Assembly: GCA_949751835.1 (NCBI GenBank)
Contig: CATKHK010000011.1
Coordinates: forward strand, 581,490-645,489
Direction of reading: 5' to 3'
Origin: Blepharisma japonicum
Taxonomy: Eukaryota > Ciliophora > Heterotrichea > Heterotrichida > Blepharismidae
Length of the DNA stretch: 64,000 nt
The translations under genes were made by a program, and so were the position numbers. Each line of letters begins with the position of its first letter. The first letter of the stretch is position 1. A model generated the notes under the pieces. It was given only the letters and a program-made list of their open reading frames with translations. It had not been told where the DNA came from and did no database searches. This document shows, piece after piece, positions 1 through 64,000 of this stretch.

Positions 1-1011
1 AAAGTATTATAATCTTTAGTACTCCAATAAGTTTCAATCAGTTGCCGTCAAATCTTGAAAAAGTATTGCATTTAAAAATATAATATTGTGTGAAAAATAT
101 TTTTAATATACTTCGATTTTAAGTTATATTTTTCTACTGATGGCAAGAAGTTATCCTCCCTATGAATAGTTTTTTTATATATCAGATATTAGTTTTTGGT
201 GTATAGATATATCCAAGTGCCATTCAGTCTCTAAGCGAGAAGCTTGAATCTCATATCACATTTAATGAGTTAACAAGCCAATGCTCATTTGTATCATTTT
301 GTCAGCAACGTTCGAGTCTAGCAGGGTACTCTCACAATAGACAAGCGCGGGTTAACTACTAAAGATTTTTTGTAGTTCTCCAAACTATAAAGCTGTTAGC
401 TCCTTAATATAACACCAGAAAAAATATGACAAGTTCGACGATAAATTTCAAAGGTTAAAGTCACTAGAGTTTATAAAATAAGTAATGTGAGACAATTCAC
501 TGGCTCTCCAAATCTTGCCAATAGTAGACTATACTGGAAATGGAGATGCCCGAAAAGACATATTTTGGCCAAATAGAGCTTTACCTCTAAAAAACCCAAA
601 ATTTTGGCTCAGCATCAGCTATCTTATGTGTCGCTACCCTGAGGTGCTCTGGTAAATTAATGAGGCAGCAGGAATAGGGGCTGAAAATATCTTTACTGCT
701 TAATCTAAGTCATATTTCTGTAAAAATAATGCCATCATAATAACTGCAAAAGAATCTTATTTAATCTAGCAATAATTTCTTGGTCTCCTACCATTTAGTC
801 CACTGCTTATTATATTGAAGAGAAGCTTGATCTCTAGGCAATGCTTAGCAATGAGCAGTTCCTTGACTATTAAGTGAGCATTAGCATTTTCCTTCTGTAA
901 CATATATAGGATTAAAGAAATTATCTGGATTTGAGTCACAGCTCCCATCATCCTCGTCAGAAATACAAAATGCATCTTGACCATTTATTATACTAAATAG
1001 ATCTGTGCAAT

Positions 1012-1235
1012 AAAAAACCATTTAAGCAAGAGTACATTAGATATTACCTATGACCTTAAAAATCCTCTATGGGGTAGGCCTGCCCAGATCTACCTTCTCC
1101 ACTTCAGTGAATTGGGTCTACAAGCCTTTAGTTCGCTTGATTCGTTGCACCAAGGCACGCCTCTGCATTATGCCACCTGATTTGATGGCTCAACCCATTT
1201 TATGCAGAAATGCTTATCAGGCATATATATAGTCT
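1012..1235. other. GC-richer segment inserted in the pseudogene
   Basis: This roughly 220-bp segment interrupts two blocks that are contiguous in the intact paralog at 2543-3628. It is visibly richer in G and C than everything around it (for example 1070-1200). It has a 60-codon open frame on the plus strand, but I do not recognise a product. It may be a small mobile-element fragment, a captured piece of another gene, or a decayed RNA gene. The ends are approximate. Confidence 0.35.
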
Positions 1236-1575
1236 TTGAGTCTATTCAATAAAAAAATAAATATAAAAATTTTCCCTGCAGATTAAATAAAGACACAACA
1301 TACTCCTCCCACTATAGCATTGGGCAATAGGATTATGGACTTGAATGATCTGTATAAATAACAAGTGTTTTGTGCAGGATCATTGCAAGAAGTTCGATTA
1401 CAAGCTGCATTTTTAACGCAGTTATAATTATTTCTGCAGCTACTTTCTCAGTTTTGATTTGTGGTACACAAATGCTGTCTTTACAATAAGTTCCTGGCTC
1501 ATATGTAGAGCTGTTAGCACATTTTTCACCTTCAGCAGCTTCTACACAAACTCCTTCTTTGCGGGATAAAGAGTA

Positions 1576-1797
1576 AATTATTTTTTTATGTAATGTTCAA
1601 ATTTGGGAAAGAAAAAAGCCCCCAGAAATTGCCTATTCCTTGAAGAGCAAAGAACAAAGATGCTCTATTGCTTACTGATGGAGAGAGCGCTAGTATAGCC
1701 CGAACCTCGTTTTTACTTGGGCTATGCAGATTAAGTCAAGATAGTGCTATTCCTTCCATTTTATATTATCAATATACAAAGTAAGCACAACCAGCTG
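1576..1797. other. Inserted segment with two hairpins
   Basis: This is a second segment of about 220 bp with no counterpart in the intact paralogs. It contains two short perfect inverted repeats. One is AGAGCA/TGCTCT at 1644-1649 and 1661-1666. The other is ATAGCCC/GGGCTAT at 1695-1701 and 1719-1725. The arrangement could be a remnant of a structured RNA or a small element, but stems of 6-7 bp can also arise by chance. I do not recognise an RNA family. Confidence 0.3.
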
Positions 1798-2075
1798 ATG
1801 TTTTATAGAATTCCTCCAGTCAAGTTATCATATCTTAATGGTTCTGGCAGAGAGCAAGTGTAGTTAAATTGATATGAATACGTTTGATCTGGGAGACACT
1901 GATACTTGGGATTAGAGCGTTTTTTGAATTAAAGGTATCAGTTAAAATATCGTGAATAAACAATTTTTTGAAAGTAAATTTACTCTGGAGTTTTACAGGA
2001 TTATTTATATCAGCTCTGATGCAAAAACGCAAAAATAAACAAAAAGAGCAAGCAAAGGCTAAATAGTTTTTCCAT

Positions 2076-2542
2076 TTTATTATAATTAATATAAAGCTAT
2101 TTAGTTTAATATATTTTATGATATAACGCAGATTATAAAGACAAAATTTGATCTATAAGATAAATATTTTTTAAAAAGTGCATTATCGAACTCATCACTG
2201 ATTTATCAATAATAATGAAGGCATGAAATAAAATTTGATATTAGAGAGGAGCAAATTTAAAAATTAATGTTAAGCACAAAAATTTTTGCTTTTCCACTGT
2301 TTTTGTATCTCAATTAAATGATTTAAAGTGAACAATAGCCTAGATATGCCAAAGTTTAGTGTTAGAAATTCTAAATCGACATATGGCAAAAAATCGCAGC
2401 TGCGAGGAACTCTCTTTTCAAAGATATAATGAAAAAGTCTGTAATTGACTCATGCCAAAATGGTCCATAATTTTCAAAAATTTCATATCTAGGTTTATTA
2501 GAAGAATTTAAAAGTCAACTATCGATTAACTTAAAGCCTTAC
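2076..2542. other. Intergenic, nothing recognised
   Basis: This is AT-rich spacer between the decayed copy and the first intact Cys-rich gene. No open frame, RNA gene or repeat was recognised. It contains the 3' flank of the downstream minus-strand gene and the 5' flank of the pseudogene. Confidence 0.5.
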
Positions 2543-3628
2543 TTAAAAAGCCACAGCCTCTGCATTTGAATTTATGAATGCATTTTGAGCCTGCACATAA
2601 TTTTCAGCAAATGTATTTAGCACACAATCTTCTACTCCAACCAACCTATTATATAAGCTATTCTGTAAGCTATAATAGACAAATGCATTATATTGCTTGG
2701 CGCTCCAATAAGTCTGCACACAGTTGCTATCAAATCTTTTAACTGTATTGCAGTTCAACAACTCTGGACTGTTTATCCATTGATTAAAAATATTCATCCA
2801 TGGCTGGTTAGGTGCATCTCCAGGCATAAGCTCGCAATAAGAATTTCCCTCACTATTTAACCCACAATCGCATTCTCCCTCTATGGAGTATGGAGGAGTA
2901 AAGAAAGAATCTTCATTAGAATAGCATCCTCTTCCATTTACATCACATTGTGACCCTGGACCTTCCAAAGTATAGAATAAATCTGTGCAATAGCTTTTTC
3001 CATCAGAATTCTGAGCGCAGTAGTAATATGGACATAAAGTGTGGTATCCATAATAGCACTCTCCAACCTCGTCATGGACTTTAAATGAATGAAAGCCATA
3101 GCAAGTGTTTTGGAAAGGATTGGAATAGGAAATAACATTGCAGGCTGCGTTATTGACACAATCGAAGTCCCAAGTACAGCCAGATTCCCCAATTTGAAGC
3201 TGTGGGATACAAGTGTTGTTGGTGCATCTTAAGCCAGGGTTACATTGCTCGCTTCAGCTGCAATATTCCCCATTTGAAACTCCTACACAAATTCCATTTT
3301 GGCATGACAAGGAAAGCCCAGAAGAACAATCGTCGTCTGTTTTACACCATTCTCCTGGGTAACTATTGACTGGAGCAACATAAGCTTCTTGGCAGGTATA
3401 GTTGAATTGATATGAAGAAGAATGCTTCTGGTCTGGATAGCATTCAAGAGAACTATCCTGGCATGGCTGAGCGTAGTAAGTATGTGTTATGTTGTTATTG
3501 AAGCCGCATTGATTGGGATACCAGATCTGGTCTGGAGTTTTACAAGTGTAGGCTGAACAATCAATGCCAAAAGCTAAGCTAAGACCAATAGACAGCTGGA
3601 GAATCAAAATCATGTTTGGCATCGCCAT
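2543..3628 (-). CDS. Cysteine-rich secreted protein, family member 1 (no GPI-type tail)
   Basis: The protein is 361 aa when TGA is read as Trp. One in-frame TGA near 3252 joins the two halves (...EYCS-W-SEQC...). It has an N-terminal hydrophobic signal peptide (MILILQLSIGLSLAFG), then spaced cysteines in CxxDxDC/CxxGxxC patterns similar to Dickkopf-type Cys-rich domains, then the family's conserved WxN/CNT...YW segment. I start at the ATG at 3628; the open frame extends 15 nt further to a GTG, which is unlikely to be a start. A second ATG lies two codons downstream. Unlike its paralogs it ends ...NSNAEAVAF, without a hydrophobic C-terminal tail, so it is probably secreted rather than GPI-anchored. 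Secretion is inferred and the biochemical function is unknown. Confidence 0.85.
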
Positions 3629-3633
3629 TTTAT

Positions 3634-3643
3634 ATTTATTCAC
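3634..3643 (-). promoter_or_regulatory. Conserved leader motif GTGAATAAAT
   Basis: The motif lies five bases upstream of the ATG. The same G-A-A-T-A-A-A-T core sits 5-9 bases before the start codon of every intact member of this family. It may be an initiator or 5'UTR element, or simply inherited duplicated flank. Confidence 0.4.
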
Positions 3644-3848
3644 CAGCTTTGATTTAATTTTAATTTTAGCACTTTATGTGAGTATAATAATTTTCAAAAA
3701 TTTTAAAATAGAAAAATATTAAGAAAAATAAAATTTTTGTTGACTTAAGCTTTAAAATTGCAAAAATTTTTTTAAGTCCACAATAGCTTTTTTTACAAAT
3801 AAACATGATTTATTTGGTATACCATTTTTATTCTTCACCTGCCTCATC

Positions 3849-5123
3849 TTAATCTGTATCATCTGGATTATCCCAGGTCCACCAAGCTGAATATTCACTA
3901 ACAAGGTCGCTTATATTACTTTCTGCCTCTGTAAAATCCATTAAATCCATCCCTTCTTCTGTATAAGATCTTATAAAACGTTTTTTCCTAAAAAGCTTAC
4001 AAAAAATCTCACCTATTTCCTTGAAAATATTGGCAATGTAATTTCCATTCAAAATTGATGATGCACTTGCCATTGAATTTACAGGCGGAACTTGGCATGA
4101 TTCACACAAAAAATTATTAGGAATTCAATTAACAAATCATGAAGATTCATTGCTTTTTATTTCAGCAATAGAATCTTCAAGCTCTTTTTCTGAGTAATTC
4201 CCTCGAAAAATAGCTGAAGCTGCATAAATATACTGATGATTTTCATATTTCTTTGATAGCAAAAAATTATCAGGACTTAGCATTCAATTAAAAAATTCTA
4301 AAATTTCCCCATTTGGGCTTTGGTTATGCATTTCCATATGCGAAATTGTAAAAAAATGCAGCCTAGGAAAGGGCCGTAAATTCATAATTGTTTTCCTTCA
4401 ATTAGAATTCAAGCTGCATGGAAATCTTATTGATGATGTAACACCAACCATTGCTGAACTAATAATTTGATTTAAGTAAGAATAACTCGGACCTTCTAAG
4501 TCTTTGCTGATAGAGTCATTATCTAAAACCACGCAAGAGTCTGAATTTTCTGTCAATTTATCGATAGAAAATATTTCATTATAAACTTCAATTGGAATAT
4601 TTGACGATCTGGATGGAAAAACTGTAAAGTTCTCGATTACTTTAGTAGGATTTTGATCTCTTAATTCTGATAGAATTAAGCTTCCAAGCCCTGATCCGGT
4701 ACCTCCACCTATGGAATGACAAATTTGAAACCCTTCAAGACACTCACATTCTTCTGCAGATTTTCTGATTACGTCAAAGATACTGTCTTTTAATTCTAGG
4801 CCTAAAGTTTTATAACCTTTTGCTCAGATACCTTGAGCTCCTGTGTGGCCAGAAATAAGTTTATCTGGCCTATAAAGTTTTGATAAAGAAGAACAGCGCA
4901 GCTCATCTATGGTTTGAGGTTCTAAATCGATCATAATTGCTCTTGGATAGTATTTTGAGTCATTTTCATCCAAATAGCTGTCTATTTTAGTAAGCTCTTT
5001 ATCAAAACTCCCATAATATTTGCCCTCCTTATCGATTTTGTGCTCATCTAAAAGTACTTCTCAAAACTTTGATCCTATCGAATTTCCACATTGGCCAATT
5101 TGCAAATTAATGATCTCTCTCAT
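3849..5123 (-). CDS. Divergent beta-tubulin-like protein
   Basis: The protein is 424 aa, against about 445 for ordinary beta-tubulin. It starts MREI, the beta-tubulin autoregulatory tetrapeptide, followed by the GTP-binding QCGN and the tubulin signature GGGTGSG. It also has GVTSSIRFP, PFPRLHFF, NWIPNN and the FTEAES..DLVSEY helix near the C-terminus. Six in-frame TGA codons fall where Trp is expected, including the conserved Trp after GSKF and the one in GAQGIWAKG. The body is strongly diverged: the loop before helix H10 (FFNWMLSPDNFLLS) differs, and the tail is short (WDNPDDTD) with no Glu-rich end. It is probably a specialised or rapidly evolving tubulin isotype rather than the main axonemal one. 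No TAA/TAG interrupts it and no intron is seen. It lies between members 1 and 2 of the Cys-rich array on the same strand. Confidence 0.92.
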
Positions 5124-5240
5124 TATATAAATAACTATTAATTGAAAATATTTTTACAGGATTGATATTTTTATCATTTGTAATGAATATTTAAAAATAG
5201 TCAGCCTCAAATATTATAAACCCTTAATATTAAGGATTAT

Positions 5241-6359
5241 TTAATAAAGGATGAATCCAACCAGTAAATTTATTCCAAAAGGAACCGGAGAATTATCATC
5301 AGAATCGCTTATGCCATCCAATCCTTTAGCATAGGCATAATCTGAAGCCACAGTGTTTATTACACATTTTTTGCTTCCAATGATGTAGCTATACAAGTTG
5401 AAATAGTTTTGCCAGTAAAACAATTCATCAAAATTTTTGCTGTCTCAATAATCCCGTATGCACTTAAATTCATTTCTCCTGGCTGTATTACAATTAAAAA
5501 TAGCATAACTTGAATACCATTTTGCTCAGAAACTTAATAAAGAAACTCCAGGGCCATCACCAAGGAAAATCTCACAATGAGACTTTCCTTCTGAGTTATA
5601 ACCACAAGAGCACGCTTGATTGGCAACAAATGGAGGATTAAAAAAATTATCTGGGTTAGAAGGGCATTTATCTAGGTTTATTCTGCAAAGTGATGCTGGC
5701 TCTAAGTTAGATGCAAGTAAATTGGTGCAATAATAATTGCCATCAGCTCCATTTTTAGCACAAGTAAGGTATTTACATAATAAACTCCTTAAGTTAAAGC
5801 AGCCTCCAACTGGTGTATGTGGCTCAAATGTAAATACTTGAAAACAAGTGTTAGATTGTGGGTTTTCTGCAGATGTGAGATTGCAGGCACCATTATTTAC
5901 ACAATCATAGTCACTTAAACAGCCATTATTGCCAATTTTGATTTGAGGGGCACATTTTTGATTGCGGCAATAAGTCCCTGGCATACAATTATAATTTGAT
6001 ATGCAAGGCTGATCAGCATGAACTCCTTGGCATTTTCCATTGACGCAGCCATTGCTCCAAACAGAATCACACTGAGCTTTTTTTTGACATTTTTCTCCAA
6101 CCTCGCTTATTCCCAAACTAAAATGATTATCTGTGCAAGTTTTATTTTGGAAATTTAAATCATAAGTGCATAGTTTACCATCTGAACACTCTTTTGAATA
6201 ATAAACATAGGCTTCTTCATCATAATAAACACAAGTGTTGTCTTCAAAAGTCATAAATGGAGGCTTACACAAATAGCTGGGACATAAAATTGAGCCTATA
6301 ACAGTGTGATAAAGATATTCTAAATGGTATAGTAAAAAAATGCGAAGCTTTAAGTCCAT
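5241..6359 (-). CDS. Cysteine-rich GPI-type surface protein, member 2
   Basis: The protein is 372 aa with TGA=Trp; TGA occurs at ...LLSF-W-AKWYS and ...IRDY-W-DSKNF. It has a signal peptide after the ATG, then the family's cysteine pattern (CPSYLCKPP, YYSKEC, GEKC, SNGCVNGKCQG, CISNYNCMPGTYC, the shared GCLSDYDCVNNGACN block). These are followed by CACGYN/GDGPG and the CNT.RR...C..YW..K segment. The C-terminus is a small/polar stretch (SDSDDNS) followed by a hydrophobic end (FGINLLVGFILY), the layout of a GPI-attachment signal. A role as a cell-surface coat or recognition protein is inferred from that layout only. Confidence 0.88.
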
Positions 6360-6365
6360 TTTTGA

Positions 6366-6375
6366 ATTTATTCAA
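6366..6375 (-). promoter_or_regulatory. Conserved leader motif TTGAATAAAT
   Basis: This is the family leader core immediately upstream of the ATG at 6359, within ...TTGTTGAATAAATTC... on the coding strand. Its role is unknown. Confidence 0.4.
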
Positions 6376-7057
6376 CAATATGATTTTTAATAAAAATGAA
6401 ACTTTTATAGAAGAAGATTAAATCCAAATAGTTTTATATTTTACATGAAAAATCTATTCTTTGAAAGTTATAATGGCTGATCTTTGAAATTAAGAGGATT
6501 GCATATTATTAGCAAGAATAAATGCAAGCATTTTTTTAGCTGATTTTGCAGGTGAATAAAATCTATAATGAAACTTTATTATTCTAAAAAATTTGATACT
6601 GAGGAATTTATTCATTCTAATGATTTCTAGAAAAAATTATGCTATCAATTTTAATATTAGAATCCCTTTATATTTTCTTTAACTAAATTAAGCAGATCCT
6701 ATCTATTTTACAGATATAAATATAATATTTTTAAAAAAGATCTATTTAATATTATAAGTTTCTAATCTTATTCATATCAGATAAAGAATAAGTTATTTTT
6801 AATGATCAACTAAATAAATTTATCTTTTCCTAAATTGTTTAAGAAATACTTTGGAGTAATTTTAATTTTTCAAGTTTTGATTTGAAAATAGAATTTTCAA
6901 ATAATTAAATTCAATTTATAACAGATTTGTATAGATTAAAATTGAAAATAATTGTAAATATAGAAACTATAGGAAAATTATAAATTGATAATAGATATCG
7001 CTCTATCATAGATAATTCTATCTTAAAATAACAATTCTTAAGCTTATTTAAGACTAT
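6376..7057. other. Intergenic; part is duplicated flank
   Basis: This is AT-rich spacer without an open frame. From about 6735 onward it matches the 3' flank of the gene at 9484-10587 (about 9190-9480), for example the shared stretch AAATTTATCTTTTCCTAAAT. It is therefore part of a duplicated unit that includes the pseudogene to its right. Confidence 0.6.
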
Positions 7058-8275
7058 TTAAGGGAGGATAAACCCTACCACCATTGAGATCCCCAAGGTG
7101 ACTGCAGAATCATCAAGATCAGTTATACCATTCAATTTGCTGCATATGCATACTGATAAGTCACAGTTTCTATTACACATTTTTCACTTCCAACTATAAG
7201 GTTATACGCATTGAAATAGGTACACCAATAATACAGTTCCTGAAAACTTTTTCACCCCAATAATTCTTCATGCAATGAAATGAGTCTCTATTTACTATAT
7301 TGCATTTTAAAATTCTTGGACTTGAGTACCAGCTTGCCATATAACTCAAATATTTCAATCCAGGGGCGTCTCCATAGATAAGGCTGCAATAAGAGTTTCT
7401 ATCTATATTATAGCCACATTCGCAAGCTGAATTGTCACTAAATGAAGGTTCAAAAACTATTTGACTTTGAAGAGCATTGTGTACTAAACATCTCGCAAGG
7501 GAAGCGAAATAGCCAAGTGCGGTCATCAAGTTTGTACAATAATCATCATTGGCGTAGCAGGCCCTATCCATTTATGCTGCTTCCAACAAGCGATTGTGGC
7601 TCAAACGATAATACTAAGTAGCAAGCCGAATAGTTGAGGATTTGATTTGACAGGCCGCGCTATTTATGGAGTCGTAATTATTTAAGCACCCTTTCTAGCC
7701 AATTTAAGTTTGAAGAGCGCATATCTGATTTAGGCAAGTGTTTCTAAGCATACAGACCATACTTGAGCTGCAAGACTGGCCTGCTGAAGTTCCTTGGCAT
7801 AGTCCATTATTGCACCTAGAAGTTTTAATAGGAGGGCAATCAGATATTTTAGCACACTTTTCTCCAGGCCCACCTGATCCAAAATAGTTTTGAGTGTCTG
7901 CACAGGTTGTATTAAAAACGTTTGGAGTATTGCAAATTTTATTATCTAAACATTCTTTTGACTAATAAATATCTGCTGTTTGGTCATAGTAAACGCAAGT
8001 TTCATTATTAAAATCCATTTGTGGAGGCGTAGATGGAGTATTCAAAAGAGGAGAAACAAAACATGAAGTCTAAGGTTCTTTTTATTTTATTCACCTGTAA
8101 GATTGTATTAAATATGATCCAAAATCTACACATAGAAACAACATTAATATTTTAAATAAAATATTATGTTGTTTAAAATTTTTTAGCTAAAAATGCTTCG
8201 TAATAAAAATCACTGTTAGTATTAAAACGTTTGCTTAATTTTTTGAACTTTAAAAGAATTAAGATATTTTTCTAT
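6735..8275. repeat. Duplicated unit, copy 1 (decayed)
   Basis: This unit contains 3' flank, gene copy and 5' flank. It corresponds to about 9190-10790 (copy 2) over its whole length, including non-coding flanks, and the matches end on both sides at about the same points. Copy 1 carries the pseudogene at 7058-8078 and copy 2 carries an intact gene. Boundaries are estimated by eye. Confidence 0.65.
7058..8078 (-). pseudogene. Decayed copy of the Cys-rich gene at 9484-10587
   Basis: Nearly the whole length aligns with the intact paralog. A 125-codon open part (7571-7194) shows CSLIYGDAPGLKYLSYMASW and CNIVNRDSFHC. The gene is dead. The start codon position (about 8076) is no longer ATG. A TAG replaces a Tyr in the YYSKEC motif (about 7962). 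Frameshifts occur in the central Cys block and near 7195, before the C-terminal tail. It is still close to its paralog, so the loss looks fairly recent. Confidence 0.85.
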
Positions 8276-8609
8276 AGATTTAAAAAAAGATAAAAATATA
8301 TGGAAAATATATATAAAATAAATAAAAATCATTGAATTATTATGTGACATTCTAATCTTATTTAATTGTAAGAATAAGATGCTGGAACATTAAAAAATCA
8401 TAATAGAAGCTTTGTTTTTTGAATCAATATTTCTACTTATGATTCAATAAATATAGTCTATCTGTAGCAATAGATCGGTAATGCCAAGTGCCAAATTTAT
8501 AAAAATGGCTAATCTCGAAAAAAATATAAATTAGTCCTTGGTCTCTTTTATTATTTATATGCATCTCATACCAATTAATTCAATTTTAAAATCCTTAATA
8601 TTAAAGATT
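8079..8609. other. Intergenic, duplicated flanks
   Basis: The left part (to about 8275) is the 5' flank shared with the gene at 9484-10587. The right part (about 8500-8609) matches the 3' flank of the gene at 11303-12412. No separate gene is seen. Confidence 0.55.
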
Positions 8610-9180
8610 TTAAGAAAAGACGAATCCAATTACTATTGAAACTCCAAAAGTGACAGTGACTGCTGAATCGTTATCTTCAAATCACTCTTGCTATCCAATT
8701 TTGCTGCGTATGATACTGATAAGCCACAGTGTTTACAATGCATTTTTCTCAGTCTTAAAGAAGGCTATACACATTGAAATAGGTGCACCAATAATAAAGC
8801 TCCTTGAAACTTTTTTCGTCCCAAAAGTCCTGTATACAATTAAAAGATTCTCTATTATTAGTATTGCATTTCAAAATTGCTGGACTTGAATATCAGCTCG
8901 CCCAATGGCTTAATAATTTCAATCCAAGTCCAGCTTCATAATTAAGTTTTAATGTGAAGTCCTATATTGGTTATAGCCACAAGTGCAAGCTGCTGTCACA
9001 TAAAATGGAGTATCAAAAAAAGTAACTTCCTGGGATTGGCAATCTGCATAGCAATATATCACCGGAGCTTGTGAGACTATAGGGTTTAAGCAATAATATT
9101 TACTATCAGCGCTGTTTTGTGTGCAATTCAAGTATTTGCATAGTTTTTTTCCCCGTCTGTGCAGTTTCCAACTGGAGTGT
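8610..9180 (-). pseudogene. 3' part of a split Cys-rich gene copy
   Basis: This matches the C-terminal half of the gene at 11303-12412, from the stop (TAA at 8610-8612) up to the counterpart of about 11870. Examples are the segment ACTCGYNQYRTSH, the matching CNT block and the tail. It contains frameshifts and premature stops. At about 9180 the similarity ends abruptly and the 3' flank of a different paralog begins. Its N-terminal counterpart lies at 10795-10888, on the far side of the intact gene at 9484-10587. Confidence 0.82.
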
Positions 9181-9483
9181 TTTTACAGAGATACTATGAT
9201 AATTTTTAAATAAGAACTATTTAATATTCGTAAGTTTCGAAATTATTCATATAGCAGAAAAGCTCTTTTGCAGGGCTCACTAATTAAATTTATCTTTTCC
9301 TAAATTAAAATTTGTTAATACTTCAGAATAATTTATTTTTTACAGATCAAATTAAGAGTTTTGATATTTTAATATAGAATTTTCAAATCATTAAATCAAT
9401 TGATAACAAAAACTTTCATTATCAAAGATAATGCTATCTTAAAAATAAGCCGGAATCTTATAAATCTTAATATTTAAGACTAT

Positions 9484-10587
9484 TTAAGAAAAGATGAATC
9501 CTATCATCATTGAAATCCCCAAGACGATTGCAGAATCATCAAGATCAGTTATACCATTCAATTTCGCAGCATATGCGTACTGATAAGTCACAGTTTCCAT
9601 TACGCATTTTTCACTTCCAACTATAAGGTTATACGCAATGAAATAGGTATACCAATAATACAGTTCCTGAAAACTTTTTTCATCCCAATAATTCATCATG
9701 CAGTGAAATGAGTCTCTATTCCAAGTATTGCATTTTAAAATTCCTGGACTTGAGTACCAGCTTGCCATATAACTCAAATATTTCAATCCAGGGCCATCTC
9801 CATAGAAAAGGCTGCAATAAGAGTTTCTATCTATATTGTAGCCACATTCGCAAACTGAATTTGCAATAAATGCAGGTTCAAAAAAATTATCTGGCTTAGA
9901 AGGGCACTCATTAGTAGACGTCATGCAAGGGGAAGCAAAATCATCAAGTGAAGTCATCAAGTTTGTGCAATAATAATCATTGCTAGTCCCATTTTGGGCA
10001 CAGTTCAAGTATTTGCATAGCAGGCTCTCTCCATTTATGCAATTTCCAACAGGAACATGTGGTCCAAATGAGAATGCTAAATAGCAAGTGTTTTCTTCTC
10101 TATTCGTCTGAGATATGATTTGGCAGGCCCCGTTATTTACGCAGTCATAATCACTTAAGCATCCTTTCTGGCCAATTTCAGTTTGAGGAGCGCATTTCAG
10201 ATTTACGCAAGTGTTTCCAGGCATACAGGAAGTAAATGAACTGCAAATCTGGCCTGCTGAAGTTCCTTGGCATATTCCATTGGCACATCCATTAGTTGTG
10301 CCGCAGTCAATGTCCTGCGTACATTTTTCTCCAGGTCCACCTAATCCAAAAAAGTATTGACTGCTTGAACAGGTAATATTATAACCATATGGAGTATTGC
10401 AAATATTATTACCTGAACATTCTTTTGAGTAATAAACATCTTCTACTTGGTCATAATAAATGCAAGTTTCATCATCAAAATTCATTTGTGAAGTCTTACA
10501 GGTGTAGCTGGAGCATTCTTTAACGCTTAAGACTGTAAGACAAAGGAAAGATAAGTTTAGAAGTAAAGAATGAATCTTAAAGTTCAT
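9484..10587 (-). CDS. Cysteine-rich GPI-type surface protein, member 3
   Basis: The protein is 367 aa, open without any TGA. It has a signal peptide (SLLLNLSFLCLTVLSVKEC), a first Cys block SYTCKTSQ...YYSKEC, the central CSSFTSCMPGNTC and GCLSDYDCVNNGACQ blocks, then CKYLNCAQNGT, CECGYN, GDGPGLKYLSYMASW and the CNT..RDSFHC..YW segment. The tail is ITDLDDS followed by hydrophobic AIVLGISMMIGFIFS, consistent with a GPI signal. It lies inside the duplicated 1.6-kb unit and is the parent or sister of the pseudogene at 7058-8078. Surface location is inferred and the function is unknown. Confidence 0.9.
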   Translation of the reverse strand: MNFKIHSLLLNLSFLCLTVLSVKECSSYTCKTSQMNFDDETCIYYDQVEDVYYSKECSGNNICNTPYGYNITCSSSQYFFGLGGPGEKCTQDIDCGTTNGCANGICQGTSAGQICSSFTSCMPGNTCVNLKCAPQTEIGQKGCLSDYDCVNNGACQIISQTNREENTCYLAFSFGPHVPVGNCINGESLLCKYLNCAQNGTSNDYYCTNLMTSLDDFASPCMTSTNECPSKPDNFFEPAFIANSVCECGYNIDRNSYCSLFYGDGPGLKYLSYMASWYSSPGILKCNTWNRDSFHCMMNYWDEKSFQELYYWYTYFIAYNLIVGSEKCVMETVTYQYAYAAKLNGITDLDDSAIVLGISMMIGFIFS

Positions 10588-10591
10588 TTTT

Positions 10592-10601
10592 ATTTATTCA
10601 C
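10592..10601 (-). promoter_or_regulatory. Conserved leader motif GTGAATAAAT
   Basis: This is the same core, in a similar position before the ATG, as in the gene at 2543-3628. It is also present, slightly altered, before the pseudogene at 7058-8078. Confidence 0.4.
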
Positions 10602-10794
10602 CTGTATGATATATTAAGTATTAGCAAAAATATATATATAGAAAGGAAATTGATTTTTTTATTAAAATTTTAGCTTCCTTAAATACTTTAGGCCAAAATT
10701 GCTCCTGAAATAAAAATAACAGATAGCATTAAAAAGTTTGCTATATCTTTTTCTTGAATTTTATAAAAATTGAGGTATTTTCACTTCTACTATT

Positions 10795-10888
10795 TAATAT
10801 TTTAAAATCTCGGCTTGCACGTGTAGGTTGGACATTAATTTACACCTAAATTTCTCTGCAAAAAAAAGCTAAAGAAGATTAAACCCAT
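10795..10888 (-). pseudogene. 5' part of the split Cys-rich gene copy
   Basis: This matches the first 30 or so codons and signal peptide of the gene at 11303-12412. The coding strand reads ATG, then a hydrophobic stretch, then CPTYTCKPR, with a premature TAA. Its own 5' flank (10889-11130) matches the 5' flank of the same intact gene. With 8610-9180 it forms one ancestral copy whose middle, about 450 bp, is gone and replaced by the unit at 9190-10790. Confidence 0.72.
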
Positions 10889-11130
10889 ATCTAATTTATT
10901 CGACAATATAGTTGCTAAACATATTTTTCAATATGTCTATACATCAAGAAAATTATTGCAAGCGAAAATGATTCACTGCATAATTTGATAATCTAGTATG
11001 CAGAACCGAAGATATTTATCTAAGAAGTTTTATGATTCTGTTTAAAATATGGATAAAAAATGCAAAAGGATATACAGCATATAAATCAATTTGAAGGCTA
11101 GTTTAAGAGATTTGAGAAAGAAACTCTCGC
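10889..11130. repeat. Duplicated 5' flank (partner at about 12413-12660)
   Basis: Shared words in the same order show that the upstream region of the gene at 11303-12412 was duplicated with it. Examples are TTATTCGACAATATA, CATATTTTTCAATAT, ATAAAAAATG/ATAAAAAATA and GCTAGTTTAAGAG.TTTGAGAAAG. Confidence 0.65.
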
Positions 11131-11302
11131 TTAACTATAAGGTTGAGATGAAAGAAAAATTAATAGCAAATGTTTGAGGAAAACCTCATTTCTTTCTTTA
11201 CTAGTCTATAATGAAATATAAATTGGCTTTTGTTCTCTTTTATGATATATATTAATCTCATAGCAATTAATTTCAATTAAATAAACCTTAATTTTAAAGA
11301 TT

Positions 11303-12412
11303 TTAAGAAAAAACGAATCCAATCACTATTGAAACTGCAAAAGTGATTGCAGAATCGTTATCATCAAAATCATTTTTGCCATCCAATGTTAATGCGTATG
11401 CATACTGATAAGCCACAGTGTTTACAACGCATTGCTCGCTGTCATGAAGAAGGCTATACACATTGAAATAGTTATACCAATAATAAAGCTCGTGGTAACT
11501 TTTTTCATCCCAAAAGTCCTTAATACAGTTAAAAGAATCTCTACGGTTAGTATTGCATTTCCAAATTGCTGCACTTGCATACCAACTCGCCAAATAGCTT
11601 AATAATTTCAATCCAGGGCCATCTCCATAATTAAGTTCGCAATATGCAGTCCTATTTTTATTATAGCCACAAGTGCAAGCTGTGGTTGCATAAAATGGAG
11701 GGTCAAAAAATATATCTTGTTGGGACTGGCAACTTCCTAAGCATTGTAGCATCATACCCTGTGAGACCATCGGTTCTGAGCAATAATAATTGTTGTTGGC
11801 CCCGTTTTGCGCACAATTTAAGTATTTGCATAATCTATTTTTCTCGTCTATGCAGTTTCCAATTGGATCATGAGGCTCGAATGAAAAACTTTGATAGCAA
11901 GTGTTGGCTTGACGATCGGTGGCAGATGTTATATTACAACCCCCATTATTTACACAGTCATAATCACTTAAGCAACCTTTTTGGCCAATTGCTATTTGAG
12001 GAGCGCAATAATCATTGTGGCAATAAAGTCCAGGATTGCAATCATAGTTGGAATTACAATGATTGCCGACTCCTTGCCCTTTGCAAATCCCATTAACACA
12101 CCCGACGAGATAGGTAAAATTGCAATATAAATTTTCAGAACATTTTTCTCCAACTTGAGGATAACTAAATACGAAAAAAGTTTCTTCGCAGGTAGTATTT
12201 TGATTGTCTTTTTGATAGCAAAGAGTATTTTTCATTTTGCATTCTCTTGAATAATAAATGTTCAAGGTTTGATCATAATAGACACAAGTGAATTCGTCAA
12301 AATGCATTTTTTCAGGCTTGCACATGTAGCTTGGACATGAATTTACACTTAAGTTTCCTCTGCAAAGGAAAGCTAAGTTAAGAAGAAGAAAAGAGAGAAG
12401 ATTAAAGTCCAT
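11303..12412 (-). CDS. Cysteine-rich GPI-type surface protein, member 4
   Basis: The protein is 369 aa. I start at ATG 12412 (MDFNLLSFLLLNLAFLC), which aligns with the starts of the paralogs; the open frame extends 18 nt further only to a TTG. It has a signal peptide, then CPSYMCKPE, YYSREC, GEKC, GCVNGICKG, CNSNYDCNPGLYC, GCLSDYDCVNNGGCN, CKYLNCAQNGA, CTCGYN, GDGPGLKLLSYLASWY, the CNTNRRDSFNC..FW segment and a tail NDFDDNDS plus a hydrophobic end AITFAVSIVIGFVFS, as for a GPI anchor. It is complete and contains no TGA. The split pseudogene at 8610-9180 and 10795-10888 is its closest relative in the window. Confidence 0.9.
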   Translation of the reverse strand: MDFNLLSFLLLNLAFLCRGNLSVNSCPSYMCKPEKMHFDEFTCVYYDQTLNIYYSRECKMKNTLCYQKDNQNTTCEETFFVFSYPQVGEKCSENLYCNFTYLVGCVNGICKGQGVGNHCNSNYDCNPGLYCHNDYCAPQIAIGQKGCLSDYDCVNNGGCNITSATDRQANTCYQSFSFEPHDPIGNCIDEKNRLCKYLNCAQNGANNNYYCSEPMVSQGMMLQCLGSCQSQQDIFFDPPFYATTACTCGYNKNRTAYCELNYGDGPGLKLLSYLASWYASAAIWKCNTNRRDSFNCIKDFWDEKSYHELYYWYNYFNVYSLLHDSEQCVVNTVAYQYAYALTLDGKNDFDDNDSAITFAVSIVIGFVFS

Positions 12413-12417
12413 TTCTA

Positions 12418-12427
12418 ATTTATTCGA
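12418..12427 (-). promoter_or_regulatory. Conserved leader motif TCGAATAAAT
   Basis: This is the family leader core five bases upstream of the ATG at 12412. It is also kept in the pseudogene flank at about 10894-10903. Confidence 0.4.
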
Positions 12428-12660
12428 CAATATACTTGCTATACATATTTTTCAATATCACTAAAAACAAAGAAAAATATTTCAAGCAGAAATATTTCGC
12501 TGTATAATTTAATATCTACTATGCAGAATCAAAGAAATATTTGTGTAAGGAGCATGTAATTCTGATTAAAATATGATAAAAAATATAAAAGGAGTTGATA
12601 TGTTTAAATTAATTTAATAGCTAGTTTAAGAGTTTTGAGAAAGATAACTCATATTATATT

Positions 12661-13948
12661 AACTTAACCTATTGATAGAGCCTTAGTCTTATAGCGTTCC
12701 CTAAGATGAATTTCTCATTTTATCATAATGCGATTAGATTAAAGACATCACAATAGCTTTTCTACTGATATACCATTCTATTTAGTATCTATTAGTGCAT
12801 AATTTAAGGAGATGTTTGACTTTACTTTAGAATAAGAGTTATTGAGTTAATTAATGTCAGGAATGGATAGGCTTCAAAGCAACATCTATATGGAGTTTTT
12901 TTTTGGGACATGCTGAAAGAATCATACAAATAACTGCTTTAAAAATTTGTAGATTTGAAATAAAGAATGCTGAAGACTTTTTTATTACAGGAAGGGTTTC
13001 CAAATCTATAAAGAGAAATAATAAATAATATCGATAAATTGATTATATAATGTTATTAACCTTGAGAAAGAAAAAAAAATTACGAGGAGTTCATTAAGAA
13101 ACATTTCAAAAAGATTTCCTAATTTCTTTTTACATCAATTTTTGCAGCAATATGATGTCGATTTTAATAGTAAACTCCATGTATTTACTGTTCATATTTT
13201 CAGCATTCAGAATGAATAAAATATGGATAAATTAAATAAATTGTATTTTTTAAAATTTTGTCTATTTCAGTTGCTTTAATTAAATAACATTAACTAATAA
13301 ATTTTGGATTTTCATTTTAAGTTTCACGAAGAATTAATTTTTTCAAACTAAAATTTTCATAATTTTTGAGATTTTTTACTTAGGGATCTGCATCCTCAAA
13401 AATCAGATTGCAATGCTTACAAAGAGTAATATAAGAAATAAATTATTTTTTGAAGTTTTAAGTCGAAAAAATTACTGTGTGGGCAAATTTAACTAATTTC
13501 ATGAAGATGCCATAATGTTATTTATTTTTAATCAGACTCTCTTAATATCAGGAATCTGTATTGATTTTATGTTCTTAAAACATCCAAAAAGTATTGATTT
13601 ATACAATTTACGAATTGTATGCGATTTTTTCCTTATTTGATAAATGTAATTATACAATATTAAATAAATTTTCTCCTTAATTACTGCTTCAAAACTAAAA
13701 CAACTCTATGATTTATCTTTGATTTTCAAAAGTTTCATTGGAGCTTTTAAATCTAAGTCTTCATAAGTGAGATAAAAATTATAATTATTTCCTATTAATT
13801 AATTATATTTCTTCAGAATTTTATTTATCTCTTAAACATTTAATAATTAATTCAGCAGAGTGAAATTTGATCTTTTGATAAAAGTATGAAATCGAAAATG
13901 AAGCGTATACATTAGCAATGCATTAACACTTGAATATCGAGCTATTAT
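12661..13948. other. Long intergenic stretch, nothing recognised
   Basis: This is about 1.3 kb of AT-rich DNA with stops in all frames and no recognisable gene relic, RNA or repeat. Because neighbouring spacers hold decayed gene copies, a very old relic could be present beyond recognition by eye. Confidence 0.45.
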
Positions 13949-15067
13949 TTAATGAAGGAAAAATCCAATAAGTAGCGAAATTCCCAAAATCATCCCTGAA
14001 TTCTCACCAGAATCTCCACCATCTCCATCATACAACTTTTTAGCATATACATAGCGCGAATCAGCTGTATTTAGGACACATTTTTCACTCCCGATAATAT
14101 AATTATACTCCTGAAAATACACTGTCCAATAATAATAAGCGTTGAAGTTTTTTTCGTCCCAATAATCCCTTATGCAATTTAATTCCTCTCTTCTCCCAGT
14201 ATTGCATTTTGAAATGGCTTCACTTGAATACCATTTCTTTCTAATACTTAATAAAGACATTCCTGGGCCATCTCCTATGAATAGATTGCAATAGGCATTT
14301 CCTTCAGAGTTGTAGGCACAAGCGCAATCTTGATTGGCAACAAAAGGTGGGTTAAAAAAATTGTCTGGCTTTGCAGGACATTTATTTTGATCAACATCAC
14401 AAAGTGAAGCCGGCTCTGGGTCAGAGACTGGTTGACTTGTACAATAATAATTGCCATCAGCTTCATTTTGGGCACAGGTCGTATATTTGCATAGCATACT
14501 TTGCTGATTATAGCAATACCCAACAGGAGAGTGAGGCTCAAATGAAAATACTTCATAACAAGTATTAGTTTGAGGTAAATCTGAGGTGATATTGCAGGCA
14601 CCGTTGTTAACACAATCGTAATCGCTTGAACATCCTTTTTGGCCAATTTCTATTTGAGGAGTGCATGTTCCTTTAATGCAAGAATTCCCTGGCAAGCATT
14701 TATAGAATGATGAGCAAAGCTGACCCATTGGAATTCCTTGGCATATTCCATTAACGCAGCCAGAGGAAAAAGTGTTATAGCAGTCGGCACTTGTCTTACA
14801 TTTTTCACCTACCCAGCTCTGACCAAAGCTAAGCTCTTCATCTGTACAGGTTTTATTGCCAGAGTTATCGTATTCGCAAAGCTTATTACCTGGGCACTCT
14901 CTCGAATAGGAAGTTAAGGCTTCTTTATTATAATAAAGGCAGGTATCAGCAGTAAAAATCATAGATGAAGGCTTACAAATGTAGCTTGGGCATGGATTTG
15001 AACTTAAGATTGGAAGGTAAAGAAGCGTGAAATGGAGAAGCAAAAAATTGTGAAACTTAAAGTCCAT
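13949..15067 (-). CDS. Cysteine-rich GPI-type surface protein, member 5
   Basis: The protein is 372 aa and fully open. It has a signal peptide (MDFKFHNFLLLHFTLLYLPILS), CPSYICKPSS, YYNKEA/YSRECPGNKLC, GEKC, SGCVNGICQG, CSSFYKCLPGNSC, GCSSDYDCVNNGACN, CKYTTCAQNEADGNYYC, CACAYNSEGNAYC, GDGPGMSLLS, the CNTGRREELNC..YWDEK segment, then an acidic/small stretch (DGDGGDSGENS) and a hydrophobic end (MILGISLLIGFFLH) typical of a GPI signal. It is the outermost member of the array and is closest in wording to the gene at 5241-6359 (VANQ.C.C.YNSEG). Function unknown; surface localisation inferred. Confidence 0.9.
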   Translation of the reverse strand: MDFKFHNFLLLHFTLLYLPILSSNPCPSYICKPSSMIFTADTCLYYNKEALTSYSRECPGNKLCEYDNSGNKTCTDEELSFGQSWVGEKCKTSADCYNTFSSGCVNGICQGIPMGQLCSSFYKCLPGNSCIKGTCTPQIEIGQKGCSSDYDCVNNGACNITSDLPQTNTCYEVFSFEPHSPVGYCYNQQSMLCKYTTCAQNEADGNYYCTSQPVSDPEPASLCDVDQNKCPAKPDNFFNPPFVANQDCACAYNSEGNAYCNLFIGDGPGMSLLSIRKKWYSSEAISKCNTGRREELNCIRDYWDEKNFNAYYYWTVYFQEYNYIIGSEKCVLNTADSRYVYAKKLYDGDGGDSGENSGMILGISLLIGFFLH

Positions 15068-15073
15068 TTCTGA

Positions 15074-15083
15074 ATTTATTCCA
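15074..15083 (-). promoter_or_regulatory. Conserved leader motif TGGAATAAAT
   Basis: This is the family leader core just before the ATG at 15067, completing the set of five intact members. Confidence 0.4.
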
Positions 15084-16138
15084 CAATAAGATATTAGGTA
15101 TTAAAAATATGAAGACTAATAAAAAGAGCAAAAAGAATCACATTTTTACCCAATAATTAGTAATAATAGAAGTCTTTTAGAAAATAGTGAAATTATTAAT
15201 ATTTAATGATATATGCTATTTATTTCTGTTCTATAAATATTTTTTGAATTTAAGAAAATAATCAAAATTTGCATCCGAAGTATGAGCCTACAGGCAGTGA
15301 TCACCTTCAATGGTTTGGAATATAGAGTTTTGAAAGAGAATTTAAAAAAAGATTAAAGGCAGAGTCAACTACTTCAAGTTCGAAAATTAAGAGTAATCCT
15401 AATTCCTGATATTATATTGCTATTATTAAAGACTTTATTAAAAAAGGATATCAAAAGAAGAAAGAAATAAATTGCAAAACTACTCTAAAACTATTCTCGT
15501 AAATCCAATTTTAATTTTTCCAGAAATGCAAATTATAGAAAAACTGCATAAGAAATAGTCGAAAAATAATACAGCTTTTTTATTTTAAATACACATCTTT
15601 AACAAAATGGCATCTTTTTAAAATTAAAATCCATTTTATTCAATACTGACTTTACTTACATTAAGCCATCGCAGCCTAAATTATGAGTTTACACCAAGGT
15701 TCAAGGAAATTTATAAGTTTTAAGCAAAAATAGAAATGAATTATCCAAAATAAAAACAGCAAGACTATAATTTTTATACTATGCATCCGTGAAACTTTAT
15801 TGGTGAAAATGCTCAAATTTTAAACTATAAATAACTTGAAAACTGTTTATTCTTCAAAATGATTTTTAACTTGTTTTAAAGCTTTTAAGTAAAAATATAA
15901 GAAATTTATATACAAATAAAGATATCCGACCTCAAAACTTATTGTCTCTATATATAGAAGATCATAAAAATATTGAAAATTGTTAATCTCAATATTTTAA
16001 TAAGTTTTAAGGATCATCACTATTAAAATCCTCAAAAAATAATTCTAATTCATTTTCTTGTGTATTTATCTCAGCTAATATCCGTCATTAATTCTATTGG
16101 AGTAAATAACATTTTTTATAAAATTAAAGATTCCAGCT
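15084..16138. other. Intergenic between divergent genes
   Basis: This spacer of about 1 kb separates a minus-strand gene (left) and a plus-strand gene (right), so it should hold both promoters. No gene, RNA or repeat is recognised. Confidence 0.5.
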
Positions 16139-17347
16139 ATGAGCACTATTGCACTACCAGAGCTAAGACACTCAAGAAGCTTAAAGAAATTACCAGACCG
16201 GGAGATCCAACTAAGAAGAACTCCTCGATTACTGACTTTGCCAAGCAACTGTCCTTCTCCAAGAAGCCCAACTATTCTGACCCCAACCCCAAGTCTCCAT
16301 TTCATAGACAACCAGCTTTTACCATCAAGAGCCCACCCCCATAAAAATGCTCTCAAAGAAAGCTTGCCTAAGCCTTTTCACATCTCCCAAGAAAACCGAG
16401 CCAAGCTTTCTACCAACTCTTATGGTGTTTCCAAAGCATATGCAGTAATCACACATCCTGGCCTGGTCCGAAACTACAATGAAGATAGGGCCTGTATCAG
16501 TATCAATATGTTAAAAAAGCAGTCAAATTCCGACAAGTCCCTTCCAAAGTGCTCATACTTCGGCATTTTTGATGGCCATGGAGGATCATCATGCGCTGAC
16601 TTTTTAAGAAATAATTTACATCAGTACATTATCCAAGAAGAAAGTTTTCCTTCAAACCCCAAGCAAGCTATAGAAAAAGCTTGTGCGAAGGCTGAGCAAG
16701 AATTTATTAAGCGAGCCCAAGGTGAAGTTATAGACTCCTCAGGGAGCTGCTGTATCTTTGCCCTATTTGTAGGAGACATGTGCTATGTCGCAAACGTTGG
16801 GGACTCCCGAGCTATTTTAAGCTGTGAAAGAGGCAGCAAGGTTAAAGCACTGTCTCGCGACCACAAGCCTTCAGATGAGGTTGAAAAGTGTAGAATAATT
16901 GACGCTGGAGGGTCTTTATACCAGACTCCGTTTGGATACAATAAATTTGGCCCTGTTAGGGTCAATCCAGGAAGACTTTCAGTTTCCCGCACATTTGGAG
17001 ACATTGAAGCGAAAATCCCAAGCATGGGTGGGATCCCAAATGTAGTTAGTTCAGTACCCGAAATAATGTCTTTTAAAATTACTGACGAATATGATTTTAT
17101 TATTATAGGATCAGATGGAATTTTTGACCAATTGACCAATAAAGAAATAGTGACTCAAGCGTGAAGAGCAGATTGCTGGGAAAGTGAGAATATTCACCAC
17201 CGATGTGGTGCTGCTGTCGAATCCATAATACAGCTGGCTTTTGAAAGAAGAGCTACTGATAATGTCACAGCTATGATGATCGCTCTCAAAGGGTTTAAAA
17301 AGGCAGCAAAAAGTAGATTAAGACACAGGATTACCCCTGTTGTTTAG
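16139..17347 (+). CDS. PP2C-family serine/threonine protein phosphatase
   Basis: The protein is 402 aa with TGA=Trp; a TGA at 17162-17164 reads through as ...VTQA-W-RADCW.... After a basic, Pro/Ser-rich N-terminal segment of about 95 aa comes a full PP2C domain. Its motifs are NEDRACIS, YFGIFDGHGG (metal-binding Asp), SSGSCCIF, VANVGDSRAIL, LSRDHKP, EVEKCRIIDAGG, LSVSRTFGDIEAK, FIIIGSDGIFDQL and the final DNVTAMMIAL. All metal-binding aspartates expected for a Mg/Mn-dependent phosphatase are present, so it should be active. It dephosphorylates phospho-Ser/Thr; the specific substrate is unknown. Under the standard code it would lose its last 61 residues, including the catalytic DN motif, which independently supports TGA=Trp. 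Confidence 0.95.
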
Positions 17348-17467
17348 TAATATTAAAAGTTAATTTAACTTTTTTCTTTAATTAAAATTGAGTTTTAAAG
17401 CTTTTGATTATTATTCCTGATTGAAATATTTTCTTTAACTTCTTGTTGAAATTAATATACTTTAACC

Positions 17468-18016
17468 ATGGCAAAAGGAACTGAAAATCTGATAAAGCGA
17501 AGCATGGTTGACCAGAACCGGAAGCTTACAAAAATAGAATCATGCTGCTTTATAGTCTATTTCATTTTGGTCACCACATTTGTATCAATTGTGATATCTA
17601 CTGTTGCAACAATTTTGATTACAGTAGCCTATGTCTTCCCAAACTTAATCACAGGAGTAATCGGACTATATGGAGCTCTGAAATCACATATAAAAGTCAT
17701 GAAAGTTTATCTGGGATTTATTATTGGGCTGGTTTGTCTTAATATAGCATCAATAATTTTATCGATTATTTTCGTGTGTCTTTTGGCAGCTAATTATGGG
17801 GATGAGAAATGCAGCTCGACGATTGATGAGAATTGCAGCTTTACGGATGTCATTATAATTGTTCTCATGGTCATGCTGTGCTTAAATGTGGTTATTTCAG
17901 TATGCTTACTGTTTTTGTGCTATGTCTCGTATCATCATGGAAAGGAGCTAAATAGCACTTTTATGTCAATGGAGAAAAAAGAAAATGACACAAAAGGAGA
18001 TGAGCTTGGATATTAA
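17468..18016 (+). CDS. Small four-helix membrane protein
   Basis: The protein is 182 aa and open throughout. It has four hydrophobic segments at roughly residues 27-53, 57-72, 79-105 and 126-151. A short Cys-containing loop (CSSTIDENCS) lies between helices 3 and 4, and the C-terminal tail is charged and hydrophilic (MEKKENDTKGDELGY). The layout resembles MARVEL or tetraspan-type proteins, but the CCG motif of tetraspanins is missing, so I assign no family. It lies 120 bp downstream of the phosphatase gene on the same strand and converges with the giant gene to its right. Confidence 0.8.
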   Translation: MAKGTENLIKRSMVDQNRKLTKIESCCFIVYFILVTTFVSIVISTVATILITVAYVFPNLITGVIGLYGALKSHIKVMKVYLGFIIGLVCLNIASIILSIIFVCLLAANYGDEKCSSTIDENCSFTDVIIIVLMVMLCLNVVISVCLLFLCYVSYHHGKELNSTFMSMEKKENDTKGDELGY

Positions 18017-18274
18017 AATCATTTAGCTAATTATAACTTAGAACTTCTTTTGAGGATTGGGCTAAATAATTGTTTTAAATTTTAAAATTGTCTATAAACT
18101 AATTCTCAAGAGAAAAATTAATAAGAAAGTCTAATTATTCTATAATTAAAATAATATCAATATTTATTAATTGCTTTATTCAAAATCTCAAAAAAAAGGA
18201 AAGCTTTATATAAAAAGATCCATACCTTTGAGTTGATAAACAAAAATTAAAGAAAAATAACAAATAAAATTTAT

Positions 18275-21200
18275 TTAAAAATCTTTCGTTTTTATTTCAA
18301 GATCATTTTCATTTTCAATTTTTGAAACTTCATAAAAAGTTTCGTCTTGCTGCTTTTCATCACTATCTTGTGGACTACAATAGAGTTTGTCGACCCAATT
18401 TTCTGCATTTCTTCTTAGCACACCCATGAAGATTTGCCTCATATTTTGGCCAATAACTTCATTTACGTCAAAATCCACAGACTCAATTTGCGCAGATCGA
18501 TCTTTGACAATAGAAAATATCTTTTCTCCTCCTTTTACTATTACATGGCTATTTTTATTATGTTCAAATAAAGCATCGTCAAAGCCATCCATAACCTTTC
18601 TCGTAAACCTGCGTCTGAGAAATGGCACAACATTGCTTAGAAGCTGAAGTCCAGCTCCGAACATTTTTAGCACCCAATAATAAATAAAATAAGCGTTAAC
18701 AATGATAATGACAATAAAAAAGACAACTTTCGTTGCTTCGTCTAAAGCGTCTGTAAGATAATAAAGTCCACAATAAATTGTGATAGTGGCAACTAAAATT
18801 GATCTAATTTCCATACGGTTTAAAGCTCTGCCATCATATGGCTTATTTTGTGCTTGCATTATTAGACAAAGGAGCAGCAAGACCATGACGGTCAAAGCTT
18901 GGATATCTGTAGAAATGTTTTGCAGAAATACAGAGCAACAAACTATAAGGATTTTTCTATATAAAATCAAAAATTCCCAATAAAATGCATTGGTTTTGTA
19001 GCCATTGAAGAGAAATCCAAAACGCAGACGAATGCTCAGAGTATCGAGCTTTCTTCTATTTTTGAATAAAAAATAAAGGGTAATAGTAGGTATTCCAATG
19101 CCCCATACAATAATGGCTGGAATTGATACTGAAAAAATATAAAACATGTGATTGCTATCCCAGCATCTTATATCAAGATTATCCACAAGCCAAAATTCTC
19201 CAGGCTCAATTTCTCGACAGCTAAAAGAAGAAAACATTGATTTCACCAAATTTGGGTGGATTAAAAATAATAAAATAACTACTGTAGATATGAAATCATT
19301 GAAAAATGACTCAAAACTCTTTCGATATCATTTTATAAGTGTCCAGTATAAAAATGACCCACATCCTATCATAATAGGAATCAAACTCATTATCATCAGT
19401 TTTTTGAAATAAACTTTATTATTGTCTTTCCCAGTATCCAAAAAACAATCAAAAGAAAATATTTCATCACTTACAGATCCTGCATTAGTTTGTATAGAAA
19501 ACATGCTTAAGACGGTCTCAGGTCATGATAAATTAAAAGTAGTAATGAGGACTACAAGCTGCAAATAGTTCACAAAAATTTTTATGTAGACTGATTGAAG
19601 GGATTTTGGCTTGTAAGCAGAGTTTCGGGTCGTTCTTACCATAATAGCGCCAAGCAAAATGGCAGCTGCTATAACACCTACTATACGAAAAGAATTAGAT
19701 AATTCTCCTGGACACTTTCCACAAGCGTTTGCGCTTGTTCTCGAATATCCATTTTCACATGCTTGACACATATTTCCAGTATAGCCTTTTTCACAGAGGC
19801 CAGTTAATGATAAATTTGGTGGCGGAGGAGACCCTTTGCATGATGCTTCTCTTGGGCAAGCCCAAAAAGTACTTGACATATTGGAAGATCTTCAGAACCC
19901 TGGCAGAGGAACCATTGTCCAATTTCCATAGCATTTTGCTTGACTAGGACATTCTAAGCATTGAGTACTCGAGCCATTCAAGCTATAGCTTCCTTTCTCG
20001 CAGACTTGGCAGTTCAAGCCTATTGTAGCTTCTCCAACTACACATCTTCTTAGTGTAATATTTACATTTACGGCAGAAACATATGAAATTTGGCTGTTTT
20101 TTTGGTTATTTTCGTCTATACCTGTTGCAGGGATATTTATAGTAACATCAGAGCCAGGCTCAGCAGAAACTATAAAATTATCAAAAATATAAATGCCTTT
20201 TGAAGCAGTCACTCTAGTCGTTCCAGAAAGAATTACTGTAGAAGAATTTATGGCTAAAAGTTCAGCTGAGCTAGCATTGTCAGTAGCAACAATGTTTCCA
20301 TAATAATCAACTAGTGCTAATTTCACAGTTTGTGAAGACTCTTGGCCAGAAGCTAGATTTGATAATGAAAAAACAGTAGGATTAGAAGCAAAGTTTTCAT
20401 CATAACTGATTATTGATCCATTGTCGTTAAGTGCCATCAGTTTTACTGCAAAAGAGGCTACATTATTAGCATAAGCAGCAGAATTATTGGTAAAAGTGTT
20501 ACAAATTAAAACTGGAATAATGTCTTCCCAGTTAATGGCTCCTCCGTTATAAGTAGCAGAGTTTTCAATGAATTTATTGTATGAAATATTAAAACTGCAA
20601 GTGCTGAAATCTTGGCAAAGTATGTTTAATCCTCCGCCATTTCCAGAAATAGGAACAGAAGATGTTGGGGTTTCCGTAGTCGAAGCCATATTTCCCATAA
20701 AAGTTGATGATGTAACATTTAATTTTATGTTATTGCTATAAATGGCTCCTCCAAGCTCTGCAGAGTTATTTTTAAATGTAGAACCAGATACAATATAAGA
20801 TTGAGCTATTTCATTTCCACTTGTAGTTACAAGATATAATGCTCCTCCTGCAATTTCTGCTGAGTTCTCAATAAAATTGCATTTATCAATCTCCAGTTTA
20901 ATACACCCAGCGCACGTTAAAGCACCTCCAGTTTCTGAATTTCCATATAGAAAACTATTCCCATTCATATAAACGCTAGCCATTTTTTCCCCATAAATAG
21001 CTCCATTCTCATAGCTTTCAAACCAAGAATTTTCTATATTTAGTTCGCTCTCATAGCCTGTAATAACTCCTCCTACATCGCTACTGTATGATGAAAAAAA
21101 TTCGCTATTCGAAATATTCAATAAACTTCCTGAAAACGACCATATAACCCCTCCTCCACCAGAAAGTGCATAATTATGGCTAAAGTGACTGTCAATGATT

Positions 21201-24200
21201 ATAATACTGCTTGACGTAGAAAAAATAGCACCCCCTGAGCTGCTGCTTTTTCCATATTCAAATGAAGAGCTTTTTATTGTCGCAGTACTTTGAGTTGTCG
21301 CGTAAATAAAACTTCCCTGCTCACCATTTTGCAAATAAAAATCAGAGTTCATTATGGTAGCTGAGGAAAGAGTTAGCAAAATGCCTCCCGTGATCATTTT
21401 TGCTGTATTTTCAGCCACTGAAGAGGAATTTATACTTATTGATGAATCGAGCAATGCTATAGATCCTTCATTTTCAGCTTTATTTAAATTTATAGTAGCA
21501 TTATATAATTCTGATACTGGATTTGAAGCCCCTAGTAAATAAATAGCTGATCCTCTATTTTTGCAAGAATTTTTTTTAAAAATCGAATTTGAAATATAAA
21601 AAACTGAATTTTGCTCATTGTAAATTGCACCCCCAGAGTCTAGTGCGAAGTTTTCCTGAAAAACGCAAAAATCACATGTTAAATTAGAGGAAGTGCTGAT
21701 TGTTATAGATCCTCCATGAGTTAATGAATAATTTTCTTTAAAAATGGTATTTGTAAGACTTACTGAAGAAAACTCAGAAATTTTGATTCCGCTGGCAAAT
21801 TTTGATGTATTATTATAAAAGATAGATTCATTGTCTTCTAAATAATCGTAGTCTAAAGCAATAGCTGATCCTTCATTACTTGAAAATAAGCATGAATTAG
21901 TAAAAACATAGGAATAAGTGTTTGAATTCCCTGAGTAAATAGTTGCCATGCCTTTATTATACATAAATTGAGAGTCTTCTATATACAGCGTTCCTGTCAA
22001 TTGCGCGTAACCTCCAATTTCAATGTATATTGCTGCTCCAAGTTTTGCGGAATTATTTCTAAAGGAAGATTCTTTTATTTTAAAACTTCCACTTAGGAAA
22101 AATAATGCAAGAGCACCCGATGTCTTTGAATAGTTTTCCTTAAACAAACAGGACTCTATAAAAGAGCTTTTATCCATTACTGTATAAGAGCTAATATATA
22201 ATCCCGCTCCATACATAGCCGAATTTGAAGTAAATTCTGTATTTTTTACCTCTAAATACACAATGCTTGAAATCGCCGTATTTTCAACATAAATTCCTGC
22301 ACCATTAATTGCAGTGTTATTATAAAATAAGCATTTGTCTATGTAAATATAAGACATACTCGCACTCATTAGGTTAGCAAATACTCCTCCTCCATATGTA
22401 GGAGATAAGTTATACTCGAAAGTGTCATTATACAGCTTTAAAATTTTGCCAGCAAAGTAAATTCCACCTGAATACCCCAAATTTTTTGAAAAAATTGTGA
22501 AATTGACTTCTAGTGTTTGGTTGCTTCCAGATGCAGTGATTAAGCCATATCCCATTTGGGCATTATTTTCGTTATTCAGAAACTTGGAATTAGTAATTGT
22601 AGTTTGATTTCCATCATTGATGCATAAAATTGTGAGAGATTTTGTTGAACATCCATAGTTATAACTAAATGTGGCATTATCCAGGTTGACTCCTATGGAA
22701 TTCTCAAAGATTGAGGATGGTTGTGCCTGTGAGCAGTAATTTTTTGTAATCTCAGAGCTTTTAAATGCGAAATTCGTCAGATAAGAAAATAAAGAAAGAG
22801 AACTGCAGTACAACGGTGTGGCATCTAGCTTATTTTTCATATAAATACTTGGATCATTTATTCAATAGTTGACTAAAATAGTGTTTGCGCTGACATCTGA
22901 ATTAAAGTTTGCTGTATCACCGTTTGAATTAATTGTGAAGTTATTGAAAAATAGGTTTACCAGTCTATAGAATTCAAATATTCCATTGCCTCCATAATAA
23001 TTGCTATATATATAGGTAGACTCTCAATTAAATCATCTAGGATTTTGATGGGCAGTTACCCTGGCCCCATTAGATACCGTAACTGCTCCAGTGGCGCCGT
23101 ATAAATATTCTGTTTTCACTATGGTGTTGTTGATGAAAAACAAACTTCCATATTCAATCAAATTATTGCGGATTTCAAGCGCAGCTAAATTGTAATTTTG
23201 AAGTTCACATAGGTAATTAGCAGACAGAATTCCAAAATTAATTCCGTAATTGTTGTAAAATTTTGTTTCTGTAATAGTAACATGATTAATGGTATAATCA
23301 ATAATTTCATTGTATATATTAACTTCTTGACTTAATGCCAAATTACTAGCACTAATAAAAATCAGTCCATCCTCTACATAATTGTAAGAAAAGTCACAAT
23401 TTTCAATAAAAAGAGTTCTGAAAATTTCTAAATAAAGTAAACTTCCAGCACCGTCAGCAGCTGGATCTGATATAAAATTGTTTTTGAAATTTATATTGGT
23501 AAGATTTACACTTTTGATTCGCTTGGCTGCCAAGAATCCCATTAGTGTCAAGGAGCTGTCATACTCAAATCCATTATTCAACTTCTCTACATTTCCTATA
23601 TTATAATAAAAATTACCACATTCATAAGTGCTTGATCCACAATCTGCAAAAATTATGACACTAGAATTTTCAAAAGGTGCAGTCCTAATATTGCTAAAAT
23701 TCACGTTTTCGAGCTCAACATCTCCACCGTAACTGTAAATCAGCGAATTTTCTTCTAATCTTCAATTCGTAAAATTGACATTTTTCAGCAATAAACTACT
23801 ATTTTGAGGGATTTCAAACAAATTTCAGTCATGATTTTGTTCACATATTTTTGCATCTAAAAATTCTGTTGTTACTTTTCCTTTATCATCTTCATAACTC
23901 CCATCGAAAATCTGCGTAACATGAGGACAATAAGAGCACAAGTCGCTGGGTAAGCTGCATTTAGTGCTTTCTGATTTTCATTGAAAAGAATCAAAATTTA
24001 AATTGCTAATCGACATGTAAAGAGTATTTTTCAGGGTTATTGTTATTATATTTTGGTTCAGATAAGGCTTCAAAGTCGCAGTTGAGCCATCAATTGTTGT
24101 GATTGTAAGATTTTGACGAATAACTTGAATATTGTATGGCTTTAAGCTGCCTTCAGTGCCTATTTGAATAGAAGAAATTTCATTTACCTCAGTTAAATAA

Positions 24201-25666
24201 TGGATTCCTGGGGTAAGAAAAAGAATTGAGTATTTAGTCATTATTGATACCAATGCAAATGATAAGGATTTATATGGCCTTGTTATGGTTCCATCACCTG
24301 TTGAATTATCAGATGTATTCCAGTTCACATAATAAACAGCAGGATTTTCTAAGCTCGAGGTGTCTGTCTTAAGAACACAAATCCAAGTCTCATTCAAAAA
24401 GTGCAAAGGTTTGAACCCTGATGGGCATTCATTTAGACAATAGCCAAAGAGCTGGTAATTATTCAATATTGATGAATCACATTCATAGCAATCACCGATC
24501 TCAAAACCGTAACACTTCAAACACTTCGGATCAGCACACTTAGTTTCATTCTGAGGGGAACAATTGCATGAAGAATATCCACAGAATTCATTATTGCAAT
24601 TTTGGTCGCAAAAACCTGAATTAAACAAATTTTTCGTCTGGCATTTCGTTTCGGATTTACACTGCTTTAGGCTAGGGGCTTGTGAAAAATTAAGGCTCAT
24701 GAGCTGTAAACGCATATAAAATAAAGATAGATTTGTATTCTTGCATCTTTGGTTTGGTGTTGAGCCTATTTGGTCTCATAAACAGTCAGCAACCATGCAG
24801 CCTTCAGAACAGTGCCCATAATTATTGATATTGCATGTTGATGCACACTGACAGTCGCCTCCATCTCAATTACAATTAGCATTATTGCATTGAGGTTGGC
24901 ATGTTCCATCTCCAATATATCCACTTTTGCATCCATTTGAGCATTCACAAGCATTGTTATCATAATTGCATTCGAAAATATTACAAATCTCATCGCATTC
25001 ATTATTATTAAGTAATATTGAGCTGCATCCAGGGCTGCAGTCACAATCACTCAAATCTCATTTGCATTCTTCATTATAGCATTCCTTATTGCATACAGTA
25101 TTATTTAGCATATAAGTGTGGCATCCAGGAGCACATGTAAAATTTTCACAGTCTCCAAAATCATAGTTACAATTTGAAACATCACAAGCTGGGTCACATT
25201 TTCCATCTCCAAGAAGGCTTGATGTACAATTTTCGCTGCAATCTTGGCAAAGGCCAAGTCCACAATAGCAAGAAGCCGTATTACAAGCAGAATAGCAACT
25301 GGTTCCAAGCATTTTGTCATAACCTAAATAGAAGTTACAATTAGAAGAGCATATTCCACAATCGCCCAAATCATAGGCACAGGTCCAGCTGTTACACTCT
25401 TGGTTGCAATATCCATTGCCGAGCTTATTACTTGGGCATTGATTCCTATAAATGCAGTCAAAGTAACAATCAGAATCGGTAATTTTCCCTGTTTTTGAGT
25501 CGTAATTGCAGTAAGGACTCATGCAATTTTGGTCACAGTGGCCATCACCTATCTATGTAAAAATTACAAAGGAATCTGGGCATAAATTTTTGTTGCAAGT
25601 AATCGTCAAAGAGAGGGTAAAGGGAAAAATCGAGAAAATGATAAGCAGCACGATGCCATATAACAT
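18275..25666 (-). CDS. Giant LNR / beta-helix / TRP-like membrane protein, copy 1
   Basis: The protein is 2458 aa with TGA=Trp and one 15-nt intron (25553-25567). Residues 1-20 are a signal peptide. About residues 34-300 hold some eight LNR (Lin-12/Notch)-type repeats, such as LGDGKCDPACDVSNCNYDFGDC-like units and one ending in CNWDGGDC. A CLKCYG/CYECD cysteine segment follows. From about residue 440 (YYVNWN...GDGT..PYKSLS) to about 1730 is a right-handed beta-helix with dozens of GGAI/GGxIY and FxxN repeats, as in Pmp-type repeat proteins. A TNFR/ephrin-receptor-like Cys block lies at about 1865-1985 (GEATIGLNCQVCEKGSYSL). About nine membrane helices (about 1985-2330) carry RLRFGFLFNGYK and YWEFLILYRKIL, resembling TRP/Flc-like domains. 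A cytosolic tail (KVMDGFDDALFE, EKIFSIV) ends it. It is probably a plasma-membrane receptor or channel with a huge ectodomain. Function unknown. Confidence 0.93.
25553..25567 (-). other. 15-nt intron GTAATTTTTACATAG
   Basis: It lies between codons for ...CPDSF and IGDGHCD.... Removing it restores the LNR reading frame. Kept in, it would give a TAG. The three paralogs have an intron at exactly the same place. Confidence 0.92.
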
Positions 25667-25877
25667 TTTGCCAGAAAGATATTTAATAAAATTATTTAAT
25701 GACCTTGGGGAATTAATATAAGGTACTTGTGATTTATTTTGTTATAGCTTATCAACATAGAAATAAATAGTTATGAAATTTCCAGAAATTTAAAAAAAAG
25801 TTCTTGATAATTTAAAATTTTATCCAAGAAAGATATATTAATCTAAAAGCCTTTAGTTTTTTTTGTAAAATCAATTA
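25667..25877. promoter_or_regulatory. Short spacer between copies 1 and 2
   Basis: Only 211 bp separate the stop of copy 2 from the start of copy 1 on the same strand. Copy 2's 3' end and copy 1's promoter must both lie here. No specific element is recognised. Confidence 0.4.
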
Positions 25878-28800
25878 TTAATTTGTATCAGATTTTAACA
25901 TTTTTACACCCATTTCTGTTTTCTGATCAAGTCGGGAAATCTCATCATATGACGATGGATGCTCTATCTCGATATCTTCACTGTCAACAAATGAAGACAA
26001 TAATTTATTCTCTTCTGAGCCTTTATTGATTATACTCATAAATACTTGCTTCATATTTAGATTAAAAATTTCGGCGACATCCAAATTTTCAGATAACGAG
26101 TTTGGACTGTTTTTTACAATAGAGAAGATCTTTTCTCCTCCTTTTATCATTACATGCTTTTCAATGTTTTCTTCAAATAAAGCATCATCAAAACCATCCA
26201 TCACCTTTCTATGGAATCTATTTCTAAAAAATGGGATTTTTTCACTTAAATATTGAATCCCAGCTCCAAACATTTTCAAAACCCAGTAGTAAATAAAATA
26301 GGCATTCACCAGGACGATAGCTATAAAAAACACAACTTTTGTGGCTTCATTTAGAGCACCAGTCAGATAATAAAGTCCACAATAGATGGTAATTGTAGCA
26401 ACTAAAATAGATCTAATTTCCATTTGGTTTAGAATGCTTCCATCATAGGGCTGGTTTTGAGATTGTAATATTAAACAAAAAAGGAGCAATACCATTACAG
26501 TCAATGCTTGAATATCTGTAGAAATATTTTCCAAAAAAACAGAGCAGCACACTATAAGAATTTTTCTATATAAAATCAAGAACTCCCAATAATATTTTCT
26601 AGACTTATATCCATTGAAAAGAAATCCAAATCTCAGCCTTATGCTTAGTGCGTCCAAATGTCTTCTATTTTTCCATAAAAAGAATAAAGAAACCGTAGGG
26701 ATTCCAATTCCCCACACTATAATAGAAGGTATAGATACTGCAAAAATATAAAACAAATGATTATCATCCCAGCACCTTATTTCCAAATTATCGACTAGTC
26801 AAAATTCTCCAACATCAATTTCTCTACAACTAAACGAAGAAAACATCACTTTAACCAAATTTGGGTGTATTAAAAACAGCAAAATAACAATAGTCGACAC
26901 CAAATCATTTGAAAAGGTTTGAAAATTCCCTCTATACAGCATAATGCAAACCCAGAACAAAAATGACCCGCAGCCTATAGCAACAGGAATAATGCTCATA
27001 ATGATCAGTTTATTGAAATAGACTTGCTCCATTCCTTCGCCAGTATCTAAAAAACAGTCAAAAGAAAATACTTCATCGCTTACAGACCCTGCACTACTTT
27101 GAACTGAAAACAGCTCCAAAACTGTGTCTGGCCATTCCAAATTGAAGGTTGTAATGAGTATAACGAGCTGCAAATAGTTTACAAAAATCTTAATGTAAAC
27201 TGATTCGATTGATTTTGGCTTATATGCAGAATTTCGAGAAGTCCTGACCATAATTGCTCCAACAATAATCGCTGCGATAACTATGCCGATTACTCGGAAA
27301 GCGTTAGAAACTGGATCAGGGCATTTCCCACAAGTATTTGGATTAGTTCTTGAATATCCGGAATCGCAGGCTTGGCACATATTTCCATGGTAGCCTGTCT
27401 CACAATGGCCTGTCAAAGAAAAATGCTCTTTGCTTGATCCTTCACATGCAACTTTATTTGGACAAGCCCAAAAAGTGCTTGACATATTAGAAGATCTTCA
27501 ATATCCTTGCTGCGGAACCATTGTGTAATTTCCATAACACTTTGCTCCACTAGGGCAATCTATGCATGCAGTATTCTCACCATCTAAACTGTATGTTCCT
27601 TTGTCACAGACTTGGCAATTATTAGAAACAGTGGCTTCTCCAATAGTGCATTTCCTTAGCGAAATATTTACCTTTACAGTTGAAATAAAAGTAATTTGGC
27701 TGCTTTCTGTCTTTGTTGAGTCTATTCCTGTAGAATACACCTCTATGTCAACATCAGTGCCAGGTATTGCCCAGACGATAAAATTATCAAAAACATACAC
27801 GCCTTTTACTGCTGTCACTTTTATGGTCCCAGAAAAGGTTGTTGTTGAAGAGTTTGTAGCCAAAAGTTCAGCTGAGCTTGAGCTGTCTGTAGTAACAATA
27901 TTATTATAATAGTCCACTAGTGCAATCATTAAGGTCTTTGAAGAAGTCTGTCCTGGGGCTAAATTTGATAAGGAAGTCGCTAAAGGAGCACTTTCAAGTC
28001 TTCTTTGGTATCCTATTAGTTCTCCATTCTCATCAAGGGCAACAATTTTGACTGCATAAGAGCCAATATCATTAGCATAAGTTGCAGTGTTATTGGCAAA
28101 TATATTGCCTGACAGCACCGGCATGATATCTTCAAAGTTGAGAGCTCCACCATCATAAGTAGCAAAGTTTTCAACAAAAGTATTATTTGAGAAATAAAAG
28201 ACACAGGTCTTGAAATCTTCACAGACAGTATTTATTGCGCCTCCGTTTCCATCTACAGGTGTAGTAGCTGTAATAGGGTCATCGGTGGTTGCAGAGTTCC
28301 CTGAAAAAGTGGAAAAAGAAATATTCAGCTTGACGTTATTGCTGTATATCGAGCCTCCAATTTCTCCTGAGTTGTTTTGAAATGTTGAGTTTGAGATTAT
28401 ATAAGAATCAGCAATTTCATTATCATTTGTAGTTCATATATACAAAGCACCTCCCAAGCGTTTTGCCTTATTCTGAATAAATTCAGAGTCATAAATTCCC
28501 AGATCTACACAGCCAGTGCATGATAGGGCGCCTCCGCTTGGCGAGTATCCATTTAAAAAGCGGCTTCCTTTGATTCAAATGTGTGTCATTTTTTCTCCGC
28601 TTATGGCGCCTAAAGAGTAGGTATCAAAGTAGGAGTTTTCAACATTCAAGTCACTTTCATAACCTACTATGACGCCTCCCAAATCATTGCTGTTCGAATT
28701 AATGAATTTGCTATCTGTGATGTTTAATATGCTTCCTGAATATGATAAAATAGAACCCCCTCCCCCAGAAGAGGCAAAATTGCCACTAAATGTGCAGCTG

Positions 28801-31800
28801 CTTATTATAACTTCACTCGCAGTAGAAAAAATTGCGCCTCCAGAGCTGCTGCTGTTACCATTAATAAAGGAGCAGCCTTTAATAATCGCTGTACTTTGCG
28901 TGGTCGCATATAAAAAACTCCCTTGCGTACTCTTTTGTGAATAAAAAGTGCTCTTGGTGATTGTAGCAGTTGAAAGAGTAAGCAAAATTCCTCCTGTCAC
29001 CATTTTCGCCGAGTTTTCATGAATTATGGACAATGTGATGTTTATTGCAGAGTCAAGCAAGGTTACAGAACCTTCATTATAGGCATAATTTGAAGCAATC
29101 GATACATTATATAACTGAGATATAGGACTTGGAGATCCCAATAAATAAATCGCTGACCCTTTATTGGCAGACATGTTTTCTTCGAAAACAGAATGGGATA
29201 CATTGAAAAAGGAATCCTGCTCATTATAAATTGCTCCTCCAGAGTCTCCTGCAAAGTTCTTTTGGAAGTTGCAATAATTGCAAGTTAAGTTAGATATCCC
29301 AGCAATGCTTATTGACCCTCCATGGGATGTTGAATTATTTTCTTCAAATATTGTGGCTGTAAGACTGGCTGATGCGTTATCATCCATTCTAAGCCCTCCG
29401 CCTACCATTCCTGAATTGTTTTTTATTATAGAGCCGTTATCAATCCATGAGTCGTAGTCCAAAAATACAGCAGATCCTACATTATTAAGAAAAGAGCACG
29501 AACGTGTTACCACAAAAGAAAAAATGTCAGCATTTGATGCATATAAAACCGCGCCTCCACTGTTATAAACAAACTCTGTGTTTTCTATATAAAATATTCC
29601 TGGGTATTGTAAATCAGGGCCGATTTCTAAATAAATTGCTGACCCAAGCCTTGCGATATTATTATAAAAATAAGAGTTTAAGATCTTCAAAGTGCCTTTT
29701 GAAAACAGAGCTGCGATAGCTCCTGATATTTTAGCTGTGTTTTCTTTAAATGTGCAATTATAGAAGAAAGAGTCTGCTTCTATGGAAACAGAGTCCTCCA
29801 AGTATAATACAGATCCATATTCTCCATTGTTTGACTCAAAAGTTGTGTTCTTTATTGCCAAATATATGGTGTTTGACGAGATTCCTTCATTTTCCATATA
29901 AACTGCTCCACCATTCTCTGAAGTGCTTTTGTAAAATGTGCAGGAGTCCACATACACAGACAGAATCCCAGAGCTTAATTGGCTAATATATAAGCCTGCC
30001 CCATGAGTAGGAGAGCCATTATACTCAAATGTATCATTATATAGCTTAACAGTGCTTCCAACGAAATAAATCCCTCCTTCTGATGCGTAATTTTTAGAAA
30101 AAAGCGTAGAATTGACTTCTAGGAACTGAGTGCTGCCTTTGGCATAAATTAACCCATACCCAGTATCAGCATAATTTGTATTATTCAGAAAAAAAGAATT
30201 TATTATGGTAGTCTGATTCCCATTATTAGTGTACAGCACTGTCGGGAGAGTACCTGACCAGCCATAGTTCGAATTAAATGTTGTGTTTGTAAAATTGACA
30301 ACATTAGAGCTGCCAAAGCTTATGGTAGGGTTTGACTCTGAGCAGTAATTATTTGTGATTTGAGAGTCCTTCATAGTGATATTTGTGACTGTGGAAAAAA
30401 CAGATAAATATTCGCAGGTCAATACATTGGTCGTTATCTCATTTTTCATATACATGTCTGGACTATTAATCCAAGAGCTAAATACAATAGAATTGACATT
30501 TATACCTGTGTTTTCCTTTTCTGTGTCTCCATTTGAATCTATTGTGACACCGTTTATAAAGATGTTGAAAATCTTGGCAAAATAAAAGATTCCATTGCTT
30601 CCTGAGTAATTATTTTTGATTGTGCCTGAATATCAGTTGAACCAGCGAGGATTTTGGTGAGCTGTAATCCTAAAGCCATTATCTGTAGTCACAGTTCCTG
30701 TTGTCCCATAGATATATTCGGTTTTTACTACTGTGTTGTTTAATACAAAAAAACTGCCTGACTCAACTACGTTATTTTGTATGTCAAGGGAATCTATATG
30801 GTAATTTTGCAATTCAGGTACATAATAGGCTGCAATGATCCCTATATTTATCCCATAGTTATTGTAAAATTTTGATGACTTTATTGTTACATGATCTATA
30901 GTATAGTCGATAATTTCATTATTGTCTACAGTTTGCTCCAAGGCCAAATTAGTCGCGAGGATAAATATAATACCATTCTGCACGTAATTGTACAAAAACT
31001 CACAATTTTCAATAAGCAGTGTCCTGAAGATTTCAAAATAAAGGACACTTCCTGCGTCATCAGCTTCAGGATCTGATATAAAATTGTTTTTGAAAATTAC
31101 ATTGGTGATGCTCACACTTTTGGCTTTAATAACTCTTAAAAATCCCATTAAAATCAGAGAACTGTCATACTCAAACCCATTATTTAGTTTCTCTACATTT
31201 CCTTTATTATAATTAAAATTTCCACATTCATAAGTTGCTGATCCACAATCAGCAAAAATAATTACACTAGAGTTTTCAAATGGAGCAGTTCTTATATTAC
31301 TGAAATCAACATTTTCTAGGTCAAGATTTCCTCCATCACTGGAAATTAATGAGCTTTCTTCTAACCTCCAATTTGTAAAATTTACGTTTTTCAGCAATAA
31401 GCTGCAGTTTCCAGGAATTTCAAATAAATCCCAGCCATGATTTTCTGCACATTCGTCAGAGTCTAGATACTCGGTTATAGCTTCCCCTCGATCATTTTGA
31501 TAAGTCCCATCAAAAATTTGTGTAACATGAGGGCAATAAGAACAATAATCACTGGGAGTATTGCATTTATTTTTTTCACTCTCCCAGTAGTAAGCATCAA
31601 AGTTTATATTAGTGAATGACATATAAACAGTATTTTCAAGAGTTATCGTAATTGTGTCTTTGTTTGGGTAAGGCTTTATTGTTGGGATTGAGCTATCGGC
31701 TGAAGTTATTGTCAGATTTTGGCGAATAGCTTGATAATTATAAGGTCTTGAGGAATCCGCGATGGTTACATAAACTTCTGAATCTTTATCCACTTCAGTC

Positions 31801-33260
31801 AAATAGTGGTACCCTGGAGTAAGGTAAACAATCGAATATGCTGTACTTATGGAAGCTAATGCTAATGACAGTGTTTTTCAGGGATTCGTTATGGTTCCAT
31901 CCCCTCCCAAAGAATCAGTTGTATTTCAATTTACATAATAAACAGCTGGGTTATCTGCAGTTGACTTATCCTGTTCAAGTACACATATTCAAGCCGCCTC
32001 CAAAAAATGCAAAGGCTCATACCCTGTTGGACATTCATCAACACAATACCCAAAAAACTGATAGTTATTAGAGACTGATGAATCGCATTCATAGCACATA
32101 CCAAGATCGTCTCCATAGCATTTTAAGCAGTTTGTGTCTGCGCAAACTGCTTCATTATAAGGAAAGCAGTTGTATTGGTAATATCAGCAGCGGTCATTAT
32201 TGCAATTACTGCTGCATGTTTCAGGAATCGCTAATTCATCTGTTGTACAATTAGTTTTTTTTAAGCAATCTTTTACGGTTGGAACTTCTGTAAAATTGTT
32301 GTTCATTAGCTGCAAACGCATGTAAAATAGTGATAAATTTGTATTACTGCATCTTTTGTTTGTGTCTGTACTTATTTGGTCTCACAAGCAGTCTGCAACC
32401 ATGCAGCCTTCAGAGCAATTCCCATAGCTATTAATGTTACATGAGGATGCGCATTGGCAATCCCCTCCATCTCAATTACAATTTTCATTATTGCAAGCAG
32501 ACTCGCAAGTCCCATTACCTATAAAACTTTCGAAGCAGCCAGAAGCGCAGTCACCGCATGCGTGGCTATCAAAATCGCACTCAGCAACATTGCAGACTGC
32601 ATCGCATCCTGAATTATTAAGCTCAGTTGAGGTACAGCCTGGGCTGCAGTCACAATCTGTCCCATCTCATCCACATTCTTGATTATAGCATTCTTTATCA
32701 CAAACAGTATTATTCAACATATAAGTATAGCAGCCAGAAGCACATGTAGAGGTTTGACAGTCCCCAAAGTCATAATTGCAACTTGAAACGTCACAGGCTG
32801 CGTCGCAATTTCCATTTCCAAGAAGACTTGACTGGCAATTCTGGCTGCAGTCTTGGCAAAGGCCGAGTCCATGATAGCAAGAAGTGGTATTACAAGCAGA
32901 ATAGCAGCTGGTCCCCAGCATTTTGTCATAACCTAAATAGCATTTACAATTAGAAGAACATTTACCACAATCACCTAAATCGTAGGCACAAGTTCAGCTA
33001 TTGCATTCAGAGTTACAAGTTCCATCTCCTAGCTTCGACAATGGGCACTGGGTTCTATAAATACAGTCAGAGTAACAATCAGAATCAGCGATTTTCCCTG
33101 TTTTGGAGTCATAATTGCAGTAAGGATTCATACAATTTTGGTCGCAGTGGCCATCACCGATCTATATAAGGTTTACAAATGAATCTGGGCATAGATTTTT
33201 ATTGCAAGTAATAGTCAATGAGAAAGAAACTGAGATATGTGAGAAAATGATAAGAAACAT
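25878..33260 (-). CDS. Giant LNR / beta-helix / TRP-like membrane protein, copy 2
   Basis: The protein is 2455 aa with TGA=Trp and one 15-nt intron (33162-33176). It has the same domain order as its neighbour: signal peptide, LNR-type repeats (SNGDGHCDQNC-like first unit, LLGNGNCDAACDVSSCNYDFGDC-type units), CLKCYGDDLGMCYECD, beta-helix entry (YYVNWNTTDSLGGDGT), a long run of GGAIYN/F..N repeats, GEATVSNNCQVCDKGTYSL, then membrane helices and tail. It is the closest relative of copy 1; long identical peptides such as NIRTAPFENSSVIIFADCG are shared. The TGA joins occur at GY-W-RSSNMSS, GEF-W-LVDNL and RWFN-W-YSG, and the aligned residue in paralogs is also Trp. Confidence 0.93.
33162..33176 (-). 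other. 15-nt intron GTAAACCTTATATAG
   Basis: It occupies the same position as in copy 1, after CPDSF and before IGDGHCD. Its final TAG would stop translation if retained. Confidence 0.92.
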
Positions 33261-34699
33261 TATCTTTTTTGTATTAATTTATTAATTTAATGCCTCCCTA
33301 GGCTGACATTCAAATAATACTAATCAATTAATAAAAATCTTAATACTCTTTGGTTTTTATTTTAGCTATGACAGAATTGCAATTATTTTAAACTCATGGA
33401 AAACACAATTTTAATTAAATAATTTTAAAGAGAAGCAATTTATATTAATCACATTTTTTCTCATCAATTTAATTTATTTAACCTCTAAAATACTTAAATC
33501 TCAAAGATACGTAAATTTTTTATTAAATCTATTTATTTTCTCCAAAGAAGTTTATTGCAAAAATAAATAAAATCAGTAATTATATCGAAAAAAGCATCCT
33601 TAGTCAAAACAAAGGGATTTTTCCAATATTTTGTCAACTCACTAAGGAGGGGGGAATCAAACTTTATTTTCAGCTCAATATCTTCTCTCTGCTGTAGAGT
33701 TGCCAAGGAAATAAGAGAAGATTATCATACTCAAAAAATTTGGTCTTTTCTAATCATTAATTTTTACCTTAACGATTATAAATATTCTTCATTAAGAAAA
33801 CAATACTTTCTTTTATTAATATAATGCATCTCTATATTGTCAAAATAGCTTTCATTGCTGAATCTCATACATTATTTTATTAATCATATATCTTAGAATT
33901 TCATATCTAGCATTTTAATAGCTAGCATAATAAATCTAAAACTTCGCAACAAAATTATTGAGTCTCTGAATTATAGTCTAATGATAAGTACGGGAATAAA
34001 TGCTGAATAGATTGTTTCGCATCGAAAAAAAGCAAACTTTCATTCTGCTTTAATTCATTGTAATACTTGCTTTGATTTTTAATATGCAGTAAAATCATTA
34101 AATTTAAAGCTTAGATATTCCTCAACACTATTATCAAGATTTTTATATATTTAATAGTGAATTCTCAATAATAGCAATTTTAAATAAAATTTTAACTCCA
34201 AATTTAAATTTCAGCTTTTGCTGCTGTCTTTTATTTCTTTTAAAAATACAATGAAACAGTAAGAGTTTAGGACAAAAAACAATAATGCTTGGAATTGATA
34301 CCGAAGCAAATAGAAAGCAGGCTTATTGCTATTTATTTATGTGCATTTTATCATCTACTATTACTTTCATTAAAAATTTAATTTAATTGTACTCAAGGAA
34401 AAGAGTTAATACTAAAATAAAAAATCATGGCAAACATAAATCATATTAATTTATTAAAACACAGGTTGAGAGTGAAAAGATCTTAAAAACAATTTCCATC
34501 TATTAGAATTTAGTTAACTCCTAAGATTTTTGGTAACCTTTTAACCCGCTCTATTTTCTGAGATCCGAAAAATTAACTCAAGTATGGAATGAAAATGCAA
34601 TTGACATTAAATTATAAACTTATTTTTTAGGCTCTAAATGGGAGGTTTTAAGGAATCTTCAGCCTGCTCAGAAGCGCATAATCTTAAAGACTTCAGATA
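33261..34699. other. Intergenic with a possible relic of a fifth giant copy
   Basis: This 1.4-kb AT-rich spacer has no open frame. At about 34270-34335 a stretch (ACAATAATGCTTGGAATTG and onward) matches the coding DNA for the IIVWGIGIP/FYIFSV membrane segment of copy 1 (about 19095-19165) in the same orientation. That suggests a nearly erased extra copy. The rest is not recognisable. Confidence 0.4.
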
Positions 34700-37600
34700 T
34701 TAATAGTAAATATTCTTATTATTTTGATTATTAAGGTCCTTTAGGCTAAATGTCCTTGATGGTGGAAAGTCTTCTTTTGAGTCTTCTTCTAGTAGTGTTG
34801 CAGATCTATTACTTCCACGAGTAAAAACATCTTCTACAACCTCTACTTTTCTATTTTTTTCCTTTGTATGACGGTGGACAATGCCCAAAAACAAATCCCT
34901 CATATCGCTATTCAATGCTTTTTCAAGATCATCATCAATAGGAATACTAGGCACTGGATCATCACCTGGGATAATTGAGAAGAATTTGTCGCCTTCTTTT
35001 ACAATAACATGAGCAGGAGGTTTCTTCTCAAAAATATCGTCACTTAGTCCGTCCAAGACGCGTCTGCTGAATCTCTTCCTCAGGCATGGGATAAGATCAC
35101 TTGCTATTTGAAGATAGGCTCCAAACATTTTTTTTATCCAAAAATTCAAGAAATAGATATTCACTCCACAAATTACAAAGAAAAATACATTTTCTGAAAT
35201 CGAGTCCAAAGAGTCCGTCAAATAGTAAAGGCCGCAGTAGATGGTGACTGACGCAACCATGATTGATCGGAGCTCCATTTTATTTAAAATATCTCCATTA
35301 TAAGGCTTTTTATCATTTTGCAAATATAGACAAAACAAAAGTAGAATCATTACAGTCAATGCCTGGATAGCAGTGGAAATGTTAGCCAAAAATACTGAAC
35401 AGCACACAATCAGAATTTTCCTATATAAAATAATAAATTCCCAATAGTAAGCTCTATATTTATAGCCATTAAAAAGAAATCCGAATTTCAATCTGACACT
35501 GATGGTATCCAAGGCTCTCTTATTTTTCCACAAAAAGAACAAGGAAACAGTTGGAATCCCAATCCCCCATACAATGATAGAAGGAACTGCCACTACCAAA
35601 GAGTAAAAGATATGTGTAGAGTCCCAACATCTGATATCCAGATTGTCCACAAGCCAATATTCTCCGCTATCAATTTCTCTGCAAGAAAAGACTGCAAACA
35701 TTGCTTTCACCAAGTTTGGGTGGAAAAGGAACAGCAAAATGACGATGGTTGAGATTAAATCATTTTTGAAAGTCTTCGCTGAGCGCTTATAAATAGCCAT
35801 TGTTCCCCAGAATAATAATGATATCAATCCAATTACGATTGGGATAAGGCTCATGAGGATCAGCTTGTTGAAATAAACTTGGTCCATGCCTTGTCCAGTG
35901 TCTAAGAAGCAGTCAAAAGAGTAGGCCTGCTCGCTAACAGACCCTGCCTGGCTTTGAACAGAAAAAAGATCCACAACCAGACTAGGCCAAGACAAATCAA
36001 AAGTAGTCATAAGCATAACCATTTGTAAGTAGTTCGCAAAAATTTTGATATAGACTGAGTGAATTGCTTTTGGCTTATAAGCACTGTTTCGGGTCGTTCT
36101 GACCATGACTCCGCACACAATAATAACTATAAGGCAGATCCCTATAACCTTAAATGAATTTGTAACTTCATCAGGGCATTTCCCACACGTATTTGAGCTC
36201 GTTCTTGAATAGCCTGAGGCGCAAGCTTGGCATAAATTTCCTGAGTATCCTGTGCTGCACTCCCCTGTATAAGAGAGACTTGTTGTAGAGTTATAAGCCC
36301 CTCCTAAGCACGCTCCAGAGTTAGGACATGCGATAAAATTATCTGAGTATTTGCTAGATCTCCAATAGCCACTCTGTGGAACCATTGTCCAATTCCCATA
36401 GCAAGTAGCTGAATGTGATGGGCAAGTTAGACATTGGGTGTTACTTGGATCTAAACTATAAAACCCTGAAGAGCAAACTTCGCAGTTAACTCCAACTGTT
36501 GCTTCACCTATGACGCACTCTCTTAGAGAAACCGCAACATCCACAGTGCTGGCGAATGTCGCATCAGGAAGCTTGCTTTGCTTCGAAGTATCAATTCCTG
36601 TAGAAGTCACATAAATTGATACATCGGAGCCTGGCTCAGCAGATACTATAAAACTGGGAAAGTAGTAGACCCCTTTTTCTGCCGTAGCTTTTGTAGTGCC
36701 TGATAACGTTGTTGAGGTAGAATTTGTTGGGTATAATTGAGCAGTGCTTGAACTGTCAGTCAGCACTATATTTCCATAATAATCTACCAGAGCTAATCTT
36801 AGTTCACTGGTCGTTGTCTGTCCTGATGCGATGCCTGATATTGATGTCGCAGTAGGATTATCATCAAGCCTTCTGGTATAGTTCACCAACTTCCCATTTG
36901 CATCTACTGACATCAATTTTATTGCAAATGAAGAAATTTCTGCAGCATAGGAAGCTGCATTGCCTTTAAAAGTATTCCCAGACTCAATAGGACTGATATC
37001 TTCCCAATTGATTCCTCCCCCATTGTATGTTGCAGTGTTGTTAACAAATTTGTTGGATGTCACGTTAAACACGCAGTCTGTATAATCTGTGCAAGCCAAG
37101 TTTATCCCTCCTCCATTTCCTATAGTTGGGATTGACCCTGAAACTGCTTCTGTTGTGGTGGCATTGTTTCCTGTGAATTCTGAGTTGGAAACGTTCAAAT
37201 TAATATTATTTGTATAGATCCCTCCTCCTAAGGATGCTGAGTTGTTATTAAAGTAAGAACTTTTTATAATGTATGGATCTTTGATCCAGGTATCGCTAGA
37301 AGTTGACAAATAAAGGCCTCCACCTGTTTCAGCAGAGTTCATTTCGAAGGTACAGCCAGTTATGGAGACCGTCTCACAAGATATGCAAGCAAGTACACCT
37401 CCATTAGTGCCGACTCCATTGTAGAACTGAGAGCTTTCTAGCTTCACTGAGTTCATTTTGGAGCCATAAATGGCACCCCATTTGTAGTTCCTCATCACAG
37501 TTTTGTAAACTTCAAGGTCGCTCTCATATGAATTGATGACTCCTCCTACATCTTTACTGTAGGAGTCTGTTAAATAACTATTTTTAATAGTCAAAACGCT

Positions 37601-40600
37601 GCTGGAGTATGCTAAGATTGCTCCACCTCCTCCTGTGGTCGCATTAGATCTGGTAAAAGTGCAATTGTCCATTGTTATTGTGCTGGAAATTGAAAAAATA
37701 GCCCCAGCTGAGCTTGAGCTGACTCCATCCGTGAAGGTAGAGTTGTACATGTCCACCTCGCTCTGGGTTGTGGCATAAATGAAGCTTCCCTGGTCCCCAC
37801 TTTGGCTATAAAACCTTGAATTCGAAATTGTTGCATCAGAAAGCGTCAAAAGTATTCCAGGTGTTATTGAAGTAGCTGTATTTTTGTACACAGTAGATGT
37901 GTCAATGGTGATAGAAGAGTCAAGAAGGGCAATTGAAGCCTGATTAGAAGAGCTGTTTTCATGGATAGTTGAGTTCTTAAGAAGAGAACTTGTAGAAGAG
38001 GAGCCCAGCATATAAATGGCTGCTCCCTTATCAGTGCATTTGTTTTGGTATATGAAAGAATTGGTAATGTTAAAGTAAGATCTTTGCTCATTAAAGATAG
38101 CCCCTCCTGAACCTCCTGCTGAATTTTCTTCAAATGTACAGTTTAGACAGTAAAATTTAGATGCTGAGCCTGATGAAACGGCCCCACCATCCTGAGTTGC
38201 AGTGTTAGATGAAAAATATGTGTTGGTGCATTTAACAATTGACGCGTCAAGCAATTTTATTCCTCCAGACGCTTTCCCCGCATTATTTTTGATCACTGAA
38301 TCTAAGTCTGTTCAATAATCGTAGTCCATTCAAACTGGTATGCCAGTATTTGATGAGAATGTGCATGAATCAGTCTCAATGTGGGAGTAGACATCTGAAT
38401 TTGTCATATAAAGCACAGCAGCTCCTGAGTTTGAAGTAAATTTAGTGGTCTTCATAAAGGTCTTGCAAGTTATAAGATCGCTTTCAGATGCAGTTTCCAA
38501 ATATATTCCTGATGCTACTCTTCCGATATTTGAGGTAAACTCGCAATTTTCTATATTAAAAATCCCAGAAGCAAATAGAAATGAAAGGGTGCCTGAACTT
38601 GTAGCATTGTTTTTAGAAAAAGTAGTAGATTTAATTGTAGAAGTTTTGTAATCATAAATCTTTAGAGAACTGCCCAAATAAATTGCAGAGCCATAACTAC
38701 CTGTATTCTCAGTGAAACTACAAGCTTCCACATTGAATATAATTGAATTATATACAGCTCCTGAATTGTCAAAGTACATTCCGCCTCCATAATTAGAGCC
38801 CAAGTTATTAGAAAAAGTGCATGAGACAGCTGTGACTGTTATTCTTCCTGTCACAATCTGCTGGATGCAAACTCCTCCACCAATTTTGTAGGCAGTATTA
38901 TTTTTAAAGGTATTATCGTACATATAAAGATATACCCCTGCAAAGAAGATTCCACCTCCACTTGTGCCTATATTAGAGTCAAAAGTAGTTTCGTTAATTG
39001 TCAGGTTTAGCGCACTTCCGTCTGCACAGACAGCCCCGTACCCTGTCTCTGCTAGGTTTTCATTAGTCTTTATGGTGCAGCTCATTATATGAGTTTCGTT
39101 GCCTCCACTTATATACAGCGCAGCTGGGTATTTTGTTGACTTTCCCACATTCCCACTGATGGTCACATCCTTGAAAACATTGATGTCTGAGTTTGATACA
39201 AGCACATATGGCGTTGAAGAGTATGCGAGACTACCTGCTATTTTCGATGAAACTATCGTAAAATTGGTCATAGTGCTCATTGAAGCCAATGAAGTGAAAT
39301 CTAGAAATGCAGGGGAAGCTGAAAGAGTCTTTAAATACATATTGCTGTTGTCTTTTCAAGGCTGGAAGACCAAGGTATTTACAGTGCTGTTTGTTGCCCC
39401 ATTTGAGGTTATTTGTATGTCATCCATATATAGATTCACAAGCTTGGTGAAATCCCAAAGTCCAGAGCCGCCAGAATTGTTGTTATCAAAAGTGAGGGTT
39501 TTCCAGTAAAATGTTCGCTGCCTTTGGAAAGCATTGACTTTCCCATTTGAAGTGCTTACAGCAGCTGTTTGCCCATATATATATCTATCTTGCACAACAC
39601 TATTCGAAATATAAATTAGTGGGCCTTTTTCTACACCATTATACTTAATCTCAACGTTATTTCAGTTAATATTTTGCAGCTCAGTTTGGTATACAGCTGC
39701 AAAAAGCCCATAATTAACACCATAATTATACATAAATGTTGAGCCTGTAATGGTTACATGGTCCATCAAATAATCAGTTATTTCTTTCTTAGAGTTGACA
39801 TCAGAGTTCAGCTGCAAATTCGAAGTTTTTAAGTAAATTAAAGAAGAGTACATATAATTGTAGGAGAAAGTGCAAGAGTCAATAGTAAGTGACTTAAATA
39901 TTTCTAGGTAAATTAAAGAGTCATCTACAGAATTAGCTGCAGAATAGACTGCGTTGTTTTCGAAATTGATACTTTTAAAAGAAATGGTTTGGCTTCGTGG
40001 AGATCTAAGAAAGCCTTTCAAAGTTAAGGATGATGAGTACTCAAAACCGTTATTAATTCTTGTGACACTGCCAGTGTTATAAGTAAAATTGCCACAGCCA
40101 TAGGAATAAGAGCTTGCACTTTGCACACAGTCTTTGAAGAGAATTACAGCAGATCCAGATGCAGGATTATTACGAATATTGTCAAAGTAAGTGCTAGTGA
40201 AATCTAAGTTTCCTCCGTTATTTTGAATGATTGAATTGAGTTCCATTCTTCAGTTGTTAAATTTGACAGTGTTCAGGATTAAAGTAGTTCCTGAAGTTAC
40301 TTCAATCAAATTTATATTGTGATATTTTTGACACTGCGACGAGTCTGCAAAATCGGTTATTACGTTTCCCTGATCATCTTTATATGAACCGTCATACTGT
40401 TTAGTAACTGTAGGACAATACGAACAGGAGCCTCCTAAGCAGCTGTTTTTCCCATGAGCCCACTGGTCTCCGTCGAAAATTACATTGGCTATCGTAAGAG
40501 ACTGAGTGTTTTGAGTTGTAATTGTCAAAAGATTTCAGTCCACTTTGGGCTTGAGATACACAATGGCATTGTTTTCAGTCATTATGATGAGACTCTTCCT

Positions 40601-42175
40601 GACAGTTTGCGAGTTATAAGGTTTTGCAGTGTCTGGGGCAACAACTGACATAGGGTTTGTTGTGTTCAGTTGAGTCAAATAATGAACTCCGTCCCCATCA
40701 TTATTCAAATAGACAACTGCGTAAGCACTATTGATGGCAGTTAGCGCCAAGGCTAAAGACTCAAAAGGATTCGATTGAGTTCCGTCTCCTCCTAGTGCAT
40801 CTGTTGAGCCCAGTGTTGTCACATAGTAATGCTTAGGGTTTGCATAGCTTGAGGTGTCAGCTGAGGGGAGACACAAGGGATAATTAAGTGAAGAAATATA
40901 ATTAACACTATAGCCAACAGGGCAAGTTTGCAAGCAATAGCCGTAAAACTGATAAGAGTTTGTAAAATCGCACTTGTAGCATTGCCCTTGGTTTGTCCCG
41001 TAGCACTTCAGGCACTTTGTATCTGCACAATGATTCATGCTTTCAGGACTGCAGGATGCCCAAGAGTAGGCACAGTTTTTATTGTCACAGTCTTGCTGAG
41101 TGCATGTGTCATAGCCTGCTAATAGCATAGTGCCACTACACTTTCCATCGCTTGTACAATCAGATAATTTCCTCACAGTTGTTAAATCGTTATTAATAAG
41201 CTGCGCATGCATATGGAAGAGCTGGTTAGTTGCCTCTGTGCAATGCTTTGAAGAATCTGAGCTAAACTGATCATATAAGCAGTCTCCAACTAAACAATTT
41301 TCATTGCATTGCCCATATATATCGTTTGTGCAGGAAGAAGTGCATCGGCAGTCCTTGGCGTCCCATTGGCAATTCGAATTATAGCATTTAGAATCACAGT
41401 TTCCGTTACCTATCATGTTGTTAAAGCAACCACTCGCACAGTCTCCACATTTACCATTATCATAACTACAGTCAGAGTTATCACATTCTGAATCACAAAC
41501 ACTATTAGTTAGCTTATCTGAATTGCAACCTGGTGAGCAGTCGCAATCTTTGTTATCTCAATTGCAGGCTGAATTATAGCACTCACTATTGCAGACTCCA
41601 TCATTGATCATGTAGGAATAGCAGCCAGTAGAACAAACTTGTGTTGAGCAATCTCCGAAGTCGTAATTGCAAGATGCAGTGTTACATACACTATCGCATG
41701 TGCCATCTCCGAGCTTCGAAGAAGTGCATCCAGTGCTGCATTCCGCACAATAACTTTGACCATAATAGCATGTATCTGTATTACAATTATCATAGCAGTA
41801 GCTTCCAAGCATATAGCTATAGCCTACTTATGACTTACAGTATTGGCCACAGTAGCCGCAGTCTCCTAAATCATACCCACACTCAGCTATATTGCAAGAA
41901 CTGTCACAGTAGCCATCTCCAAGGTCGCTGGGATCGCATCCATTATAATAAACGCAACTTTCATAGCAGTCTGATGTTGAGAAATCGTAATCTCCTGATG
42001 AAGTTGCAGAATCTCAATTACAAAAGGAATACATGCAGCCTGTGTCGCAATATCCATCTCCTTTCTAAATCTAAATTACATATGAACTTGGACACCAGTT
42101 CTCGTTGCACGTTATACTCTTTGAGCTTGAACTAGAAAAAGAAAAGCAGGTAAGTATCAGCAGAAGTTGTAACAT
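34700..42175 (-). CDS. Giant LNR / beta-helix / TRP-like membrane protein, copy 3
   Basis: The protein is 2481 aa with TGA=Trp and two 15-nt introns (42065-42079 and 41824-41838). It has a signal peptide with a Ser run, LNR-type repeats (KLGDGTCDSVCNTASCNYDFGDC-like, MIGNGNCDSKC), CLKCYGTNQGQCYKCD, the beta-helix entry (YYVTTLGSTDALGGDGT), a long Pmp-like repeat region, GEATVGVNCEVCSSGFYSL, about nine membrane helices with RLKFGFLFNGYK and YYWEFIILYRKIL, and a longer cytosolic tail with a Ser/acidic end. The second intron restores a cysteine (TGC) across the splice and shortens the third LNR-like unit relative to paralogs. It is more diverged than copies 1 and 2, and its longest TGA-free frame (38296-34700) spans the repeat region, the Cys block and the membrane part. 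Confidence 0.93.
41824..41838 (-). other. Second 15-nt intron GTAAGTCATAAGTAG, unique to copy 3
   Basis: It splits the codon for a Cys (T|GC) after CGYCGQY. Splicing joins it to YSYMLGSYCYDNC, matching the LNR pattern of paralogs. The paralogs have coding sequence, not an intron, here. Confidence 0.82.
42065..42079 (-). other. First 15-nt intron GTAATTTAGATTTAG
   Basis: It lies at the conserved position after CPSSY and before KGDGYCD. It carries an internal TAG and a terminal TAG in the reading frame. Confidence 0.92.
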
Positions 42176-42954
42176 TTTTATTATTATAATAGAAAAAGAA
42201 AATTTAAACTTATTAGAAATTTATGAATTATAAAAGAATCAGAAAGATAAAAATTGTTTATGATTAATTAATTGCTTATAGATCCTTTCGAATTTCAAGT
42301 TATTTCATTAAGTAATAAATAAAATCAGTATAAGCTTGAATTTCAATATAATATTCAGGATTCTCGTGCTGATGATTTAATTTTATTAAAAAACGGACAT
42401 CATTGAATGTAATAAAATTAGTAACTGCAAAACATTAGAAAAATGCTTATAAATGAGATTAATATATTGTTACTCGAAAAGTCAACTAAAATATTTTTTG
42501 GTTCATTTGAAATTAGTAAAGGGAGAAGAGAAATTGATCAGCTAAAAATATCAGTCCTTCTTTAATAGAAACGGACTATTTTTCATAATTTATAACGCTT
42601 TATAATTTTGTAACCCATTTTTGGCCTAAATATGAAGTCAGACTTCGTCAAGAATTTTATTGATAATAAAAACTCAGACTTTTGGTAAATGAAATCATTC
42701 TTCTAAGTGAGCATTATAAAAACCAAATAAACTCGGTAAAAATATATTTAAATAAAGTTATGATATCTGAAAGTCTCGTCAGCCATTCTTCAAGTTGAAA
42801 TATTATTCATAAGAACTTGAGCTTGTGAGGATTTCTTTTGATACAAGTGTTGCTTTTAATTTTGGTATGCTGATCTGATAGCCTACTCTTATTTAAGGCT
42901 CATAGATCTATGCTCTAAAGATAAATTTGAAATGCTCTCTTCTATATAAAAATA
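42176..42954. promoter_or_regulatory. Divergent promoter region
   Basis: This spacer of 779 bp separates copy 3 (minus strand) and the DENN gene (plus strand), which are transcribed away from each other. It must hold both promoters. No conserved element is identified and no gene is seen. Confidence 0.4.
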
Positions 42955-45346
42955 ATGGAAAAGCTATTCAGAGAAGAAAACTCACCGCCGATCAGGCTTA
43001 TAAATTCCATTGCCATTCTTGGCCTTCAAGTAAAATCCTTAAGAAGTAATCATCAAATAGACATCCTCATCGAAGGAAAAACCTCAGGAGTTCCTGAAGT
43101 CATTCTCCAACTTCCTCCAACTTCCAAAGCCATCTCTCCAGGACAGATCAACGTAATTTTAATTTCAGATGATTTTCACCAGCCGCACTGTAGACTTAGA
43201 AACTGTTCAAAATCTCCCAAAATTCTTTTCCACAACAATTACTAATGAGAAAGGCGTCTTTACTCATATGCACTGCTTAATTACATACGAAAAAATCTCC
43301 CCAACCATCATTGAGAAGTCAAAAAGCCGACTCAATAAAAACGGGCTCTTGAATTTTGTTCCACGCAACGAGCGATCCAAGTTCCTCAAAGAAAACGGGC
43401 CATCTTATTACGTGCCGGTAGCTTTATGCATCATGACACATAGCAATTATATTGATTTATTCAGAAACATTTTAGAGTCTCTATATCTTCACATATCAGA
43501 AATCTGTCAAGAAGAAAATCCTGATATAAGTTCTTTATTAGCAAGCAGTGAATTTATGAAGACTTGCCTGTTTTTATTGAATGATACCATAATCCCACCA
43601 AATGATATACAGATTTCTCTGAAAGTAGGCAAAGATAATATTCCAGTTCCAATAGAATATGAAAGCAGGCTTCCTCATAACGAAAGCTGTGTAGCAGTTT
43701 TAATTGATTTAATTGATATAAGAAATGTTATAGAGTTCTGGGAAAGCATTTTGCTCAATAAGCACGCATTTTTAGTGTCATGCAATGAGTACTTGCTCTA
43801 CTTGGTTCTAGAAGCTTATAAAATTTTGTTGTTCCCGATGAAATGGAGCTTAAGCTACATTCCAGTTATGCCCGTGCATGATGTCGACTACATGGAAATT
43901 CCAACACCAATTTTAATAGGAATTAATAGCAATGTGATTAGTGTAGAAGAAGCAAAAAGAGCAGATAGCGATGCAACAATCCTGGATATTGACTCAAACA
44001 TCTTGTACACTTCAGAAAAACCCTTGCTGTGTGATTGTGTCAAATCTAAAATTTCCAAAAAAATCCAGCTAGCCAAAGCTTATTACTATGTGAACAGAAA
44101 CCGATTGAACACGTTTAGAATGCATAGTCTGGAGCAAAATTTAGAAGATAACCAATATGTTTCTACTGCCAAAAAGCTTCTTTCCACTCCAGAAGGCCCA
44201 GAGAGAGATGAAATTTTTGTCAGCTTGATTCGACATGCATTTTTCAAAGAATTCGTTATCGGAATTGGAAAGTTTTCTGACTATTTATCATATAGAACGA
44301 TGAAAAAAGAATACGAAATGCAAAAAGACTTATTCCTCCAAGAGGTAAAGACATGTGAAACATGCACAATGAAAGAGTTTTGGAAACAGTTTTTGGACTC
44401 TGTCACCTTTATGCAGTTTCTTGATTATTACGAAAAATTCGATGATTCTTCACAGCAGCGGTTTTGTAGAATCGTGCATGACATGAACATAAGGTCATAT
44501 GAATATTTTTCAAAATCCAACTGCTATGAGCTTCTCTTGGCTTCTGAAATATCTCCAAGAGAGCTGTATGAGCAAGTAGAAGGAGCAATCAATAGCTTTG
44601 AAGCCAAAACCTCACAGGAGAAGTTCATCAAGTGCTCAGCCACAGAAATGATTGAGGCAATCAAAGAAAAGATATTCAAGCACGACATGGACTATGGCAG
44701 AGTAGATATTAATGAAGGCAGAAAGAGATCAAAAAGCTTGATAGTAGGGTCGTCGCCAATGAGCAATTTGGAAATGAATTTCACTGATGTTTACTACGGA
44801 GAGTTCGGCATCATACAAGTGATGGATGCTTTGATGGCTCCTCTCACCAGGGCACAGTTCAGAAGTATTGGGACCAGCGAAAAGCAAATCTTCTCAAAAC
44901 TTGAGGCAAACAAGGATAATTGGCAGCCTCTCGTGCTCAAATTTCTATTCAGCTTGAGAAAAAACAAGAAAAACTGGGACGCATATAAGCTGCTAGATAT
45001 TTGCTTTTTAATCAATAAGGCAGACTCTACTAAACTCCCGAAAAGACTTACTGCAAATATTATAGAGAAAGCTTATAACAGCAGTCCAACAATTATTTAT
45101 GACTTACTGAACTCGGATCTAATGGATGGAGAATTAAGAAAACTAGCTGAAGCTTATCGAAAGGCAAGAGAAGAAAAGACAGTCAACTTCGCTGACACTG
45201 TATCCACAATTGAGAGAACTCCTGATTTTCTCTCTGTAGGTCCTGACACAAGCAGGATGAGAAAATCACTTTTGCGCAGCCAAACTGTAGGAGCCAATGC
45301 AGATGAAGAGCGAAAAGAGTTTGAGTTCTCAAAGAGGAAAAGATAA
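42955..45346 (+). CDS. DENN-domain protein (probable Rab GEF)
   Basis: The protein is 791 aa from two exons (42955-43152 and 43169-45346) joined by a 16-nt intron. The N-terminal uDENN part (residues about 8-110) leads into a central cDENN core at about residues 235-315. This has the typical ESILLNKHAFLVSCNEYLL, LLFPMKWSLSYIPVMP and MEIPTPILIGIN pattern of the family, followed by a dDENN-like helical part (about 380-480). The C-terminal 300 residues are helical and charged, with no domain I recognise. DENN proteins activate Rab GTPases in membrane traffic by exchanging GDP for GTP; the Rab partner is unknown. The gene converges with copy 4 to its right, with only 60 bp between the two stop codons. 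Confidence 0.88.
43153..43168 (+). other. 16-nt intron GTAATTTTAATTTCAG
   Basis: Its removal joins ...ISPGQIN to MIFTSRTVDLET in one frame and continues the uDENN domain. The two exon frames differ by one base, exactly compensated by 16 nt. Confidence 0.92.
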
Positions 45347-45406
45347 TTTATTACATGCTTAATACTTAGAATATATTTATCAATTTTCTCAAGCCCATAA
45401 GCAACT

Positions 45407-48400
45407 CTATTGAGTTAAATGAGCATAAGAAACCTCTTCACTATCCTCTGCCACTGTGGAGCAATTTAATTTCTTTCTTTCTATGTCATTTTTCAGCACT
45501 CTCTTAAAAATCTCTTTCATATCAAGGCTAACCACTTCGCAGCCATCAGTACTGATTGGCTCAATTGGCATCCCATCTTCAGTGGGGACCACAGAGAACA
45601 TCTTTTTGCCCCATCTTCTGGTCACATATTTAGGCTTGCGCTTTTCAAATAGCTCATCGTCAAATCCATCAGAACTCTGAGCCCATTTGTGCTTAAGCCA
45701 AGGAATTAGAGTAACGGCCTTTCGGAATCCTACTGCAAACATTTTGAAAAGTCAATAATAAAGGAAGTATAAATTTGCGAAAACTATTATTGCAAAAAGC
45801 ACAATTTTCGTGCTCTCATCCAATACGCCCGTTAAATAATAAAGCCCACAATAAATGGTTATTGAAGCAACCAGGACCGCTCTAAATTCCATTTTATTTA
45901 AAACTGCACCAATGTATGGCTTGTTTTCATTTTGAATGTACAAGCAGACCAGTAGGAGAATCATGACAGTTAAAGCTTGGATGTCTGGAGAGATATTTCC
46001 TAAAAAGATAGAGATAGTGCAAATTAGGATTTTTCTATATAAAATCACGAATTCCCAATAGTAGCACTTTCTTCTATAACCGTTAAATAGAAAACCAAAC
46101 CTCAGTCTGGCACTGATTGAGTCCAGCTTTTTTCTCATCCTCCATATGAAAAATAGAGAAACAGCAGGAATGCCAATTCCCCAAGCAATAATAGAAGGTA
46201 TGACCACAGAAAAGACATAAAACATGTGCTCATCGTCCCAGCATCTTATATCTAAGTTATTGACCAGCCAATATTCTCCTGATTCAATTTGCTTGCAGGA
46301 GAGCGCACCAAACATCATTTTGATGAGATTTGGATGAATCATGAAAAAGAGGATGACATATGTCGAAATTATGTCGTTTTTAAATGACGGCATAGAATGC
46401 TTCAGCATAGCATAGATTCCTCAATAGAAAATTGTGCCTAAAATCATAATAATAGGGACAACACTCATTATTACCACTTTATTGAAATAAATTTGAGCCT
46501 GGCCCTGTCCTGAATCTAAAAAGCAGTCGAAAGAAAACACTTGGTAGCTTACAGATCCTGCGTTGGCTTGAACCCTTAATAATTCAGCAACGCTATCAGG
46601 CCATGCAAGATCGAAAGTGGACGTGAGCATGATGATTTGTAAATAATTTACAAAAATCTTTATGTAGACTGACTCCATAGATTTAGGCTTGTAAGCACTG
46701 CTTCGAGTTGTGCTTACCATAATAGCACAAATTATAATTGCAGCTACCATGATCCCAACAATTCGAAGAGAATTTAGGAGTGGATCTGGACAAACCGCAC
46801 AAGTATTTGTAGAGGTCCTTGAATATCCGATGGAGCAAGCCTGGCATAAGTTTCCTTCATAGCCTTCACAGCAAAGCCCGGAATAGGAAATATTGGGATA
46901 TGGGGGCGAGCCTAGGCAAGAGGATGGGTTGGGGCACTTCCAGAAGTTATCAGTCAGGTTGTTTGATCTTCAATATCCAGCCTTAGGTGCAATCAAGAAA
47001 CCTCCATAACAATTCATCTTATCCTCACATGATTTACAGTGATCTCTTGTTGGATCTAGGCTGTATGATCCATTGGCACATATTTGGCAGCTTTTGGCAA
47101 GAGTGATTTCTCCAATTTCACAATCACGCAAAATCACATTCACACTAATGATAGGAACTTCTGTAATATTCATAGAAGCCTTTTTAATTTTTGTTTCATC
47201 GATCCCATCAGTCGAAACTAGAATAGAAACATTTGTACCAGGCTTTGCGGAAACTACAAAGGAGTCAAAATAGTAAAGGCCTTGCACTGCTGTAACTTTT
47301 GTAACACCAGAAAGTGTGGTCGAAGTTGTATCTTTCGCTGATAATTCAGCTACGCTCACACTGTCAGTTGATACAATATGCCCGTATGGATCTATTAATG
47401 CAAGCAATATAGGGCTTGTCGTCACTTGCCCAGGGGCAATACTTTCTAATTCAAGAGTTTCTGAAGCATCTTCTAGGTCACGGTTGCTACATTCTAAGCT
47501 GCCATTTTTAGATAAAGCCACCATTTTAACTGCAAAAGATGAAATATCATCTCCATATCTAGCACTATTATCAATAAAAATATTGCAATCAGCAATAGGC
47601 ATGATATCATCTCAATTTATAGCTCCTCCGTTGCATGATGCAATATTTTTGCAAAAAGAGTTCTTTGATATATCAAACACACAATCCTTGAAATCTTTAC
47701 ATGCAATGTTAATAGCTCCTCCGCATCCTTGACTTGGAATAATTCCTGTGTTGGATTCTAGCATGGCAGTAGAGTTATTGTTCATGAAATCCGAAAACGA
47801 AACATTTAAACTGATATTGTCTGTATAAATTGCTCCACCCATAGAAGCAATATTATTGTGGAAAGTAGATCTGACGATGGTATAGGGATTTCCTATTGAA
47901 ACATCAGCTGATGTGGTCAAATAAATAGCACCTCCATGATAAGCGAAGTTATTTGTAAATAAACTCTCAGTAATATCTACTAAACCACATTGAGAGCAAA
48001 ATAATGCCCCGCCATAGGTCGCATTCCCATTAGCAAAAGTAGAGCTAGAGATAGCCACTGTATACATTTTCGAAGCTGATATTGCTCCACTGTAGAAAGT
48101 GTCGAAATGAGAATCAGAAATCATTAGATCGCTCTCATAGCATCATATAACCCCTCCTAGATCTGAACTAAAGGAATTTTTAAAAACTGTATTTTCTATT
48201 ACTAGAGAGCTACTTGAATAAGACATTATAGCCCCACCACCGCCGTTTTTAGCATGACTTTCTTCAAAATAACTACTTTCAATAGTAATGCTACTAGAAA
48301 TAGAATATATGGCTCCTGCTGAGCTATAGCTTATACCATTAACAAAGGAGCTGCTTGAAATTTCGACAATACTTTGAGTTGTAGCATACAAAAAGCTACC

Positions 48401-51400
48401 TTCTTGTCCAATATGATTCATAAATTCACTACTTGTTATTGTTGCATTAGAAAGTGTTAAAAGAATTCCGGGAGTGATTGTGGCTGCTTGATTATTATTG
48501 AACACAGAACCGCTTATAATTATATCAGCATCAAGCAGCGCAATTGTTGCTTGATTTTTTGAACTATTTTCATTGAAAATAGAAGATTTTACTATTGATC
48601 TAGGGGAAGAAGCTCCCAATAAATAAATAGCTGAGCCTTTTACTGAGCATTGGTTGTTTTTAAAGCTTGAGAACGAAATGTTTATCATTGAGTTTTGTTC
48701 GTTATATATTGCACCTCCAGATCCACTGGCCTTATTCTTTAGGAATGTGCATTCGTTGCACATAAACACTGATTTTGTTCCTGCAGATATTGCACCACCG
48801 TTATTATATGAATGATTTTCGATGAAAACTGTATTTGTACAATTTACTAAAGAATTATCTACCATTTTTACTCCTCCACTTAGAATCCCAGTGTTATTAA
48901 CCAGCATTGAATCTTCATCAGTCCAGTGGTCGTAGTCCAAAATGAAAACAGTTGCGTTATTGTTTGAAAACAAGCAATTTTTGGTATAAATATATGAAAA
49001 TACATCAGAGTTAGCCAAATTGATGACCGAAATGCCATGAGAAGAATTAAATGTTGAGGATGCTATATATAGCATAGATGGATGAGCTGTAGAATTTTCA
49101 CCATGCTCTGCAAATATTGAAGCGCCTAGCCTACCCACATTTTCATTGAAAGTTACTTGGTAAACTTGAAGATAGCCAGATTTATAGAGCACAGCGAGTG
49201 CTCCTGATCCTAATGCAGTATTTGAGTCAAAATTACAGCTGCTTATGGTTGAGCTGTTGACCAATCGTATTGAGCCTGCCATATATATTGCAGAGCCATG
49301 ATTTGCTGAGTTCTTGGTGAAATTCGACTGGTCAATGTCAATTGAAAATAAGCTTGATGAGCTTCCTGAATTTTCCATGAAAAGTGCTCCACCATTTCCT
49401 CTAATGTCCAAGTTAGCAGAATTATTGTAAAATGTGCAGTTCCTGATCCATGATTTTGCAAAATTCAGAGTTGTTTGCCTGATATAAATAGATCCTCCAT
49501 CTGTTGGTGAGTAATTTGACTCAAATCTTGAGCTGTCTGCAATAAGATATCATCCACTAAACATAATTGACCCTCCCATAGGAGAATAATTTGATCTAAA
49601 ATCACAGCTCCTAAAACTCAAGCTCAAAAGACTACCGCCGCCATAAACTGTCCCATAGCCTGAGCTCTCACTATTTGTGTTATTTATAAAAGCTACGTTA
49701 GAAATCACTGCACTATCCACTTCATTTATTAACAAAACTGTTGGATTGTATATCGATTTTCCAGTGTTTGTAATAAAAGCTGAATCTTGAATGGTGAGCT
49801 TGATTGAGTTTATAAAATTCCATACTGGAGTTGATGCACCACAATAATTATTAGTGATTACTGAGTATTCAATCGATGGAGAGTACACACCTTCTCATGT
49901 TGCAAGAGAAGTACAATTAAAACTGGTTGCTTCAACCTTATCTTTAATATAAAGTGTTTTATCAGTAATCCAGAAATTCATTAGAATTTGATTGAGATTG
50001 CCCATTGTGCTTGAGTCTCCACCGTTTGAATCCATCTCTAAATCGCAGAATCTCATGTTTACTAGTTGGTATAAATAAAATGCTCCGTTCAAAAAGTAGT
50101 TGTTGCTAAAAGTGATATTTTTTCAATCAAAATTCCTTTGGCTTTGGGTTGCAATAACTCTTTTAGCAAATGTTTGGACTATTGCAGTTGTTTCTGACAA
50201 ATAAGAATTTTTGAAAACGTTGTTCTTTATATACACTAAATATCCTGAAGAAGCTCCATTATTCTCAAAGATCAGTTCTTCGAAATAAATATTTTGCAGT
50301 TCAGCTGTGAAATATGCTGAAATTATTCCTGCAGATACCCCGAAATTATTTGTAAAGTTACAATAAGAAATTTCGATATGGTTTATCAAGTAGTCAATGA
50401 CTTGACTTTGCTCGTTTACTTCTGTTGATAGCACCAATTTTACAGGAAATAAAAATACCAGCCCATTGCTTGCGTAGTTGTATTTAAAAACACAGTCTCT
50501 AATGCTAATCTCTCGATAAATTTCTGCATAAATAAGAGAGGCGATATTAAAGTTAGCTGAATAAACAGCGTTATTTTTAAACTCCACATGCGTAAAATTT
50601 ATGCTTCTAACCTTAAACGCTGTGAAAAAGCCTCTGAAATCAAGAGAAGCTGAAAATTCATAGCCATTGTTAAGTCTCGTCACAGCACCTTCCTCATAAT
50701 AAAAATCTCCACAGTTGTAAGAAGTGTCACTTCTGCAGTTCAGAAACACAATCACTGCAGAATTATTCAGCGGTGCAACTTGTATATTATCAAAATCGAC
50801 TCCAGATAAGTAAACACTACCTCCTGTACTTTGAATCAGTGAGTTTTCTTGAAGTCTCCAGTTAAGAAACTGGACATTTGAGAGCATCAAAGTTGTGTCG
50901 TCTGCCACTTCAAAGAGATTTCAATATCAGTTTTCCTTGCAATAAGTTTGGTTTGTATAATTGATTATCCCAACATTTCGGTCATCAATATAAGTTGAGT
51001 CGTATTTTTCAGTTACTGAAGGACAATATGTGCAAGATTCATTCAGGCATTGATTTTCCCCATGAATTCAATAGTTTCCGTCAAAAATGACGTTACTTAT
51101 GCGAAGCAGTTCTGTATGGCTTAGAGTTATTGTTAAAATGGGTTCATCAACTTTCGGCTTCAAATAGACTATTTCGTTATTGTTTTGAGTTGTTATTATG
51201 AGGCTTTTCCTTTGGTTATAAGAATTATCTGCCTTAGTAGTGTCAGATACTGTTAAAGCAATTGGATATTTTGGGTTTAATTGTCCAAGATAATGAACTC
51301 CATCGTTCAGCAAATAAACAATTGAATATTCAGTGCTTATAGATGCTAAGGCTAAGGCTAAGGACTGAAAGGGTGATTCTTTTGTCCCAAGCCCTCCCAA

Positions 51401-52780
51401 AGTATCGTTGGTTTGTATAGAAGTCACATAATAAATAGCTGGATGACTTGTAGTTGAGTTATCAGCTGAAGGCAAGCAAAGTTGATATACTCCTGCTATA
51501 TTTTTAGTAGAATATCCAGCAGGGCATGATTCGAGACAATACCCAAAAAATTGAGTGATATTTCTTTTCGAAAAATCACATTCAAAGCAATCTCCCTGGT
51601 TTTCTCCATAACATTTCTTGCAGTTTGGGTCAAAGCATTGAATATGTTCCTGGTCTGGACATTCGCATCAAGAATATATGCAATTTATGTCATTACAATC
51701 CATATAGCACTCTTGTTCTCGTAATAAATTTTCTGAGCTATAAGGGCATAGACCTTTGCATGTATCTATGCTTTGAACCGTATATAAGTCTTTTTTTAGC
51801 AATTGCAGGTGCATATAAAATAGAATGGTATTTGTATCAGAGCATATTCGAGCTGAATCATTGCTAAATTGATCATAAAAGCAGCTTCCTACCATGCATT
51901 TTTCACTGCAAGTTCCATACATGGACATATCGCAAGAAGCCGCACATCTGCAGTCAGTCATATCATAGTTGCATGCTTCAACATCACAAGCGGAGTCGCA
52001 TATTCCATTTCCTATCATATCATCGTAGCAACCACTAGCACAACTCCCGCATCTATAATTATCAAAATCGCACTGGGTGTTGTTGCAGGCTTTATCGCAA
52101 ACATCGTTGCCTTTTAGGGTTTTATTGCATCCAGGAGCACAATCACAGTCATCAGCATCTCAGTTGCATGCACTATTATAGCAGTCTTCTTGGCAAGTTC
52201 CATCATCAATATATCATGTATAGCATCCTAACGAGCATTCCTCTGAAGGGCAGTCTCCAAAGTCATAGTTGCAGATTCCTGTGTTGCAAGCAGAATCGCA
52301 TTTTCCGTTTCCTAGCAAGCTGTTTGAACAGCCTGGACTGCACTCCATGCAGATGCTTAGGTCATAATAGCATGAAGTAGTGTTGCATTTCTGATAACAC
52401 ATCGATCCAATCATATAGTCAAAGCCTAAATATAGGTTACAGCCAGGCGAGCAATATCCGCAATCACCTAAGTCATATCCGCATTCAGGAATATTGCAGC
52501 ATTCATCGCACTTACCATTTCCGAGCACAGCTTCAGCACATCCGTTATTTATGCAGTCGTAATAGCAATCTGAGTATCAGAATGAAGACTGATCTCGTAC
52601 GGTATAATTTGAACTTGAATCATAATTGCAATAAGAAGTCATGCAGCTTGTATCGCAGTGCCTGTCCCCTCTCTATGTAAAAATCACTCATGAACTTTGA
52701 CATCATTTTTGGTTACACGATAACGTGTCTTGATTGTCTGCTGAAGAGAGATTAATCAAAGAAAATAGCAAAATCAGCAT
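45407..52780 (-). CDS. Giant LNR / beta-helix / TRP-like membrane protein, copy 4
   Basis: The protein is 2452 aa with TGA=Trp and one 15-nt intron (52673-52687). It has a signal peptide (MLILLFSLINLSSA), LNR-type repeats (VLGNGKCDECCNIPECGYDLGDC-like, LLGNGKCDSAC, MIGNGICDSAC), CKKCYGENQGDCFECD, the beta-helix entry (YYVTSIQTNDTLGGLGT), a long GGAI/FxxN repeat region, GEITLAKSCQICANGSYSL, membrane helices with RLRFGFLFNGYR and YYWEFVILYRKIL, and a short tail with DGFDDELFEK and MFSVVPT. It uses more in-frame TGA codons than the other copies; its C-terminal half alone is joined by TGA at KAGY-W-RSNN, GTIFY-W-GIY and FLYY-W-LF. It is clearly intact, with no TAA/TAG or frameshift, despite the highest divergence. 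Confidence 0.92.
52673..52687 (-). other. 15-nt intron GTGATTTTTACATAG
   Basis: It lies at the conserved position after CQSSW and before RGDRHCD. Nearly identical to the copy-1 intron (one base difference), although the genes are much diverged. Confidence 0.88.
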
Positions 52781-53209
52781 TATTTTTATAAAGATTATAC
52801 TCATATGAAGATTGTTGCTAAAAATTCAATTTAAAATTAAGAGTAATAAATAATCACTTCTTGTGTTTATGAATACTTTTTGATAAGCAATTTCTTTTTT
52901 CTTTTGATTTATATTATTTGTAACGCAAAAAAAGTAAGCTTAAATCTAAGGAAGCTTTTTAATGATCTTTATTTATATTATCGTCGCTCTGCGCTAGTGA
53001 CACTGCTGTTTAGAATTGTCAGAAAATAATGAGTTGAGAAAGCTTATATAAGAATAAATTTTATTATGTAAACTCTAGTCTAATGGAGTTATGTGAAAAT
53101 GAAATTTAGTCAAATATCATAAATATTATGAACTAAATTACTATTATTTTAAAATGATCATCACTTTAAATAATTTTAATTAAAATGGCCAAAACTTAGC
53201 ATTTATAAA
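52781..53209. other. Intergenic, nothing recognised
   Basis: This is AT-rich upstream region of copy 4 and should hold its promoter. No gene or repeat is seen. Confidence 0.45.
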
Positions 53210-54005
53210 AAAGCTTTCACTCTAGCTCCGATTTCGATTATCACATTATCGCTTGCTTCTAATGGAAGTTGGTCTTTCTCAGAGAATTTATTCCATCAGA
53301 ATAAATATCATTACTTGGCAGTTTATCAAAAATTCGCTATGGGCTCCTCCAGCTTGGCTCTGATTTGGAATTAGATCATAGCTCAAATCTGAATTTGAGA
53401 AGTTTTCAAGCTGGGATTGGAAGTATAATTTTCTTCAATTCTAATCTCAGCTTTCCCTCGTTGACCAATTGATACAGCATTTTTATTGTTTTCAAACTCA
53501 CTGCAGCTACTTTATATATGCATCAGAGAATAAACGAAGTCTTTGCCAAAAGCACAAAAACAAGTAGGATAAAGGTATCAGTATAATTTAAAGCCTTTGA
53601 CAAAAAGAAAAGACCTGAAAGGAAGGAATAAAAACACAAGATTGCCGTAGAAATTCCTTGGACAGTTTGACAAAAACACAGAGCAGGTAATCTAAGCTAT
53701 TCTCGAATAAATTAACACAAATTCTCAGTATTAATGCTTGATGTCATGCCAACTGAAAAGGAACCTATACCTGAACTTCTCCCATATCCAGCAAGTTTAG
53801 CTTTAACTTTCACCAAGTTCAAGAGACATACAGCCGGAATTGCGATTCTTCATATTGATATTGTCAGCATTGCAATGATAAATGCGTAAAATAAGTGCTC
53901 AGGGGTCCAGCACTAATATCGAACTCGACGTTGAACCTGTACTCTCCTGAATTGATTTCTCTGCAGCGGTAAATGCAACATCCGATACATTAAACTTGGA
54001 TATAT
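53210..54005 (-). pseudogene. Broken C-terminal fragment of a TRP-like giant paralog
   Basis: Minus-strand reading with frameshifts gives pieces matching the membrane part of the giant family. EINSGEY (counterpart of EIEPGEFW) is at about 53950. Below it lies a hydrophobic run, and at about 53520-53620 a stretch LNYTDTFILLVFVLLAKTSFI corresponds to the last helices. Several stops and indels interrupt it, and no LNR or beta-helix part is visible. It is more diverged than copies 1-4, so it probably comes from another subfamily. Boundaries are approximate. Confidence 0.58.
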
Positions 54006-54022
54006 CAATCAATCAATCAATC
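54004..54022. repeat. ATCA microsatellite
   Basis: Just over four tandem copies of ATCA at the edge between the broken TRP-like fragment and the next gene fragment. Confidence 0.8.
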
Positions 54023-54122
54023 TTATTTAGAGGTCATATGGAGTCCTAAAAATAATACGTCAGAGTTTAGAGCCGCCTGCTTAAAATTTTATGTCATTTT
54101 AATAAGTAAAAATAGGGTGTAA

Positions 54123-55343
54123 AACTTCCTTGAAGCTTTTTATGCTTGACTCGAATATTTCGGCTATGAAGCCGACTATTCAACCAAAGTAAGCGGCTTA
54201 AAAGAGTTTTCAGTAGGTTATTGGGTGAATTTTTCTTCAACTTTGAGTGCCAAAGTTTTCAAGTTTGGAAGGGATTCTGGACCTCATTATGTTTTATCAT
54301 CAACATCAAATGGGATTATCAATGGAGTTTTCTATAAAGATGCTACTACTACTGACTCAGCCAACAACTTTCATTTTACAGTTCCTTTGAGTAATTGATA
54401 TACAGATAAGTATTTCTTCCTTGTATTTAATTGGGTAAAGGACTCTACTTCAGTTGTCACCTTAAATGTTCTTATTTCAGGAGTAGAAAAAGTTACCTTC
54501 ACTTCTGTTGCAGGATCGACTTCACCTTTCCAGCTTCCTTATGGTTATATGTTTTTCGGGATTGGGGTTAGTGCAAAATATTATGCTATTTATATTTCCA
54601 AATCGGCTTATTTTTATGGCGCAACCTACAAAGAAATCAAGATAACTAACGCCGCTGATTCTCCTAGCAGTATAACTGTACCTTGCGCAGCTGATTGTAT
54701 TGATGATGCGTGCAATGATAGCAACCAATGTGTAAGTTATGTGGCACAGTGTCAGTGCGGTCTGTCAGCTTTTTGCTCTACTTGTGATGATATAGGTCGT
54801 GACGCTGCAGCAAGCTGTAATATTTGTCAAAATGGGTTTACATTGAAGAATTATAACTGTATTTTTTATATAGGCTGTGCTAATACCCTCACAAATTGTC
54901 TTGATTGCAATCCTACATCAACCACTTCATGCAAATTATGTACAGCAGGCTATTTTCTTTGGGATAACAATGGTAGTACAACCTGTGTTTGTAATTTTTA
55001 TTTAGCATGCCAGGATTCTTGCCCTTGTGATGTTAGTACTTGTTATGAGTGTGCGGATATTATTATTAATATTGGAGCTTCATGCGGGACTTATTCGGTT
55101 GGATACAAATACTATTTTAGTGATCCCTATATTATCATTGACTTTGCTCATACTAGCTCATATAGGCACACCATTAAAACCTTAAAGGCAAGCAATGAAA
55201 ATGGGGTAACTAAAGATACAAGCGGCTGGAGTGTAGCTTCAAGTACATCCAGCCAGATGAAGATACTCACCACAAACCTTAGTGAAGCAGATCTCCCAAT
55301 TCAAATTGACTTTACCTTCGGCTATATAATTCAAGATTCCTAG
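54123..55343 (+). CDS. LamG-like and Cys-rich surface protein, 5'-incomplete
   Basis: This is an open frame of 406 codons plus TAG with TGA=Trp (at FYA-W-LEYFG and PLSN-W-YTDK). It begins directly after an in-frame TAA and has no ATG before the middle of the domain. The first 190 residues look like a LamG/concanavalin-type jelly-roll (STKVSGLKEFSVGYWVNFSS, DKYFFLVFNW, GYMFFGIGV). A furin-like Cys region follows (CSTCDDIG, CNICQNGFTL, CLDCNPTSTTSCKLCTAGYF), then about 90 further residues. There is no signal peptide and no plausible 15/16-nt intron upstream that joins it to an ATG. It is probably the 3' remainder of a larger surface-protein gene cut at about 54,100. The coding part itself shows no decay, so the break may be recent or an unusual first exon may have been missed. 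Confidence 0.6.
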
Positions 55344-56454
55344 ATTAGTAATAAAGTTAATTTATTAGAAACTAAAATGCTAGGCTTACTTTTGAGCTAC
55401 GTCGTTATAATTCTTATTTTTTCACTAAGACTTATTTTTAGCTGTAAACTCATTTGCGAATTGTATTTGAAAGCTGCACTGATTTATCTTTTATAATTTA
55501 ATTTAGAATTAAATTCCTCTTTTTTGAACTAAATCAGTCTTAAGCAAAAAGAGACATTGACTACTACTTAATCAAAAACCTGTTTTATCTCTTTATAATA
55601 TCTATTGAGAGCAATTATTTATTAGATTAATCTTTAGAAGCAGTAAACTTATTATATTTTTATTCTAAAAACTTATAAGACTAGAATAATAAAGAAAAAT
55701 AAATCATCATCAAAATTGGTTATTTATCAAAATTAATTTTAAAATCTTTCATAAATTAGCGATCCATTAAATAGTGCTATAAAAAATATAATTCTTCTAG
55801 CTTATTTCTATTTATTTTCGTATCTCATTGCCAAATCTCAAGCTGAAATTCAGTTCTATTTGTCACTATCAATAAAATTTATCCAAATCAAAATTTTCGA
55901 TTATTCGTCATGAATTAATAATGCTAACTATAAATAAAATCATTCAAATTGAATACCAAATAATGGAAACTTTTTAATAGGTTTTGAAAACGAAATTTGG
56001 CATCATTGTCTAAAATGAAAATCCGCGCTTGAGCTGTAAATTGTGCAAGAGTATGATTGTTTCAACTCTTAATTTTTACTTTGCAATTTAAATGAAAACG
56101 CAATCTGGATAATAAAGCTAAAGATGTGCATAAAATAAGGCAAATCAATTATTCAAAATTAATTTATGCTTCCTCTAATTACTATCCTTGAAATGCTAGC
56201 CCAATATTTCAATAGCAGCTTCACCTGCAGAGTAAAGGGTATCATTTAGAATTAAAAGATTTTTGATAGTTTTCATTAGTATTTCAAAGATATGACTTAA
56301 TCTTTGTTATATTTTTATAAACAGATTCATATATTTTTGGGCTTTTATTTTAAGATTAAAATTTGCTACTTTAAATGACAGTTTTATTAAATCTATACAT
56401 ATAATAAATTGAGATCTAGGAAGAAATATTTTATTATTGATAAGATTAAACATT
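55344..56454. other. Intergenic between convergent genes
   Basis: This is about 1.1 kb of AT-rich DNA with no gene, RNA or repeat recognised. Confidence 0.5.
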
Positions 56455-58125
56455 TTATAAATTTTTAGCTATGTTATAGCATTCCATAGCTTCTTCTCTT
56501 CTGCCTAACTCAGATAGAGCATCTCCTTTATTATAATAATAACCTGCATAATTTGGATTGATTCTAATTGCATCATTAAAATGTTTTAATGCTTCTTCAT
56601 ATCTCATTTCATAAGAGAAGATATTTCCTATGCCATTGTATGCAGCAGCATCATTTGGATCAATTCTGAGAGCTTCTAAAAAGCATTCCATAGCTTCTTC
56701 TCTTCTGCCTAACTCAGATAGAGCATCTCCTTTATTTGTATAATAAAGTGCATAATTTGGATTGATTCTAATTGCATCGTTGTAATGTTTTACTGCTTCT
56801 TCATATCTCATTTCATAAGAGAAGATATTTCCTATGCCATTGTATGCATTAGCATTATTTGGATCAATTCTGAGAGCTTCTAAAAAGCATTCCATAGCTT
56901 CTTCTCTTCTGCCTAACTCACATAGAGCATCTCCTTTATTTGTATAATAAAGTGCATAATTTGGATTGATTCTAATTGAATCGTTGTAATGTTTTACTGC
57001 TTCTTCATATCTCATTTCATAAGAGAAGATATTTCCTATGCCATTGTATGCATCAGCATGATTTGGATCAATTCTGATAGCTTCTTTATAGCATTCCATA
57101 GCTTCTTCTCTTCTGCCTAACTCATATAGAGCATTTCCTTTATTTCTATAATAAAGTGCATAATTTGGATTGATTCTAATTGCATCGTTGTAATGTTTTA
57201 CTGCTTCTTCATATCTCTTTTCATTATAGAAGATATTTCCTATGCCATTGTATGCAGCAGCATCATTTGGATCAATTCTGAGAGCTTCTAAAAAGCATTC
57301 CATAGCTTCTTCTCTTCTGCCTAACTCTCTAAGAGCATTTCCTTTATTTCTATAATAAAGTGCATAATTTGGATTGATTCTAATTGCATCGTTGTAATGT
57401 TTTACTGCTTCTTCATATCTCTTTTCATTATAGAAGATATTTCCTATGCCATCGTATGCAAGTGCATTATTTGGATCAATTCTGATAGCTTCTTTATACT
57501 TATCTAGTGCTGGGTGTATTTTTTCCACTTCATTCTTAAAGTTCAGGCCCTCTTCAGGATTGCTTTTTAATTCAAATTTCATTTCATCTGAAATAAATTT
57601 TGACTTTTCTTCATAGAAGTTCTTGATAATTATATCAATTTGTCTTCCTATATCACAAAATAACTCAATGCTCTTTGTTGATCTTGCTGCAAAAATTACT
57701 TTTGCTTTATCAACAGCATCATTTGATTGCAAAACTATTAAATTTAAAGCTGAATCTTTCTCTAATCTAGATAGTTTTTGTGTTATCCAGATTTTTTCGG
57801 CATAGCTGCCAATTTTTGTAGAATCAGAGTCGATTGCTTTTAAAATTTGTTTAAAGATATTTTGATAACTACAAAGAGTTTGAGAAAAGGAAGCGATTAT
57901 ATTTGCCTTTATACTCTCAATTTTTGACTTTTCTTCTTCAAGAAAGCCAAGGATTGCTTCTTTTGTGCCTTCAACAGGCTTGACAAAAATTGAGGTAAAA
58001 TTATGAGCCTTGTTGCTAGATTTGTAGTGCTTCGCCATGTGGATTTCGCACAAATAAGTTTCAGGAGAAGTGCAGTCGCATGAAAACTCAACCTCATTGT
58101 CACACCCTAGCTCAAAGCACTTCAT
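56455..58125 (-). CDS. B-box-like zinc finger plus TPR repeat protein
   Basis: The protein is 556 aa. Residues 1-40 have a Cys/His pattern (KCFELGC, EFSCDCTSPETYLCEIHMAKH) like a B-box-type zinc-binding finger. A helical linker follows (about 50-205), then five 68-residue units (about 212-551), each holding two TPR motifs (EALRIDPNDAAAYNGIGNIF.. and DAIRINPNYALYY.NKG.AL). These would form a superhelical protein-binding surface. The repeats are almost identical at the DNA level. The same N-terminal finger is found in the gene at 62147-63898, with a kelch-like rather than a TPR body. Probable scaffold; partner unknown. Confidence 0.9.
   Translation of the reverse strand: MKCFELGCDNEVEFSCDCTSPETYLCEIHMAKHYKSSNKAHNFTSIFVKPVEGTKEAILGFLEEEKSKIESIKANIIASFSQTLCSYQNIFKQILKAIDSDSTKIGSYAEKIWITQKLSRLEKDSALNLIVLQSNDAVDKAKVIFAARSTKSIELFCDIGRQIDIIIKNFYEEKSKFISDEMKFELKSNPEEGLNFKNEVEKIHPALDKYKEAIRIDPNNALAYDGIGNIFYNEKRYEEAVKHYNDAIRINPNYALYYRNKGNALRELGRREEAMECFLEALRIDPNDAAAYNGIGNIFYNEKRYEEAVKHYNDAIRINPNYALYYRNKGNALYELGRREEAMECYKEAIRIDPNHADAYNGIGNIFSYEMRYEEAVKHYNDSIRINPNYALYYTNKGDALCELGRREEAMECFLEALRIDPNNANAYNGIGNIFSYEMRYEEAVKHYNDAIRINPNYALYYTNKGDALSELGRREEAMECFLEALRIDPNDAAAYNGIGNIFSYEMRYEEALKHFNDAIRINPNYAGYYYNKGDALSELGRREEAMECYNIAKNL
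56473..57492 (-). repeat. Five tandem 204-bp TPR-coding repeats
   Basis: The period is exactly 68 codons. Units differ by only a few codons (for example NEKRYEE or YEMRYEE, and REL/YEL/CEL/SEL in GALxELGRREEAMEC). Units 1-2 form one subtype (FYNEKRY) and units 3-5 another (FSYEMRY), indicating recent stepwise duplication or unequal exchange. Confidence 0.92.
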
Positions 58126-58167
58126 ATTTTACAATTATATTACCATTAATTTACTATCAAATTAATT

Positions 58168-58255
58168 TATAGAGTTTGAAAATAGGAGGCGATTATATTT
58201 GCTTTTATAATCTCAATTTTTGGCTTTTCTTCTTCAAGAAATTCAAGGATTTTTA
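58168..58255 (-). pseudogene. Fragment of a B-box family gene
   Basis: This stretch of about 88 bp matches 57874-57963 inside the TPR gene (the region encoding part of its helical linker, ANIIASFSQTL and ESIKANIIAS). It lies just upstream of that gene, in the same orientation. It is too short to be functional. Confidence 0.6.
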
Positions 58256-58365
58256 CTAGATTTTCAGCAAAAAGTTACAGTTTAAGTGCAGCTACATAAA
58301 AGCTAAATGAACTACATCTGAGAAAAGACTTATTACACTTTGAAATAGCGCTCTTTTAAATATTT

Positions 58366-59400
58366 TAGTAATCAGTATGGACTTTATACTCTTCTTTTTT
58401 GGCATCTCCAGGCGTTTTCACTGTAAAGTTGAGCTTTTCGCGAGCGTCGAGACCATAATAATAGCCAGATTTAACGTGAAATTTTCATGACTGCTCGTCT
58501 GGACCAATATTATAGCCTTGTAGGTTCTGCTGTGCCTTGAAGTCTTTGTCTTCAATAGCTCTTTCATTGATGAAAACGATTTTAGAGGACTTTATTTATT
58601 TTGGCTCTGCAATAAGAAGCCTCCACTTTTCATTATTTTTATAAGGGAATTCTTGGGCGTGGATATGCCTTAAAAATTGGTTTTGTGAAGCTGCTCTCTT
58701 GTTATTACAATTTTTACAGTAATAACATCTCAATCTGTAATTTCCTCTTCTTCATCAACAAATACTGGATATTCTACTTTAAGCTTTGGGAAATAATTGA
58801 GGACTTCTTTATGTCATAAATTACTGCTCTGATAGTGATTTTTCGGATTTTGATAAATATTGATGTCAATTTCAGAAATTTTCAATTTATTTGATTTAAA
58901 ATTAGTATTTATTTATATGTGGGAGCATTAAAAGATTGTTTTCACGAAGCCAGAGCATTTGCGGTGATTAATTGAGCAATTTCTATTGGTAAAGTAATGT
59001 GTGGATGCTCATTTTTTGGTTCTTGGGCCTGAATTAATAATATAGGCCCAATCAAGCATGGTTTCTATAATATTGACTTCTTTCATTAAAATCATATTCA
59101 AACTGGGCTTTATCTGAAAGATTTTTTCTATTCATATGTGCAAGCAGTAACAGCAAAATTTTAGCATCTTTGGGTTGAAGTTTTGATTTTTTGGAATAAA
59201 CTCAACAATTTTTTGCTTAATTTATTTAGCTCTAGCGAATCGGATTTTGGTACCGCAGTTCATGGAATTCAGCACTGATAATAATCATCAATAAGCATTG
59301 CTTGATATTCATGATTTCATTTAATAAGCTTTATATACATCGGCATGTTATCTTGCAAAACTCCATTCTTATTCAACTTTTTCGACGTCGAAATTCAAAA
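58366..59400 (-). pseudogene. SEC63-like Brl domain, decayed
   Basis: Minus-strand pieces in several frames give a SEC63-type order: GVLQDNMPMYIKL (about 59360), LLLLLAHMNRKNLSDKA (about 59150), YFPKLKVEYPVFVDEEEEITD (about 58790) with a TGA-coded Trp, FPYKNNEKWRLLIAEPK (about 58650), then GPDEQSWKFHVKSGYYYGLDA (about 58480) and a final TAA. A frameshift near 58672, an in-frame TAA after IAEPK and several upstream breaks make it non-functional. SEC63 is the ER translocon partner; an intact copy should exist elsewhere. Identification is by motif memory, not a search. Confidence 0.65.
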
Positions 59401-60245
59401 AATGCAAACCCCCTAAAAAATTATAACCACAATTACAAAAAAGACTAACAAAATTAATACATGGTTTTCTGTTTTCAGCAAAAACTTCGGCAGCCGTATT
59501 GTCATTTTTGCTGAAGAAGACACATCAATTCCTTCACTTAGACTTGCTAAATTGTTAATAATTTAGACGCATTCATTTAATCTTTCTTGATTTGCAAATA
59601 TTTTTAATTCTCTGACAATAATTTCTTCAAACCGAGGTCTTAAAACTTCTCTGCAGATCTGGAGAAGGTTTTGGACCTGAATTAAGAAATTCTATTAATT
59701 CTTTTTTCGAAAATCATTTAAAAGCCTTGTGGCTGGGTTAGAAACCCAGAAATGGATACCTCTTCTTCCTGAGTGTACCCATAAATTAGCAGTGTATCCA
59801 AATGATTCTTTTAGGGCAATATCAATTGATTTGCAAGCGACTACTAAAAATTTCTAGCAAGGCTGGTAAACTACAGCACCAGAGCACCATGCACTAACTT
59901 TGCCATAATCAGTCATCAATATCAATGACAAATTCTCTTTTGAGAGTCTCATAGCGGATTTTATTAAGAGTCTTTTTGCTTGGGAGGACTGTTTACAAAG
60001 CTTCAATATCAAATTTTTCTGGTCTCGTGAATCAACTGATCTTTAAATTCATTTGCAGAGCTGAAACTTTGATGGCGGCAATTGATATATCCCAGCAAAG
60101 TGAAAGAAAATCCTCTACTTTCAAAGTAAGTTTTGTCATAGTGTGGATCTTGTTTTTCAATCTTAACTCCTACATTGAGCCATCTACAAAGTGTGTTACA
60201 AGGAAAATAATTTTTATAGTAGTTTTCTAAAGTTTGTGGGCTCAT
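59401..60245 (-). pseudogene. DNA primase small subunit, decayed, lying inside the SEC63 relic
   Basis: It starts at an ATG (60245) with LENYYKNYFPCNTLCRWLNVG and FESRGFSFTLLGYINCRHQSF, the N-terminal pattern of eukaryotic primase small subunit. About 59960-59930 reads YETLKREFVIDID, the region of the catalytic aspartates. About 59900-59720 reads WCSGAV, then ALKESFGYTANLWV and SGRRGIHFWV, the primase nucleotide-binding signature. Frameshifts and stops (for example TAA near 59960) break it. The 3' limit is uncertain. It sits exactly between the J and Brl parts of the SEC63-like relic. Confidence 0.68.
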
Positions 60246-60490
60246 TTGCCTTCCTGCTATTAATAAATAAGGCAAATCAGGATTTTCATATTTTCATAAT
60301 TTGCTTTAACCAACTCAATTGTCAAGTTTCCATAAGATTTTGTGATGGTTATGTATTTTCCTGTTACTCAATTGCGCTCTGGGTCTTTATCAGGAGTGGT
60401 ATTTTTACTGAATTTTCTGAAAACTGAACGGATTTGTTTATCTTAAGCGCCCACTTCGATTTCTAAAATTTCATAAGGATCAAATACTTT
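60246..60490 (-). pseudogene. SEC63-like J domain, decayed
   Basis: The minus strand reads FDPYEILEIEVGA, then TAA, then DKQIRSVFRKFS, TPDKDPE, ITKSYGNLT and (after a frameshift) NYENPDLPYLLIAG. This is a J domain in which the HPD motif has become TPD, ending in the YGNPDGP-type motif typical of SEC63. The TAA and frameshift make it a pseudogene. It is followed directly by the primase relic instead of the SEC63 membrane helices. Confidence 0.68.
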
Positions 60491-61250
60491 TAATTTTACT
60501 AGACAAATCCTTTATTTTTATATCATCTTTCTCAATATCATTATCCTTTCTTATGATTCTTTTATATTTATGAACAGCCAAGGTTAAATTATCTATACTG
60601 TCATTTATAGTGTGACCATATTCAATCTCTTCAATTTCCAATAATTTTTCTTTTATAATTTCTATTTTATTTTTTACTGTTTTTGATTTTTCACGTTCTG
60701 CTAACAATTCATTGTTAAATCTTCAATAATCTCTTTTAAAAAACGTTTTCTATGAACAGATTGCAATTATTCATATTTTTAGTCAAATCCTCTGAATTAT
60801 TAATGCGTTTTTTGTATCATTTTGAATGCTTTTAAATTGTATTGCAAGGTTTTGACTTTCAGATGATTCTTCTACTATTTTATTGCTTAATCATTAAATT
60901 CTTTTCTTAATCTCTCATTTCCTATTGCTTTTGCTTCAAGTTCACTAGTTTGATCTTTAATTTTTTATAGATTGATTTTCAGTAAAGAGACTAATATTTT
61001 TCTTTTTAGCCTGCTCAAAATCAGTTTTTAATTCTTTAAATTATCCTTCAGATTAGAATTTTCTTGAGCTATTTGGCTATTTTCTTTTTCAAGTACTTTA
61101 ATTTTTTGATTTAAAGGATAAAACTCAGTCTCAGCACACAGTTTTGTATTGTGGAATATATTTATCTGCTCTATAAGTTGCATTTTATTATTTTCAAGAC
61201 TTTGGACTTCCTTTAAGAGAAACAAGAATAGAAGAGGATAAAATGAAAAC
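60491..61250 (-). pseudogene. Broken coiled-coil protein gene
   Basis: Two open pieces (61225-61028 and 60707-60491), with frame-broken DNA between them, encode heptad-like charged helix. Examples are LENNKMQLIEQINIF and NQKIKVLEKENSQIAQENSNL, and in the second piece REKSKTVKNKIEIIKEKL. Frameshifts and TAA/TAG separate them. The family cannot be named from coiled coil alone. It meets the J-domain relic at about 60490. Confidence 0.5.
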
Positions 61251-62146
61251 TAAGAAGAAGTTGAAAAATCGATTTTAACACCCATTCATCATCTAATGAG
61301 ATAAAAAATCTGAAAGAACCTCTATCTGATAATCGTAGAAATCCACTTATGACTGTTCTATAACCCTCAAACTCTTTTTATATCATCCAGACTTAATAAA
61401 TAGAGTTTGCAGTGAGAGCAATTTCCAATTTAAAACAGCCCCAATTGTAAGCCTATTCACCTAAATCTTATTGGAGCACCTTACCAAAATTGTGGTCATC
61501 ATGTTGGGAGAATCAAGATTATAGAGATCTGATGCTCAGGGTAAGAGTAATAATCTTGGAGGATTAATTTCCAGGTGGCGGAAAGACTGGTGCCTCTAGG
61601 CGTCTGACCCGGATAAACTTACTGTGTTCAAAGGAGAGTTGTAAAGCCTAAACTTCTATTATTGGGATTAACTCAGAGTAGTCATTTATTTGCTGAATCA
61701 AATTTACAAACATCTAAAGTGGTCTAAATAGGTGACTTCAACAAAGCCTATACTTTCTAGCGGAAGCTAAACGAGCATGATTTATGATAAAGTGTAAATA
61801 TGAAGATGGCAGTATATAAATTATTTGAGCAGATATATGGCTATGTCTAGTTAAGGAAAGACAAGTTTGATGCAGATGTTTTATTATGAAATCTATAAAG
61901 CAAATCATCAAGTAGCCAATATAAGAATTTTGATAGCCTAAAATTTTCCAAAGGGATGCTTGCTATTATTACTCCTTGGAGTGCTCATTTTATCTAATGC
62001 AAGTTCAAGCCCTAATCAGTTATTCATAAATTCTTTTTCATCAAAATGCAAGTTATTTATTAATATTTCTGTGTTTAGGATTATCTAGAAAATGAGATTA
62101 ATGTGCATTTTTTCATATAAATTAGCTATTTTAATAATAATTTTAG
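61251..62146. other. Intergenic; contains a GC-richer structured stretch
   Basis: This spacer of about 0.9 kb has no open frame. At about 61530-61645 the DNA is richer in G and C and can fold, for example GGTGCC-TCTA-GGCGTC at 61589-61604 and the GTAAG/CTTAC pair at 61541/61617. Words resembling a tRNA-type A box (about 61574-61588) and, more weakly, a B box (about 61625-61635) are present. It may be a small RNA gene or tRNA-derived relic. I could not fit it to any known family. Confidence 0.3.
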
Positions 62147-63898
62147 ATGAATCAAAAGAAGTGCTTCGAGCCAGACTGTAAAAATGAAGTTGAGTATGCA
62201 TGCAAATGCACCTCTCCTGAATCTTTCTTCTGTGAAGTGCATATCGAAAGGCATATTAAAAATAAAATTGCTGGTAGGGATCATTCATTTGACTCTATTT
62301 TTGCAGAGCCTAATGAAGAGACAAAACAAGCTGTTCTTAGATTTCTTATGAAAGAAGATTCAAAGTATAGGAAGTTAAAGAAATTAATTATAGATTCCTT
62401 TAATCAGCGTCTAGCTAATTTAGAAAAAGATGTAAGCCAGTACACTAGAACTTTAAATACTTTTTCAGCTAATGTAGGAAATTTGGTTTTAGAAATTTGC
62501 AAAGCTAAAAAATCGTTAAAGTCAAAACGAGGCTCAATTTCAGAGCTATTGACTTTACAGCCTGAAGAAGCTGTAAACAAAGTAAAATCGATAATCTCAG
62601 CCGAAAAGTATTGGTATAATAGTGCAAAGCTGTTTTATATATACAGTAAAGACTTAGAAAGTTTAATTGCACCTTTCGTTAATAAGAGATTTCAAGCATT
62701 TCTTAATATTATGCGCTCTAATAAAGAAAGCAGTATTGAAGCAAATAATAAAACTATAAATTTGACTAGGATTAAGTTAGCAAACATTGAGGATTCGATT
62801 TCTTTAAAAGCAAACGAGTACAGTGAAAGTTTAAAAGAGCTTCAAAATTTAATAATAAGATTCAAAACAGAGAATGAGAGTGAAGCAAGACTGCTTAATT
62901 CTAAAATAAACTCCATTATTAGTGATCTCAACAGTAAACTCAAAAAAATAGAAAGCCAATTAAATCATATAATTACTATTGATACCTTAAGACATAAAAC
63001 AGCTGAGCTCTTGAGTAGATCAAACAATCGAAAATTAGAGATGGATTTCAGAGCAACTTGCTCAGCGTACCAGAACAATTCTAGCATTTATGATCCACTG
63101 CTAGCGCAAGTTTACCAAGATTATCTTAATGCTTACCAACAAAAAACATCTCTTTATCATCTTCAAAAGAATAATCAGAGAATTGAATTAACTATTTATA
63201 ACACTGAAACTGAAACCAAAGAAGTCAAAATCTTGCAGACTCCAGAACCAATAGACAGAGGCACTTGCATAACTCAACTTCCAAATGGCAAGCTATTCTG
63301 TTTTGGTAATAAACAACTTTCTGGAATTACATTGCTATTTGATGTGAATGGTAGAGTCGAAGTGCTGCCATATGGAACTCCTTGCTTTTACTCATCATGC
63401 ATCTATTTCAACAGCAGCGTCTATTGCTTTGGAGGATTTGATAAGAATTATTCAGATTCAACTCTATCTAGTAGATTTGATTTGAATCAAAATCGATGAA
63501 TTCAATTAACTCCATTACCAAAAGCTGATTGCTCTTGCACTAGTATAATATTTAATGGGAATATTCTGATTTCTGGATTTAAAAATAAAAATCTTTGGCT
63601 ATACTCAATTGATATTGACTCTTTCTCGACAATTCCTTATGAGTTTGAAAAGAAGAAAAGAAAGATCCTGATAAATGCAGAGAGACTGTATTTGATTGAA
63701 TGCGAAAATGGATCAATCTATGAAAGCGAAATTGGAAGTGACACGAAGTGGAAAAGAATAGCAGACTCAATTATCAAATATGCTTTTCAAGTGTATTGTT
63801 CATATAACAAAGGAGGAATATGCATAGTTATTTACATCTTTTATTGATCCTTTCATTTGCAGATATTTAAGCAACTTATAAATGTTAAGGATAGTTAA
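62147..63898 (+). CDS. B-box-like finger, coiled coil and kelch-like protein
   Basis: The protein is 583 aa with TGA=Trp (TGA at 63497-63499 in NQNR-W-IQLTPLP, and a second TGA at about 63845). Residues 5-45 repeat the Cys/His finger of the TPR gene (KCFEPDCKNEVEYACKCTSPESFFCEVHIERH). Residues about 55-330 are helical, with a coiled coil at about 200-300. From about residue 350, blade-like repeats appear (CITQLPNGKLFCFG, SSCIYFNSSVYCFGG, CTSIIFNGNILISG) as in kelch-type beta-propellers. The last 25 residues do not look like a blade, so the 3' end may hide a small intron or a degenerate end. A role as a cytosolic scaffold or adaptor is inferred only. Confidence 0.82.
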
Positions 63899-64000
63899 TG
63901 CTTATAATAGATTTCGCAATTGTTACTGCATAATTATCTAATTCATCACATTCATCCTTTTAATTAAGGACAGGGAATAATATGGAATAACTTTCTGATA

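Follow-up and report, generated by a model that had tools for sequence, protein, structure and literature searches.

A genome-wide family of giant LNR-tipped β-helix membrane proteins in Blepharisma japonicum, possible contact receptors similar in layout to CRMPs and MRC2

Do four very large, adjacent genes of the ciliate Blepharisma japonicum encode an undescribed surface system, as an earlier note on this DNA had proposed, or variants of a kind of receptor already known from alveolates? The genes lie in the window (the whole 64,000-nucleotide stretch that was analysed), the end of which coincides with the right end of its contig, C11. The genome as analysed comprises 45.19 Mb in 224 contigs, and CCCTAACA telomere repeats occur close to the ends of contigs, the left end of C11 among them. 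For Blepharisma stoltei, the available text of PMC9942806 describes UGA as a tryptophan codon, introns of mostly 15-16 bp, CCCTAACA telomeres, 66% AT and a genome of 41 Mbp.

Four giant genes and the architecture of their ectodomains

Three genetic codes were tried on the window. With TGA read as Trp, four minus-strand open reading frames (ORFs) of 2425, 2427, 2375 and 2421 aa are obtained; the standard code and table 6 were rejected, as the longest stop-to-stop frames were 1203 and 1314 aa, respectively, and the four long ORFs were absent under both. Full models, each comprising two 15-nt introns and an exon for the putative signal peptide, encode proteins of 2453 aa (gene A, 18275..25666; introns 25553-25567 and 25324-25338), 2450 aa (gene B, 25878..33260; introns 33162-33176 and 32933-32947), 2481 aa (gene C, 34700..42175; introns 42065-42079 and 41824-41838) and 2447 aa (gene D, 45407..52780; introns 52673-52687 and 52426-52440), all on the minus strand. 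The ORFs and models thus bear out the claim that four intact giant genes stand side by side. In A, B and D the second intron keeps the frame and contains no stop, whereas that of C has a TAA; because this intron is in frame in three of the four genes, the lengths given earlier (2452-2481 aa), which fit models that retain it, were close but slightly off, the range after intron removal being 2447-2481 aa. Both introns are also present in the full-length relatives L041-L043, and the same pair was not seen in L044 and L045. Pairwise identity of the window ORFs is 46-64%. A DENN-domain gene occupies the plus strand between C and D (43163-45346).

The product of gene A opens with a hydrophobic N-terminus, MLYGIVLLIIFSIFPFTLSL, encoded by a separate exon (25568..25666) that is followed by a 15-nt intron and probably specifies a signal peptide. 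Next is a block of Notch-type LNR modules (24728..25552, borders set by eye, second intron included), in which PF00066 matches seven stretches with E = 8e-28; the corresponding values in B, C and D are 6e-24, 3e-10 (on the ORF without its first part) and 2.5e-14, confirming the LNR repeats in all four proteins. The LNR block is followed by a right-handed parallel β-helix, located at 20453..24340 in gene A (ORF residues about 405-1700) and, from the corresponding rows of the alignment behind the gene A model, at 28389..31961 in gene B, 37259..40849 in gene C and 47870..51454 in gene D. Structure prediction of one copy, gene A, gave this fold with a mean pLDDT of 79 over 1191 residues, as expected from the earlier proposal of a β-helix of more than a thousand residues. 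The Pmp-like character of its repeats is supported by the POMP repeat TIGR01376, which exceeds its cut-off in A (33.8 versus 15 bits), the one full-length gene scanned with NCBIfam; Pfam Chlam_PMP stays below cut-off in all four genes. At E values up to 1 the Pfam matches of the four proteins are LNR, Chlam_PMP and one DUF6140 (E 0.18), and nothing else. A hand count on the strand list of the model gave 24 rungs over 628 residues, or ~27 residues per rung. With a β-helix rise of 0.48 nm per rung, the whole structure would therefore consist of some 40-48 rungs and extend about 20 nm. Foldseek alone, applied to the whole β-helix, returned low TM-scores and three matches at E up to 0.001; VIA-align on the Foldseek matches gave clear agreement over parts of the β-helix, including with autotransporters such as pertactin. 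The 71 conserved columns in the last ~500 ectodomain residues include 20 G, 11 F, 7 N, 3 D and 2 K, with no E, H or R. These columns look structural, which argues against an enzyme in this part of the protein.

Between the β-helix and the membrane, gene A encodes a tentative Ig-like β-sandwich (20066..20452), with strands at block pLDDT 48-76 in an otherwise poor model, and a Cys block (19688..20065) of Ephrin_rec_like, DUF7630 or TNFR/EGF-like type. Thirteen Cys, all ahead of the first hydrophobic peak, are invariant in 32 family members, so the Cys block seen earlier is real, but its naming is weak. Ephrin_rec_like, DUF7630 and EGF_laminin match 30, 27 and 10 of the 32 members, respectively, at E up to 0.1. 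Scores were inspected for six members, and in these the first two stay under the curated cut-off; comparison with the PDB pointed to the Cys region of Ephrin receptor A2 (E 0.018). The Cys block, membrane base and tail of the other genes were placed from sequence at 25881..27668 (B), 34703..36499 (C, in which DUF7630 reaches 8.5e-5, below cut-off) and 45410..47188 (D). In total the ectodomains are about 1950 residues long.

A TRP-like membrane base

The ectodomain of gene A is joined to a membrane base (18638..19687) and a fast-evolving, putatively cytoplasmic tail (18278..18637). Alignment-averaged hydropathy agrees with the number of membrane helices put forward earlier, about nine, although the count is approximate, as 11 scripted peaks were merged or split by eye into nine. 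An orientation with the N-terminus outside and the C-terminus inside is suggested by the signal peptide, the odd number of helices and the basic charge of the inner loops that precede helix 6. As the tail and the region of helices 7-8 are without net basic charge, the predicted topology depends on these earlier loops.

The likeness of the base to PF06011 (TRP), which we take to be the fungal Flc-type family, is weak but above controls. A 116-aa fragment of A passes the PF06011 cut-off (30.6 versus 28.5 bits), whereas a 417-aa piece that contains this fragment has no match at E up to 1, so the choice of sequence boundaries affects the score. Scanned in full at E up to 10, the membrane parts of A-D likewise lack PF06011, which is also not listed for any of 32 family members at E up to 0.1. 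The membrane part of another member, L037, reaches 23.8 bits, below the cut-off. In a genome search with PF06011 two of the 14 matches fell in the giant-protein family, one of them above the cut-off; L010 scored 31.4 bits in that search and 25.3 bits by hmmscan alone. The alignment covers only the C-terminal part of the base (profile positions about 276-411). The relationship is clearer through L006-L009, proteins of the same genome with furin/EGF-like Cys ectodomains, each of which exceeds the PF06011 cut-off. Alignment of the giant-protein base with these proteins by hhalign gave a score of 52.4 (E 7.8e-6, probability 83.9, 144 columns); none of 22 controls, reversed or block-shuffled, scored above 24.4. 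The base, or at least its C-terminal half, is therefore a relative of TRP-like bases, and a related base carries other ectodomains in the same genome. Thus the TRP/Flc-like base of the earlier note stands as a likeness above controls, while the whole membrane parts of A-D have no PF06011 match.

These data bear on the possibility that the proteins are mechanosensitive or ligand-gated ion channels, in which the TRP-like base would conduct and the β-helix rod would act as a lever or tether. While the passing fragment of A, the scores in L037 and in the genome search, and the homology to PF06011-positive bases speak for such a channel, the match is lost in the complete membrane parts, the longer piece of A and the 32 members, and is confined to the C-terminal part of the base. 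In addition, PF06011 membership is no proof of a channel, and AlphaFold2 prediction of the Ig-Cys-TM-tail region with four sequences had a pLDDT of 38.6 and yielded neither a membrane fold nor a pore model. We consider a channel unlikely.

A large family under constraint

The membrane domain of A identifies at least 73 loci in the genome; of 110 candidates, 73 were scored, and E was below 1e-75 for each of these. A search with a divergent member returned the same 73 places and nine weaker pieces (90 scored of 96 candidates). TAA and TAG are absent from 72 of the 73 matched stretches. Decayed pieces of the family were observed elsewhere in the genome, and L015, one of the 30 loci read, contains a frame break in the β-helix, which marks it as a young pseudogene or else reflects an error of assembly. 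An LNR was detected 3-6.5 kb upstream on the same strand in at least 62 of the 73 loci, a lower bound, as 150 of 501 LNR candidates were scored; among the matches listed none (0/73) was on the opposite strand, and for three of the 11 loci without an LNR the contig ends within the upstream side. With ~7.4 kb per locus, the family would by arithmetic make up about 1.2% of the genome. When viral contigs were searched with the membrane alignment, 120 stretches fitted the pattern and none was confirmed.

Sixty of the 73 loci are arranged in 14 tandem clusters, 12 of which are unidirectional throughout, and the array in the window is one such cluster. A tree built from 32 bases recovers A as sister to B and places C with the C85 cluster; D has a long branch, and its position is unsupported (0.395). 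The youngest pairs belong to other clusters, for example C85, C60, C93 and C131. The earlier view that the family is expanding locally is not quite accurate: with 46-64% identity the copies in the window are old lineages, and the expansion is instead genome-wide, with at least 73 loci in the family. A subtelomeric location was also considered and is unsupported, as 15 of 41 loci are within 50 kb of a contig end compared with 12.4 expected, a count restricted to the 41 of 73 loci on contigs longer than 150 kb with known length.

Mean identity across 29 loci (L015 left out) is 54% in the base and 21% in the tail. In the 14 closest of 435 pairs, drawn from 30 of the 73 loci, omega is 0.13-0.19 overall, and within the same pairs it is 0.06-0.14 in the TM region; the final ~500 residues of the ectodomain give 0.12-0.24, and the tail, usually the freest part, gives 0.12-0.51. 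The low overall values indicate that, in the pairs tested, this is a functional family under constraint. Positive selection was looked for at domain level and not seen in these 14 pairs, none of which has an omega above 1 in the last ~500 ectodomain residues; any diversification for ligands is therefore invisible at domain level in this region. A variable surface coat or family akin to immobilisation antigens would be consistent with a large tandem multigene surface family that has left decayed pieces elsewhere in the genome. The low omega of the tested pairs, however, disfavours antigenic variation; purifying selection acts on the part of the ectodomain that was analysed, the multi-TM base is conserved, and there is no clear enrichment at contig ends in the count given above. 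A coat function is thus highly improbable.

Proposed role and comparison with known systems

Both the domain layout and a surface-receptor role, as suggested earlier, are consistent with these data, although to call the family an undescribed system overstated the case. We put at about one half the probability that the genes constitute a large family, spread over the genome, of receptors with which the cell surface senses contact or the environment. The β-helix rod would hold the LNR tip away from the cell, and binding or pulling at the tip could be passed through the Cys collar to the base and signalled via the tail. This scheme follows proposals made for CRMPs, in contact-triggered exocytosis, and for the MTA/MTB/MRC proteins, in mating-type recognition; different paralogues might read different ligands or couple to different partners. 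A bolder version, which we regard as doubtful, envisages more than 70 recognition genes in one cell, a repertoire in which interchangeable LNR-tipped rods on a common nine-helix base, with the LNR as a Ca2+-dependent, force-sensitive switch, would tell prey, predators, kin and mates apart and start exocytosis or mating. If the contact-receptor reading is correct, these proteins would form the sensory interface with which a large unicellular predator identifies the objects it touches. The Blepharisma gamone 1 receptors were still termed putative in the accessible portion of a 2024 paper, and a tandem family with one conserved base and differing ectodomains offers a direct and testable entry to such receptors. 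By way of a common type of base, the family may further tie TRP-like proteins to the invasion receptors of Apicomplexa and the mating-type complexes of ciliates. This link draws on layouts in the literature and on a single profile match, which includes neither CRMPs nor mating-type proteins.

Two narrower functions are suggested by the proteins with which the family is compared. According to the available parts of PMC10901506, the mating-type recognition complex of Tetrahymena, with components of 92-212 kDa, contains MRC2, which combines a pectin-lyase fold with 8 TM helices, and MTA, MTB and MRC1, each with a GFR domain and 5 TM helices. Such layouts make it conceivable that the Blepharisma proteins are mating or self/non-self recognition molecules of conjugation. 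However, at least 73 copies seem far more than a two-mating-type pheromone system, as portrayed in the available text, would need, and omega is low in the tested pairs; we judge this function quite improbable. The sections available of PMC9815656 and PMC9670195 describe CRMPs as proteins with an Ephrin/EGF-like core and 9 TM helices in Apicomplexa (5 predicted in Tetrahymena), whose listed domains include an Ig-like fold and parallel β-helix repeats; in Toxoplasma, rhoptries are not discharged normally without them, and in Tetrahymena knockout of CRMP1/2 impairs the release of mucocysts. By analogy, and given the similar core layout, the Blepharisma proteins might be functional CRMP equivalents that trigger discharge of extrusomes (pigment granules) upon contact. 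Toxoplasma, however, has two CRMPs in these accounts, and extrusome triggering would leave both the expansion to 73 loci and the ~1950-residue ectodomains unexplained; it too is decidedly unlikely as the function of the family. The same sections note that the CRMP repertoires of Paramecium and Chromera are greatly enlarged, for which their authors suggest environmental sensing, and state that signalling downstream of CRMPs is still unresolved.

The exact combination of LNR modules, giant β-helix and nine TM helices, for which the earlier note knew of no characterised protein, was not found in the titles, abstract openings and passages covered, and by titles and abstract openings the family is described in none of the papers listed on the Blepharisma genome, gamone receptors, ciliate proteins of such layout and Notch together with Blepharisma. 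The term 'notch' in the part of PMC10449743 consulted refers to pathway enrichment in Euplotes frameshift genes. Nevertheless, CRMPs and MRC2 come close in layout and, in their published descriptions as far as available, CRMPs, MTA, MTB, MRC1 and MRC2 already join Cys-rich or β-helix ectodomains to 5-9 membrane helices, so that 'undescribed system' is too strong.

Among more distant systems, Notch shares the LNR modules of A-D. In contrast to Notch, the Pfam matches of the full proteins (E up to 1) lack the EGF array and other Notch modules, the membrane part and tail have no Notch or ankyrin match (E up to 10), and the LNRs are at the far end of the rod, away from the membrane. Chlamydial Pmp and autotransporter adhesins share a β-helix with GGAI/FxxN-type repeats (TIGR01376 in A), but their C-terminal barrel is not among the Pfam matches of the full proteins and membrane parts, and a multi-pass base takes its place. 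The PF06011 family aligns with the C-terminal half of the base, over 144 columns to clear members by hhalign, although whole-domain matches are absent or below the Pfam cut-off and the ectodomain is unrelated.

The alveolate proteins are closer. MRC2, as described in the text available, likewise unites a β-helix and ~8 TM helices in one large membrane protein, a likeness of layout only with an approximate helix count; LNRs are not mentioned for it there, and the components of its complex (92-212 kDa) are smaller than the about 270 kDa estimated for the Blepharisma proteins. CRMPs, like the predicted Blepharisma proteins, are large surface proteins with a Cys core directly before the TM region and a cytoplasmic tail, and in the accounts available the layout likeness extends to the Ig-like fold, tentative in Blepharisma, the β-helix and the expansion of both families. 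By contrast, the LNR block and the ~1300-residue β-helix are not described for CRMPs in those accounts, and the Pfam matches of A-D include neither a Kringle nor any CRMP model. Because the comparison is by layout only, the Blepharisma proteins are named CRMP/MTRC-like and are not filed as CRMPs. The best reading is thus of a CRMP/MTRC-like family of contact receptors, likened by layout to CRMPs and MRC2, that is expanded and has an LNR-tipped ectodomain of a new type. Most likely the family is a variation on a type of contact receptor already known from alveolates, a function assigned by analogy; its new parts are the LNR tip and the length of the β-helix.

Probable decayed copies and a frame break in the family

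Membrane-domain pieces carrying several TAA or TAG stops lie on three contigs of the Blepharisma assembly (C164:27498-28544, C148:22921-24159 and C24:423573-424097). These pieces are probably decayed copies, and as such they indicate birth-and-death evolution of the family. In the family member L015 (C85:86116-90792) the frame breaks in the beta-helix/Ig-like stretch, ∼205 codons upstream of the Cys block, and reading resumes in a different frame; the locus is either a young pseudogene or an assembly error.

LNR matches without a membrane base and other genes of the window

Among the 140 LNR matches listed in the assembly, 23 are unassigned, none of the 73 membrane bases lying downstream of these 23. 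These matches (C41, 280-283 kb; C5, 340-343 kb; C1, 290 kb; and on C3, C13, C24, C109 and C132), some of which fall inside long open frames such as one of 807 aa on C41, represent other LNR proteins.

In the window, a plus-strand DENN-domain gene (43163-45346; DENN match, E 6.7e-26) sits between genes C and D of the giant array, on the strand opposite to both. The minus-strand 434-aa ORF at 3849-5153 encodes a tubulin-like protein (Tubulin match, 5.1e-56), with a weaker match to the Misato segment.

A second multi-TM family

A second multi-TM family, with furin/EGF-like Cys-rich ectodomains, is arranged in tandem on C139 (L008 and L009), which holds five of the 14 PF06011 matches from the genome search; L006 is on C51 and L007 on C15. 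All four loci read score above the Pfam cut-off for the TRP-like family PF06011. This family may represent the MTA/MTB or CRMP-type group in this ciliate.
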